Positions 1 to 64,000 of a stretch of DNA of 64,000 nt are shown piece by piece. Origin of the DNA: Phoenix dactylifera (Eukaryota > Streptophyta > Magnoliopsida > Arecales > Arecaceae); contig NC_052394.1 of assembly GCF_009389715.1 (NCBI RefSeq), forward strand, positions 24,055,399 through 24,119,398, in the 5' to 3' direction. The notes under the pieces were generated by a model. It worked only from the letters and a program-made list of their open reading frames with translations. It searched no databases and had not been told where the DNA came from. A program made the position numbers and the translations under genes. How positions within the stretch are numbered: the stretch's first letter is position 1; the number at the start of each line of letters is the position of its first letter.

Positions 1-714
1 GGATTTTCTTGGCTCCTAAATATCATTCCAATTGCATGCTAAGACCCGATCAGTAATTTCTTGGGGTTATGTAAGAATTTAGTAGTTGGAGGGCTCTGCA
101 CTCTAGGAGCATGGAGGTTCCTGAAACTAAAGCTAGAAAATCTGAACTTATTTTTCATAAATTTGCCATGGAGACAACTGATGGATATGGATCTTATGCT
201 GAAGGCTCGATCGAGAAAGAAGGAACTGCTTTGCTGTCATTTTTTTGTTTTCTTTTTGGAATTTTTTACCTATCATCACTTACCTGAGGGTTCATGCAAA
301 CATCATCCAATAATACAAATGAATTGCACTCCAGAAAAAACAATTAGTTCTCAAAGACATTCTTCTACAACGATCATATTAATTATTAGTTTCTTAATCT
401 AAAAAAGAGGGTTTTTTTAGAAAAAGATCATGTCATTCTTCTGATTATATATTGAATTTACCCTGCACTGCATGTGCACAATTGGAATTGCCTTATAGCA
501 GAGTCATTACCTTCACAAAGTCAGTAACAATTATCAGTTTTTTTTCTCCCCCACTTTCAAAAAGAATCCACTTTCTGTTACTTGATCAAGTAGAAAAAAA
601 CAGTACAGCAGATTCCAAATTCTCTGATCGATTGGTATCATCAATTTACTAGAACATACATATGAGATTCAGTAGCCTGAGCACTAACTAAAATCTGCAA
701 GATTGCAGTTGCAT
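1..714. other. spacer, no gene seen
   Basis: AT-rich sequence with only short open frames that carry no recognisable motif and begin at non-ATG codons. It lies downstream of the exon-like frames at 715-1036 on the minus strand and could hold their 3' untranslated region. I see no repeat boundary or RNA gene here. Confidence 0.4.
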
Positions 715-1036
715 TCAAGGCGACACCACCAACTTCTGGGTCCATTCATCCTTGTCATTGCTGAGGACAGATGCTATGGTCTGGTACTGGAATGCACTTT
801 CTGAATCCCTACTTGCTTTGCTGTCGCTTATCTTCACACCTACAACACCAGCTCCCCTCGACTCGAAAACTATGACCAGCCACATTCATCGGTGCCTATT
901 TTTAGTCATCGTAGAGCCAGGGCTGCCATTTCGTCTGAAATATGATCTTGTAATTTTGCATTGATCTGTGAACAAACGCTGGAAATGGAAAACTTCTTTG
1001 AAGCATGCCTAGAGATTCTCCTGTAGATTGGTCTAC
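715..1036 (-). pseudogene. possible 3' exons of an unrecognised gene, or a remnant
   Basis: On the minus strand a good acceptor (TTTTTGCAG, ending 1037) is followed by an open frame to a stop at 906-908, reading PIYRRISRHASKKFS then AKLQDHISDEMAALALR. In a different frame, 885-715 encodes a 56-residue stretch from MWLVIVFESRGAG to DEWTQKLVVSP and a stop. Both have the composition of real protein, and the second reads like a C-terminus. Either an intron that I cannot place joins them or a frameshift separates them. I do not recognise the family. The next 1.9 kb on the upstream side could be intron. Codon-like composition is the only support, so this is a weak call. Confidence 0.3.
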
Positions 1037-2922
1037 CTGCAAAAATGAAATGAAGGCAACAAAGCACGGTGTCATGCATTCATACAAGTACTATAGCAGT
1101 AAATCTGCGACTGAAATTAAAACATAAAACCTCATCACTAAATTGATAGCTGGAAACTGTTCATGCTAACTATTGAACCCAAAGACCCTAAAATCCAGAA
1201 ATTATGGGTTCAGATATGCGTTCAAATGTCTAGTTCGGGAACTTGGTATCCCAGTTAACTAGAACCCGCAAAAACTGCAAAGTTTGATTTTGATATTATG
1301 ATTAGCTCCTCAGACAGTCAAAAATCCATGATTTGCTACTCATAAGTCAGTTAAAGCCTCTGCAAGTGTAAAAATTCGAATTCTGTCACGCCTATAAAAA
1401 AAAACCGCAGTATGCTGTCATCCAGTTTCTCAAGTTACTTTTTTTCCAAATTTCGTTGTCAATCTTTTGGATGGGGACCTTGCTCAGAGCATCCAAAGAT
1501 AACAATCAAGGCAAGCAGCAATGACAGTATTGCATAAAGATAATGGTCCAGTAGACTATACTGATTTGAACCGGACCAAGATGGGGCCCGAGGTAATGTT
1601 TGTGGTACACAATGATCTGAAAGGCCTAATACTTTAATTTGATCAAACTAATGGACTGATGAAAAAAAGTATGATCTCCCTGAAAAGCATGGATAAGCAG
1701 TAAGCCCATTTGTTCAAGATAGAAGACATTAATCTCGAAATAGTGTAGCTTGACATGGGGAGCCAAAATACAAGGTCAGAACCTATCACAATTTTTGACT
1801 GCTTCTAGGGGTTCGACTTATCAGGACAGAGGACTTGCTTGCTAGTATTCGAGCATGTTCTAACTGCCTGCAGGGGTTCTAACCTTGTATCATGCAGTGC
1901 AATCCTGCACCGGATGTTTAGCTTTTTGTTGTTTCAAAGCTAGTGTAACTTGATCACAAAGGTACCAACCATGCACTCTAAAATGGTTCAAGACCGTAAA
2001 TTCAAATTAAGCTAATCTATAACTTGAAGCATCAACTATTCATAACATCCTATAACTTAAAATGGTTCCTTAAAAATGAAAGTTGCATAAACTGCTAAGG
2101 TTGGAAGCAAAACATTATGGGAAATATAGGGTAGATGGTTCTCATAAGCCCACCAAAAATGAGTTTTAAAACAACAATATTTAGTAGCAGGCAATGTTGT
2201 AAATGTAGTTCAACTGCACAGCGTAAAGTATGGATGCATATATTGTGAATAGATGGGAAGGAAGATAACAAGCTTGCAAACAGAGCATATATTACACCAT
2301 TTAGAAACAGCTAACTTCCATAGGTAAACTAGTAGCATGCACAAAGAAAAGACATATATCAAATAAAACAAGGTAGAAAAAGATTAGCACAACACTGTTG
2401 TAAGGTAAACTGAAATTCCTGAATTTCTTTGGTTTGGGTCATAAAACCCTATGGTTCACCACAAAGTCGCATTTCTTTTGTAATGCTAAGGACAGGATGT
2501 TGACCCACAAGTCCTACAGACTATCTGTCACCAGGACTACAAGCTTCATAATACCTCCTCAGCAATATAAGCATCGTGAGTTTAGCATTGGTTATGCATC
2601 CAATTAGAAGACCAAAACTAAAGCAATAAATTTGCGTGCGATAAAAATTTCACCAAGATCTAATCCTCGGGTGCATGTTAGAGAATTATAACCTAGAGCT
2701 GAAGTAAAATGACACTCACCTTTAGTATTTTTAATCCCATTTCTTAGAAATTGAATTAAGAAAGACAAATATAAATATTATTATCCAAGTTACCAACACA
2801 AAATGGGATAAAAAGACAAATGTAAGCCAATAAAAATATTATGCTTTTCCTCCCAGCAAATAGAACAATACAGAAATATGCGTCATTTACGAACATGAAC
2901 CTGATTGGAGCCAGTTAATGGC
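1037..2922. other. spacer or intron, no coding sequence seen
   Basis: About 1.9 kb of AT-rich sequence with no long open frame. It separates the exon-like frames at 715-1036 from the 3' end of the OCTOPUS-family gene. Part of it is probably the 3' untranslated region of that minus-strand gene. No repeat unit or RNA gene was recognised. Confidence 0.4.
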
Positions 2923-4880
2923 TCAATACAATCTTAGCATTCTCCTGGTGAATGAATGAGAACTCATGTGCCCCCCCTTCCCCGACCCTCCATTCCTCCG
3001 GCTGCTGCTCCGCATGGGTGTCAAGTAGAATCTTAGCAAGCCATTGTCGAAATGGCTTGGGGAGTACCTGGCACTCCGGTTCCTCTCCAACACAAACTCC
3101 TCCCTCCTTTTCTTCCCATGCCCATTGGTCTCGACGCCGCTCCTTCTCATGCTCCCAAACCCACCATTTCCATTGAATGAGCTCCTCGAGCTTACACTGC
3201 TGTTGCTCCTCAAAATCTTGCCACTATAACCACCAGCCCGCAGCTCGGGCCACGACTCCGAGAAGGATCTCTCAACCACATTGGCTCCTCCCTTGCTGCT
3301 GCCTCTCCGGTGTATAAACCCCCAAATGTTCCATGCCTTGCTCCACCTCTTGGACTTCTTTGTAGCACTCCCTTTACAGGAGTCCCTGTAAGCCGACTCA
3401 AAGCTCTCGGAGCGATCATCCCTCAACGAGTTCGAGCTCAAATCTCTTAAATCCCTATCAAGGAGGCTCCCCGGGTGGAAGGGAAAGAACTCGGAGCTCC
3501 CGGCTGGGGACACCTTGGCATTGGATGCTAGCTTCGGCTCGTTGATCTCGACCACCTGCTTCCGAACGGAATTCGACCGCTCGAAGCTTCGCCGGCGCCG
3601 GCTAGATGTGTCCGAGTAGTAGTCCCGGGTTTGGGTGGAGCCGCCCGGGGTCACGGCGTCATCCTCGACGGGGATCTGGCTGTCCGACCGCTGGACGGCG
3701 GGGGCGGGGGCGGGGGCGTCCTCCACGACGGAGAGCATGGGAGGAAGGCGGGGGAACACGGATCGGCCTCCGATGAGGTAGCCGTCCCACGAGGCCCTAG
3801 GCTCGTCCCACGAGAACCGGGGGTCGTCGAGGGACATCCGGCCGGCGTCGAGGGACATCCTGCCGGCGTCGAGGGAGAACCGTGGATCGGTGTCGCAGGA
3901 CCGCCGGCCGAAGGCGTCGACGGCGATCTCCGACTGGGTGTCGCGGAAGCGGCGGGAAGACTTGGGGGCTTCTCCGGCGGCATCGCTGCCGCCTTGCCCT
4001 GTTTCTTGAGCTTCTGCTTCCTCCGCCACTTCTGGAGCTTCTTGCTGAAGACGGAGGCGGCGAGCCAGAAGCTACCGGCGATCTCCTTGAGGTCTTTGGG
4101 AGGGAGCTTCTTGGCCTGGGCGGCGGAGTCGAGATCTATGTGGTCCTTCATCGGCTTCAGCTCCGCCTCCACCTGCTCTTCTCCCTCGATCTCCCCCGAT
4201 GTCCCCATTACCAGGACGGGATCCACGATCTTGATATCCTCCACATTGTCTCTCTCCTCCTCCCTCTCCTCTTCTTCATCCTCTTCGCGGGTTTCCAGGA
4301 CGGGAGCCGTGACGGAGGACGGGGGAGGAAACACGAGATTCCGGCACTCGGCCTCGATCTCTCCGCCCGCCGCGGCGGCAGCCGAAGAGGAGGAGGGCAG
4401 GGAGGGGTCCCGGACTCCTTGCTTATCCCTCTCGTTGTCGTCCTGGTGGAAGAGGGACCAGAGGGTGTTGCGGACGCGAACGTCGCAGGACTTGCGCTGG
4501 GGCTCGAAGGCAGCGGAGGCGCGGGGACCGGAGAGGCCGTCGCCGCGGCCGCAGGAGAACGATTTGCAGCGGCGGAGCTCCGGGCGCAAGAATGAGGAGG
4601 AGGTGGGCTGCGCTCCTCCTCCTCCGCCGCCGGCGGCCTTGTAGAAAAGGGATTTGAAGGCGGAGGAAGTGGACTTGCGGGCGGTAGTGGTGGTGGAGGA
4701 GGAGGAGGTGTCGAGGCCGGCGAGGCGCTCCCGGAGGCAAGAGGCGCAGAATCCAGTGACGTGCTCGTCCGGATGGAGGGGGCAGGAGGAGGCCGGGAGG
4801 CGGGGAGGAGGCGGTGGGAGTTGGTGATGAGTCGCCTGGACGTCGAGACTCATCATGGATGCGTCTCCTCGCCGTTGCAT
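2923..4880 (-). CDS. OPS: OCTOPUS / OCTOPUS-like (UPF0503, DUF740) protein, frame broken once
   Basis: OCTOPUS proteins are polar plasma-membrane-associated regulators of protophloem differentiation. The N-terminal frame (4880 down to about 3968) has the family Cys/His cluster (C33, H36, C45, C48 in CPLHPDEHVTGFCASC), FEPQRKSCDVR, ELKPMKDHIDLDS and SFWLAASVFSKKLQKWRRKQK. The C-terminal frame, ending at 2923, has FRDTQSEIAVDAFGRRSCD, two copies of the RFSLDAGRMSLD type, DEPRASWDGYLIGGR, MLSVVEDAPAP, RDYYSDTSSRRRRS, SFSESWPELR, and the terminal RMLRLY. Both halves are needed for one protein. They lie in different frames and meet at a run of five C (plus-strand G run 3964-3968). A sixth C would give one frame of about 652 residues, close to the 685 of Arabidopsis OPS. 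The cause is either an assembly error or a true one-base deletion. The gene appears intronless, as in its relatives. The start at 4880 is the most upstream ATG; 4856 or 4853 are alternatives. Confidence 0.92.
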
Positions 4881-6689
4881 GCGGTGGTGGCGGTTCGGCT
4901 TCTTCTCCTTCTTCTCCTTCTTCTACTACTACTAGTACTAGTTAATATTCTTGGCATGGTAACATCGGCGTTCCTCTCAAAATGTTTCTCGCTTCTTAGC
5001 TCTTCTTCTTCCTTCGACGCTCGTGGATTTTTGAGAACGGGAGGGAGGGGGGGAGGGGTTGTGGGAGTGAGGGTGAGGGGATTGGGTAAAGGATTTTTCA
5101 AGGAGGGGCGAGAGAGAGAAAGAGACTCGGAGGAGGTGTCCGTAAAGTGGGGGAAAAATAACTAAATGAATAAAAATCAGGAAAAGAGAAAAAGCAAAAG
5201 CAATCACGCTCCGTCTCCCCCCCATCTACTTTTCCTCCTTTTTTTTTCACTTTTTCTCCTTTCAAATTTCTTTCTCCCCATATTTTTTTGCCTTCCTTTC
5301 TTTTAAGGGCCCTTATTTATCACTTGATCCGCACGCTTTTTCTTTTGGAAGGATTTAGGACATGTCTTATTGAACCCAAAGGCTTTGCCCGAAATGTAGA
5401 ACCAGCAACTCTTTGGCATGTCGACCTACCTACTCGTGTAGGATAAAGTACTTCTTCAACCGTAAGACAAATGCCATTTAGAAAAATATTTGGCATCATT
5501 TAAATCTCCCAGCAAAAAAAGTTCGATTGTTCAGTTTCATTGCTAATTAGTATTTGATGCTATGTGCCATTAGTGAATAGAGAAATTCAAAAAAATAACT
5601 AAGTTTCCCATGGATCACACTTCTATTTAAAATTTCAGCGTTATTATAGCGTTGCTTCCAAAGAGGGCAAAATAATTGAAGTGTAATTGTCCCATAAGTT
5701 TTGTTACTGACAATTTATAAATAAGATATTAGATATAGAAATGGCAATCAATCAAGTAGCTATGACATTTTCGTATCACGGATTCATATTCTGCTAAGAG
5801 AAGTGTCCAACCCAGGCACCCAGGCAAATTAGCCAATTCTACGAACATGCGAAACCTACAATGCTTAAATACAGAAGTGGCTCAATAAATTTAGAGCCTT
5901 AGGCAAACTCACTAATAATAATAATAATAAATTTATTTAGAGGCCTCAATGCATTTATAGCTAAGAATTTTTTTTTACAGTCTCAATGCATTTATAGCTA
6001 ATAGAACTATTTAAGCTACGTATTACATTAAAAAAAAAAAAGAGAGTATGTATTTGAACTTGTTTATCTCGACAGATTCGATGGCAAGGAGAAAAATGGC
6101 TGCATGCACATGGTATTGATATTGTACCCTGGACACATTCAACTGCAAGGAGAGATGGGAAAGAACTGTTTGCCGTCCGGAAAGTATTGATAAATTTTTT
6201 GTCTTTATAATCTCTTTTTATTTGAGAATGCATTTTTTTTGCAGTTATATTATTATCGGTGCATTGAGTGGTATGGAGGAGGGAGGGGTAACCGAGAAGG
6301 AAGGGTACGCCCGTCAGTCCGTCAGCTGTCTGCCGTTCCTTGGTTTTATGCATGCGATCAGACGGCTAGGACGTGACTTAGATGCTGATACGAATAAGTG
6401 CAGCAGTGGGCCACACGTGTCTACCAATCCCGGGAAAAGGAAGAGAGGGCCTGGCATAATTCCGGAAGGACGGTCGTCCGTCACGGAGATCACATGATCT
6501 TAGTAAGTGCAGGGCTCACTGTTTGTCGCAAATTATGCGGGGAATGTGGTGCGGCGTCACGTGAGGAGGAGCACCATGTTTTAGTTCTAGCTTTCTCTCT
6601 CTTGTTCCCGGTTCCCCATCGCCTTGGGGCTCGAAGTAATAAAAGCCGCCTCCTGTCCTCCCATTCTCACCCTCGCTCCTTTCTTTCTT

Positions 6690-6692
<3 letters not shown>
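4881..6692. promoter_or_regulatory. upstream region of the OCTOPUS-family gene
   Basis: This spacer holds the probable promoter and 5' untranslated region of the minus-strand OCTOPUS-family gene. A TTC/TAC trinucleotide tract at about 4902-4940 (GAA-rich on the sense strand) lies directly upstream of the ATG. Purine-rich sequence follows at 5040-5135. From about 5340 the DNA becomes AT-rich with a short AAT run near 5912-5930. I could not assign a TATA box with confidence, and no other gene is visible. Confidence 0.4.

Positions 6693-6743
<51 letters not shown>
6693..6743. repeat. (CT)n microsatellite
   Basis: An uninterrupted CT dinucleotide run of about 51 bases. Open frames that cross it read only Leu-Ser or Arg-Glu and are artefacts. 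A shorter GA run follows at about 6950-6966. Confidence 0.97.
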
Positions 6744-6745
<2 letters not shown>

Positions 6746-7447
6746 CCATGAGGTTTTTTTTGTCTCGTGTGCTGTGTGGGCTACAGAGTGAGCTAACTCA
6801 CCCACAGTGACAGGACATGCAGCGCTCCTCCCAGTCCCCACCGATCAAGCGACACATGCGCTTGCCCGCGAGTTGAGTTCGTGCACCGGGTGGTCACGGG
6901 AACTGGTATTTGGCATAAGAAGACAAATGCCAAAAAGAAAAAGAGGGGAGAGAGAGAGAGAGAGAGATTCCCTCCTCCTAGAAGTTATCAAAGGCTTGGA
7001 GCTTAAACATGAAGCGCTATAATGGACGCACAGCGGAGGGGAAAGTGTAGCGCAATCTAAGATGCATGACTGGCCAAGGACAGACAGGTTGGTTAGGACC
7101 AGGGATTAGCTGGATCCGTACCTGGCTCGGTCGGGTGGGGGGAAATGGCTCTCCGCCTTTGGAACGCGGCCCATCAAAGCCCTGCTCCTCCCTACTTAAA
7201 CATATATTTCCGCCTTATGATGCTGCTTAGTATTCAATTATTATGCATGGATTATGAGAGAATATTGCGGGTCATGATATCGCCCTCCCCCTTCCCTAGC
7301 TGCCATGAAACTACTCTTATCTATATCTATTATTATGGTGTAGTCCTGAGTTTTTTTAATTGTGTTCTTCTTTATGATTTGATGGTGACTAAAGAAGGAT
7401 TTTTAAGTGGAGGGCAGTGGCGAGTGCAGGAGCTGTGCTAATTATCC

Positions 7448-7505
<58 letters not shown>

Positions 7506-9100
7506 TTTTTTTCTCATTAAGTTTTCCTTTGAAAATTACGTTTTCTGATGGGAAGATATGAAGGAGATCACTTTCATACCGTCCGGGAGCGCATACAAAA
7601 GCAGGCTTGGAAGATCTACAAGCCCGTTCGTATTTTGTTTTTGTCGCCAATTCCTTATCGTTGGGGTGAAGATTCGGATAGGGTAGTCAAAGTATCATCG
7701 ATTTGTCTCTGGAGCTTTTGGATATGGGGTTCGAACTTTCACTTTCTTTGCCTTCGTTTTTCATATGTACATCTTTGTTTCCTTCTCTTTTGAGATATTC
7801 CCGATTTTTTTTTTTTATTATTAGAAAGTACAACTCCTATTGCAGCCCTTAATCCACCGGCAAAAGAACAAGAAGGCATTGAGAACGTTTAATGGTTGTT
7901 AAAGATTATTTCATCTCCATAGATTAGAAAGCATGATATGTCCCAATTAAACCCAAGGGAAGAGTTTAATCACGAAGATTTCTTAAAAGACTAAACTATG
8001 ACAATTTCGATCCTTAGCGGGCTAAGTCGAGCAAATCGATGGGGAAACTAGGTTGGACTTTACCACGGTAAAAGATCCTAAACTTCATAGTAGGAGGACC
8101 ACATTGCAAAGACCGGCAAAAAGTAAAAAATAACTCATGGATAATCAAAATAATTAAGAATGAGAAATGCGCAGAAGGAAATAATTAAGCACACTCGGAT
8201 TAATTTTCAGGCTGAAATGACTGGAATCAAAATACAAGAAATTCATAGAGCCAAAGTATCTTTCAAAAATTGCTTTGACTGCTATAAGTTTCTAGAACCA
8301 AACAATAGCACATGATTCATATGTGCCTTAATTTCAATTTTGCTTTCTGCTCGGCCTAAAGTGAATCGACCTGCAAGACCAAAACCCAGACTTTAAGATC
8401 AATTGATCAACCATTGCTTGCCGCGTGTAAAGAATTTTGGTAAAAGTTTGAGGTAAACAGCTACACGACAGTCATTCCGAGCGAACAGAGTAGCTGACCT
8501 GTATCCTCGCCTTCGCCTCCGCCCCCGCCTCCGCTTGAATCTTGAAATGATAAATCTCTTGGTTCTTTCTTGTTTGAAGAAGATGGTTTTGAAGTGCAAC
8601 TAAATGTAGAATACCTCGCGAGTACTAGGAGCTAAGTTTTTTCTCACATAGCATATAGTCAATCCTCTACAGGCATCAGATTCTTGAGTTGATTCTATGC
8701 ATGCAAGAGATTTATAATGTACTGTCAGGGATAAGCCTGCTTTATTTGTTGCTCTGTTAAAAACTCATGCTAATGTGTATGTAAGAGCCCTCATGATTCA
8801 CCTGTATTTAATTATGCGGAGACAACGAAGGAAGGGGGAAACAAAGGAAAAGAAAACGTTATATGCTAGAGATTGTGTATATATCTGCAACACTTTGTGC
8901 CAATGCTGTAATATTCTCTACCCGATGGACCATAAGGACTACATAAAATCTCGGGACACTGCATGTTCATTTCTGTAGAGGTGCACCGAGATAAGTGCTT
9001 GATAAATAAAGTTTACAGAAATGAGTGACTGTGATTGGCTGCATGCGCTGTCACAGGTTGGATGCAGTGTAGTGCAGGGTATAATGTCTACATTTGAGAC
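6744..9100. other. spacer with microsatellites
   Basis: About 2.4 kb without a supported gene. It contains a GA run (6950-6966), the TA microsatellite listed separately, and otherwise unremarkable AT-rich sequence. The largest open frame (98 residues, 7145-7438) has no recognisable motif. The right end is just downstream of the minus-strand START-family gene and probably includes its 3' untranslated region. Confidence 0.4.
7453..7502. repeat. (TA)n microsatellite
   Basis: About 50 bases of uninterrupted TA dinucleotides followed by a T-rich stretch. Such tracts are unstable in length. Confidence 0.97.
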
Positions 9101-9739
9101 TTATGTCCATGGCTCTTGCTCTTTCTTGCTGGCACGATCGATGGCCCCCTCAATCCTGTAAATGCAAGACTTGTAGAGAAAGGCCAGGTAATCGATGATG
9201 GTTTCCTCTTGCGCCCCTTGTACGGGATCAAGTTCAAATGACCAGTCCACAAGAGTAGATTCTTCCCCATAATGTACGAGTTGCAGCGAGTTCACAGATC
9301 CATCGAGCCCCACATTACTCGCCTCCAAGCGATAGACATAGCTAAAAGAAGCAGGGTGCGTGAGAGCCAGCCTTTCCTTGATCCATGATCGTTCCCCATC
9401 ATCCCGAGGAAACATAAAGCCAGAGACCGGGGGCGAACATATCCAGGAACCCCTTCTTCTCCCTCCAATCTCGTGCAATTCTCTACCATAGGGCATAGGC
9501 ATCCATTCAGCAAGTCTGGAGCTTTGTGAGACCAAGGGCCAAACCCGAGCGATCGGCGCGTTCACTATTCCCCCAACTGACCCACGCCACTTGTCTCGTC
9601 TTCCCTCCCTCGCCTGCAAAACATGGCAGCCCAGGCATCGAACCCATCCATTAATGGATACATTAGAATCGAGTTTAATTTCGATCTTCCAATGAAGATT
9701 CTTTCCTTTGTTCGTAACTGGAGGCGAACAAAGAGACAT
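9101..9739 (-). CDS. lachrymatory-factor-synthase-like START/Bet v1 (polyketide cyclase/dehydrase and lipid transport) protein
   Basis: The protein belongs to the plant SRPBCC group related to onion lachrymatory factor synthase. Members bind small hydrophobic ligands, but most lack a proven reaction. Family landmarks are DKWRGSVGGIVNAPIARVWPLVS, then AEWMPM, SGFMFPRDDGERSWIKERL, FSYVYRLEASNVGLDG, LVDWSFELDPV and the closing helix YLAFLYKSCIYRIEGAI. The ATG at 9739 (MSLCSPP) gives 212 residues. Roughly 55 residues lie before the usual family start at DKWRG, and the frame stays open further upstream, so the start is uncertain. The stretch between AEWMPM and SGFMF is read one frame off the family sequence: the adjacent frame there reads MVENCTRLEGEEGVPGYVR, which is what relatives have. 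Two insertions (about 9486-9499 and 9426-9438) bracket it and cancel out, so the gene has no stop but an altered segment. Confidence 0.8.
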   Translation of the reverse strand: MSLCSPPVTNKGKNLHWKIEIKLDSNVSINGWVRCLGCHVLQAREGRRDKWRGSVGGIVNAPIARVWPLVSQSSRLAEWMPMPYGRELHEIGGRRRGSWICSPPVSGFMFPRDDGERSWIKERLALTHPASFSYVYRLEASNVGLDGSVNSLQLVHYGEESTLVDWSFELDPVQGAQEETIIDYLAFLYKSCIYRIEGAIDRASKKEQEPWT

Positions 9740-9910
9740 TGTGATGCTCGGCAGGGCATAGACACGACTTAACTTGTGAAGAATCGGCTGGCTATTCGTC
9801 TCGGCTATGCAGGTGGGCTCCTCGTTGGGACGTATTGCAAAGCTTTTGATAGGAGAATCTGGGTATTTGTCATATGGGTGATGGGTCGATGGGGGTCCCC
9901 ATTGCAGCAC

Positions 9911-9940
9911 TTTTACGGGGCTTTATATCGGCAATTTGGC
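9911..9940 (-). promoter_or_regulatory. candidate TATA box of the START-family gene
   Basis: On the minus strand, CGATATAAAG (9930-9921) lies about 180 bases upstream of the ATG at 9739. This is a suitable place for a core promoter if the leader is about 150 bases. The call rests only on motif and position. Confidence 0.35.
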
Positions 9941-12269
9941 CGAGAAAAGCCAAAGCCGGAGAAATGCAGGTAATGGTAGGACACAGCTTAGATGCATAAA
10001 CAGGAAACGGAATGCTAAAACGGCATACCATGCGATTCGTGAGAGACTCAAATCCCGGTGGGGCGGGGGCCCCTTCTTTCTTTCCCTCGAGCAAATTCGA
10101 CGAGACGAAGAAGGCTCGCCCCCGCTCACAAAGCAACTCCGCTCTTGGATTAGCAACTCTAATGAAACGCTGGATCGAGTAATGATGCCCGACTTAAAAA
10201 AGGTCCCCACATCCTGACAGCATTCTTGCCGCAAATGCCCAAAAGTAACAATAAACAATTATTTAATCTATACAGTACAGATCCCATTACAGGGGAATCC
10301 CGATGAAGGAATGCGTCGTTCGGCTGGCTGTGAGAAGGGGACAAAGCATGGAAGAAGCCCGAGCAAAAGGACAATTCCTCGGCTAAACCTCCTCGGGGAT
10401 TCACGGTTTGCCAAGGAAATCTTCGGCTTTGGCACCGCAAATGGCCGGAGGGACTGCATTATTATTCAGGGCATGCCTTGGAGTTCACGAAGGGGCCCGT
10501 GGTATGAGAATTTTACGATAAAGTGGGGATTGGATTGCATGGAAATCATCGCTCCTAGTGTTTAAAGGTTATTCCAAGTGGGGAAGCCCTGCATTTATTG
10601 CTTCTCTGTGATGGAGAAGCGGTGGTGTTGTCCAGCGAACTACATATATTCCCTGGCAAAGGGAGCACGAGAAAGTAGAAGCTGCTCGCGAGATAAAAAG
10701 GTGCCATCTTTTCTTTGCCGCTCAATCCTTGTGATTTGATCCTATGATCGTGGCTTTACGTCGAAGCATCATCACACCCTTTCCCAAAACACCCTAATTC
10801 AGTCGGCCAGGCCTTTGCTGCTTGCCTAGCTTTGTGCAGTATGAACCATCCTGTACAGGGGGTGCACGCTGCTCGGATGGGTTCAGAATAAAGGCTAACC
10901 CAGAACCAAAATCCTTAACCAACTCTATCTGGTTCTCGATTTCTGGAACCAAGATTGAAGCACCTCATGCAGGAAACGAACCAAACAAGAGCCCAACCCA
11001 ACCAAGATTAAAATTAGTCAAACAAGCCCACAAAGAACAAACGATGGACAATGCAGACCAACAAATTATCCATCCATCCAACAATACCATGCAGCAACAA
11101 AATTAAAGAAATGTTAAATCATGGACATTTAGCACGTCGCACCAATCATTCCACCCCAATTCATGGCGAAGGGATTAGTTAGAATTTATGGCGAAGGGAT
11201 GCTGGTAGAAGCATGACTAACATTATCCAACAATCTGTGTAAGGTGAATTAAAAGTAGAAATCCAGAAGTCGATGCACACTGCACACCGTTAGGGCTTAA
11301 AAAAATGGAGAAAATTAAACATGAAGCAAGATGCTAAGAACATGTACAACTAGTTTGGTTAGGCGAATTAAAATAGAGATATAGTGCTACAGGACTGCAT
11401 GAATGATGCAGACATGTGGAACTTCAAGAAAATCTCAGAAAGTAACTGTAAAATCTGGCATTTCTAAAGTTGCTATGAAGGGGCCAAAATGATATTACTC
11501 CAGCAAAAACCAATTGTGACGCCAAATATCCAAAATTGTGAAACACAGTGTGTGATACCTCTTTTTACAGTTATGCTGTGCATTTGAAAAAATCAAATTA
11601 TTAAAAATATCCCCAGACAGTTACCGACTCAACAAGGTTCCCATCAGTTTTTCCCAATCTGTTTTAACTGTTGAGGATCATCTACCTAAGTAGCTCTTTG
11701 TTTGAACCTTACCGGCTATGAACCTTCAAAAATGAGCAAAATTGGACCCATCTGGAATCTCTTAATCGCCAAGCCAAGAAACACAAAGAATGTCTGATTT
11801 CAGAGTAGCCTACATGCTGAAGCACCACTACAGCATGCCCATATGGCGGACAATATGCCTTCAACGTTTCTTCTTTGAATTTTTAGACCTGAAAGAGAAC
11901 GCCAAGAAATAACATGTGAGAAGCATAATACTCCTTGACTGGGTTAGAACTTCTAAAGACAATACTATCTCTTCTTGTAATCTGAAAAATCATAATGAAA
12001 TGCAGTATATCTTTCTAATTTTAAGAAACGCTTGCCGTCTCAAGTTTTAACTAGAATACATGCAAGCCACTATTAATCATACATAAATCAGGCACTTATC
12101 CCACCTATGGCCCAACATGTTTCACTTTAAGAATGCAACATATCACATTTTAAAAGTGTGATTGCTCATAATATAGTTGATAGAAATTGCACTCTATAAC
12201 TTAAAACAAGACTTTGGCATGATATTCAGGTCAGGAGCATAGAGCGCATCTAAGAAGTTTCATATGCTA
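9941..12269. other. spacer, no gene seen
   Basis: About 2.3 kb between the START-family gene and the 3' end of the ELM2/SANT gene. Several short overlapping frames at 9936-10460 run on both strands with no recognisable motif. The right part, above roughly 11100, is AT-rich and may include the 3' untranslated region of the ELM2/SANT gene. Confidence 0.4.
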
Positions 12270-15200
12270 TCAATACCTTCGAGAAGACCTGGAGGGTGAG
12301 GCCTGAAGAGCTTTGCCCTTCTTGTCATCATTGTCATCAGCATTTTTGTTGGCATCATTGTTATTGCCATCATCGTCATCTTCCTCAGAGTTGACCTCTG
12401 CAGATGGCAAGCTGCTCTGGTAGCTCATCCGTCTTGGAATAAAGACATTGAAGTAATACCTCACCAAATCTTGTCTGCTCTTGGACGTGAAACATTTCTC
12501 GGCGAGTTTCCAGAAAGTCATGCAATATGACTCAGGATTCAGTCTTTCAAGAGGGTCAATCGACATCTGCTCCCCATGTGTCCACAACTTGGAAACGTCT
12601 TCACCCATTCCATCAAATTCCCAACTGAAGAAAGCTTGACCCAAGTCAGACTGGAGTTGAAGTCTTGCAGAACTTACATGAGACCTAATGCAGGCTATAG
12701 ATCCTGGAGAGGCACAAGCACATGAGTCTGGCCTGCCTTTCCCAATCGTCACCTCACTTGTTCTTCTATCATCACTTTCTAATGGCCAGACTCTGGTACC
12801 CAACCACCTTGAATCATCCAAATCTTCGTTGTCCTCAGAAAAATCTTTCACACTGGGTAGGCCTGTCCACTCTAGAACATCAGCCTGAAAGGAGGCACCA
12901 ACTCCAATTCGCTTCTTGAGGGCAACAAGATGGCGTGCATTTACTTTCAGCTTTTGAGCTATTCTTGGAGATCTCCGTTGTGGCTGAATTACGGCCGCTT
13001 TCCGTCTCTTCCGTGCTTGTTCTGAAGACTGCTCATCATTTGTCCGGTTCATCCGAACATGCAATTTTTCATTTCATCATGGCGCCAAAACAATAATCAT
13101 GTCAAGAATGCAAAAGGGACAATTTCAATAAAGGCATGAATTCAGAAAGATAACTTCCCACCATCAAGAGAAAATGCATGGGTCAATCAAGTAGCTGAAA
13201 GCTCGTGAAAAGACACAGCAAAAATATTGCAGCAGAAGACGTCCAAATGAATATAAATTTCAACCCAGTTACAAACAAAAGATCCTAACAAACATATTTG
13301 AACATGTAAGCAGGAACTTCATCACAACAATAGGAGCTCCAAGAGTTCGCAAAGGAGATTTCTATGACTATAATTCCTCAAATCTATGGGAACATCCTGA
13401 GAAAAGCCAAAAATAGGCATAATGATTTCACATGCATGCAAGCATGCTTATCCACAAATCTAGGCCTACTGCAAGAAATGGGTACTGATATATGATATAT
13501 TCCTTCCGATATTTATAAGTTTGACTTGTCTTTTTCAAAACATATTTATGCATTTCTAATGCATGCTCAGAGCAGCATTTTTACATGTACAAAATAATTT
13601 AAAAACTGTTCATTTGCCAAAGGAAGCATAACACAGCATGCCACAAGGCCCTGTTCATCATTTCATCCATATTCTGACAGATACCTCCCCCAAGGTGCAG
13701 TGCACATTTGCATGGTGTTTGCTTTCTTGTACGAACATCAATTTTCATAAAACAAGTCATTTTTCAGGAGTCACTGGAGCAAATTCAGTTACCCCAAGGG
13801 CATTTCGTCCTAATACAGGAACAGATCTTTCTTATTACAAAGAATGTTAAGAAGGCATCAGAACTGGCAGAAACATTGTGCTAAACTAAAAATCGATAGA
13901 TTTGAATAGATGATGGCGAAAAAGGCCAGTTCTCCTATCACAGTACAACCAAATGGATGTTGTTCTGCTTGTTCTTGCGATTAAAAATGCATGACAAAGA
14001 AATTTTCTCAAATAATCGTTATCCATCATTTATCTTTGTCAAGGTCAGAGATGCAGTTTAATGCTTAAAGTTATACAGGTAAATAAAAACAAAATAAATG
14101 TCAGTAAAATCTATCAGGTTAAATTTTCAACTAATCATACAAAAACAAGTCAAAAGAAAATCATATAACAATAATAATAATAAGATAATGAACTCACAGA
14201 TGCACTGTTACAAATCCTAATATGATCAACGGTTTATAATCTATATTTAAGCATGAAAATGAACAGCTTTATATGTGAGTAAGCCAAGTTTAAAATCAAG
14301 AAGCATGCATGAGTGTTTCAACAAACGAATTGTCAGTTTAAGTACGCAAGTTAAAGAATAAAGCAGTAGAATTTATAACACCACATGGACATTCTGATGC
14401 ATCAACCAAATATCTAATTACCATTACTCTTGCAGGCACAAATTGCTTTACTGGCATGCACTTGAAGCAAGTCTCGCATCAGCCAAATGATGTGAAAAAG
14501 GAGACTCAAGTATTGTCACAACTATGTTTCTAATAATGCCATTGTAGTTATGTAAAGGCATCAAAATGTCTATTGATTGTTAGATGCCATAAATAAAAAC
14601 TTACAAGAAAACTATTGTATGCATTACATTGATTATGGTGATATAGCAGTCTTTATTAAATTTTATAATAGGAATAACATGTAATAGCAGCATGTGAGAA
14701 TGTAATCTGACTTTATAACCATGAGTGGATTTGTTTTGTCCGATATATATATAAACTTGTCGAGATATTAATATAAAAAAACTTAAAAGTATTCCATGAT
14801 AATGGTCATATGTGGTTATGGTGGATGATGTTTTATTTTGGAATTTAGATGGATGTATAATAACATAACAGAAGTACCCAAATTTTTATGATGATTGTTT
14901 TAATGTTATAATGAAATCTTGTTGAAAACATGGTCACAATAGGGCAGCACTAGTAGAGTACTATTGATAGTTCTTTAGGTTCTTTTCCACATTATCATTC
15001 TTGTCAAGTTACATCTGGAAAAGCTTCTCTTTTTTTCCGAAATTTCCCTTTTCCTTCCCATCCCATTTTATGTTTGTGCTCATACAGTTTCTATTCAACA
15101 CAGACACAACTCAAATGACAAGGATAACCTTACATGTATACATCTCCCATGAACTACTAACTAGTATCACAATGGGATAGGATCTACCATTAGAATCAAA

Positions 15201-18200
15201 ACCCTAGAATTTTCGTATAATACAATATCTCCTTTGCAAACCTTCATGTATCACTTCCAGATCAGGAAAAACTAAAATCCATATAATAAAATTAAAACCC
15301 AAGAGATATTGTAATGGCCTAGGCCCACAGTCCAACCCACCATATGGGACCACCTTTAATGTGCTGCCCCATTTTTTCATCACGGGCATGCGCCATGTGC
15401 GCATTTCTTGCCCTCACCGTCCACCGTCTCTCTCTCTCATCTCTGTCTCCCTCTTTCTCCAGTCTTTCTCTATCTTTCTTTCATTATCCTACTCTCACCT
15501 TCTCGCTCACTCTCTCTCACACACACACTCTTTTTCTCTCTCCCTCTCATTTCTTTCTCTCGGTCTCTCTTTCCCTCACTAACTTGTTTTTCTTAATGCT
15601 CATCTGAAACTAGCACTTTTGAAAAGAAAAACAAGAGGAAAAGCCAAGCAATTTAAGCCATCATCATGGTCAAACCTCAATCCTTTCTCCATGTCAAATT
15701 TTTGGCATTGTAGGAGTAAATCTAGGTGGGTTTAGGGTAAGATTTAATTTCTTAAACTGCAAAGATATTGGATAAAAGTGGATTATGGTAGAGTAAGTAT
15801 GTGTGTGTTTTGATGGTGATATCAGAGCAGGTAGGTACAGCCCTATTTCAATCCAAAAATTATAACTTGAACTTCGGTGGGTATCTTAATCTTAAACATT
15901 AACTGAAAGTTGTTAATTCATGAACCAATAAACCTGATAAATTAAGAATTTTTGGAGCATGTTTGCTTAGTCAATTAAATCGTTAAAATGACCTGACGTG
16001 CAATGAAGGGCAAAACGGAACGGAGCACTAACATTGCATTTTATTAAATCCTTACTTAGATATAGTATTTTAGTATGATTTTTAGTGAGATTGTAAGAAT
16101 AATGTTTTGCTTTGAACTTGGAAAATTTCAAGCATTGATTTAGAAGGGAAGTATGGCAAGTTGCTAGATTATCGCAGTTGTCCACAGAATAGGGCTAATT
16201 ATTGCACTACTTAGATGTAGAATTAATTTCTAAAAATGTTTTGTTTTGAAAATAGGATTAGTATATTTCTTAACTGCAAAAGTTGGTGATTTTATGATTC
16301 TCACATAGGAAGAAATGAACTTTTCATTTGGATCAGCTTGTAGCAATATAGACTTACAAATTGGAAAAATTTAAAACCAGTAGCAAGGTTCGCCATCTCG
16401 ATACCGGACCCTGTATAAATTAAGAATTTTTGGAGCATGTTTGCTTAGTCATAGCCAGAAATGCGACATGTGATTGATGCCAAGCCACGAGGAGCGGGCA
16501 TGATTGGGGCTAAGTTATCCAAAAGGTTATTCTATAATTTGGATTGTGAGTATGGCTGATTTGGAACTTGGTGAAATTGCATGATTTTTCAATTATCCAT
16601 AGTTGAATCGGTAATTCAACTATATATTACTGTATTTCTTAAATACTTCTCGAAAAAAATCCTCATATATATACATATATATTTGATCTAAATTAAATTA
16701 TAGGAGTGTATGTGGGATGCTTCCTAGGTTATCATGCTCACTGCCTTGTTTTCTCTTTCATTGTACAGATACTACAGGCTGGTGGGGTATTATTTGGGGA
16801 GTGACTAGGAGCCAGGCTAGTTGTTTTGTAATGTAAACTTCATCTTTTGGATAGGAAATATGCCTTATAAATTAGTCTAATTTTGTTAGTAGTAATAGGT
16901 ATTTGCATCTAAAATTAGGGGTGTGGTAACTCAAATGCTATTTGGATACTTGTGTGTTTGAACCCATGCATGACAAAATGTTTAGCACACTGGTTTCTAA
17001 TGAACTATTTCAAATCCAAGTTAGCGGTTGGTTTGGTGAAAGGCACAATTGGTTAATTATAAGATGAATATTTGGTTCTATAACTTTTGTTATCTATATG
17101 AATTGACTATGGAATTTTAAAAGCCCTTGCATATTTCAAGAGGTTAAGTCTTAAGGAATATGCAGCCATGTTGCATGCCTGGTTTCATGTGATTGGGGTT
17201 TGGGGCATGACGCATATAATTTAGATTTATAGTATTTAACCAAAAAGATTGAAATATATCGAGTAAAACCATAATCTACAAAAAGGCTTTAACAGACATC
17301 ATCCAGAGCCAGGTGAGACCCGCCAATCATGTTAAGTCCAAAAGAAAATTCGAAAAGAAAGTTTCGGTCGGGACGACACCTGTACAAGAAAATTCCAAAA
17401 GATGCCCCATCATGTTAAATTTCTGGAATATGCCATGTCTACAGTTCATCATATTCATCCGTGGATAGATCGACTATCAAAAGACAGATGCAAAATCTTA
17501 AACCGAGCGACCTAATTTCTTGTTACCATTTTCAGTAGTTCTATTACCTTAACCTATCATGTACACAAAAAAGAACACGACAGCGCGAGCAAAGATGAGA
17601 TCAAAACTATGGTAAAACCACTGGAATTTCACAGCAAACAGAGCATAAGAACATGTACACTCATGTTTCTTCAAAGATCGCCTGAGGATACTTTAGCGAA
17701 AAGAAAAAAGATTACCTCAGGATACGAAGGAAAGTCCTCGACATTAGCGAACCCGGCCGAGCTCAGGTACATAGTACGCCGCGCGATCAGCACCTTCTGC
17801 AGCCATTCCCCTCCTCCTCCTCCACCGCCGCCGCCTCCAGTCATTCCACAGAAGGGGTTGGCGGCGCAGGTTCTCACCAGCATCAGCATGTTCTCGAAGT
17901 CCCTCTTCCTCTTCTTGGAACCCGGCGACCCCGGCGAAGAACCCAGAGTCCCCGCCTCCTTCAACCTGTCCATTCTCTCGCTCACAAGCTCGCGGATAAG
18001 CGCTTCGATCCTCCTCCTCAGACCCGGGCACAAAGAAAACCTCCGATCGCACGGACTCCCTTCACCGCCCCCGCCCAAGAACCTCTGGACCCAGCGCTCG
18101 ACGAGATCGGAGCGGAGCGATTCGAACCCTGGGCTCTCCGGCGAGGAATCTACGGCGAGAGTGGCGGAGATCTGGTCGAAGTGCCGCCGGAGCTCGGTCT

Positions 18201-18300
18201 CGGGGTCGGCGAAGGCGGGCGAGAGAGAAAGGCCGTTGCAGGGGCTCAAGAGGGGGGAATCCAGAGGGACACCGTCAAGATAAAAGGATAGGCCGGCCAT
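12270..18300 (-). CDS. ELM2- and SANT-type nuclear protein of the plant ARID1/2-related family, lacking ARID
   Basis: This is a probable chromatin-associated protein. Exon 1 (18300-17716) encodes 195 residues from MAGLSFYLDGVPLDSP. It includes SKKRKRDFENMLMLVR and EWLQKVLIARRTMYLSS, a pattern also present before the ELM2 region of plant ARID1/2 proteins, and ends at a GAG|GTAATC donor in phase 0. Exon 2 starts near 13028 after a GATGAGCAG acceptor and ends at a stop at 12270. It holds a basic stretch (QARKRRK, QPQRRSPR), an ELM2-like block (about residues 236-310: GVGASFQADVLEWTG, WLGTRVWPLE, IGKGRPDSC), a SANT-like block (about 341-398: FWKLAEKCFTSKSRQDLVRYYFNVFIPRR) and an acidic Glu/Asp/Asn tail. 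The joined length is about 447 residues. The acceptor lacks a strong pyrimidine tract, and a small extra exon inside the intron cannot be excluded. No ARID DNA-binding domain is seen. Confidence 0.78.
13029..17715 (-). other. 4.7 kb intron of the ELM2/SANT gene
   Basis: This is AT-rich sequence between the two coding exons. It contains a CT-rich pyrimidine tract (about 15420-15580, with CA steps), an exact 37-base direct repeat (15937-15973 and 16415-16451) and many short frames without motifs. No transposon protein was recognised. A small unrecognised exon could lie inside. Confidence 0.55.
15937..16451. repeat. pair of exact 37-base direct repeats 478 bases apart
   Basis: The segment beginning ATAAATTAAGAATTTTTGGA and ending TTGCTTAGTCA occurs at 15937-15973 and again at 16415-16451 without a mismatch. 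The sequences on either side differ. The pair is too long for an ordinary target-site duplication. A local duplication or the ends of an old insertion are possible. Confidence 0.85.
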
Positions 18301-20708
18301 CGGAGTCCGGTGTTCCGCGGGGCTATAAGACGGAGGGAGGAAGGCGGGATACCGCAGTCGAGAGGGAAGGCAAGTATGTCGCTCGTTCGGGTTCCGGTGA
18401 CCGCCGAGGAAGGGGGGTGTTTTGGCGCCTATTTTACTCTTTTTGGCGGACGCTTCGTTCTCCTCGTGCTTACTGAACAGGGGAAGTTAGTTTTGCTCAA
18501 AGACTGAGATCATAAATAACACCCGGAGATGATGACTAGCATTAGCGAACGGAACAAGATCTGAAAACACACATGTTTGCCTTTTCGCTTCGTGTGGCCA
18601 ATCATAGCCGTTTGATCAGATCGGAAAACGGCCCATACGTGCGTCGGTTCCATTTGTTTTGGAGGGGGCCGGGGGCTAGGATTTAGGACAAGTCACAGTT
18701 GCGGGATCCGAATTGTGATACCCAGGAGAGAACAGCCCCGCTATCCGGAATAGCAATGTCTACACAAGTAGAAACCAGTGCCGGTAGAACAAGAGAAATT
18801 GGGGGAACAAACTTTGGTTTCCTTTTAGGCAGAATATTTCTTAATCCGGACACCTTAGACCATAGTGGTACAGAGTATACCGGATTGTTCGTCGAATAGG
18901 AAAGGGGCAAGAAGTCGATAAAGCTATTAGAAAAAAGGTTGGACAAGATTGATGCCTTGCATACGGCATGAGACACATATGGAGAGAGGACACTAAAAAC
19001 ACCTTCCCATTTTGATGTTGGTCAACCTGAGTCCTTTTTCCTTTAAACAAAATATACCCAATGGTCGATCATTAGTCATTCATCCAGAGTTATAGAAGCA
19101 AGCTAACTTAGATGGAGCTTATACAGGATTACGACCGATCCATGATTGGAATCAGACTATATAAGACAAGGTCTGAGGTTTTTGTAAAGGTTGGCTGATC
19201 TTTACTGCTACCGAAACCAAGACACCTTAAACATCGTCGAGTTGCAAGTAAGAATACATCATATCATAGAGAAAATGACCCGGTTTAGCTGACTGTTTCA
19301 TCCATCTAATATCTTACATATGAGCAAACAACAATCTGAAGCTTTTGATGCATTTTCATTAAAAAGTAATATGAAAAAATTATATGAAATGCCTGAGAGT
19401 CATTGTAACATTGGGTTCTCAACAAAGCATGAATGACGACGCGACATGAGGGAAAAAAATCAGATAAAAATAAAAATACTTTATTATTATAAGTAACGAC
19501 TGTTCTATTTCAAAAAGAAGTCGGTCTTAGAAAGCTGCAGCAAAGATTGATGTCAATTAGGGCCAGACCCCAAGGGGTGCAGAGGTTTGGTCTGGACCAT
19601 GCTTTCTTTCCTTGTCCTAAGAAAGGACAAAGAGCATGGAGACGAAAAGGGCCAGGGGGAGAAATACTCACATCGCGACCAAGAGACTCATCACCAGTCA
19701 CCGCTGCATCTCTTCCCTTCGGATCGGGTGAGCCCAACAAATGGTTGGGAGAGAAGGGAAAAGGACTCCCACCGCTCCTGAGATATCAAAGCCCGCAAGC
19801 TGCTTGGTTGGTGTAGGAATGCCCCAAATGATCCTATAATGGTTTTATGCAGCAATAAACCATGAGATGCACATGAGAAAGGGGAAAGTGTTTAAAAAAA
19901 AACAAATGAGAGGAGATGGATGAGATTTGAGGGTTTGAATTTGGACGGTTGTGAAAATCTTTGCATGGTGATGAGGTGGTGAACAAATAATATAAAAATA
20001 AATAGAAAATGAAACTTTAGGGCAAGGATTTTGTGTTTGGAATGTTAAGGGATAACCATGCCCTTGTGTTATGACGATTCTTTCCTCCAGATATAATAGA
20101 CATGTTAGACCAAAGGCCAGAAAGTGTCAGCCTTATCCATGGCATCAAGCATGCACTTGCTAATTTTACTCGATTGACCTCTCCCCTCCATCATAACATA
20201 TAGTTATTAGGTAATTTTACTTTGTTCTCCTTGAAAAGGGGGTTCTAGTACGCTTGGATGTTTCAAGCTGGATAATTGAGCTGCTATTTGTGATGTCTTT
20301 ATATGAAATAATCCCATGTGCTCTTAAAGGTCTCTTTCTTTTTCCCTTTCTTCTTTGTCTATATGCAGCATCGATTGTTCTAGCACCTCATCGATTATCA
20401 AATGAAGCATTTGTTTTATTTTATTTCGTACCCAATTCGTTGCTGGATCGGGCACAACCTAATTTCTAGTCTTTTCTTTCACTTTCGAATGAATCTATGA
20501 AACGAGGCAGATTTATCACACCATGCAACCTTCTATTTTTTTTATTGCTGAAAGGTGGCATGAGGATGTTTATCTACCAGTGGTGTGCTGGCGCGGCGAG
20601 GACTGAGGATTCCTGCGGCTTGCATGACATACTCGGCGGAGGAGGATGTTCCTGCGGTTCCTAGATCAGATATGGAGGTGTGCTTTGGATCGCCCTGACC
20701 AGTGGTAG
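18301..20708. other. upstream region of the ELM2/SANT gene, then spacer
   Basis: The first few hundred bases are GC-richer and should contain the promoter and leader of the minus-strand ELM2/SANT gene. Beyond about 18550 no gene is evident. Frames at 19510-19816 are open on both strands, but I see no family motif in them. The region from about 20590 is probably the left, more decayed part of the RNase H LINE remnant. Confidence 0.4.
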
Positions 20709-21579
20709 ATGTGGGCATCCACCGAGGTGTTCCTGCGGTTCCTAGAGGCCTCGGCTCGGAGGTCTGGTCATGAGCACATGGGGACTCGTGCTGCCAACCT
20801 AGCCTATCACTATTGGCTGGATAGGAACGCCCGAGTCTTCGAGGGAGGCGGCCTTCAACCAAGGACGGTGGCAGCCCGAGTGCTAAGGCACGTGGCGGAG
20901 ATATCAGGCATCATTGAGGCATCACCTTCTGAGTTAGCCAGGGACATATAGGGCCCCATTCTACTCTTGCAACGTCTAGGACTATACATGTCTCCTGGGT
21001 GCTCCCGCCTCCTGGCTTCCTGAAGGTGAACTTCGATGGCAGTATCATCGAGGATGGGCGAGGCGGCGGTGTGGGGTTCGTCATCAGGAACCATGATGCC
21101 AAACTAGTAGCAGCAGGGGGTCAGCGGATTTTTGACTCATCAGTAGTGTCCGCCGAGCTGCGAGCTACCTGAGAGGGTGTCTCCTATGCGAGGTGAATAC
21201 TGGGCGCGGATCGCCTCCTCCTCAAGGAAGACTCGATCATGGTGATCGAGTGGATCCGGGGTCGAGACCGCTTAGTTGATGACCAACCGCTGCTCCACGA
21301 CCGCGCCACGGAATGAATCGAGGAACTGAGGACGTTTCCAATACCGACAGCTTCATAGATTATTGGAGGAGTGCGTCTCTCATCAGACCTTGCACGTCTA
21401 CCGGGAGGCAAATAGTGTGGCAGATTGGGTGGCCTCTTTTGCGGCACACCACTCGGAAGGCTTCACCTGGGCAGACCACGGATCGGTGCTAGAGTCTTTC
21501 TGTAGCATTTTGCTTTCTGATTTTGTTGGCCGCATTCACGTCCGTCATATGTGAGTCACCGATGTACCAAAAAAAAAAA
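20709..21579 (+). mobile_element. LINE 3' remnant with RNase H domain
   Basis: Plus-strand frames read AANLAYHYWLDRNARVFEGG, then PPGFLKVNFDGSIIEDGRG, GVGFVIRNHDAKLVAAGGQR, VSAELRAT, and VIEWIRG. This is the order of a plant LINE-type RNase H, with the catalytic Asp in NFDGS and Glu in AELRA. Several stops and frame changes interrupt it. It ends in CACCGATGTACC followed by an A run (about 21569-21579), as expected for a LINE 3' end. The 5' boundary is unclear and may reach 20590. No target-site duplication was found. Confidence 0.75.
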
Positions 21580-22958
21580 ACTCTTATACCTATGAAATTC
21601 TTTTTCTTCTTGTCTATCATAGATAATCCATGAATCTAGATCGTCTTTCAAAAACAAAATAGGAATAATTATAGCTCAATCAGTTCCATTTTTCTTTGGA
21701 GGAAAGAAGTCTAGGGGTTAAATAGATGGTTCGATATCTTTACCTGACTCATCCAATACCATTGAATTTTTTGATTGGATAGCAAGAAGTTGAAGGGTTT
21801 TTGATGGTCTGACCTCCTACTACTAGTCCGACTAGCTAATTAGTGGTTTCTTCGAGCGGAAAGTAGGTCCGGCCTTACGGGCGAGAATCTCCCGCTATGC
21901 AAGCAGCATTATTCGCCACCACCTGAGAAGCAAAAGATAGGAGATGGCCAATTGTATGATGTATAGCTCCATCTCCTATTGCATTTATTGGATGGCTTGT
22001 ATCAAACCAAGCTCCAACGACTAGTCCTACTCTTTTTTTCTAATTATTATTCGTGTAGTTGGATGGAGTTGTATTGTTGTACATTTATTATTCTTTAAAC
22101 ATAAATCAGCCATGGATTTATATAACTTTCAAATGATATAAATGTTCAATGATGCTAGGCACATGCAATATGCGATATAAAAGATGGTTTCTTTGAAAAC
22201 TTTAATTTATCTAATTTGATAAACATCCTCTCAATTTTGACAGGTGTAAACTTCTTTATTTCTCTTTTAAAAGAAAATCAATATACGTATTGGTGTAGAA
22301 CACTCTTTTCTAATGGATAGGGTACAATTGTTCGTGGTTATATGGGGCTCCAACAGAAACATGTGCCGTAGAAGTACAGTTCATAGCACATGACATGACT
22401 TGTTTAAAAACTATAAAAATTTATATATGATACCAACTATTGGAGATACATGTAAAATTTTCTTAATGAGTTTTGATTACCAAAATTAGTTTGACTTAAA
22501 AAGCTTTGTTTCAATGATAATATATCTAGTGGCCGGAGGAGATAAATTCTTTTTGTGAAAATTATTATAATATTTATGTTTTGCAAGGAGTTATATGTGA
22601 ATTTGTTCATATTTTTTATCCGATTCTAATGAGGGTCAGTTCATTGAGCTGAGCTCAATTCAAGCATGGTTCAAGCTTATCTCGACATCCGGTTTGAGCT
22701 TGACCTGGTTGTAGATTATCATATAATTGAACAAAAAATCAGCTATTGAATTAGATGCAACAATTAACTATATGCTAGCTAAAATATATTGTCAAAAACT
22801 TTGTTGATTGAATACTTTAACTATGATTGTTTTGTTTTTTTTTTTTTGATTTAATGTCACTTGGGTTGAACTTGTTGCATACTGAGCTCCTAGGATTTAG
22901 GATGACGAATACTAGGAACGAATTTTGCACATCAATCCCTACACGGTATTAAAATTTT
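21580..22958. other. spacer, no gene seen
   Basis: AT-rich sequence between the LINE remnant and the decayed PPR gene. A T run lies near 22833-22849. No open frame with recognisable content was found. The right end should contain the former promoter of the PPR gene. Confidence 0.4.
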
Positions 22959-23042
22959 ATGTATAAAATCGTAAACTTAAAAGTTAGGACAGCACCCACT
23001 TCGGCTTACGCGGCACAAGGAACGTCGCAGCACCATGCAACC

Positions 23043-24832
23043 ATGCAAAGGTTTCCGCCTTCCTCATTAAAACAAACGAGACGGATCCCCCGCTCAAAGA
23101 CGAGAAGGATCCCGTCACCGCCTCTCCTCGTCCGCCCCCGCCCTCCTCCCTCCGCCTTCTTCGCTTCCTCCGCTCCCACACCCGCCATCGCTTCTCCGAG
23201 ACCGATCTCTCGTCACCCTCAAGGTCTTCTCCGCGCCCTCGCGACTTTCCAGTCACTTCCGTCCATCTTCCGCTGCAAGCCTGGTGTTCGCTCCCACAAC
23301 GCCCTCCTCGACGCCTTCGTCCGGGGCCGCCACTGGGACCAGGCCGAGTCCTTCTTCGCCTTATTCCATAGCCACGCGCGCGTTTCTTCTAACCTCCAGA
23401 GCTACAACATTCTCACCCGAGGCCTCTGTGACCGGAGGCTGCTTGATCCAGCGACTTGGACGACGCCCTCAAACTGTTCGACGAAATGTGCGATAAAAAT
23501 GTGACGCCCGATGTGATGTTCTATAATTTTCTGATTACTAGGGTTTTTGAAGAAAGGCGAGTTCTTGAAGGGAATGGAGATCAGGGAGAGGCTGGTGAGG
23601 GACAGCACAGTCAGTCCAAATGTTGCCATGTATACCGTCATGCTGGTGAGGGCTCATTCACTTGTGGAGTTTTGATTCATGGCCTGTTGGAGTCAGGGAA
23701 TGTGGAGGGGGCCTCGCCCCTCTATGCAGAGATGATCAAGACAGGATTTGGCTGTCACGTGTAACTCTCTGCTAAATGGGCTCCGCAAAGCAGGGAGGCT
23801 ACAGGAGTTGTTGACGCTCTGGGAGTCGATGGGAAGGCAGGGAATTGCCAAAATTGTCAGTTACAGCACATCGATCAGGAGACTGCATGAGAATGACAAA
23901 GCAGATGAAGCAGTTTCTCTTTGGGAAGCTTTCAGGGGGCTAATGCATGCCCTCCAGACCTGGTAACTTATGGTGTTTTGATTCCTGAATTGTGCAAAAA
24001 GGGTTATATCAACAAAGCATTGCGGATTTTGAAGGAGGCATAATAAGATGGAGAGAAAAACTTAGATGACTTCATGTTCTCCTCAATAATTAACAGATTG
24101 TGCAAAGATGGGGGATTGGATGAAGCAATTTGCATTTGTGATCAAATGGCTAAACATGGCTGCCGATCAAATTCTCATACATAAAATGCACTGATCAGTG
24201 GTTTCTGTCGAGCATCTAAGATTGTTGACACCATCCAGGTTTTCAAGGGGATGGTCAGCAATAGTTGCACTCCTACTATTGTAACATACTTCACACTTAC
24301 AGATTGATAGTGTAAAGTGGTGAGGTTCCGGGAGGCTTCTAGCTTAGCAAGAGAAATGATGGAAAAAGTTTTCAAACCTGACGTGGTGACATACAGCTGT
24401 TTAATGGATGGACAAGATTGATGTTGCTCTTGACATTTGGAACCAAGTTCTTGACAATGGTTTCCAAGCCGGTGTCATCATGCACAACATTCTTTCAATG
24501 GCCTTTGCTCTACAGGGAAAGTGGAAGAAGCCCTGCATGTTTGCTTGGAGATGAAACAGAAAAAGTGCACTTAAAATCTAGTGAGACACAACGTGCTTAT
24601 GGATGGACTTTATCGAGTTGGTGACTGTGAAAGGGCATCAGATGTACAGGTCCAGATGTTAGAGGCTGGATTGGAACCAGATATCATTTCTTATGACATA
24701 ATGTTTAAAGGTCTTTGTTCTTATAATAAGATATCCAAAACAGTCAAGTTATTGGATGATGCCTTGTGTTGTGGCATTATTCCAACTTCCATTACCTGGT
24801 GTATACTAGGTAAGGCAATCATCGGCAGCTGA
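23043..24832 (+). pseudogene. decayed pentatricopeptide repeat gene, At3g09060-like
   Basis: Plus-strand pieces line up in order with Arabidopsis At3g09060 as I recall it: CKPGVRSHNALLDAFV and ESFFALFHSHARVSSNLQSY, LDDALKLFDEMCDKNVTPDV, SFTCGVLIHGLLESGNVEGA, CNSLLNGLRKAGRLQEL, LDEAICICDQMAKHGCRSNS, FKPDVVTYSCLMDG, and finally VLMDGLYRVGDCERASDV and LEPDIISYDIMFKGLCSYNK, ending GIIPTSITW then a stop at 24832. PPR proteins bind organelle RNA. This copy is broken. The frame changes near 23450, 23550, 23650, 23755 and again beyond 23960. Stops interrupt it near 24040, 24180 and 24300. About one repeat is missing near 23450 and most of another near 23650. Repeat spacing otherwise follows the 35-residue pattern. 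The N-terminus (MQRFPPSSLKQ) looks like an organelle presequence. An intact paralogue elsewhere in the genome is likely. Confidence 0.88.
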
Positions 24833-26008
24833 CCAGTTCCAACATGATCACTACGAAGATCTAGTGCAAGGTGAGGTTTCTCTCTTTCTCTCCATTTAAC
24901 TTGGTATTACCCCTATTTGATTGGTCACATCCCTTTACATGTATCATCATGCAGAAACACTTTAGTGTGGCATTGTGTTCTTTGCATGCATGTTGTGCTA
25001 ATACTCTGGGACTTCGTGATTGAAAATTGCTGATAATACGGACCAGGAAGATAACTGATTATTTGAAGGACATTATATCCTTTTAAGCACCGAAGGTATG
25101 TTTACTTTGAAATCTTATGTGTCATTTTGTGGAGTTATTTTACAAAATCCGCAATCGAAATGGGCTCATGTTGAAGGCTTTGCTTGTTAACTACTTGTCC
25201 ATTTTTGTGGAACACAACAATTTCTCATGTTATGAGTTTCCTGCACAGATTGATATTCGTCCTTAAGTTTGTTAATGCTACTTGGTCGTATTGTTTTTGG
25301 GCTGTATTTTCATCTGTTTGGTTCCTTAGGATGTGTTATCTAGCTTTTACTTGTGATATGAGTACTATTTTGCAATGCGTGTGGGAAGGAGCGCAGAGGT
25401 GCTGCTATGTGTTGTGTGCTTGTGTGCATGTGCATATTCCTGTACGCTTGCTGGCTGCAAGATAGAAAAAGTCTTGAAAAGCTAGATTAAAAATGAAAGG
25501 AGAAAATAAGTAACATTATGCTTCTCTCTCTCTAGTACAAGGTATTCCTATCATTTCATTCACACGGAGATCTTTGTTGTCATCGGTAGCCCTGTGGGGA
25601 ATTTGACCTGCTCAGAATCTCAAAGTTGGTGTCAAGTCTTAAGAGAACCAAGTAGTTGAATGACAGGCTGATAACAGGTAAATGGTATGGGGACTCTGGA
25701 TGATTCACTGGTCTCAATTAAGAGCTCAGGACTATTCATTCGGTAGGGTATGGTTCATATACGTCTCTTTCACATCAGCAAATAGCATAGTAGACGTGCT
25801 AGTTAGAATTGAGGTGTGAAGACACTTATTTGTGTAGCTCATTGTCAGATCTTTAACGCCCATGCACCTTTTTTTTTTTTGCTAAACAGTATCATCCCTC
25901 TCATTTGTCAGAAGTAATCAAACTCAGCCATCATAGACTAAAGAGCATAAGCCTAAGCAGTGGAAATAATCTATAATTTGCATCTCAACCTCTGTTTGAA
26001 AATATAGG
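24833..26008. other. 3' flank of the PPR pseudogene, no gene seen
   Basis: AT-rich sequence with one 93-residue frame (25184-25462) rich in Cys, Phe and Trp that carries no known motif. T run at about 25869-25880. A former 3' untranslated region and intron of the PPR locus is the simplest reading. Confidence 0.35.
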
Positions 26009-26545
26009 ATGCAGTGGGGTCATGACTCCAGATTGATTGCAGTTGGGGGGCGTCGCACCTTTGACATGACAACTATAGGAGCGGAACTCAGGATAGTATG
26101 GGAGGGCATTATCTACGTTAAACAGGTGTTAGGGGCGGATTGTATCTCCCTTGAAGGGGACTCAACCACGGTCATCGATTGGATTCGGAATGTGGATTGG
26201 CGAGGGGGCGGACATCCGCTGATCAGTGACATTCACAGGATGGTGAGAGGCTGTGATTCATTTTAGGCCATACATGTGTTCCATGAGGCGAACAAGGCGG
26301 CGGACTGGATCGTCTTCTTTGCTGCTCAACACTTGGGAGAGGTTCTCTGGACATGTTATACCGCATCGGGTGTCTTAGTTACTCAATTTTGGCAATGGAG
26401 AATATTGCCAAAATTTTATCTTGATGCAAAAGCAAGGCTAGCTTGTGTGTATCAAACCTCAGTTGTAAGAATTGGACGTGGTTATTTGTCTTTGTCTTTC
26501 TTAGGACGATTTGATTATAGAAATTTGGGAATTTTGCAAAAACAA
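26009..26545 (+). mobile_element. LINE RNase H fragment
   Basis: Plus-strand sequence reads RRTFDMTTIGAELRIVWEG, then DCISLEGDSTTVIDWIRN, GHPLISDIHRMVRG and, past one stop, ANKAADWIVFFAAQHLGEV. This is the C-terminal half of the same kind of RNase H domain as at 20709-21579: Glu in GAELR, Asp in EGDSTTV and the closing NKAADW helix. The N-terminal Asp segment is missing. The homology ends by about 26370, and I see nothing recognisable from there to 26545. The oppositely oriented LINE at 26563 begins immediately to the right. Confidence 0.75.
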
Positions 26546-26562
26546 GCTTCTTTATTTTTTTC

Positions 26563-28447
26563 TTTTTCTTTTTCTTTTTTTTTTGAGGATAAAGGAGACT
26601 AATGGGCAGTAAGCCGCATTAGTCTCCTGAAATTTTATTAATGAAGAAGAGAAGTTTTAGATACATCCAGGATGACTGAAGAGGGAATTTACAGTAAAAA
26701 AGAAGAAGGAATATATCCAATCGAGCTACAGAGCTGTCATCAAGAAAGCTTAAAACAATAAGCATGGTAAAGAGCAGAAGGAGAAAAAGAAAGACGCAGG
26801 CTCAGGAGAAGCCTGACAAAGTAGCTCATACAGCATAGTAAGATCCTGGGATCATCCCATTGCTTGAGATTCCATGATCTCCTTTTGTGAGAACTGAACC
26901 AAAGGAAGAGCAGAATAGCAGGGCTTTATCTCATTAAAAGAGTCACACATAGCCAGAAACCAGCAGCGGCAGAAAGAAGGCATCATCCATGCTCATCTGA
27001 AGAGGAAACACCTAATTCTCTAATCTTCTTCAAACGTTTCCACAGCTTGCCAAAACCAAGAAGGGTGTTATGATCAAAGAGAATAGACCAGCTGTTAACC
27101 AAACTGATAGCAGCGAAGACGATGGATGAAGAGATGACTGGTTGTTTCTGAAGAATCAGAGCAACATGGACAGCCACCAAGGGACTTACCCGTTCTTTTC
27201 AATAAGTTTTCCCTAGTGTTTAGGTTGTGAATGAGTGCCATCTGAAAGAAACACCTAACTTTTAGAGGGATTTTGAGTTTCCAAACCATAGGAGCAAGGT
27301 CCCAATTGATCCCCCTTGAGTTAAGAAAGCCATAAAGGGATGCAGTGGTCAAACAACCAGTGGCGGTAAGGGACCATGAGATATCATCTGATTGGTTTGG
27401 ATTCAGCAGAACTCCATGAAGGAGGCTAGACAATTGCTGCAGTTCAGCTGCGGCCTTAGTCGAAAGAGAAGCGCCACATTGGAAGTGCCAAGAATTGGAT
27501 GTCATTGAAGAATTGAGCCACATACCCGGATTTGAGTCTAGATGTCTGATAGAGGCTGGGGAATAAGGCCCTCAAATGCAGATCCGGGATCCATTTGTGC
27601 TTTCGAAAGAGTACTTTCAACCCATTCCCCACAACAAAAGAAGACCTATTCCAGAATGGTTGCAAAGAGGAGAGCATTGAGGATAGCAGAGCATTTGCTC
27701 TTTGGCTTCCAACAATCAGCAAGTTTACACCTGTTAAAATAGAAGCAAGATAACAATCTTTTCCAAGGGGCCCGATCATCCTTGAGGTATCTCCATCCCC
27801 ATTGCTAATAGAGCAGTATTAAAGTCCTCGATGTCTTCAACACTAAGCCCACCTTTAGTTTTTGCAAGGCAACATTTTTTCCAATTAACTTTGCAGTTCA
27901 AACCATCTACCTTTTCAGTCCCTTTCCCAAGAAAGGCCCTCCGTAGGCCATCAATTCTTTTGACTATCCTTATAGGTAGTTTGAAGAGAGACATATAGAA
28001 AAGCGGCATAGTAGAGAGGACTGCATTTACTAAGACTAGGCTACCCCCAAATGATAAGAACTTTCCTTTCCAACCAGTTAGTCTAGATTCCATCTTGTGG
28101 ATGAGGGGCATCCAATCACCTCTCTTGAGTTTACCGGCATTAAGAGGAGGTCCAAGGTACCTAATGTGCAAGGAGGAGTGAGGACGGTTCAGCGAAGCTG
28201 CACACTGCAATGGTTGAGGGGCATCCAGAGCAATGGGCAGCACAAAGCTTTTTTGGAAGTTAATAGAGAGACCGGATATAGCTTCAGAGCCATAAAGGAT
28301 GATGTTCAAAGAAGAGATGCAGTTCTTATCAATCGTTGGAGAAAATGATAGTCATGTCAGCAAACTGAAGAATTTTTGAACCACCACTAACAACGGATTG
28401 CCCAGTCCTTGAAATAAACCAGAAAAATGCAACTTCTTACTTACTTT
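26563..28447 (-). mobile_element. 5'-truncated LINE (reverse transcriptase C-terminal half, zf-RVT)
   Basis: Minus-strand pieces run LQFADMTIIFSPT (a degenerate FADD box), GLSINFQKSFVLPI, RYLGPPLNAGKLKRGDWMPL, LTGWKGKFLSFGGSLVLVNA, VNWKKCCLAKTKGGLSVEDI and then the zinc-finger-like tail VWKLKIPLKVRCFFQMA, CPCCSDSSETTSHLF. This is the standard order of a plant L1-clade ORF2 C-terminus. Stops and frame changes show it is dead. It ends in an A-rich tail (T-rich on plus, about 26563-26584). Matching 17-base sequences beginning GCTTCTTT flank it (26546-26562 and 28448-28464, one mismatch), a good target-site duplication. An 11-base-pair hairpin sits just inside the tail (26594-26627). Confidence 0.88.
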
Positions 28448-28887
28448 GCTTCTTTGTTTTTTTCTATTTGCACTTCGGGACAGTACTGTTTTTATTTATT
28501 TATTTTCTTTCTTTCTAATTTCAAGAAGGATCCAATTCTAAGAACGTTGGATGCTTTTGCCCCTGGACAAGTGGATACAGTTGAATTGCATGTTTTAGTA
28601 GAGCTGGATGCACGTAGTTTTTATAGCAGAGTTGGATGCACGCAGTTTTCATATTGAATGGAGCTATTTGTGGGGCTTGAAATACCCATTTATGAGCTGT
28701 AGTATTACCTGTGGGTTAGGGGCATCCATCATTTGCGGGAGAAAAAAAAAAAAGTGGTCTGAATTTGCAAAAACAGGAACAAAGTGGATTGCTTCCGCAA
28801 GATTCCTGAGAATATACAGAACAGACAATACTCGGTAAGACCTCTATTTGCCAAAAAGGGGAGAGGATTTCTACTAGTATATGACTT
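28448..28887. other. spacer, no gene seen
   Basis: Short AT-rich spacer between the LINE and the stop codon of the plastid-protein gene. It presumably contains that gene's 3' untranslated region and polyadenylation signals. A 12-base A run lies near 28741-28753. Confidence 0.4.
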
Positions 28888-29768
28888 CTACTCTTTGTTC
28901 TTATCCGTTTTCTCTGTTGTTGATGACAGGCTCTGCTCGTAAATGTACTGAGCAAGCAGGCCAAAAAATATCAAGCCCAATGCTGCAACTTTCCTCCATT
29001 CCACCTCAGGAGTAGCGAGCACAGCATTTCCTATTGTGACGAGTAGCAATGACATGAGGGCAAGGTAAATATTTCTCCGAATCTTTGATCCTGCACTCTC
29101 CTTTGTGACTTCTCTGATCTTTTGCCCTTCCAACTTAGCTTCTGCTTCTGCTTTCCCTGGAGGTGCCTTTTCCCGCAGGTTCTTGAAGAACAGGCCTTCA
29201 TTTCGGTCCCGCTCGATCTTGTCCTCAAAGTCCTCCAAGATCCTCTCGTTCTTTTCAATCTCCTGTTTGCTAATTTCTGCGGTTTCTTCAAAAGCCTGCA
29301 TCCGATTCTCCAGGTTCTCCATGATCTGCTACATCAGAAAAAATCACTGTTATTTGGAGGAGGGATAGCAGATGCTGTCATGCACTTCGAATGCAAGAAA
29401 AAAAAAAAAAGCTTCGTATTAAGTTACAAGCAGACCCTGGAACTGGCTTCATCAAGTTCTTTCAGTGCATTCTCTCCGATTTTGTCGAACTCGGCAGTGG
29501 CATCCTCAGCGAACTGAGTCAGATATGCAGAACGCTCATCGAGGAAGTCGGTGAGGCGAACCTTTTGGGCTTGAAGCATAGCAATTCGCGCAAGCAGTTC
29601 CTGCTTTCGCTTGTCTCCTTCGGATGGGGAGGAGGAGCCAGATCCAGCTTCCTTCGAATTGCAGAAACAGAGGATTAATCTCTGCCTCCTGCTCGCAGTT
29701 ATTTTTCCATGAGCAAATGATTGGTTTGGTGGAGGGAAGGATGTTTGAATGGCCTTAAGGGTGTTCAT
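28888..29768 (-). CDS. conserved predicted plastid protein with coiled coil and two C-terminal membrane segments
   Basis: Two exons: 29768-29436 (111 codons, donor AGG|GTCTGC) and 29325-28888 (acceptor GTAGCAG|ATCATGG, phase 0). Together they give 256 residues. The N-terminus (MNTLKAIQTSFPPPNQSFAH, then SRRQRL) is Ser/Thr/Arg-rich with few acids, like a chloroplast transit peptide. Residues 50-185 are charged and heptad-like (ELLARIAMLQAQKVRLTDFL, NLENRMQAFEETAEISKQEI, ERILEDFEDKIERDRNEGLF). Two hydrophobic stretches follow at about 196-215 (NIYLALMSLLLVTIGNAVLA) and 223-243 (VAALGLIFFGLLAQYIYEQS), then a short charged tail. The likely place is a plastid membrane. I recall similar plant proteins of unknown function but cannot name the family with confidence. 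The frame is intact and both splice sites are canonical. Confidence 0.8.
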
Positions 29769-30674
29769 ATCTTCTATATGATGCAGGAGGAGGAGGAGAT
29801 CTCTTTGTAATTCTGTGGATACGCCTGCGCTGCGGAGAAGAGAGACGAGGTGGCGAGAGGAAGATATTTCGCGACCTCTCGTGTGTTGACATCGAGTTAT
29901 CCATCGCCTTTTTTAGTTTTATTTTAAAAAGAGTGGAGTGAACATCATGTTACCATTTTGCCCTGTTGTTTTTAAATAAATCTTGGGTATCGATGGTGAT
30001 CAGTGGGAAAATAATGTTTTCTCGTCAAATCCTTTTGACTTTTCGCCATTGTTGTTCTGTCAACTGGATGATGTTCCCAGAGTTCTCCACGTCAGCAAGT
30101 TTTTTTTTATTATTATTATTGTAAAATTTTGCGAACCAGAGTTATTTTTTTGTTTACTTGTCCGTTAAAATCTTCTGTTTAACATGACAGCATCTGTCAT
30201 TCTGGGCTGGAATGATCCAACCGACACTGAGACAATTTATGTAAGCCCAGCTGAGTAACTAGTAATCCAGCAGTGCGTATATTAAGAACAGTACATTAGG
30301 CCATTCTTGAAAAATACATTTCATCAGGCAACAAATAAAGGAATTTGGTAATGGAACCCTTTAAAGAGAATATAGATGGCCATGGAGTTATTTCCCATAG
30401 ATTGCTTCAAAGAACATAGGCCTTTCTTTTTGATGAATTCTGACGTGTACATATCACTACGACAAACCATCGAGATATAATCCATTATCAGGAGAGCTGC
30501 ACGTAACGATTTAAGTAAACTGCAAGCAGTTTTCTTGACAAATTTACAAGTACACCGAACATCCAATCCAATCCAATCCGAAGCACTAAAAGCAGCTAGA
30601 AATGCAAAAGACCTCTTTACCACACATTAGCCCAAACTTGCGCATCTCCTAAGGCAAATGTGCTCCTTCAATGG
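29769..30674. other. upstream region of the plastid-protein gene and 3' flank of the transporter gene
   Basis: The left part should hold the promoter and leader of the minus-strand plastid-protein gene. The right part lies just downstream of the stop codon of the NPF gene at 30675 and should include its 3' untranslated region. A TTA run occurs near 30106-30120. No other gene is apparent. Confidence 0.45.
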
Positions 30675-33572
30675 TTACTGTGATTCAAAGTCTTTATCTG
30701 TTGTCTTCTTGTAAGTGTACCACTTGGCGATCCAGAGGTAGACTCCAAAGTTCAGAAGGCTGAGTATGGCCAGGAGCCAAAAGAAGTAATCAAGGTGGCC
30801 GCGGTTAAGATTCTCAGGAATCCATCCAAGCCTCCCATTCTTGGTGGTAATGTCTGTGACGATCGTGACAAGCAGCGTGCTCAAGTAGTTACCAAGTGAC
30901 ACTGTGGTAAGCGAGAGCGCAGACAGCAAGCTCCTCATGGCATCAGGTGCCTGATCATAGAAGAACTCCAACTGACCGATAAAGGTGAACACCTCCGCGG
31001 CCCCAATGATGAAGTACTGCGGGATCTGCCAGAATATAGACATGGGCACATAGCCATCATAGTCATATAAACCATCCCTTCCTACAATGCGGAGCCTCAC
31101 CACCTCCAGAATCCCAGCAGCCAACATGGAAAATATGGAGATGGCCAGGCCGATGCCCATCCGTGTCAGCTGAGTAAAGCCCCGCTCGTGACCGGTGAGC
31201 TTGCGAGCCACTGAGACTATAACGCGATCATAGATTGGAACCCAGACAATAACACTGATTGTGTCGAAGATGGAGAGCGAAGCAGATGGGATCTTGAAAT
31301 GGGGACCCATGTGGGGATCCAGAGTATTGCCTTGGAGAACAAACATGGTGCTCATCTGGCTATAGACAGTAGAAAAGATGATGCCGGTGGCCCATATAGG
31401 AAGAATTCGCACCACGCTCTTGAGCTCCTCCACTTGGGTGACTGTGCAGAGCCTCCATGGGTCCACTGGATCCTTCATCTTGTCATCTTGAGTCACCACA
31501 GCTGCCTTGTCAAGGAATCTGAGAAAAACGTATAAGCAAGGATGCATTACAGGTGCACCTCGAACATGTATACAGAATTTTACTTAAATCAGCTCAAACA
31601 CGCGCAAAAGTTTCAAGAGGTTTCACACACAAGGCACCGTTTGTTTCTTGCCATTCCACTCAATAAGCAGTCATATATTTCCATCCTAAACTAGTTTTTC
31701 TGCTAGAAAATTACATTCTTCTAAAACTTCCAGGGGAAAAAATCCTGGCATGAAAAAAAGGTACCTGCATCAGTTGTATTATTGTGCATGCTCCTTGCTC
31801 TCTGAATTTTGACTAGGTAAGGAGTCAACAATTCAGAAATATTATTTTTTTCTATAGGAAAATGCAAATTATATCTTACTGAGTTTCTTTTTCTTTTTCC
31901 TTTTTCAAATTATCAAACTGAAGTGTCTCCAAACAATGAAACAATAAATCTTCCATGTGTGAATTTGATGATGATCGATGCAGAAAATGATTTTATTAAC
32001 CTAGTCTCACATAAAATACAAGAGTCATCAAACTCAAAAGACCAAAAACGACACTACCCCAAATAAGCCCAATCTATGCCTTAAATAGAAATGCAATTAC
32101 GACCAATCTCATCATAACCAAGAAATTAAGTAATGACTGTGCCTTTTGTCATTCAATCAGTCATCAAAAATGTATGTTAAAGAGTCTAATGCGAACCAGC
32201 TTTCCAACTACCCCAGAAAAGAAGGAAATATTTATGTGTAATAAGTAAATGGAGATAGATTGGAAAATCTAGAAGCCTGGAAAGAAAAAAGAATTTTACT
32301 CATAAGAAACTATTTGATAATTGCCTTGATAGAGGACGCAACCCTTAATTGGAAGGAATGCCAAGAAGAATTCACAAAGCCAAACCCAAGGAGATAGGAG
32401 GGATCCTAAGTCAAAAGGATGGATGCAGCACTTGTAAATGTGGCTAACCTACATAGGATGTAAGAAATCGACAATAAATAGGCTTGTTTCAGTAAACTTA
32501 CTTAAACTGGTCCGTGTGCTCAAGCTTACGGCTACCTTGTATCACAGATTCCTTCTCTGAAATCTCATACAGTGAAGATTTGTCATGGGGTAGGTTCACT
32601 CCATATTTCCTAAAAGATGCCACAACAACCTGGGCAATGCGTGTAAGGGGGCTTCCTCCAGGTTTCTGGTGTCTGTATAATGCTGTGCCCAAGAAGAAGC
32701 TCACAACCGCAATAGCCATTACCACTGCTGGGATTCCAAAGCCCCAGCCCCATCCTACATTGTTTTGTATCCAGACCAGCACTGAGGAAGCAACCAGGGC
32801 CCCAATGTTGATTGAGAAGTAGAACCAATTGAAAAAGGAGCTCTTTCTTTTCTTCTCAGATTCATCTGATTCATCAAATTGGTCAGCCCCAAAGGAGGAG
32901 ACACAGGGCTTGATTCCTCCAGTACCTAATGCAATGAGATAGAGTGCTATAAAGACCACCGCAGTCTGAGCATTTGTTGGATCGCAGACACCATTATCGC
33001 AAGAAGGTTTCAGCCCATTGACAGATGATGTCATAGTCAATAATGTCAAACCCTGCAATCAAGGTAGAAGATCAGTTTTTATGTTTTGAGGGTTCAAGTT
33101 AAGAATAGATTGGAGGGTTCTTCAACTTTCTTACACTGATATAAACTATCATGAAACTGGCAATCGTCCAATATCGTCCAAGGTAGGCATCGGCCAAAAA
33201 AGCCCCAAGCAAAGGCATGATATAGCATGTGCCTGACCAGTTAGTGACATTATTTGCTGCTGTAGTATTGTTTTGGTGGAGACGGTCCTTCATGTAGTTT
33301 ACCAGATTGGTGCTCATCCCATAATATGCCAATCTTTCACAGCATTCATTTGCTGCAAAGTGATTAAAAAAACATTGGTATTTAGATGATGATGCGAAAG
33401 AGAAAAGGAAAATAAAATGAGTTATCTTTATAATACATGGCACAAGGACTTAAGATATACCAAGAATGTAGGGGCACGCCCTCCAATTCCCAGTATCCTT
33501 CTTCACAGCAGGGTTTCCACGAATATCTGTCGTCCCATCTTTTGTGTACTTATCTTCAGCTGCTTCCCTCAT
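30675..33572 (-). CDS. NPF8: NRT1/PTR family transporter, subfamily NPF8 (peptide transporter type)
   Basis: A proton-coupled oligopeptide/nitrate transporter of the POT family (major facilitator fold, 12 membrane helices). Four exons fit exactly: 33572-33461, 33352-33135, 33052-32502 and 31518-30675. All have GT-AG borders and consistent phases (1, 0, 2), giving 574 residues, a normal family length. Diagnostic features are the N-terminal [39 protein letters not shown] with the ExxER proton-coupling motif (E40, E43, R44), [29 protein letters not shown], the PTR signature [33 protein letters not shown], and in exon 4 [40 protein letters not shown], and [18 protein letters not shown]8 members typically move di- and tripeptides, so a peptide substrate is inferred. 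The frame is intact. The start MREAAEDKY matches the normal NPF8 N-terminus. A short upstream frame and a LINE insertion lie close upstream. Confidence 0.96.
31519..32501 (-). other. intron 3 of the NPF8 gene
   Basis: 983 bases between exon 3 (donor TTTAA|GTAAGT) and exon 4 (acceptor TTTCTCAG|A). AT-rich, with no recognisable insertion. The two shorter introns are 33134-33053 and 33460-33353. Confidence 0.9.
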
Positions 33573-33584
33573 GGTTTTGGCAGT

Positions 33585-33641
33585 TCAGATATTACCTAGA
33601 GTGGTTTTTCTCACTATTTCACCTACAATTTCAGCATCCAT
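33585..33641 (-). promoter_or_regulatory. possible upstream open reading frame of the NPF8 gene
   Basis: An 18-codon frame (MDAEIVGEIVRKTTLGNI) opens 69 bases and closes 12 bases before the NPF8 start codon. If the transcript begins upstream of it, ribosomes would meet it first. Transcript ends are not known from sequence alone. Confidence 0.3.
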
Positions 33642-33811
33642 GATGTCAATGTAGTAAAGAACCAAGTGAGCCTACATGGAAATTGCATTAAAACCACAGT
33701 GGTCGCATAACAAAAACAAACAAGATTAACATAGCATGATTTATCAATAAACTACAAAAAGTGCAATAAACACTCAAGTAAATAAAACAGAAACAACAAC
33801 TATTTGGTGTC

Positions 33812-34364
33812 CGAGAAAATTAGAGTTTTTCTGTGGCTTGCACTACGGAATAAACTCCACACAGGCAAAATTTTAGCAGAGAACGGTTGGACTGGTAATA
33901 TCGGATGTTCTTTATGTGGTAATAGCACTGAGTCGGTTAATCACTTGTTCATGAGGTGTCCATTCTCTAAAAGCATTTGGTCCACCATAACCCAGTTGAC
34001 TTTAAGGGGGTGGCCGGCGAACCTTCATGAATTATGGACACAATGGAAAGTCAGACATCGACAAAGATTGGGTGGAAGAGCAGGCGATCAGCTTCTTGCA
34101 GCTGTTTGTTAGGAGATATGGAGAGAAAGGAATGAGAAAATTCTTCTTCGAAGAAACCGATCCATTTATCCAGGTAATCCACACATTCTGTGGCTGGGAC
34201 TGTTTATGTACAGGAAAAACAGCCGAGACACCAGCAACAGTTGAGGAATCTAGTCTTCCCCTGTACATTCTTCTGTTCTTCTCTCTGTTTGTAAATATCT
34301 GATTCCTTTAAATAAAATTGGCGTGTCGCTGCTGGCTGCTTCCTTTTCCAATTAAAAAAAACCA
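33812..34364 (+). mobile_element. 5'-truncated LINE fragment (zf-RVT end) with target-site duplication
   Basis: The plus strand reads KIRVFLWLALRNKLHTGKIL, then CSLCGNSTESVNHLFMRCPF and SKSIWSTI. This is the zinc-binding tail of plant LINE reverse transcriptase (zf-RVT, with the C-x2-C...H-x4-C pattern). The 3' part ends in an A run near 34353-34361. Nearly identical 17-base sequences, AACAACTATTTG(G/A)TGTC, flank it (33795-33811 and 34365-34381), so the 553-base insert is well bounded. It sits 240 bases upstream of the NPF8 start codon, in the opposite orientation. Confidence 0.88.
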
Positions 34365-34381
34365 AACAACTATTTGATGTC

Positions 34382-36345
34382 TTAACAGTTTTGTCAGTGA
34401 GGATTCTAAAATTCTAGAAATTGTAATGAGTCATGAGGCTAACAGTTGATGGTTTCCAAATGTGAAAAGTGTATTTGCTACATTCTTAAGTATGAAGCAT
34501 CAGTTTGTATCATCTTCTAATAGGCTGGTACATGCATATGTTAACGCAAAGAAAACTTCTGATATACGGAATATCAATAATAAATTGATTGTTGGCAAAG
34601 GCATTATTTCAGTAATTTCCGAATTGTTAAGGGATAGAACTATGCATTCATAAAACTGTAACAAGGCTAATTTCATGAGGAAACTATGCTACTTATGCCT
34701 GCATTAAATCACAAGCAAAAGTTCTGAAATCAATGAACACGGATCCATATATACCCAGCAGAAGGATGTAACTCAAGGAATAAAAACTTTATAGCCGTCG
34801 GTAAGACTGAATTACGTCAAGAGATTTTCAAAGAAACTCTATATTTTGATTGCCATTAAATCCATAAAACGAAAACAACTAATTTTCTTTGATGAAAGGC
34901 TACACCGCAAATCGTTATTTAAATTGCTGGCCTAAAGCAGAGGGGTTGAACTGCCGAACCTATTTTTACAAGAAAAAACCTATCGTAGCAAGCTGGTAAT
35001 CGAAGTAATGGAAACTTAATGAGATTGCAGCAAAGTAAAGGTAGCCTATGAACTGGTGCATGGCAAAGAATCACAGATCATACGCAGTCCAAAGTTTTTA
35101 ATTTTACGGAAAACCAAATCAAGACGAACAAAGAATTAACATATGAGAAAAAGCTGACCACCTCCTTCCAAAAGGGGAAAAAATATCCTGAAATCAAGAT
35201 ATCAAGGCAAGAAATAAACGACGCAAGACGAAGATGCATAACACCGAAAAAAATACCAAGCGACTTTGAAGGAGGATAGAACAAGTTTATGTCCAAACTT
35301 ACCTCCCTGAAGAAATTAAGAACTAACTCGAGATCAGATCAAATCGCTCTGTTGATATGCGCTGATATATTATCAGGGATCTCGTGGATAAGATTCCGGG
35401 GTGGGGAAGATTTTTTTGTTTTTATTTCGGAACTAACAATACTGGGAAGGAAGGGCTGGGACCGCGCATTCCCACTAACGAGTCCTTTTATCAAGGAGCG
35501 CGTGGTGAAGCGATAGGTAGGCACAGGGAATAGGGATCCGTCGCGCGAGGAGAGGACTCGTGGATTCGATGAATCCTGGGGAAAAGGCGGTTGTAACTGT
35601 ATATTCTAATTTAGCAAGGAATACGGTTCGATTCCCCGGAGGATTACGACTCCGGAAGGAATCGTGGCCAGCTGAACACCAAAATGCCGATTTTCTACGC
35701 GAGCCAGCCAAGAAAATGCAACCCCCGAGGAACCTGGGTTTCGATTTGGGTAGGTGATTTGTCCCAGCGGAGAGCCCAATGGCCGTCCCTGTACCCAAAA
35801 AAATTGACGGGGGCTAAATTGGCGTTGTGGCCACAATGTTATCAGGCTGCGTATTGGGCCGCGTTCTCTACTTCCAGCCCATGATGGGTAGGCGCTACGA
35901 GATCTGCCTTCCTCTCCCGAGAAGCGTGGACGCGAGCAAGACCCACACGTCACGCGACGGAAGCAAAGTCCAAGGGAAAACCGAGGGCTGGGCTTAGAAT
36001 TATTATTATTATTATTATTATTAAACCTGAAATCTCATCTCCGTTGTCGTATAATATTCAACGGGCCATCCGGATCATGATGAAATAAAATAATGGGCAA
36101 AAGGTGCGAATAAGACCGCAGAAAAGTATGCAAAAGAAAGCAGGAAGAGGACAAAAGTACGCCAACATCAGATATTTAGTCCTTCCAAAATCATTAGCGA
36201 ACAAAACGCTCTGATGAATAATGATCTTGAAGAATGATGAAAAAGGGGTTCGATTCCCAAATCAAGAAGAGAATACTGTAAAATTCTTAAAGGATAATAT
36301 AGAAAACCAGAACGAAAGTTTCTAATGTAAATGCAATTCCACACA

Positions 36346-36385
<40 letters not shown>

Positions 36386-37279
36386 AAGGGAACAAAATCA
36401 AACCTGGAGCGCAAGAGCTGCATGCTGCAAAGCAAGAGGGAGGAGGCTTTCTACAGCTTACCTTTCAAAGGATCACCACTGGCGAAACAGAATCGGAGAG
36501 AACACTACTTTTCCCTACTGCTCCCCTACGCGAATATGCGGATGCAAAGAGGAGCGATCAGGACATATCAAGGCCGAAAGGTGATGCCTGTGAAGCGGAA
36601 TGGAAAGTATTAGCTGTCCAGTTACTAAATTTATTCCAAATCTTCCTGACAATAGAACCTTCAAGGCTCGTTACGATTCGAAAGGGCCGACCGCAGCCTC
36701 CAATTACTCTCCTGATTTGGAAACAAAGGGCAAAATGACGCTAGAAAAAAAAGGAAATAGAAGCCATAGGAAAGTAAAGCTGGAAAGTATGCATAAATTT
36801 TTTTTGAGAGAGAAAAATTCAAATCCCCTACCAGATTCAGAATTCCCACATCCTCCCATGAGAGCGAATTCCTTCGCATCCGCTCGAGCCTTCTCCCTTC
36901 CTTCCCCCAGAGCTGATATGGTAACGCGTAATCGAGCCAAAAGTCCAAAACGCCACTGCGTCTATCCTAAAATTATATAGAGTCTCTAACCAGACCAGTG
37001 ACTTGTTACTTCACTCTATGTGCGGGTATCGTGCCTGCTGGCTTCTGGTTCTGGGGCCCGGTCGACTCTCGGAGATTTTCTTGGTTTAAGATGAAAAACC
37101 AACGGAACCGATAGCGGTTTGGCAACGGGATGGCGGAAGGGAGGGGACGCTGACGTCGACTATCTATCGCTGAACACGCGGCTCAATGCAACGTAGCGAC
37201 AGCGATAGATGCGGCAGGAGGGCGGGTTCGGGTAGAGCTTCGAGCAGCTTATAATAATTTACTTTATGCAAGATAGATA
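34382..37279. other. upstream region of the NPF8 gene and spacer, no further gene seen
   Basis: Nearly 2.9 kb. A GC-richer part at about 35450-36000 could be a distal promoter or leader for the NPF8 gene. It contains GGTTCGATTCC at 35625-35635, which resembles a tRNA B box but has no tRNA around it. A TTA run (about 35998-36022) and the AC microsatellite follow. Frames at 36331-36980 read through the microsatellite and are not supported as genes. Confidence 0.4.
36341..36380. repeat. (AC)n microsatellite
   Basis: About 40 bases of AC repeat with one AAAC interruption near its left end, followed by an A run. Confidence 0.95.
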
Positions 37280-37530
37280 TTTAGTGCTATTTCAAAAAAA
37301 ATTATATTTAGTGATCGATTGGATTCAGAAAGTAGATAGATATGATTATGGTCATCCTCTCATCCGAGATATGCGTAGACTGGCTCAGAAGATGAGCGAT
37401 ATTTAGACAGCATATGTGTTCAAAAAGACGAATAGGAGAACAGACTGGATCGACTCCTTTGTCGTCCGGTACTCTGAGAAGATTTTTTGGACATTCGGTA
37501 GATTTTTTTTTTTTTTTTGTTCTTTTTACT
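37280..37530 (+). mobile_element. LINE RNase H remnant (short, decayed)
   Basis: Plus-strand sequence reads VIDWIQKVDRYDYGHPLIRD, then MRRLAQKMSDI, and past a stop TAYVFKKTNRRTDWIDSFVV and SEKIFWTFG. It aligns with the end of the RNase H domain at 26100-26370 (VIDWIRN, GHPLISDIHRM, NKAADWIVFF). A long T run at 37503-37518 follows at once. It is the third copy of the same LINE type in this window, all on the plus strand. Its boundaries are approximate. Confidence 0.7.
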
Positions 37531-37978
37531 TTCTAATTTGGCAGGGTGTAAATTACTATTTTAAAAAAAAGAGATAAAAAGAAAAAAAAAAAAAGAAGAA
37601 GAAAGAGTACTCACGTCACCATGAAAGCAATCTTTTTCCCATCCTTATTACACGTCTAACATTAACATGAGTACCAAAAACGTTCTAATCGCCATTGTAA
37701 CGCTTATAACACTGACAATTGAAATCTTGGTTTCGGGGAAAAAAAATTACAAAGCACTTGGCCAGGTCATGGACCCATCCCATATCGTCCCACTTCTTGC
37801 GTTCACGGGGGACAAACACCGGACCATGACTAGTTTTGAGCTTTCCCGGAATGTGGATCGGAGTGCCGGCGCTTTTATCTTTTGGTTGAAAAAAATACTA
37901 TTTTGGCTTCGTTTGTTTAGAGCATTTCAAAATTTGTTGTATTTTATTTTTTTTAATATATTTATACTAGGATACAGA
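37531..37978. other. spacer, no gene seen
   Basis: A-rich sequence followed by part of a 152-residue open frame (37667-38122). The first part of that frame has no recognisable motif, while its end belongs to the PPR fragment listed next. Confidence 0.35.
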
Positions 37979-38385
37979 AAGGTGGAGGAAACTCCTCGGA
38001 AGCAATCAAAACAATCATCTAGACCTAACTCCACGGTGCCTGAGTCCCCACCTGAAGATGCTGATGAAACTTTCGAGAAAATAAAAGGAGACGGGGCTCA
38101 TCCCCAATGCAGTTGCCATGCTTGATGGGCTCTGCAAAAATGGATGGGTTCAAGAAGCAATGAAGCTATTTGGGTTAACGCGCGAGAGGTGAACAGTGCC
38201 TGATGTTGTGACTTATGCAACGGTTGGGGAGGGGTTCTGCAAAGCAGCAAAGTTTGACGACGATCGTGCCAAATGCCTTTATCTATGCAGTTCTGATTCA
38301 AGGCTTGTGCAAAGAGGGGAAATTGGAGGATTCTGTCGAGTTCTTCATTATTGGAGATGTGGGATGTTGCCGCTAGAATCGAACT
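37979..38385 (+). pseudogene. fragment of an At4g38150-like PPR gene
   Basis: Pieces on the plus strand read KVEETPRKQSKQ, PESPPEDADETFEKIKGDG, then in a second frame GLIPNAVAMLDGLCKNGWVQ and EAMKLFGLTRER up to a stop, then PDVVTYATVGEGFCKAAKFD, then NAFIYAVLIQGLCKEGKLED with SVEF. From memory this matches the small Arabidopsis PPR protein At4g38150, whose repeats include the same LIPNAVAMLDGLCK phrase. The frame changes near 38095, 38192 and 38270, one stop lies at about 38190, and both protein ends are missing. It is therefore a dead copy, distinct from the PPR pseudogene at 23 kb. No A-tail or target-site duplication was found, so I cannot say how it arrived. Confidence 0.8.
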
Positions 38386-40107
38386 GTACTTGGAGCTAAG
38401 ATCAGTAAGTGTATCGATTTGAGCTCTAGAGTTGGTGGAAGCGTTTTGTGGCAAATAAACTTGAGCTCGGGCATAATAACCTCAAGTAAATCTCAAAATA
38501 GGAAAGAAAGTTTTCTTGCAGGAGACCCTCCAATACTTAAATTAGTTGGATTTTTTAGAAAAATAGTAAATGGTTTAAGAGGGAGTCAAAATATTAGGAG
38601 AGAGAATGGAGAAAAGAATATACCTAATGGTCCTTCATTTCTCCTCTTACATAGAGAGGGTCGGTGTCCTCTTATATAGCAGCTGCCTCGTCAGGCACAT
38701 GGTAACAATCGTTCCGATTGTGCCGAGGTCGTGGCTACGTCCTTCATAGACATTCACTATCTTTAAAATAATGGACTTAAGTAGGAAACACATGGCTTTT
38801 CCCTATTGCTCAGTTTGGCTAGGATGGTATTTCAGCTAACTCTAACGTAGAACACGTCGGCAATACCAAGTTTAGGTACCTTGACCAAGATCAAGACCAG
38901 GTCGATGACTATATACCACATCATGAGATATTTACCAATCGTGACAACCTTAACCGATTTGGTTGATAGGTATTGCAGGTGGTGTGGCGTTGGGAGCTTG
39001 GTGAGAATGAGAACTTTTGAGGGAGAGAGGTTTTGCTATGGATGAGAAAGCTGTTAGGGAGCATTTGGATAGGAAAGCCTCATTCTCGCTAAATTCTAAT
39101 GGTTTGGGAGGCCATCTTTGGAAATAAGAACTTGCATTATAGAGGAGAGGCGGTGGGGAGGAGGAAGAGCGCTCTTTTGTTAGAATTTCGCTAGGAGAAC
39201 CATGTCAGCTTCCATTTGTCTCAAAAAGAAAAAGGAGAAAGAGTCCATATTAGACAACTACTCCATATCAACTCATAAGCAGGCACATACGATGAGCTAT
39301 ATCTAAATTGGAAAAAGGGTGGACTATATTATAGCAATATGCAAAATACGGGATTGATATTGCAGTAGTAAAAAATATAGAATAGTATCTGTAATTCTAT
39401 GTGGAATATGAGGTGGTATTTTTTTTTTAAGTCTTTTCTTTTATAGGGATTCCTGGGCCATGAAAGAATTTTGGTGTCCGGTCAGCGCTTAAGCCTTTTA
39501 AAAGGGCTTCAGCTTCAAATTGAGCGACACTCTTCCATTCAGTCGGATATGGGACACTGAAGAGAACGTAGTGTTCCTATGAAGCGGTGGGACGGTGACG
39601 GAAATTGATTATACTGACCAGTCAAACCCAGTGCTTTAAAAAATGGAAGCATTGAAATCCGATCATTAATATTGGAAGTCCGTTGAGTTGTAGCCTTGGA
39701 TCGCCGTGTGAGGCAGTGGTGGGAGAATGCGACGAAGGATGCCTTGTTTGCTGTGCCGACAGTCACAGGCAGAGGATGAGGAAGAGTAACGACTAACGAG
39801 GAAGGTGAGACGGCCAAAAAAAAAAAAAAAGTGTAGGACTTAACTGATAGGAAGTCACACTGGTTTAAAAATCTCTCCCACTCTATCGTTGAGCCTAACT
39901 CGACGCTGGTTGTGATCGGACTAAACCGATCTCTTATATTTATTTCCAGTTTTCGGACGATTATTTTTTGAGAGGAAGTTTTTGGACGATAATGAAGGCA
40001 TGGAGCCAGTGATCAGATTAGGACTAACGAATGACCTATGCATGTGATCTAGTTTTCTTATTTTTCTTTTTCTTCCCACGATTCTTAAAATACAATATAA
40101 AAATATA
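38386..40107. other. spacer, possibly old transposon debris
   Basis: About 1.7 kb without coding signal. The part at 38420-38950 has phrases reminiscent of non-coding ends of plant transposons (a short TATATAG-type box near 38671, GGTCGGTGTCC). I cannot classify it. A 15-base A run lies near 39815-39830. Confidence 0.3.
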
Positions 40108-40389
40108 AGATTTTTTATATATACACACTTCAAAATATACAAAATTATATAAATATTCTCATAAAATTACTATTTGCGTGTGTACTCCTATAAAATACTT
40201 ATTTTTTATATATATACTAATACCATTTAACATCGTTAAAAAATAAATAATTTAAATTTAAAATGACCAAAATATCCTTATATGTAGACCCGCATAAAAA
40301 AAATATAAGGATATACATGCAAATAGCAATTTTGCAAAAGTATTCATTCAATTACGCATATTTAGAAAGGTATATACTTGAAAAAATCT
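40108..40389. mobile_element. MITE-like foldback element, 282 bp
   Basis: The ends are AGATTTTTT at 40108-40116 and its reverse complement AAAAAATCT at 40381-40389. The arms stay roughly complementary inwards for over 60 bases: CTATTTGCG near 40170 pairs with TGCAAATAG near 40318, at matching distances from the two ends. The element is very AT-rich and has no coding capacity. No clear target-site duplication was identified, so the superfamily is open. Confidence 0.6.
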
Positions 40390-43136
40390 AATAAAAAATG
40401 ATCAAAATTTAATAAAGACAATTCAGTTGTTCTTAATAAAAGAAGATGGCAAAAAAAAATAATATTATCGTGTCATATGATATCATATTAATATCAACTC
40501 TTATAAAATAGATCATGTTGCTTTTATAAAATTCTCGTCTGAAAATCAAACAACAACTCAACATATTTTACTAATTTAATTACTAAAACATATTTTACTA
40601 ATTTAAGTATATATAATTAATTTAAATTTGATATGCAAAAAATTGACAATGTGGCCCAATCTTTTTTTGACTTGTTGATCTAATTGAGTCATAAAGCTTC
40701 TATTTTAGTTGTATACAATGGATACAATAGATTTATAGAATAGTTATTGTGATCCAAATATGCAGTAATGATAGACATCACATCGCTCATGCCGGATGCT
40801 TCCATTGAGTAATCTATTGGAAAAAATAAATAAGTAAATAGTTGATTGTAGCACGTGGAGACGCATGATTTCGAATTAGATTGCTCATCATCGTATTTTT
40901 TTAATAATCCTATTAGCCCCTATCAAATGATGGAGGTGTTGGAACGGTGAAGCTGCCTATCTTCTAATTGGTTTTCTTAGTTTATAATTAAAAAATAAAA
41001 ATAAAAAATAATACCAAAAACATATTTAATATTATTTTTTTATTTTAAAAAATATTTTATTTTTTATAGAATTGAAAGTAAGAAATTCTTACTTTTAGTA
41101 TTTTTATAAACAAGAAACTTATTTTTCACTACCATCACTAATATCGCCTCCACCATTACCATCCTACATCATCGCCATCACAGCCATCACCTCTGCCACC
41201 ATCGCTACTACCATTGCATCATCATATTCACTACCGCCACCATTGCTCTACTTACTGCATCATTGGCACCTCTATCTCATTTTGTTGTATTATCGTCGAC
41301 TCTGCAGCTTCACCGATATCCCAACCACTATCACCGTGCCATTGTAGCGACTGTCGCTACATCCATGATACTATTGCTACCCCATAGCCAACACCATCTT
41401 TGTCTCCGTTGCCTTTAACACTACTAGCAGTTCCACTGCCACCACCATCATATTTATGTTTCTAAAAATAATAGATTATATCAACACGTCCATAGTTAAA
41501 ATTTTCAAAAAAGATGAATATAATTTTTCTGATTTTAAAATATAAAAATTGAAAGTGGCACAAACGGCATTTTAGAAATTTATTTTGCTCTAAAGATAAA
41601 TGGGTCCACCATGTAAGTGTGGAAACTTGTTTATTTATGTGTCACTGTATCAAGCCACTGCTGAGCTAGAGATTTTAGCATGGCACCCTTGTCTTGCCTG
41701 GAATCGAACGCAATGCGCTCGGATTCCTTCTAGTTTCGACGTCAGTCTTTATTTAAAAATGTTACATTTGAGAGCACTTGCTCCCTGAAAATTCACCAAG
41801 CAGTGCATTGCTATATATCTTACCAACATCTTTTCATAGAAAAAAACACTATTATTGTCATTTAAGGTTATGTAATATTATAATCGATGAACTAAAGAGG
41901 GACGTATCGTTGTGTTTCATATAGGGACAATGTAATAGTTCTCTGGTCGGTGTGAAAACACCAAATTGAGATTTTGTTTTATAGTCAACAACCAGCCAGC
42001 AGTCCGAGCATCCTAACAATTTCAATTGAGAAGCATGGATTTGCAAAGCGTGAGATCCAACAACCAGTTAGTTTTCTGTCAGTGGCGTCAATGGTTGAGG
42101 AGCTCTCACCACCGAGCTTTCACCAGATGGATAGCTTAGCTTCGAAACTAGCACGAAATCTCCCCCGTATACTTCGGATAGGCACATTTCAACCATATTT
42201 TATCGAGCAATGCATTGACGGCACAAAGCCATTAGAAACTCCCACAGGAAACATTCCGTCCGCAGCAAATTTTGTCACGAGTCGGCAGGCGGGGCCAGTG
42301 GGCATGCAATGCTTCACCTCTGAAATGAAAGTAAGTAGTGAGGAATATTAGTCCTCACATTTGCCATCGCATCATTGTATTCTTGTGGATAAGATAGCTC
42401 TATCTTGGTTGCGGTTGCTCGATTGATTGCTTGAATGGAAGAGCAGGCCGGGATATATTGATCCTTTCCACCCACGCGTTCAGCTACCGATCGAGAAGAC
42501 GACACCGACCGGAAGGCAGCCACTAATTAACCAGGGATGACCTAATTGCTACCTCATGCTAGTGATACGTACCGGGTCGGTTCTTTCCATCCAAGTGCAC
42601 CATCAAGCTAGCTAGGGAATAGATTTAAAGACAAGCCATCCCAAGACTCGTTTTACACGTGGAAAAAATTTCTATTTTGCTAGAATATGATGACGGAAAT
42701 ATGGTTTTTGTATGTTTGATTGGCCATATAAAAATGGCATACTGGCTTATATTTGATTGATCATTTATTTTTTTTAAAAAAAGATAAAATATCTATTATA
42801 TTTTCAAAAAAAATGAAAAGATCTTACTTTATTTTATCTAAAAGATTGAAAATATTATATTATATTCCAATTTGCAGTTGGTAAAAATTAGACTTGTCCG
42901 TGTCTAATATAAATTTTTCTGTTGTTCATGTTTTTATTTTTTTATTTTTGCCACGAACTAATTGGGTTCCTAATATCAAAATTAACCATGTCTCGTGAAT
43001 GCTAACTTGTTTACATGAATTGCTTCGACAGGAAGCCGATCTTTTAACCAATGGAAAGCGACATCACGCGCCAGCGAAGATACATACGAACTTTATGTGG
43101 GATTCAAGTAATCCCGAGGTAGTGTTTGGTTATTCC
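40390..43136. other. AT-rich spacer with a low-complexity ACC/ATC tract
   Basis: Mostly AT-rich DNA. The tract at about 41125-41455 is an imperfect mix of ACC, ATC and GCC triplets, nearly free of G. A 125-residue frame at 41974-42348 has no known motif. No gene is supported. Confidence 0.4.
41125..41455. repeat. low-complexity ACC/ATC/GCC triplet tract
   Basis: About 330 bases with a strong bias to CAC, CAT and CCA triplets and few G on the plus strand. No frame through it stays open long enough to suggest a coding repeat. It may be decayed microsatellite. Confidence 0.6.
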
Positions 43137-43217
43137 ACCAAATCCTTGTCGATCAAGGTTCCCGGCCACCTAAAATTAAAAAGGACCTGGCAGCTAGAAT
43201 CCCCATCCTCTTATAAG
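43124..43217 (+). promoter_or_regulatory. laccase core promoter: TATA box and MYB (SMRE/AC-type) sites
   Basis: TATAAG at 43212-43217 lies 83 bases before the laccase ATG. Upstream are ACCAAAT (43137-43143) and, on the other strand, ACCAAAC (43130-43124). Both fit the secondary-wall MYB response element consensus ACC(A/T)A(A/C)(T/C) bound by MYB46-type regulators. The match is by consensus only. Confidence 0.45.
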
Positions 43218-43294
43218 GATGCGATGGCCGGTCCTTCGTATGCAAAGCGATTGTACCCCACACACACACACACAGAGAGAGAAGAACAGGGAAG

Positions 43295-45864
43295 ATGTTG
43301 TCCTTTATCAGAGCCTTGGTGCTGGCGGCATGCTTGCTTCCAGTGCTCGTTAATGGGAGGACTCGACACTACAAGTTCAATGTAAGTAGTTGCCTTCCAA
43401 ATCCAACCTCGGTGGCATTGTAAAGGTGCAGCCATGAAATTTGCTGACAATATGTCATGCTTCGTTGTTTCTGCATTAATAACTTCTCGATAGATCCCGA
43501 CTGCGTCGCTGGTAGTGGAGAAGATGCACTATATTAATTGCATGCTTCGTTAACCTATGAGTATTACATACCCAAGTAAAACATTAAAATTAACTCTCTC
43601 TTTTTTTAAAAAAAAGACTGTTATATCTAACAATGCCCATACTTTTTGAACTTTTTCTCTAATCTTTTACCTTTTGTGACGAAAGTCTTCCACATATTCT
43701 TATTCATGACCCCACATCCGTTTTCCATAAAACTTTCCATTTTCTGAGGGGACGATCCATTATTTGGGCCGGTAGGCCAGCCCAACATCTGACCATAGTC
43801 AAAAGCTAATCATGGATCAGCTTTAATTTTAAACTACCACGGCGGGCCTTATGCAGGTGGTGATGAAAAATGCGACCCGTCTCTGCTCCACCAAACCGAT
43901 CGTGACCGTGAATGGCCGATTCCCAGGCCCGACCCTGTATGCTAGAGAAGGCGATAATGTGCTCGTCAAGGTTGTCAACCATGTCAAGTACAATGTTACC
44001 ATCCACTGGTGAGTACTCTTCATCCTCGTGGGGATCGAATCACAAAACGGCTCACTTAAGACAGATGATAAAAAGATTTTCCGAAGTAATGAGGCGTCGT
44101 AAATTGGGCCTGCAGGCACGGAGTGAGGCAGCTTCGGACGGGTTGGGCCGACGGGCCGGCCTACATCACTCAGTGCCCGATTCAGCCAGGCAACAGCTAT
44201 GTGTACAACTTCACCATCACGGGCCAGAGGGGCACCCTCTTCTGGCATGCGCACATCCTATGGCTCAGGGTCACCGTTCACGGTGCTATCGTCATCTTGC
44301 CCAAGCTCCATGTTCCCTATCCCTTCCCCACTCCACATAAGGAGGAGGTCATCATCTTGGGTAAGTCGACACCTCGTATCATTTACGAATTATGAATCCG
44401 ATCCTCCCTGATAAAATTACAATTGGCAGAAAAGAGGTCAGTTTCCCACTAATAATGGTTTCCTTGCTGCAAACTCCAGGTGAATGGTGGAAGTCGGACA
44501 CGGAAGCCGTCATCAACCAGGCTCTGAAATCCGGTCTCGCACCCAATGTCTCCGATGCTCACACGATCAACGGTCATCCAGGCCCTATGTCCGCTTGTCC
44601 TGCTTCCAAAGGTAGTATGCATGCTTGGGTTTTTTTTTTGTTCTTCCCGGAAGAAGGGATTCATTCATCAGTGGCAAATGCACCTTAAGCAGTTTCGTCT
44701 GATGTGGACCTCGTTGCAGGGTTCCAGCTAAAAGTGGACAGCGGCAGGACATACATGCTGCGAATCGTCAACGCTGCTCTCAATGAGGAACTCTTCTTCA
44801 GGGTGGCCGGCCACCAGATGACCGTCGTCGAGGTCGATGCCACCTACACCAAGCCCTTCAAGACCGACACCATACTCATCACCCCGGGCCAGACCACCAA
44901 CGTCCTTCTCACCGCCGATCAGGGGGCCGGCAGGTACCTGGTCACCGCCTCCCCTTTCATGGACTCCCCGATCGCGGTGGACAACCAGACCGCCATGGCC
45001 GTCGTGCACTACACCAACACCGTGGCCGCCTCCGCCCTCACCGCCATCAAACCACCACCTCAGAATGCGACCCCTGTCGCCTCCAACTTCATCGATTCCC
45101 TCCGCAGCCTAAACTCCAAGCAGTATCCCGCCAGAGTGCCATCGACGGTGGACCACTCCCTTCTCTTCACCGTGGGTCTGGGCGTCAACCCGTGCCCGAC
45201 GTGCGTTAATGGGAGCCGGGTCGTGGCCGACATGAACAACGTGAGCTTCACCATGCCGACCACCGCCATCCTCCAAGCTCATTATTTCAACGTAAGTGGG
45301 GTGTTCACCGACGACTTCCCGGGCAAGCCGCCGATAGCTTTCAACTACACCGGCAGCGGCCCCAGGAACCTGGGGACCATGACCGGGACTCGGGTCTATC
45401 GCCTTCCTTTCAATTCCACCGTGCAACTGGTTCTCCAGGACACGGGGATTATCGCACCGGAGAACCACCCCATCCATCTGCACGGCTTCAATTTCTTCGC
45501 GGTCGGAAGGGGTCTCGGGAATTATAATCCAAAGAGGTCTCCCTCCAAGTTCAATCTCGTCGATCCCGTTGAAAGGAACACCATCGGAGTCCCCTCTGGG
45601 GGATGGACTGCCATAAGATTCAGGGCGGATAACCCAGGTCTGTAAAATGTTCGCAAATCATCATGTTATATCAGTTAGTGAAGGAGTTTTCAGCCTGGAT
45701 ATATATAATTCTTATGCTTTGCCGTGGATGCAGGTGTTTGGTTCATGCATTGCCATTTGGAGGTGCACACAACGTGGGGGCTAAAGATGGCGTTTGTGGT
45801 GGACAACGGGAAAGGGCCGAACGAGTCTCTGCTACCGCCCCCGAAAGATCTTCCACCTTGTTAG
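43295..45864 (+). CDS. LAC: laccase (blue multicopper oxidase), secreted
   Basis: Laccases oxidise monolignols and other phenols in the cell wall with oxygen. Six exons join exactly: 43295-43381, 43857-44008, 44116-44360, 44480-44611, 44720-45637 and 45734-45864. This gives 554 residues with GT-AG borders throughout. The signal peptide is [20 protein letters not shown]. All copper motifs are present: HWHG (79-82), WHAH (123-126), HPIHLHG (455-461) and HCHLEVH (517-523). The residue ten after the last Cys is Leu (528), the class of medium redox potential. Domain landmarks are [50 protein letters not shown], the exon 4 [15 protein letters not shown], and [20 protein letters not shown]. The exon layout is that of plant lignin laccases. 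Exon 5 carries a near-perfect miR397 target. The nearest relatives I recall are LAC4 and LAC10. Nothing is missing. Confidence 0.97.
44766..44786 (+). promoter_or_regulatory. miR397 target site in the laccase mRNA
   Basis: The 21 bases encoding the IVNAALNE segment are complementary to miR397. Against the canonical target there is one mismatch (opposite miRNA position 9) and one G:U pair (opposite position 20). miR397 is known to repress lignin laccases in plants. The mismatch near the cleavage site could weaken slicing. Confidence 0.75.
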
Positions 45865-48800
45865 GGACGGCCCAAGCCCACCTAATAAAAATCATGCTCT
45901 CTAATTTTCTCAAGCTAGGATCGGGGGAAGAGCCAATGTCCGGAAGAGGAGTCGTTCGGTTCCGTGAGAAAGAGGGGGGACGGGAATAGTCGTAGAGGTA
46001 CAAGGGTGAAATAATCTAGGACTCCTTTTTAATCTTGGAGTGCTTTTCTTTTTTCTTTTCCTTTTTTCTGGATTGATTGAATTATGTACGAATATAATTT
46101 GATCGTTGTTTGAATGCAATTGTCAACAATTTAAAGGATAATGAAAGACATTATTGACACTCATCAATGCGTAATCTTATGCTTCTTATGCGAAATCTAC
46201 TTCAAACTTGGGATTATTACGAAAGAAGCATGTTTCCATGGAGATTTACGGTCTCGTGTCCAGATATATATCCTTATGTAATGATTCTAAGAAACACATC
46301 TATGCATCTTCTATCAGCAGAAAACCAAAACCATTTTGTAGCATGTTATAATTAGGTAAGTAAAAAATGCAATAAAATCCATATGAAAAATATGGTAAAA
46401 ATGCAGCCTCTCCGGTTTGAGTTCAGAAATCCGGCACATGCAGTCGTGCGCCGAGAAGATGGCATGGCGGTCAAATGGGCTTTACCATCCTGTCGAACTT
46501 CCTGATGAATTTGATAGCGGAATAAGAGTTGCTTTTCTAATTTGTGGAGACGAGATATCTTGGTAATTAAGCTGATGGGTCAAAGCTCCGTTGACAAGTT
46601 TTATAATGCTGTCATCTTATGTCAGCTCGGAGCCTCGGACCATGTACTTTCCCAGCTGTCATGAGATTGGCTTTGCGACATGTATGATGGACTTGGCTTG
46701 TGGATCTCGGTGTAATGGCCGGTGTTCTAAAGTCAACTCCCGGGGCTACATACGTCATATAAAATGAAATAGCCGAACCACTTCCACGATCATGAGTCAT
46801 CGACTTTAAAGCAGCATTTGGATGGGGAACGAGAGAGGGATAACTCCCCTATTCGCTCCCTTATCCAGCGGAACCATCCGTTAGACCCCGTGGAATAACC
46901 TATTCCCTTGTTACGATGCATAAGAAGATATTCCCGACACTTGAAGAATAAGTCTATTCCATATAAAAGGATGGAATAGATCATTTCCTCCCACATCATA
47001 AGCTAATTGCTATATTATCTCTCCATTTTTTTTCTTTCCACTGTTAGGTATACAAGAAAAAAGGGGAAGGTAATTTTGTCTTTGCGACAAAAATCAAAAT
47101 TATCACGAATTCCAGAGCATATTAAATATAATCTATTCCCTCGCTTTATTCCCTGCAACTTAATGTCAAAAGGCACTTATCCTGCAGAATAAATCCGCCC
47201 CTTTTTACAGTCAGTGCCCCAATAACTTTTTTCATCCTCTAAATCGAAAAAAAAAGAACAACTTTTTTGTTCTCTTCAATTTTATTCCGTGACTAGACGC
47301 AACCTAATAAATCAAACCATCCTGCACATCCACTATGGGCTTGAAGTGCTGAATCGCTGTCACAAAATGGATTCTTATGATTAACGGTACGCTAGTGGAC
47401 TAGTTTGAACCCAAATTGCATCAGATCTCAAACTCACTTCGTGCATTAGGGCGACAAATTGTTTCGGTGTCCACATCCCCATGAGTCCACTGGGCTTCCT
47501 CTGGAATATAGTTTTTTATATTGCGGGCCCACTTGTCGGCACGATTCTAAGATCCTTCTTTCATTACGCTAATAATAGTGGAAGGAAAGAAGAACATCAT
47601 CTCTTGGTGTGAAGTGAAACAAATCGAGGAAAGCGAGCTGTTTCTATTGTTTCCCAACCAACAAGGCTCTTAATTTGGTGAGTGCGCCAAAAGTCCAACA
47701 AGCTTTTCGTGAACAAGAGGGTGTCTGTGTTTGAGTTTGCCTTTACCTTTGTCTGCGTTTATAAGAGTGGGGAGATGATGATGAGCTGGGCTTCATGGTT
47801 TTCTGATGATGGGGCAGCAACCCCACGCCCACCTTCCCCAAGTGGATCCCAACCCAATAACGAGAACAGGCTGGACCACCTCGAGTCCCCAGCCCCCCTC
47901 TAGTTGAATAGCTGGAGTGGTGGCCTCCTCCACTTAATGCACCCCCCACGGGCAAGGGGAATCTTCTCCTTTCCCCATCTTATTGGATTAGATGTGATGG
48001 TACCTTAACTCCCAGCTTAATGGATGGAATGATGTCTGTGTCCGACTCAATTAGTTTTTTTGAAACTCTGTTAATGGCAGCAGTTAGAGGTGGCAAAGAT
48101 CGGCATCACCAAAAAAAAAAAAAAAATAATAAGGTCAGAGATGGCGGCAAGGAACATTGATTTAACTACTAAAATGTGATCGATCTTAAGTGCGGAAACA
48201 CGGCTAGCGGAGCGCGCCAAGTGCTAACCGCCCAGGGTGCCCTGCGGGGCGCGGTGTTGCCGCGGTCTTCGGTGCCTGCTGTTGATGACCGTCCATTTTT
48301 TTTTTGATGGCGACTGCAGCACTGAAATCCTGCACCGCAGGGGATCCGCGCTCGAACGTGACACTTTGGCCGTCCCCAGTGTGCGGAAAACCAAAGATTC
48401 TTTTCCATTTATGGAAACAAGGTAGGGCCCACTCCTGCCATTTTGCTGCATCACGCACATGGTTTCCTGACCGTTCGTTAACGAGAGGGTCGCTAAAGAA
48501 CAACGAATTTAGAGACCACGGGCTTCACGCCCTTTAACCTATTCACCCGGGCCTCGCAATTACCGGTGGGGATGGGACGGGACGGCATTCAAATCGCCCA
48601 GTTCCTGTATTAAGTTCGATCTGGACGACCGGAGATTCATGATCAGAATCATTAAATGCGATCATCGCGGCTGGATCTCCGATCATCCGATGTATACTTC
48701 TATCGATACCTAGAATTGGAAAAATATGACCTCATAATGGTTACGGTTAGACCTACCATTCTAAATATTAAATGGATTCTCTGACTCGAAAGCCACGCGG

Positions 48801-51260
48801 TGAACTTGCAAGTTGGGCGGATGCCATCGCGGGCCCTATTCAGATTATTATAACCAGTTTTCATAATTAATAAATAAATAAAACACCAACGGCCCTATAA
48901 AGATTTTTATGATTATAATTTAATAAATAAATAAATAAATAAATACGTTTTGTTTGGCATTTTGTTTCCTTTTCTCCATAAAAAAAAAAAAATCTGACCC
49001 AGTTTCATATACAGGTACAAATTTCCATAACCTTTCCTTTTCTTTGTTATAAGTAAATAAAGACCAAAGCAGAATGGCGGCCAATGGTGCCTGCAAAGGA
49101 CACAAACTCATCTTTAGCAAAAAAAAAAAAAAAAAAAGAGGACGCAAACTCATTAATGTTCTTGGTCATGGTTTTGACGCTTCCTTTCATTATTATGTAC
49201 TTCACTAGCACATGACTATATTGTTAATCGTCTGATAATTCTGCTGTACACATGACTATAAAGATTTATTTTATATCAAATAAAACCCACCTTATTAAAA
49301 TTAGGTTGGATTGAATACATAAAGAGATAGGGCAAATTGCCATATATATCTGCTGATCTTGTAAAAAATAGTTGGTCTGCGTGATATAAGTTCTCCTGTA
49401 TTCATCATGTTTTTCCAAAGTGTTTGGGTTGATTTATTTGTTGAAGTTTTTTTTTTTTTAAGGTAAAGATTGATTTGTTGAAGCTCATAGGCTCTCCTAT
49501 AGCAAAACTTGTCCAGGTTGAACTCCACATGTTCGAACTATGGGGTTCTCAACTTTTCATGTTTGAGAGCATTGGGACGGGCTCCAACCAAATTAGGAAC
49601 CCAAAAAATGGCGATTAATATTAAAATCATGATGTGGTGTCTACGTTTAGCTCAAAAAAAAAACAAAATTAAGGTGTTATCTTTCAACTAAAAAGACTTA
49701 ATCATAAGACCAACGAGCTAAGCATGTGATCTTACCACCCTGAGAAATAAAAAAATATCTTTTTATTGATTCTAGATTATATACCTGATGTTTTAATTCC
49801 ATACATAAAAATTATTATATTGTAATCTCGAACTTACATATTTTGTTAGGTCAAAAATGTGCAATGGCATGGCTCATTGCTCATGTAAATCTGAACCATT
49901 TGAATTCACAAAGCTTTTTTTTTTTTTTTTTGCAGTTATTGTATTTTGTAGGTGTTGAATTATATTTTAGGGCCCATAAGTGTATAAATATTTGGCACAA
50001 CAATTCCAAATGCCACGTTACTTGCAAGAGATCCAATTATTTGTATGTTTCGAAACCACTTAATCTATATCCGCAATCATATTTTGTAATTTATGTATAA
50101 TTGCCATGAATCCTTATGCTTGCATCTAATGCAGATTATATTTGAATATTTTAAACCTAAAAATCCTGAATTTATCTATTTATTCATACATTTTAGATTT
50201 TGAAAATTAGAACTTTCTTTCAAAGGTATTGATTGTTCAAATGAAAAAGATTTAACATAAAAATTGTGACAAGAAAAGTTTGAATTGCAAAAATTACTAA
50301 AAGAAGTAAAAAAATTCAATTTCATTACTAAAGAAAGTTTTAGATATATATAAATAATTAATATTTATAATAGTTATTATAATTTTAAAAATTATAAATA
50401 TAATGATTGTAGGATATTTTATCCTTGTTCAAAATTGAATTCCAGCAATTGCAACATCTTTCAACTTAAAGGAGGTTAAGCATTTAAATTTTGAAATACT
50501 TTTTTTCATAATAGGTGACGTAGGCAAACTGCGAGGACCCGAGCCAAAACGTCCAAATCTTCTGAGCGATGCACGGAACAAACTTCGCTAATCCACTCTT
50601 CCGTCCTTCATTAAATTTTATCGAACAAAGGACAAACATAAGAGCTTTCATTAATGGAGGCATCTTGTCATATTGGTGGGGAGGCCAAAAATAGGTGGGG
50701 AGAAGGGACAGTAGTGATGAGGAAGTTGAAATGCTTGTCCAAGCGATAAAAAAAAAAGAAAAAGTGATGATTATTTGAGCCAATATAAAATAAAAATTTA
50801 AAAAAATTATATAATGTTGCATGATACTTCAATTTCTACAAATAATTTGCTCTCCAGCTCAGTTAATGGGAGAATTGTAGATGTGCTCAGTTAAACAATA
50901 ATAATTGTTAGTTATAATTAGTCTAGTCATCCACGAAAAGGAAATTAGTTTTATCTTTCCAAAATAACATGAGACTGGAGATTTATTTAACCGAAATAAT
51001 ATATAGTTAATCTTCGAAAGAAAGGAAATAATTTTTATCTTTCATAAAATAATATGAGGATTTGAGATTTATTTAACCAAAATAATATATACTCAGTCTT
51101 CGGAGCAAGCGGTTTGATGATCGTCCGCCAGTCTGCATGTAAAGAAACCGCGGGGAGAATCTGTGGATGAGTGGCCACAAACTCCTCGACGGCCCAATCG
51201 CAGCCTTCCTTCCCTCCTTTCCACTTTCTTTGTTTTTAGATCTCCAAACAAGATAAAAAC
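45865..51260. other. 5.4 kb spacer between laccase and MYB genes, no gene seen
   Basis: The left end includes the laccase 3' untranslated region. A region at about 46810-47210 has the look of a decayed MITE (GCATTTGGATGGGG start, GGTAATTTTGTCTTTGCGAC inside), but I could not pair its ends. GC-richer sequence at 48190-48560 has open frames on both strands without motifs. AT-rich runs (TAAA at 48870-48944) and A or T runs follow. Confidence 0.4.
49097..49153. mobile_element. 27-bp poly(A) micro-insertion with 15-bp target-site duplication
   Basis: AGGAC(A/G)CAAACTCAT occurs at 49097-49111 and 49139-49153 with one mismatch. It brackets only CTTTAGC plus an A run of about 19 and a final G. This is the signature of an extremely 5'-truncated retro-insertion made by LINE machinery. 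Confidence 0.6.
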
Positions 51261-51900
51261 AATAAAATAAAGAGACGGTGGAGAGGAATAGATCGGGGTT
51301 TGGATCCCTTCCTTCCTTGCATCCCCCACCCCTATTTTTTCCCCTTCTTTCCTTCTTTCTGCTCCCTTTATACATCCAAAGATTGCTCTTGCGCCTCCTT
51401 TTTTCGCTTCTTCTCCTCGGATTCACATCCAAAGTTGGGTCTATACCCTCTTGGCTACTCGATTGCTGCTGCTCTCTGGTCTTTTACCCTGATCGAATTC
51501 TCTCTGCTGGTGGGTGGTCCGGGGGTTTGCAGGGGTTTTGGGTTCGCGTTCTTCTTGAATAGGTACTCCGTGGGAGCTTTAGGTTCATGTTTTGGACTTG
51601 AAATTTTGGGTTTTTTGTCCTTGTAATCCATCGATGGTTGAGACTCTCTCCTTGTTTTCAGTAAAAGAAATGTTCTTGAATTGAGTATTCGATTGATTTC
51701 TGATCGAGGTCTATCCTTTGCAGAATTTGTTTATAGATTCTCTTTAGTTTCGGAAGGGTGGGTTATCTGTTCCGATTCCTTCGGGAAAAACTATAACTTT
51801 CCCCCGTTGCTTCCACTGGATCTGCCCTCTGTGTGCTCTGCTATCGGAGAATCCGTCCAAGGTTTGATTTTGAGTAGATAAACGATCAGAAGACCTGGAA
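51261..51900 (+). promoter_or_regulatory. promoter and leader region of the DIV-type MYB gene
   Basis: Pyrimidine-rich sequence from about 51300 to 51460 followed by a long untranslated leader. A donor-like AATAG|GTACTCC near 51560 and acceptor-like GTTTTCAG near 51660 could bound a leader intron. Several short frames precede the ATG, as is common for such leaders. The start of transcription is not determined. Confidence 0.4.
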
Positions 51901-53126
51901 ATGGTGACGAACTCTTGGATGGAAGTTCTCACCCCAAGGGCCCCGTACTTCCCCAACTCAAGTTGGCTTCCCGGCCCGAAGAGGAGCGGGGCTTGGACCC
52001 AAGAGGAGAACAAGCGCTTCGAGGATGCCCTAGCGCGCTTCGACAGGGACACCCCCGACCGATGGGAGAGGGTGGCGGCCATGATCCCGGGGAAGTCGGT
52101 GCGGGATATCATCTCCCATTACAAGGACTTGGAGGACGACGTGAGCCACATAGAAGCTGGGCTGATCCCGTTTCCTGGCTACAGCTCTTCGTCTTTTACG
52201 TTGGATTGGGAGAACAGCCATGGGTATGAACGGTTGAAGCCATCCTACTGCGTCGGCGGGAAGAGGTCAGGAGGGAGGCCGGATCAGGAGAGGAAGAAAG
52301 GAGTCCCTTGGACTGAAGAGGAGCACAAGTAAACTCCCGTTTAAACCCCGTTTGTCATGGCATTTTAACATGATTGCATGTGTTTGAGAAGATTATACCA
52401 TGTACATCATCATCTTTAATTATTATTTCTTTTTTTTTGGAAACTAAAATGATGTGATCTTGCAGATGCTGCCCTTGTTTTGATAATTTACTAATGTGCA
52501 TTTAAGTATCCATCTATGTTTTGATCTGGATGCAGGAAGTAGTCCTTAAGAGGGACAATGGGATTTTTACGTTTGATGTTAGTTCTGATACTAGCTTAGT
52601 TTGTTTCTGGGATCATATTTGCTGATGGTGAAAAATTTTGCTTGGCAGGCTATTTCTACTGGGTCTCCAGAAATATGGGAAAGGGGATTGGAGAAACATA
52701 TCACGCAATTTTGTCACCACCAGGACGCCTACCCAAGTGGCTAGCCATGCACAAAAGTATTTCATCAGGCTCAATTCAGGTGGAAAAGATAAGAGGAGGT
52801 CCAGCATCCATGACATCACGACGGTCAACTTGCTGAACAATGGGCCTCCTTCACCATCTCAGGCATCCATGCTTGCCAAGCGATCGAGTTCTGCTGCTAC
52901 CACTGGAATCTCTGACCAGTTCTCGGTCATAGTCGATTCAAATCAGCCTAATGAAGCAGCTGCTGTCTTTAGCCCATCGGCACATGGTAATCCATTCATG
53001 CACCCACCTTATGAAATTACTTCATATGGGATGAAATTACCAGCTCAAAATTCTCAAAGGGGCATCCTTCAAGATTCAATGGTTGCAGACCATAGTATGC
53101 TATTTCAAATGCACCCTCATGGATAA
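51901..53126 (+). CDS. DIV: DIVARICATA-type MYB (SANT + SHAQKYF) transcription factor
   Basis: Two exons, 51901-52328 and 52649-53126, joined in phase 2 (donor CACAA|GTAAAC, acceptor TTGGCAG|G), give 301 residues, the usual family length. The N-terminal SANT/MYB-like domain spans about residues 30-82 ([39 protein letters not shown]). The linker has [14 protein letters not shown]. The second, DNA-binding MYB repeat spans about 134-186 ([40 protein letters not shown]) with the plant motif SHAQKYF at 175-181. It is followed by the conserved [16 protein letters not shown]. Family members bind I-box/GATA-like sites and, with RADIALIS-type antagonists, set growth patterns. The nearest relatives I recall include At5g01200 and At2g38090. 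The gene looks intact. Confidence 0.95.
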
Positions 53127-56100
53127 GAAAATGGAGAATGTGCACTCCTGTAGACAATAATTGTCTATGGACATCTTTTGGGTGGGGAGTGGGGAGGGGA
53201 TGGGGTTACTTGGATCATTAAATTCAGGCCTTTTGGGGCTGAAATGGAATGATAGAGTATGTATTTCCAATGCTGTCAATATGTCAATACTGTGATATTT
53301 TCGTAGATGGGCCTTATGATTTTTCTTTTTCTTCTTTGTATAATTTGCCATTCTAAGGTACAGAACTCAAGAATATAATGGCATCAAGACATTCACTTGA
53401 TGTCGCATTGCCATCTGATAGTCTTAGCTTAGAATGCTCCATGCTCGTGTAGGTATCATACCCCTTATGAAGACTTCTCTTGGTTAAGTGCTTAGTTTCC
53501 AAGAGATCTGCATAGGAGTATTATGGCAGCCTTTCCTGTTCGGGTGCTGGCCAGAAGAAGCTAGCTTCAGATTCGTGGAGAATGTGCATACTTCATGGTA
53601 CGATTGTTGAGGTACGAATTGGAGGCCTATGTCATGTTGCTTGCTTGTTGTCTCTCAGATGTTTTAAGCGGATCTGTATGTAAGCTGTTGTGGTATAAAG
53701 ATAGACTGGAAAGTCCAGAGTCAAATGATTTAGCTGTCTATGTTAGTATTTCTTATTTCATCTGTCATATGTATTTGCAGCAGTCATGGCTTATTGACCT
53801 TTGTCACATTGTTATGTAGTTTGAGCTTTACACGGCATCTTCCTCTCACTGGCTCTTTTATAAACAATATTCAAAACAATGGATAAATACCTTTTCTGGT
53901 AAAAGATGTGTCCGAGTCTCCGCAGATTTTTACTGCTGTATCCATTTTATCCTGCAGAGTAGTTACTAATTTGTGGAATACTTCCAATTCTCTATTCATT
54001 GTTTGCAGTAACCCTCAACTGGAGTTCTACGGCAATGATATCCTGTTCAATTTACACTTTATATGAGGTTTTGTGCAAATGTGGAGGCTCTGACCCCAAA
54101 TGCTAAACTAGTTTATGCGTGTCATGTGCATTGCTCAACTTGTCTTAGTCACACTCAGAGAGTATTCCCTTGTGCATCCACTTAATGCTTCTGGTTGCTC
54201 TCTTTGGATGGAATTTGACCCTCATGCAGAGATTCTGTCTCCATAGTCTTTAGGTTTACTGTTTTAATCCTCTAATATGACATTGTTGACTGAGCTCGAC
54301 CATTAAAAATAGTTGGTGCTGAGTCTGCATTCCACTTGATAAGCATCTCATGCTTCATCCATTCTCCTTTCCCTGGTTCCGCTCTTTATCCTCTTCAGGA
54401 AGGCACCCTAGGACATAGGTTGATCTCTTGTATAGAAGTGGATGAACACACACAAGATATTACTCCGGTTGTCTGTTGTTTCATTTTTGCCTCTAGCTAA
54501 AATGCATCAAATCTCTATGCAGCCTATCTTATCATCCGAGTATGTAATTTAGTGCCAAAGAATGTATGTTTGTTATGGGTTAATCCATGGTTTGTGGGCC
54601 TCAAATGTTCTCTCAACTCTTTCTGAACTGGAATCTTAATCTAATTAATTACATGCTTTCCTTGAGCAGACGGCAAGAGTATCTTGGTATAATGTATACT
54701 GTACCTAATGATGGAAAGCTACATGGGACAATTAATTAGTGAACCTCATGCTGCACTTTATGATTTGAAATCTTTCTTTTACCAACTTTCCTTGTTATGC
54801 GGTCGGGAAGTTGGTCTTAAGAAGCTAAGAACCTTAAGCCTAAATCCATATTATTGTGGGTCAAGTGGAGCAGGTGAACTCGAGCTGAGTGAAATCCTAC
54901 TAGATGCAGCATCCAACATTCTGTCGATTTGTCATCATCCAATTTACTAATCGCCCGTTGTTTACCTGTGGATTTGCATGCCTGAGGAGGGTCATATGCA
55001 TCATCTCTGCTTGCCAACCCAAGTCTTCCTATCGGCTCCGCTGAGCTTTTGACTTTGAGTGAATGTTGATTCCACCATATTATCTTACAGAATAGTTGCT
55101 TCCTACTGTCGGCAATTCTTAATTGACTTGGCTGTTTTAACAGCGACAACGAGAATAAAGTAGAGCCTCTTGCTGCTGTGGATGTGGTGATGGTGGTGGT
55201 TGGTGTTTCTTTTCTTCCATATTTTTTTCTCCCATTTTTAGCAGCTGGCACTGCTTTCGCTGCTGAAACTGCCATTGCTGCTGTGGCTGCGACCATCAGG
55301 AAGAATGGTGCCTGGGCGAGCGAGTCACTTGCAAATTATTTAGGCCCCACACTTTGGGCAATAAAAAGGAGGATTCAATGCAACATGAGCAAAGTGGTCT
55401 TCCCTGTTCCCTCTGCAACCTAAATGACAAAACTGGCCACTCTTTTTGGAAAGATGCTGCATCCTTTTCTGCAACTTGCATTAGAAAAGCACTTCGCTCC
55501 ACTTTATTCTAGCTTTGATCGGCCATTACGACGTATGCGGTCCAACACCTTTATACTTTTGAACATCGTGTCCTAACTTTCCGTTTTATTCTGATTCCGA
55601 GCCCTTCAAATGGGTTTCGCCAGTCGTATATGATTGAGGATTTAAGGCTGGAGCGCAGGTACGCAAGGTTCCCTGCTTTCTTCATTGGCCACTAAGAGAA
55701 ATCTGGTGACTCCTACTTCATAGGTTTACTACTCATCACCATAAACCAAGGTTTGAGATGCATGAAATTTTTAACCATCCAGTACGTGGTATCTCAACTT
55801 GTACAAATATCAACTACAAATTAAAATCGCCAAGAAGCATGCATCCAAATGGAAAAAAGGGTTTGTTAAACTGATGAAGCGACTGATACAATCGACAGGC
55901 ACGAACTTGTGTATGATTAATTAGAAGACAAACACAATCAGCTCAGAGACAATTCGAGATCTTACAGCAGAAGGCCAGTATTTAATTGTGTTACTTATAA
56001 CGCAAACTATTACAGAAATTTGTTGCCAACTACCATTTTGACAACCCAAATTCAAGTGAAAACAGGGGGTCATACGTCGACAGATGCACAGCATCCGTTT

Positions 56101-56149
56101 GCGACATATTTGTTTAAACCATGTCGCTGCAGCTCACCCTCCCTCAAAC
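53127..56149. other. 3' flank of the MYB gene and spacer, no gene seen
   Basis: Three kilobases of moderately AT-rich sequence. The first few hundred bases should be the MYB 3' untranslated region. Short frames at 54708-54947 and 55178-55423 have no family motif, and the second is Ala/Val-rich low complexity. The last few hundred bases may be the 3' untranslated region of the former GH3 gene on the minus strand. Confidence 0.4.
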
Positions 56150-56381
56150 TCATGATCTGGAAGCAGAATCTAAGTCGTTCCCCCTATGTCGCCAAGCGGC
56201 ATTCAGAGCATCCATCTCCAACAGTTTTGGCTCAAAACTGAAAGGCCTTCCAGATATCACAATCATCGAAGTGGTAACTTTCCTAGCTACTGGCGATGTC
56301 ATGTCAGAACCATTAAAAGGGATACCGAGCTCCGATTTGTCTCCAAAAGATTCTGCACAGGGAACCACCTCAATGGCGACA
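56150..56381 (-). pseudogene. single surviving exon of a GH3 beta-glucosidase / beta-glucan exohydrolase
   Basis: After a strong acceptor (CTCATTTGCAG, ending 56382) the minus strand encodes 76 residues to a stop at 56150: VAIEVVPCAESFGDKSELGI, PFNGSDMTSPVARKV, then SMIVISGRPFSFEPKLLEMDALNAAW. Plant GH3 exohydrolases have VGExPYAETFGDNxxLxIP, then VVxISGRPLVxEPyl and DALVAAWLPGxEG at the same spacing, in their C-terminal (A/B-sandwich) domain. The sequence drifts away right after NAAW, where LPGSEG should follow. No catalytic N-terminal domain is found upstream; LTR-element DNA begins 300 bases away. It is a relic of a gene cut short, and a recent loss is plausible since the exon itself is open. 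Confidence 0.7.
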
Positions 56382-56681
56382 CTGCAAATGAGAATGGTTG
56401 ATGCACAAAGGCAGTTATTGATGATAATTCCTCATATATTACTCTTGTTTTCTCTCCTATTGTTTCTCTTTAGCTTATATATAGAATAGTTTTGCCTGAA
56501 AAAAAAAAAAATTAGATCATCCTTTTGGGCACTGCTTGTTGCTACTATCAGCAGAAAAAGGAGAAAAAAAAAGTCAATGAGAACCAAATGACAAAAGGAG
56601 ACAGGTTTACAATAAGTCATGGACAATATTCCAAAAATTAACTGAGCATGACTGGAATTTACTTATCTCTCCGCTACTTAT
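56382..56681. other. former intron of the GH3 relic
   Basis: 300 bases of AT-rich sequence between the GH3 exon acceptor and the start of the LTR-like element at 56682. No other exon of the GH3 gene was found in it. Confidence 0.4.
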
Positions 56682-57541
56682 TGTAATGTCCGGGCCCACA
56701 ACCTACTAGGCCCAATAGAAAAATAGGCCCAGTTAAGGGTTGGGCCCAAATTTTACTGTAGCAAGTATAATGATTATTATAAAAAAAAAAAATCATACTG
56801 TAGCCAGTACGAAGGGATAAGACCGACAGGGAAGGGTGACCCCCACCCCTGCTGGCAGCCGATGCCGGCGCACCGGAGACAGGGGGGACGGCGGCCATTC
56901 CCGGAGAGGGGAGGCATGGAACGGATGGGACCTCTCAGAGGGGGGGGTCTCATCTTCTAAACCACTATTTAAGTCCCTGCCGGCAACCCTAAGTCGGAGG
57001 CCCCCAAGAACACTGAAAGAGAGAGAGTCGAAGCCCTGGAGCCTAAGGCGGAAGAGCCCTGAAGCTCCAAGAGGAAGGAGGGACTACGAGGGGGAGGAAC
57101 GGCCCAACGGTAACCAGCAAAAATCCAGGTAAGTGGCCCTTAGGTTAAATAATAAAATTTTAGGAGTGGAGATACCCCTCTGTAGGGTATTCTCCCCTCT
57201 GATGAAACAGAGGGGAGGAGACTGGCACAGAGAGAGAGAAGGAGACCGGCACGGGAGAGAAGAACAGGAGGAGGGCCGTGGGCCGGACCCACAGGCTGCG
57301 GGCCGGACCAACAGGCCGCGGGCCGGCCTGAGAACGGCCCAAGCCGAGCCCACGCCACCCGGGCCGAGCCCAGCCGGACTCGGCCTGCGGGTGACAGGCC
57401 CCGGCCGTGGCTGCCCTAGGGCTGAGGGGCAGCCAAGGGCCGCCGGGTCTGCCGTGCCGGCGACCAACGCGGCCTCAAGGCCGCCAGCCTCAGCCGAGCC
57501 CCACCTCTCCGCCGGCCGAGAGGTGGTGGCGAGACTCCCAC

Positions 57542-57572
<31 letters not shown>

Positions 57573-58073
57573 CGGAAGAGGAAGAAGAACAAAGTAAAGA
57601 AAAAAAAAAAGAGGGGGCACTTACCGCGGACCACGGCCTTACCTCGCCGTGGTCGGAGCCGGAGAAGTTCTCCCGGAGGAGATCGGCCTCGATCCCACCT
57701 CCCGGCTCTTCTCCTCTCCTCCGGCATCACTTCGAAGGAGAGGGAAAGGGCCGGCCTCCCACCGTCGCCGCCCCGAAGGGGAAGCACCACTCCGGGCTGG
57801 TAGATCTGGCCGGGGAGGGTTCGGTGAAGGTCGGAAGGAGGAGGAGGCGGCAGATCCGGCCGGAGGAGAAGAAGAAGGCCACAGATCTGGCCGGAGGAGA
57901 AGAAGGGGAGCCGGAGAAGAGGGCCGGAAGCATGGGCTTCGGTAGAGACAAAGAAGAGAAGAGGGAAAGAGAGGGAGTGACCGAGAGGGGGAAGGCCACA
58001 GATCTGGCCGGAGGAGAAGAAGGGGAGCCGGAGGGCCGGCCGGAGGTATGGTTTCGGTGGAGACGACGGAGAG

Positions 58074-58112
<39 letters not shown>

Positions 58113-59345
58113 GCCGGATGAGGGAGAGGGGGTCGGGAAGGTGAAGAGGCGGAAGCCTCTGGAAGGGGGGAGAAAGAACCCAATAACGGGTTCGCGGGTC
58201 GGATCCGAATCCGAACCCGCAACCCGTTAAGCCCAAAGAAAAAAAAAAAAGAAAAAAAAAAGAAAAAGAAAAAGAAAAAAAAAAAAGAGGGAAAGGGTTT
58301 AGCCAAATTTGACTAAACCCGAGCCCAAGCAAATTGGGCTAAGTCTGGACAAGCCAGACTATAAATTAAACCAAAATTAAACCCAATTAAGCTGGGAATT
58401 AAGCTTAGGCCAATCGGAAGGCCAATTAAGACTTATGAGCCCAGCCAAGACCCCAATACAGAGGAATTAGTCTTGGGCTAAATTTCAGGTAGAAAAGAAA
58501 ATAATATATTGTTATTATGACAAAAATCCAGGTGACTTAGGACTCGTCACCAGGACGCAGGAGACCTAGGAGAAAGGCGAATCACTGTAAGTAACCTGTC
58601 CTAATCCTGTTATGGATCATATTATGTTATTAATGTTTCCTAAGCATTTATTTTAAGTATATATGTTTCATGCCTGATATGTTACAATGCATAAGTAACT
58701 TGCATGATCCCAGAAGCTATGGCTATGTATGCGACATGATGATACTGATATTTTAATCATGCATGTAAGTTTATAAAGTCTTAGTTAGCCAAGAGGCACT
58801 GTAACGGGCTCAAAGATGCTACTGATCGAATGCAACTGAGCTGGCCTTGCTAGTGGCCGAGAATAACTTCGCTGGCCTTGCTAGTGGCCGAGAATGACTA
58901 GCTGGCCCCGCCAGTGGCCGAATGGACTTCGTAGTAGCATCCGAGAGAAAAAGGACCACGGCATGCTGGGGGCACGGTTTCATATGCATATTTTATGAAA
59001 AATTTTGTGATTTGCACTACTGCTTTGTTTAAATTGCATACTTATTATGCCAGGATGATTTTTAGATAAACATGCATGTCAGCTTCTCAAAACCCTGATT
59101 TACATGTTTAGTCTACTGGTTGATCCGGTAGGATTATGCAGGATTACTTACTGAGCCGTGTAGCTCACATCTGTTTATGTTTCGCTTTCTTTCAGATCCT
59201 CACCAGTGATCGCCATCAGACATGTTTTTATTTTGTTACAGAGCTTCGTATTTTTGGAGAAGCTTATATACTTCTGTACATATGAATAGCCTAGAAGTTC
59301 TGTATTTTTGGTTTTCAAACTTGAAGGTTGTACTGCAAACTTTTA
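56682..59345. mobile_element. LTR-retrotransposon fossil, probably a solo or partial LTR (Ty3/Gypsy type)
   Basis: It begins with TGTAATGTCCGGGCCC, the usual start of Tekay/Del-like plant LTRs. Near the other end it has phrases common in such LTRs (GATTACTTACTGAGCCGTGT then AGCTCACATCTG). Inside are a GC- and GA-rich part (56840-58230), a GA microsatellite, A-rich tracts and a triplicated CTGGCC..GCCAGTGGCCGA-type motif (about 58842-58920). Long open frames across the low-complexity part are artefacts. I found no partner LTR in the window and could not fix the right boundary or the target-site duplication. The fossil lacks internal genes here. Confidence 0.55.
58078..58110. repeat. (GA)n microsatellite
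   Basis: About 33 bases of AG repeat within the LTR-like element. A-rich tracts follow at about 58238-58290. Confidence 0.95.
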
Positions 59346-61583
59346 ATATATATTGTTGCTGGTGGTCCAAACCGTGAACGATTGGCACTGCGGTGTGAAC
59401 GGGGTTCCGTCTGAGTTGTCTTGGTTGGCGTTGGCTGCGCTCCACCTTCCGCCAAGAAACCTGCAAACAAGCCTTGCACCACCACCAGGGTGGTGATGGC
59501 CCTCCGACGGTCAAGTCAGAGGAGATTGGAGGAGGAGGAGAGGTGATAATTGCAAGTAAGAGAGTGCTCTGGGAGATATTGCTCACCTCCCCCCTTTCTC
59601 CCCCCAGCCGCATATATACCTGGCTGGGGGGTCTCTCAGGGGGGTTCGTTATCGTGGGGCACGATGGTGTGGCCACTGACATGGCCGTTACAGGGCGTCG
59701 TGGAGCAGCACCGGGTACGGCCACGTCAGGGCATAGTGGGGCTCCGCTTTGTACGGCTGATGCAGGAGATCGTGGAGCAGCATCGGATACGGCCGTTGCA
59801 GGGAGTAGTGGAGCAGGAGGCCGCGGCGTGCCTCTGGGGAATAGCCTGTCATTATCAAGAGATCTCCGACTCGGGGTCGGATTGCTGGATCAAAGGGCAG
59901 CCGACTCGGGGTCGGGCTGCGGAGCCGAGGATATCCGACTCGGGGTCGGATTGCTGGATCAAAGGGCAGCCGACTCGGGGTCGGGCTGCGGAGCCGAGGA
60001 TGTCTGACTTGGGGTCGGAGCGCTGGATCAAAGGGCAGCCGTAGTCTTCCTGGGCGCGCGTGCCGGTCACGTGGGGCATGGCGGCTTATTTCCCCCGTAA
60101 CAGTAGCCCCCCACTTCCGAGCCTGGAACCAGAAGGGGAACAGGTGAAGGGAGTGATGTTTCGGGATTGCCGCCGTTCCTCGGAGAGGCGCGCGCGCTTC
60201 GAGCTCCCCGCTCTTTTTATGGCGTATGGCGGTTATTGCTGACCCGGCAGTCTGAGGATTTCGGCGGACATCCTTCCTTAATGGTGTCGATTCGCCTTTG
60301 GGGCGCGAGCGACCCTTCGGCAGCCAGGCGTCCTCTGGCGTCATTGAGGCGTCACTTGCCTTTCCGCCTATTTAATCGGGGGCCTTTCCCCGTCCGTCTT
60401 CTTCTTTACAGATATTTTCAAGTTTCCCCTTTGCGCTGCTGTTGCTGCCGTCGGACTGTTCGCTCGTTTCTCCTTTGGCGCTCTCGGAGCCGCTCTTACC
60501 TCTTTTCCGGTGAGTTTTCCCCATTCTTCAGCTTAGGGCTCTCCATACTTTCCCCTCTTATACTAGTGTACTCCAGTCGCTCCGGTCTTTCCCCCCTTCC
60601 TGTCCCCGTCCTGACCGTAGGTTTATTGGCCATTAGGAATGGGCGAAGTGAGGGCAGACCAAATTAAGTCGGAGCTGGTCGCCACAGACTTAGACAGACT
60701 CGTGGCTCGGTACCACCTTCCCGAGGCCTGCAACGCCACGCTCCCGGGGCCTGAGGAGAGGATGTCCCATCCTCCTCCAGGGAAGATTGCCATCAATGAG
60801 GGCATTCTCTAGGCCGGGTTCCGCTTTCCCCCTTCGGACTTGGTCATGCAGGTGCTACGGGGTTTAAGAGTGGCACCGACGCAACTGGTGCCGAACTCGT
60901 GGCGGGCCCTGACGGTCTTCCAGGTTCTCTGCCGTATGCACGAGATCCCCGCCACCCTGAATGTTTTTTGGGAGTTCTACAGCCTGAGCGGCCACCCCCA
61001 GGACAAAGGGTGGTGGTGCTTCGCAGCGCGGCGAGGATGCGGCCTTGTCAAGGAGGCTCCTACCTCCATTCACAAATGGAAGGAGCGCTTCTTTTTTTGT
61101 TGATGCAGATCCCTCTTGGGAAATCAGGGCGACCTGGGAGACCCCGATGAAGTCTCCGATCGGCCTATCGAGACTGTCAAGGGAGGAGTCCGATGGCTTG
61201 GCCGCCTTGAAGGGGTTGGTTGCCGAGGGCCAGCTCCCCCCGGTGGCCCGCCTTATTTCCGAGGATACTTTGGTGAATGTCGGTCTGAGCTCGGTTCCCA
61301 CCGACCGTGAGTCCGCCACCGATTCTTTCTTGACTTTTTCCCTTCTTTCGTCCCGTTCTTTCCTTTGATTTCTCCGTCTCCGACTATCCCGTCCTTTTTG
61401 CAGAGATCGACGACGTCATGCGGTCGGTGAAGACAAAGGCTGTTGGTAGGGCGTCCCTGCTGGAAGCAGCCCAGAGGAGGAAACGAGCTCTTCCGAGCGG
61501 GGCCCCACCGGCGAAGAGGTCCCGTAAGGAGGTGCCTCCGACGCCGACCGACGAGTCCGGGCCCACCGATCAGGGAGACGTCG
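59346..61583 (+). mobile_element. second LTR-retrotransposon fossil (Ty3/Gypsy type): LTR part plus gag-like region
   Basis: The left part is LTR-like: a 69-base tandem repeat, CGTAACAGTAGCCCCCC near 60100, and a TATTTAAT box at about 60369-60376. A coding region begins near 60639 (MGEVRADQIKSELVATDLDR). Further in it carries FRFPPSDLVMQVLRGL, LVPNSWRALTVFQVLC and HPQDKGWWCFAARRG. These resemble the putative gypsy-type transposon domain (Pfam Transposase_28) found at the start of some plant Gypsy polyproteins. The copy looks broken, with a few interruptions, and is cut by the assembly gap. Pol, integrase and the other LTR are not in the window. Age cannot be judged without the second LTR. Confidence 0.65.
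59866..60042. repeat. 69-bp tandem repeat, about 2.6 copies
   Basis: Units start at 59866, 59935 and 60004. The first two are almost identical, and the third is partial and more diverged. Each unit itself contains two CGACTCGGGGTCGG-like blocks, so there is a repeat within the repeat. It lies in the LTR part of the second fossil. Confidence 0.9.
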
Positions 61584-61683
61584 NNNNNNNNNNNNNNNNN
61601 NNNNNNNNNNNNNNNNNNNNNNNNNNNNNNNNNNNNNNNNNNNNNNNNNNNNNNNNNNNNNNNNNNNNNNNNNNNNNNNNNNN
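61584..61683. other. assembly gap (100 N)
   Basis: Exactly 100 undetermined bases, the usual placeholder for a gap of unknown length. It lies inside a retrotransposon, which is probably why assembly stopped. The sequence to the right may be far away in the true chromosome. Confidence 0.99.
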
Positions 61684-64000
61684 AATGTTAAAATGGCAAA
61701 TTCATCTATAGCTAGTTTGGAAAGATATGACCTCAATTTAACTTGGCAACTGTGCAGCCAACCGTGACTGCAAACTTCTCTTGCCGCCACCTCTATAACT
61801 CGCCACAGCCCCGAGATACATGTCGTCACCATTTCGATGTACATTTTATACAACTCTTTATGCCTTTGTGTCTGCGAAACAATCTTTCATAGCAATATGT
61901 CATTTTGCCTTCTCCAAGTCAACAAGAGCGACGTGTAAATCCTTTTATTTTTCTCTAGATATCTTCATCGGGACTTCAGGAAAGAGTTGGTCAAACAAAT
62001 TCGTACTAAGGCATCCAAATATCTGTGGTTATAGAGTAAGGTTAAATGCTTCTGAGAGCATACTTATGTACATAGGTTTGTAAATATGCTTATAGAGTAA
62101 GGTTAAATGCTTCTGATCAGCATCTGGCCTCAAATGCCTCCTTGGTGAAATCAGTAATGAACTTCTTAGATCAAAATCCATACTAGTGTTCATGGTCTAC
62201 ATTATATAAAATGATCGGAGGCAAAAAGTTATGCATCTTTGAGGTTGTTCCCCTATTCATCAAATCGATACAAAATAGATAATTTTAACAAGGCAATACC
62301 ATATTTTGGTTTCATCTGAAGTACTAAAAGGTATCCGAATCAATTGAAATTTAATATGCATATATTTTAAAATATTTAGATCAAGATCAATGACTTGGGT
62401 TTGTAAATTATATAGCCTATGATATATTTTTGCCTAGAGAAATCATTCAGTCTACTTTTCAAGCATTATACATCACATGCATAAAAGGAGAAGTTTTTAC
62501 AACTAATTATCTTTGATATCCTTGAATCCATGAAGAGATCTATCTATATATCCATCAAATATAGGTAAACTAAAGGCAACTTCATGGAAAGGAACTCAAA
62601 GTAGACGAGAGAAAAGAAGAAATCATATTGCACATAAGGGGCGAACACACACACACTGAAAGAATGCCCATCTATATATTCAACCAGGCTCCCTAATAAC
62701 TCATCAGAGAAGTACGCAAAGTAATAAAATACGCGCAATTTAAATTAATATGTATAGCTAAACTATTTTGAACATTATATAGGAACAAAATGTCCCCTGG
62801 TCATTCAAAAAAAGGGGGGTTATTCCCATTAATATAGTTTACTGCTTCTTACTATTTATAGTTTACTGCTTCTTTACTATTTATCATCCAACTTTTCAAC
62901 TTGTTCAACAAATTTAGATGGATACCTCCTGCTGAATTTTATCTTCACCCCTCAAGCAGGACTTACAGAATACCTCCTGCTGCTTTCTTTGATTTTATGC
63001 TCATATTTTCCTCTAAATAAAGTGAAGCTTTCCTGGCCTAACGTTATATGGCTGTAGTCATTAACTTAATTATACTCCGCCAAATTTTAACATTGGATTC
63101 TATTTCTTGGATCAGAGGTTCTAATTGTTTGAATGAGAAGTCGTCTGTGAAATGAAGTTTCTAAGCCTAGAACCGACGAAACACTAGTCCATACTCAACC
63201 TTCCCTTCCCATTCTAATTTCTATATAGTAGTAATCTCATCAGGGCACTCATTTCCCAACTTCTGAATACCTTTTCCCTTCTTTCTTTATTACTAATTTA
63301 TGATAAGACAACTGGTTTTTTTATATTGAAGTCATCCTTCCTTTTGCATAAAGGCTAAATAGCTAAAAAGGTTTTAGCAGACAAGGTTAGCACAATATTA
63401 CAATTTAGATTGTTTAATCAAATTTTGCTAATGTGGTATATGGTCAAGTTTGCCTTGCAAATGAGGAAGAATTTTCAGACAATCCTGCAACAAATTTTAC
63501 CCTCACTACACCGAAGCATCAAATATTCGAGCAACAGTTGTCAGCTTGGTGGATTCACAGACAACTCTTCACAGAAGAGGTCCTGAGTTCAATCTTGAGC
63601 GGTGGCAATTAATCACTACATTGCCCAAAAAAAAGAAAAAAAAACCAGAAAATTTCCAAATCAGTGAGGCACCACAACTAATACGGCTGGGGAGAAAGGA
63701 TGATTGTCTCAACCCACTCAATTTGAATCTTTTAGAAAATTTAGAAAAGGATAGAAAAATTACAAAAGTAGGGTTTACGTCCTACTTTGCACAATTCAGG
63801 TTAAACTCCTCTTATAGTTTGAATAGGACTAGTTTTCAAAAATAAATACGATCAACAGAAATAATTACGAAAAAAACTAAGAACTAGATTGCTAAAAATA
63901 AATATGACTATAACCAAGTTATGACCTTTTGAAGTTAATTTGATGCATGATTCGAATTTCTAATGCTGCAGATTCCGCTTCTGAATCCTATCTAGTTCTA
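61684..64000. other. AT-rich sequence right of the gap, no gene seen
   Basis: About 2.3 kb with only short frames. An exact repeat of 21 bases or more (from AGAGTAAGGTTAAATGCTTC) occurs at about 62033 and 62095, and ACTATTTAT-type steps repeat near 62848-62884. I recognise no protein. The possible SINE is listed separately. Confidence 0.4.
63535..63645 (+). mobile_element. possible tRNA-derived SINE
   Basis: AGCTTGGTGGATTC (A-box-like, about 63543) is followed at tRNA-like spacing by GAGGTCCTGAGTTCAATC (B-box-like, about 63578). Then comes a short unique part, and ACATTGCCC leads into an A-rich tail. This is the layout of a plant tRNA-derived SINE. The A box is imperfect and no target-site duplication was found. 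Confidence 0.4.

Follow-up and report, generated by a model that had tools for sequence, protein, structure and literature searches.

Linkage of OCTOPUS-like, NPF8, laccase and DIV-type MYB genes in date palm, probably retained from before the monocot-eudicot split

Long-lived gene neighbourhoods are a known phenomenon in flowering plants. The Arabidopsis loci closest in content to the palm block described here begin with At5g01170, probably an OCTOPUS-like (OPS-like) family member to judge in part by a shared LRRTKSFSA motif, and are presumably flanked by AUX1/LAX, GPAT and other genes. In published work, At5g01170 is called a glycine-rich protein, its LRRTKSFSA motif being common to At3g09070 and At2g38070 (PMC2978106); it is followed by At5g01180, named NPF8.2/PTR5 (PMC12780319), At5g01190, named LAC10 (PMC9940878), and At5g01200, a DIV1 R-R-type MYB (PMC5618610). 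A second set comprises At2g38070, named OPS-like in PMC9893790, the laccase LAC4, a DIV1-type MYB and At2g38100, which is listed as NPF5.5 in PMC12780319 and was described as divergent and 'far' from other members (PMC3017762). A search of the literature found no paper naming both At5g01180 and At5g01190, and a limited search for work on the block itself surfaced only poplar single-cell work; we do not claim that the block is undescribed.

The window analysed here (a whole stretch of 64,000 nucleotides from the date palm, Phoenix dactylifera, at C3:24055399-24119398 of the 773-Mb assembly) carries members of these four families, identified by domain searches and spliced models:

2923..4880, minus strand: OCTOPUS-like (DUF740) gene, intronless; PF05340 in two overlapping frames, with a one-base frame break at about 3968 relative to a near-identical contig, C1250
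30675..33572, minus strand: NPF8 (PTR1/PTR5-type) transporter gene, 574 aa; PF00854 matches, spliced model
33461-33572, 33135-33352, 32502-33052 and 30675-31518, minus strand: the four exons of the NPF8 gene, with GT-AG borders
43295..45864, plus strand: LAC4/LAC10-type laccase gene, about 554 aa; TIGR03389, Cu-oxidase domains, models
43295-43381, 43857-44008, 44116-44360, 44480-44611, 44720-45637 and 45734-45864, plus strand: laccase exons, from models
51901..53126, plus strand: DIV-type (R-R) MYB gene, 301 aa; model with exons 51901-52328 and 52649-53126; two Myb_DNA-binding matches

On the window strand, the genes thus run OPS (-), NPF (-), laccase (+), MYB (+), and the gene content, order and coordinates given in the original prediction all held, with the outer limits of the block (2923-53126) coinciding exactly with the predicted span. 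As to the accompanying description of the genes as intact or nearly intact, NPF, laccase and MYB each yield a complete open model, and 'nearly intact' stands, for OPS, for the single break in its frame. The two OPS-like frames on the minus strand (2926-4071, covering PF05340 positions 278-624, and 3654-4922, covering positions 4-287) together account for positions 4-624 of the profile, which is unbroken on C1250, where the copy is open and encodes 652 aa. A run of C in C1250 is one C shorter in the window, and this one base is the sole length difference between the two within the OPS coding region. As, in addition, none of the four other strong OPS copies in the genome contains a stop inside its PF05340 match, we rejected the reading of the window copy as a pseudogene.

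The remaining assignments draw on conserved motifs and on pairwise comparison. The palm NPF protein is 69% identical to PTR5 and 62% to PTR2, and the palm laccase 74% identical to LAC4 and 56% to LAC17, all four values being pairwise and relative to approximate Arabidopsis reference sequences. The laccase begins with a signal-peptide exon (43295-43381) followed by five further exons, and together with its in-frame neighbours reaches 603.8 bits against TIGR03389 (cut-off 558.9). It has the multicopper-oxidase domains of plant laccases, all four copper-ligand motifs can be read in the model (HWHG, HAH, HPIHLHG and HCHLEVH), and the nearest solved chain, 6klg, is likewise named a laccase. SHAQKYF in the second repeat is the class mark of R-R/DIV MYB proteins, and the palm MYB, with two Pfam Myb repeats, carries VASHAQKYF in the second.

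Set against At5g01170-At5g01200, the palm block matches in all four families and in their order; on the Arabidopsis side, this is judged by the names and numbers that loci bear in print and, in the case of At5g01170, by its motif. The original prediction of this correspondence was supported, At5g01170 being its weakest link. By the pairwise yardsticks above, the NPF and laccase subfamilies also agree between the two species, and the Arabidopsis MYB has been published as DIV1; position as well as sequence points to these palm genes as candidate counterparts of PTR5, LAC10 and At5g01200. Unlike the Arabidopsis loci, the four palm genes are not adjacent to one another: the block extends over some 50 kb and also holds other genes and retroelement pieces. 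The interval between OPS and NPF contains at least a START/PYL-like gene, PPR pieces and retroelement pieces, as well as an ORF bearing a sub-threshold ELM2 match. No tRNA or Rfam matches were found across the window.

The second Arabidopsis set, which had been proposed as a related block running from At2g38070 to At2g38100, agreed in part. Its OPS-like 2, LAC4 and DIV1-type MYB genes (At2g38070-At2g38090) share their order with the corresponding three palm genes, but no NPF8 lies between OPS-like gene and laccase, and the NPF that comes after the MYB is NPF5.5, which corrects the NPF identity in this block. At a third site, At5g58900-At5g58910, a DIV1-type MYB adjoins the laccase LAC16 by locus number, as the two families neighbour each other in the palm order. 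Nearby At5g58930 is probably another OPS-like member; our literature search did not find it described as an OPS relative, papers using that name alone having been outside its reach. In rice, the laccases LOC_Os01g63180/63190 and the R-R MYB LOC_Os01g63460 lie some 27-28 locus numbers apart, and this proximity provides only hints of a counterpart block. A second rice candidate, LOC_Os02g46420 (DUF740) with LOC_Os02g46460, was dropped because the latter is OsNPF7.9 (PMC4176842) and not an NPF8.

We then considered recurrence of the arrangement inside the date palm genome. Profile searches located OPS, NPF and laccase genes together at two further places. At C12, OPS (725574, minus), NPF (769061-770494, minus) and laccase (780341-781953, plus) have the same order and orientation as in the window, and at C1250 the three genes recur likewise, in mirrored order. 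The DNA of C1250 is 99.5% identical to that of the window over 4822 nt around OPS, and its OPS-laccase spacing is nearly the same, for which reasons we did not count it as a third independent block; it is probably the other haplotype of the window, to judge from this similarity. Given that the phased assembler behind the assembly produced haplotigs (PMC6794320), one could suppose that the window (on C3), C12 and C1250 are all assembly duplicates and that the recurrence is artefactual. This explanation is likely to be right for C1250 only, and for the recurrence as a whole we consider it exceedingly improbable: with the C1250 copy as the reference, the OPS protein at C12 shows 86.5% identity and a dS of 0.32, and the OPS-laccase spacing is 55 kb at C12 versus 42 kb in the window. 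From the OPS dS, we infer that the three genes at C12 are a whole-genome-duplication copy, any dating of the duplication being equally conditional. DNA around OPS can also be aligned between C3 and C12; we rejected this as a sign of regulatory constraint, because unconstrained DNA still aligns at a dS of 0.32.

Large gene families will sometimes meet, and the hand-collapsed lists of loci used here, which are lower bounds, contain at least 36 laccase and at least 74 NPF loci. It might therefore be argued that members of such families came to lie together by chance, separately in the palm and the Arabidopsis lineage. Among the loci listed, however, laccase-NPF pairs less than 120 kb apart occur only where an OPS gene is also present, at the window, C12 and C1250, which argues for linkage beyond chance; by the same listed loci, positions no more than 60 kb from a laccase and also from an NPF make up 0.04% of the genome. 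As the same subfamilies moreover stand in the same order in both lineages, we regard chance assembly as very unlikely.

These findings suggest that the block is, most probably, retained ancestral microsynteny, its genes having become linked before the monocot-eudicot split, copied by whole-genome duplications and held together passively. An origin older than that split is likely, although two other OPS copies (C13 and C3:0.6M, described below) retain less of the arrangement and weigh against this reading. The common ancestor of monocots and eudicots would already have carried, linked to one another, an OPS-like gene, an NPF8 gene of the PTR1/PTR5 type, a laccase of the LAC4/10 type and a MYB gene of the DIV type. 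Whole-genome duplications would have copied this linkage; in palm it would persist in the window on C3 and also, with three or more of its four members, at C12. Transposon and other insertions would have stretched the palm block to its present size. The four families are unrelated, and the block appears to be a neighbourhood passed on by descent and not a functional unit. The genes would work separately, and they most likely stay linked passively, because rearrangement is slow; any regulatory tie would be no more than pairwise, joining laccase and MYB. The palm block would accordingly be a further example of a known phenomenon and not a new kind.

Shared control of phloem and xylem genes across the block as a whole, to which the original prediction had pointed, found no support, since NPF8.2/PTR5, which lies mid-block, is listed for ovule and pollen (PMC12780319). 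The linkage might instead be maintained by selection on shared cis-regulation: laccase and MYB, perhaps with OPS, would use common enhancers or a chromatin state within one vascular regulatory domain. Such a domain would fit reports that, in a table of Arabidopsis genes activated by Eucalyptus xylem NAC factors, LAC4 (AT2G38080) is up in four of four columns and the neighbouring MYB AT2G38090 in three of four (PMC6054625), that a candidate set of cell-wall genes includes AT2G38090 as one of its transcription factors (PMC3463447), and that candidate secondary-wall transcription factors have LAC10 and LAC4 among the genes listed as co-expressed with them (PMC3677987). We nonetheless consider it unlikely, given not only the listing of PTR5 but also that OPS-type genes act in phloem (PMC9893790), that in palm other genes and retroelement pieces intervene and the set spans 50 kb, and that a response common to neighbouring genes can be fortuitous. 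The arrangement has, besides, been lost at two older OPS copies: the first (C13) has its laccase at 44 kb, placed the other way round relative to OPS, and its nearest listed NPF at 3.7 Mb, and the other (C3:0.6M) has its nearest listed laccase at 231 kb and its nearest listed NPF at 170 kb. The published shared response would appear to be confined, at most, to LAC4 and its MYB neighbour AT2G38090. Similarly doubtful is a narrower version, according to which the laccase-MYB pair would be a vascular unit with shared xylem-NAC-responsive cis-elements, selection on which would have kept the pair together since before the split and across successive genome duplications, OPS and NPF8 being bystanders. 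This pair is the only part of the block in which shared regulation deserves a test.

The original prediction of four host genes in a given order was right: an OCTOPUS-like/DUF740 gene (OPS), a PTR1/PTR5-type NPF8 transporter (NPF), a LAC4/10-type laccase (LAC), and a DIV-type MYB gene were recovered as OPS(-), NPF(-), LAC(+), and MYB(+), by domain matches and by gene models. The window corresponds to C3:24055399-24119398 of the date palm genome (773,078,369 bases, 2391 contigs).

Features of the window, with positions counted within it
OCTOPUS-like gene, (-), PF05340 positions 4-624, from two overlapping frames
NPF gene, (-), spliced model of four exons (GT-AG introns), 574 aa
Laccase gene, (+), signal-peptide exon 43295-43381 plus five further exons, about 554 aa
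MYB gene, (+), two exons, 301 aa, two MYB repeats
9104-9922, (-), Polyketide_cyc2 (START/PYL/lachrymatory-factor-synthase-like) ORF, 273 aa, E 2.8e-07, between OPS and NPF
12273-13073, (-), ORF with sub-threshold ELM2 match, 15 bits against a cut-off of 21.7
17674-18486, (-), ORF, no Pfam match
20933-21169, reverse-transcriptase element piece, RVT_3, below cut-off
22953-24829, (+), PPR repeats over several frames
28891-29328, (-), ORF of 146 aa, charged at its start and with hydrophobic segments; Pfam gave nothing at E 1
33786-34109, reverse-transcriptase element piece, zf-RVT, E 2.7e-16, ~200 nt 5' of the NPF start codon

The signal-peptide exon was the only start returned by a hydrophobic-start scan, and the laccase model contains all four of the four copper-ligand stretches. 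Because at least a START-like gene, the ORF matching ELM2 below threshold, and PPR and retroelement pieces lie between OPS and NPF, the four genes are neighbours in the stated order but not adjacent. The Polyketide_cyc2 ORF is apparently an intact gene; the ORFs at 12273-13073 and 17674-18486 are possibly exons of a single ARID/ELM2-type gene; the PPR stretch is either a decayed gene or one with unrecognised introns; and the 146-aa ORF looks gene-like. The window also holds a GC-rich 69-base tandem repeat (59861-60067; three copies, the third diverged) and an assembly gap of exactly 100 N (61584-61683).

Genome-wide, the DUF740 profile gave 17 matches, of which six strong ones corresponded to five genes, in the window (two pieces), on contigs C1250, C12, and C13, and elsewhere on the window's own contig (C3:0.6M); the remaining eleven scored ≤46 bits. 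The arrangement on C12 (OPS 725574(-), NPF 769061-770494(-), LAC 780341-781953(+)) matches the window and recurs on the opposite strand of C1250 (OPS 67362(+), NPF 37496-39728(+), LAC 23997-26006(-)). Around OPS, C1250 and the window are 99.5% identical over 4822 nt, so C1250 is most likely the other haplotype. Its OPS frame is open (652 aa), the sole coding-region length difference being one C fewer in the window's C-run at ~3968. C1250 (87,389 bases) is probably an unpurged haplotig; if so, gene-family surveys based on this assembly would double-count the OPS, NPF, and laccase that it carries. The date palm BC4 assembly is described as the product of a phased assembler, with haplotigs, and as 772.3 Mb in 2706 primary contigs, about half of the sequence being anchored to 18 linkage groups (PMC6794320).

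OPS coding-sequence dS was 0.32 for C1250-C12, 0.35 for C3:0.6M-C13, and 0.46-0.54 across pairs; on these values the copies appear as two younger pairs connected through an older event. We read the younger pairs as the palm duplication and the deeper split as an older monocot duplication. Among the listed loci, C13 has a laccase 44 kb from OPS in another arrangement and no NPF nearby, and C3:0.6M has neither laccase nor NPF within 160 kb. The block is thus eroded at the older duplication level, which argues against a strong force keeping it together; passive inheritance is the most probable cause of the linkage. C3 carries 13 of 36 listed laccase loci, including further clusters at 23073359-23157392 and 23772565-23783529, about 0.3-1 Mb from the window.

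Chance co-location was gauged from hand-collapsed match lists, whose counts (at least 36 laccase and at least 74 NPF loci) are lower bounds. Among these loci, the only laccase-NPF pairs <120 kb apart fall in the three blocks that also carry OPS, which count as two independent blocks should C1250 be a haplotig; 0.42% of the genome lies ≤60 kb from a laccase and 0.04% ≤60 kb from both. Subfamilies were placed against approximate Arabidopsis reference sequences. The palm NPF was 69% identical to PTR5 (566 positions) and 62% to PTR2 (530 positions). Among eight other palm NPF loci, four (L004-L007) were clearly nearer PTR2 (65-73%, versus 56-64% to PTR5) and four (L001-L003, L008) fell below 50% to both. 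The palm laccase was 74% identical to LAC4 versus 56% to LAC17. These differences are large, though measured against approximate references.

On the Arabidopsis side, published locus names were used, rising numbers standing in for order. We take At5g01170 to be OPS-like beyond its LRRTKSFSA motif, which reads LRRCKSFSC in the OPS proteins of the window, C1250, and C12. That motif is common to At5g01170, At2g38070, and At3g09070, all labelled glycine-rich proteins (PMC2978106); At2g38070 is named an OPS-like gene (PMC9893790), At5g01180 is NPF8.2/PTR5 and At2g38100 NPF5.5 (PMC12780319), LAC4, LAC10, and LAC16 are At2g38080, At5g01190, and At5g58910 (PMC9940878), and At2g38090, At5g01200, and At5g58900 are DIV1-type R-R MYBs, DIV1 not being a clade in the larger tree (PMC5618610). 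At5g01170-01200 thus matches the palm block in both gene content and gene order; published names identify three of its members, and the motif identifies At5g01170. The second proposed set, At2g38070-At2g38100, does not carry the same NPF: NPF5.5 belongs to another subfamily, sits beyond the MYB, and is reported to be distant from other members (PMC3017762). A further DIV1-type MYB adjoins a laccase (LAC16) by locus number at At5g58900/At5g58910, which suggests that no other part of the block has lasted as well as the laccase-MYB pair.

With Arabidopsis locus names as one outgroup and C12 as one palm duplicate for three of the four genes, the neighbourhood likely predates the monocot-eudicot split, as proposed. 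The date palm block is a new example of an already known phenomenon.

By family, every block gene has an ordinary role: OPS as a phloem regulator, NPF8 in di-/tripeptide transport, laccase in lignin polymerisation, and MYB in regulation. A search for shared chromatin control of the phloem and xylem genes had also been suggested; the published Arabidopsis data show no single programme for the whole block. PTR5 is listed for ovule and pollen (PMC12780319), and for LAC10 and LAC4 the listed co-expression is with candidate secondary-wall transcription factors (PMC3677987). The single lead pointing to common control is a Eucalyptus xylem NAC activation table in which LAC4 and neighbouring AT2G38090 are both up (PMC6054625), for one pair in one species.
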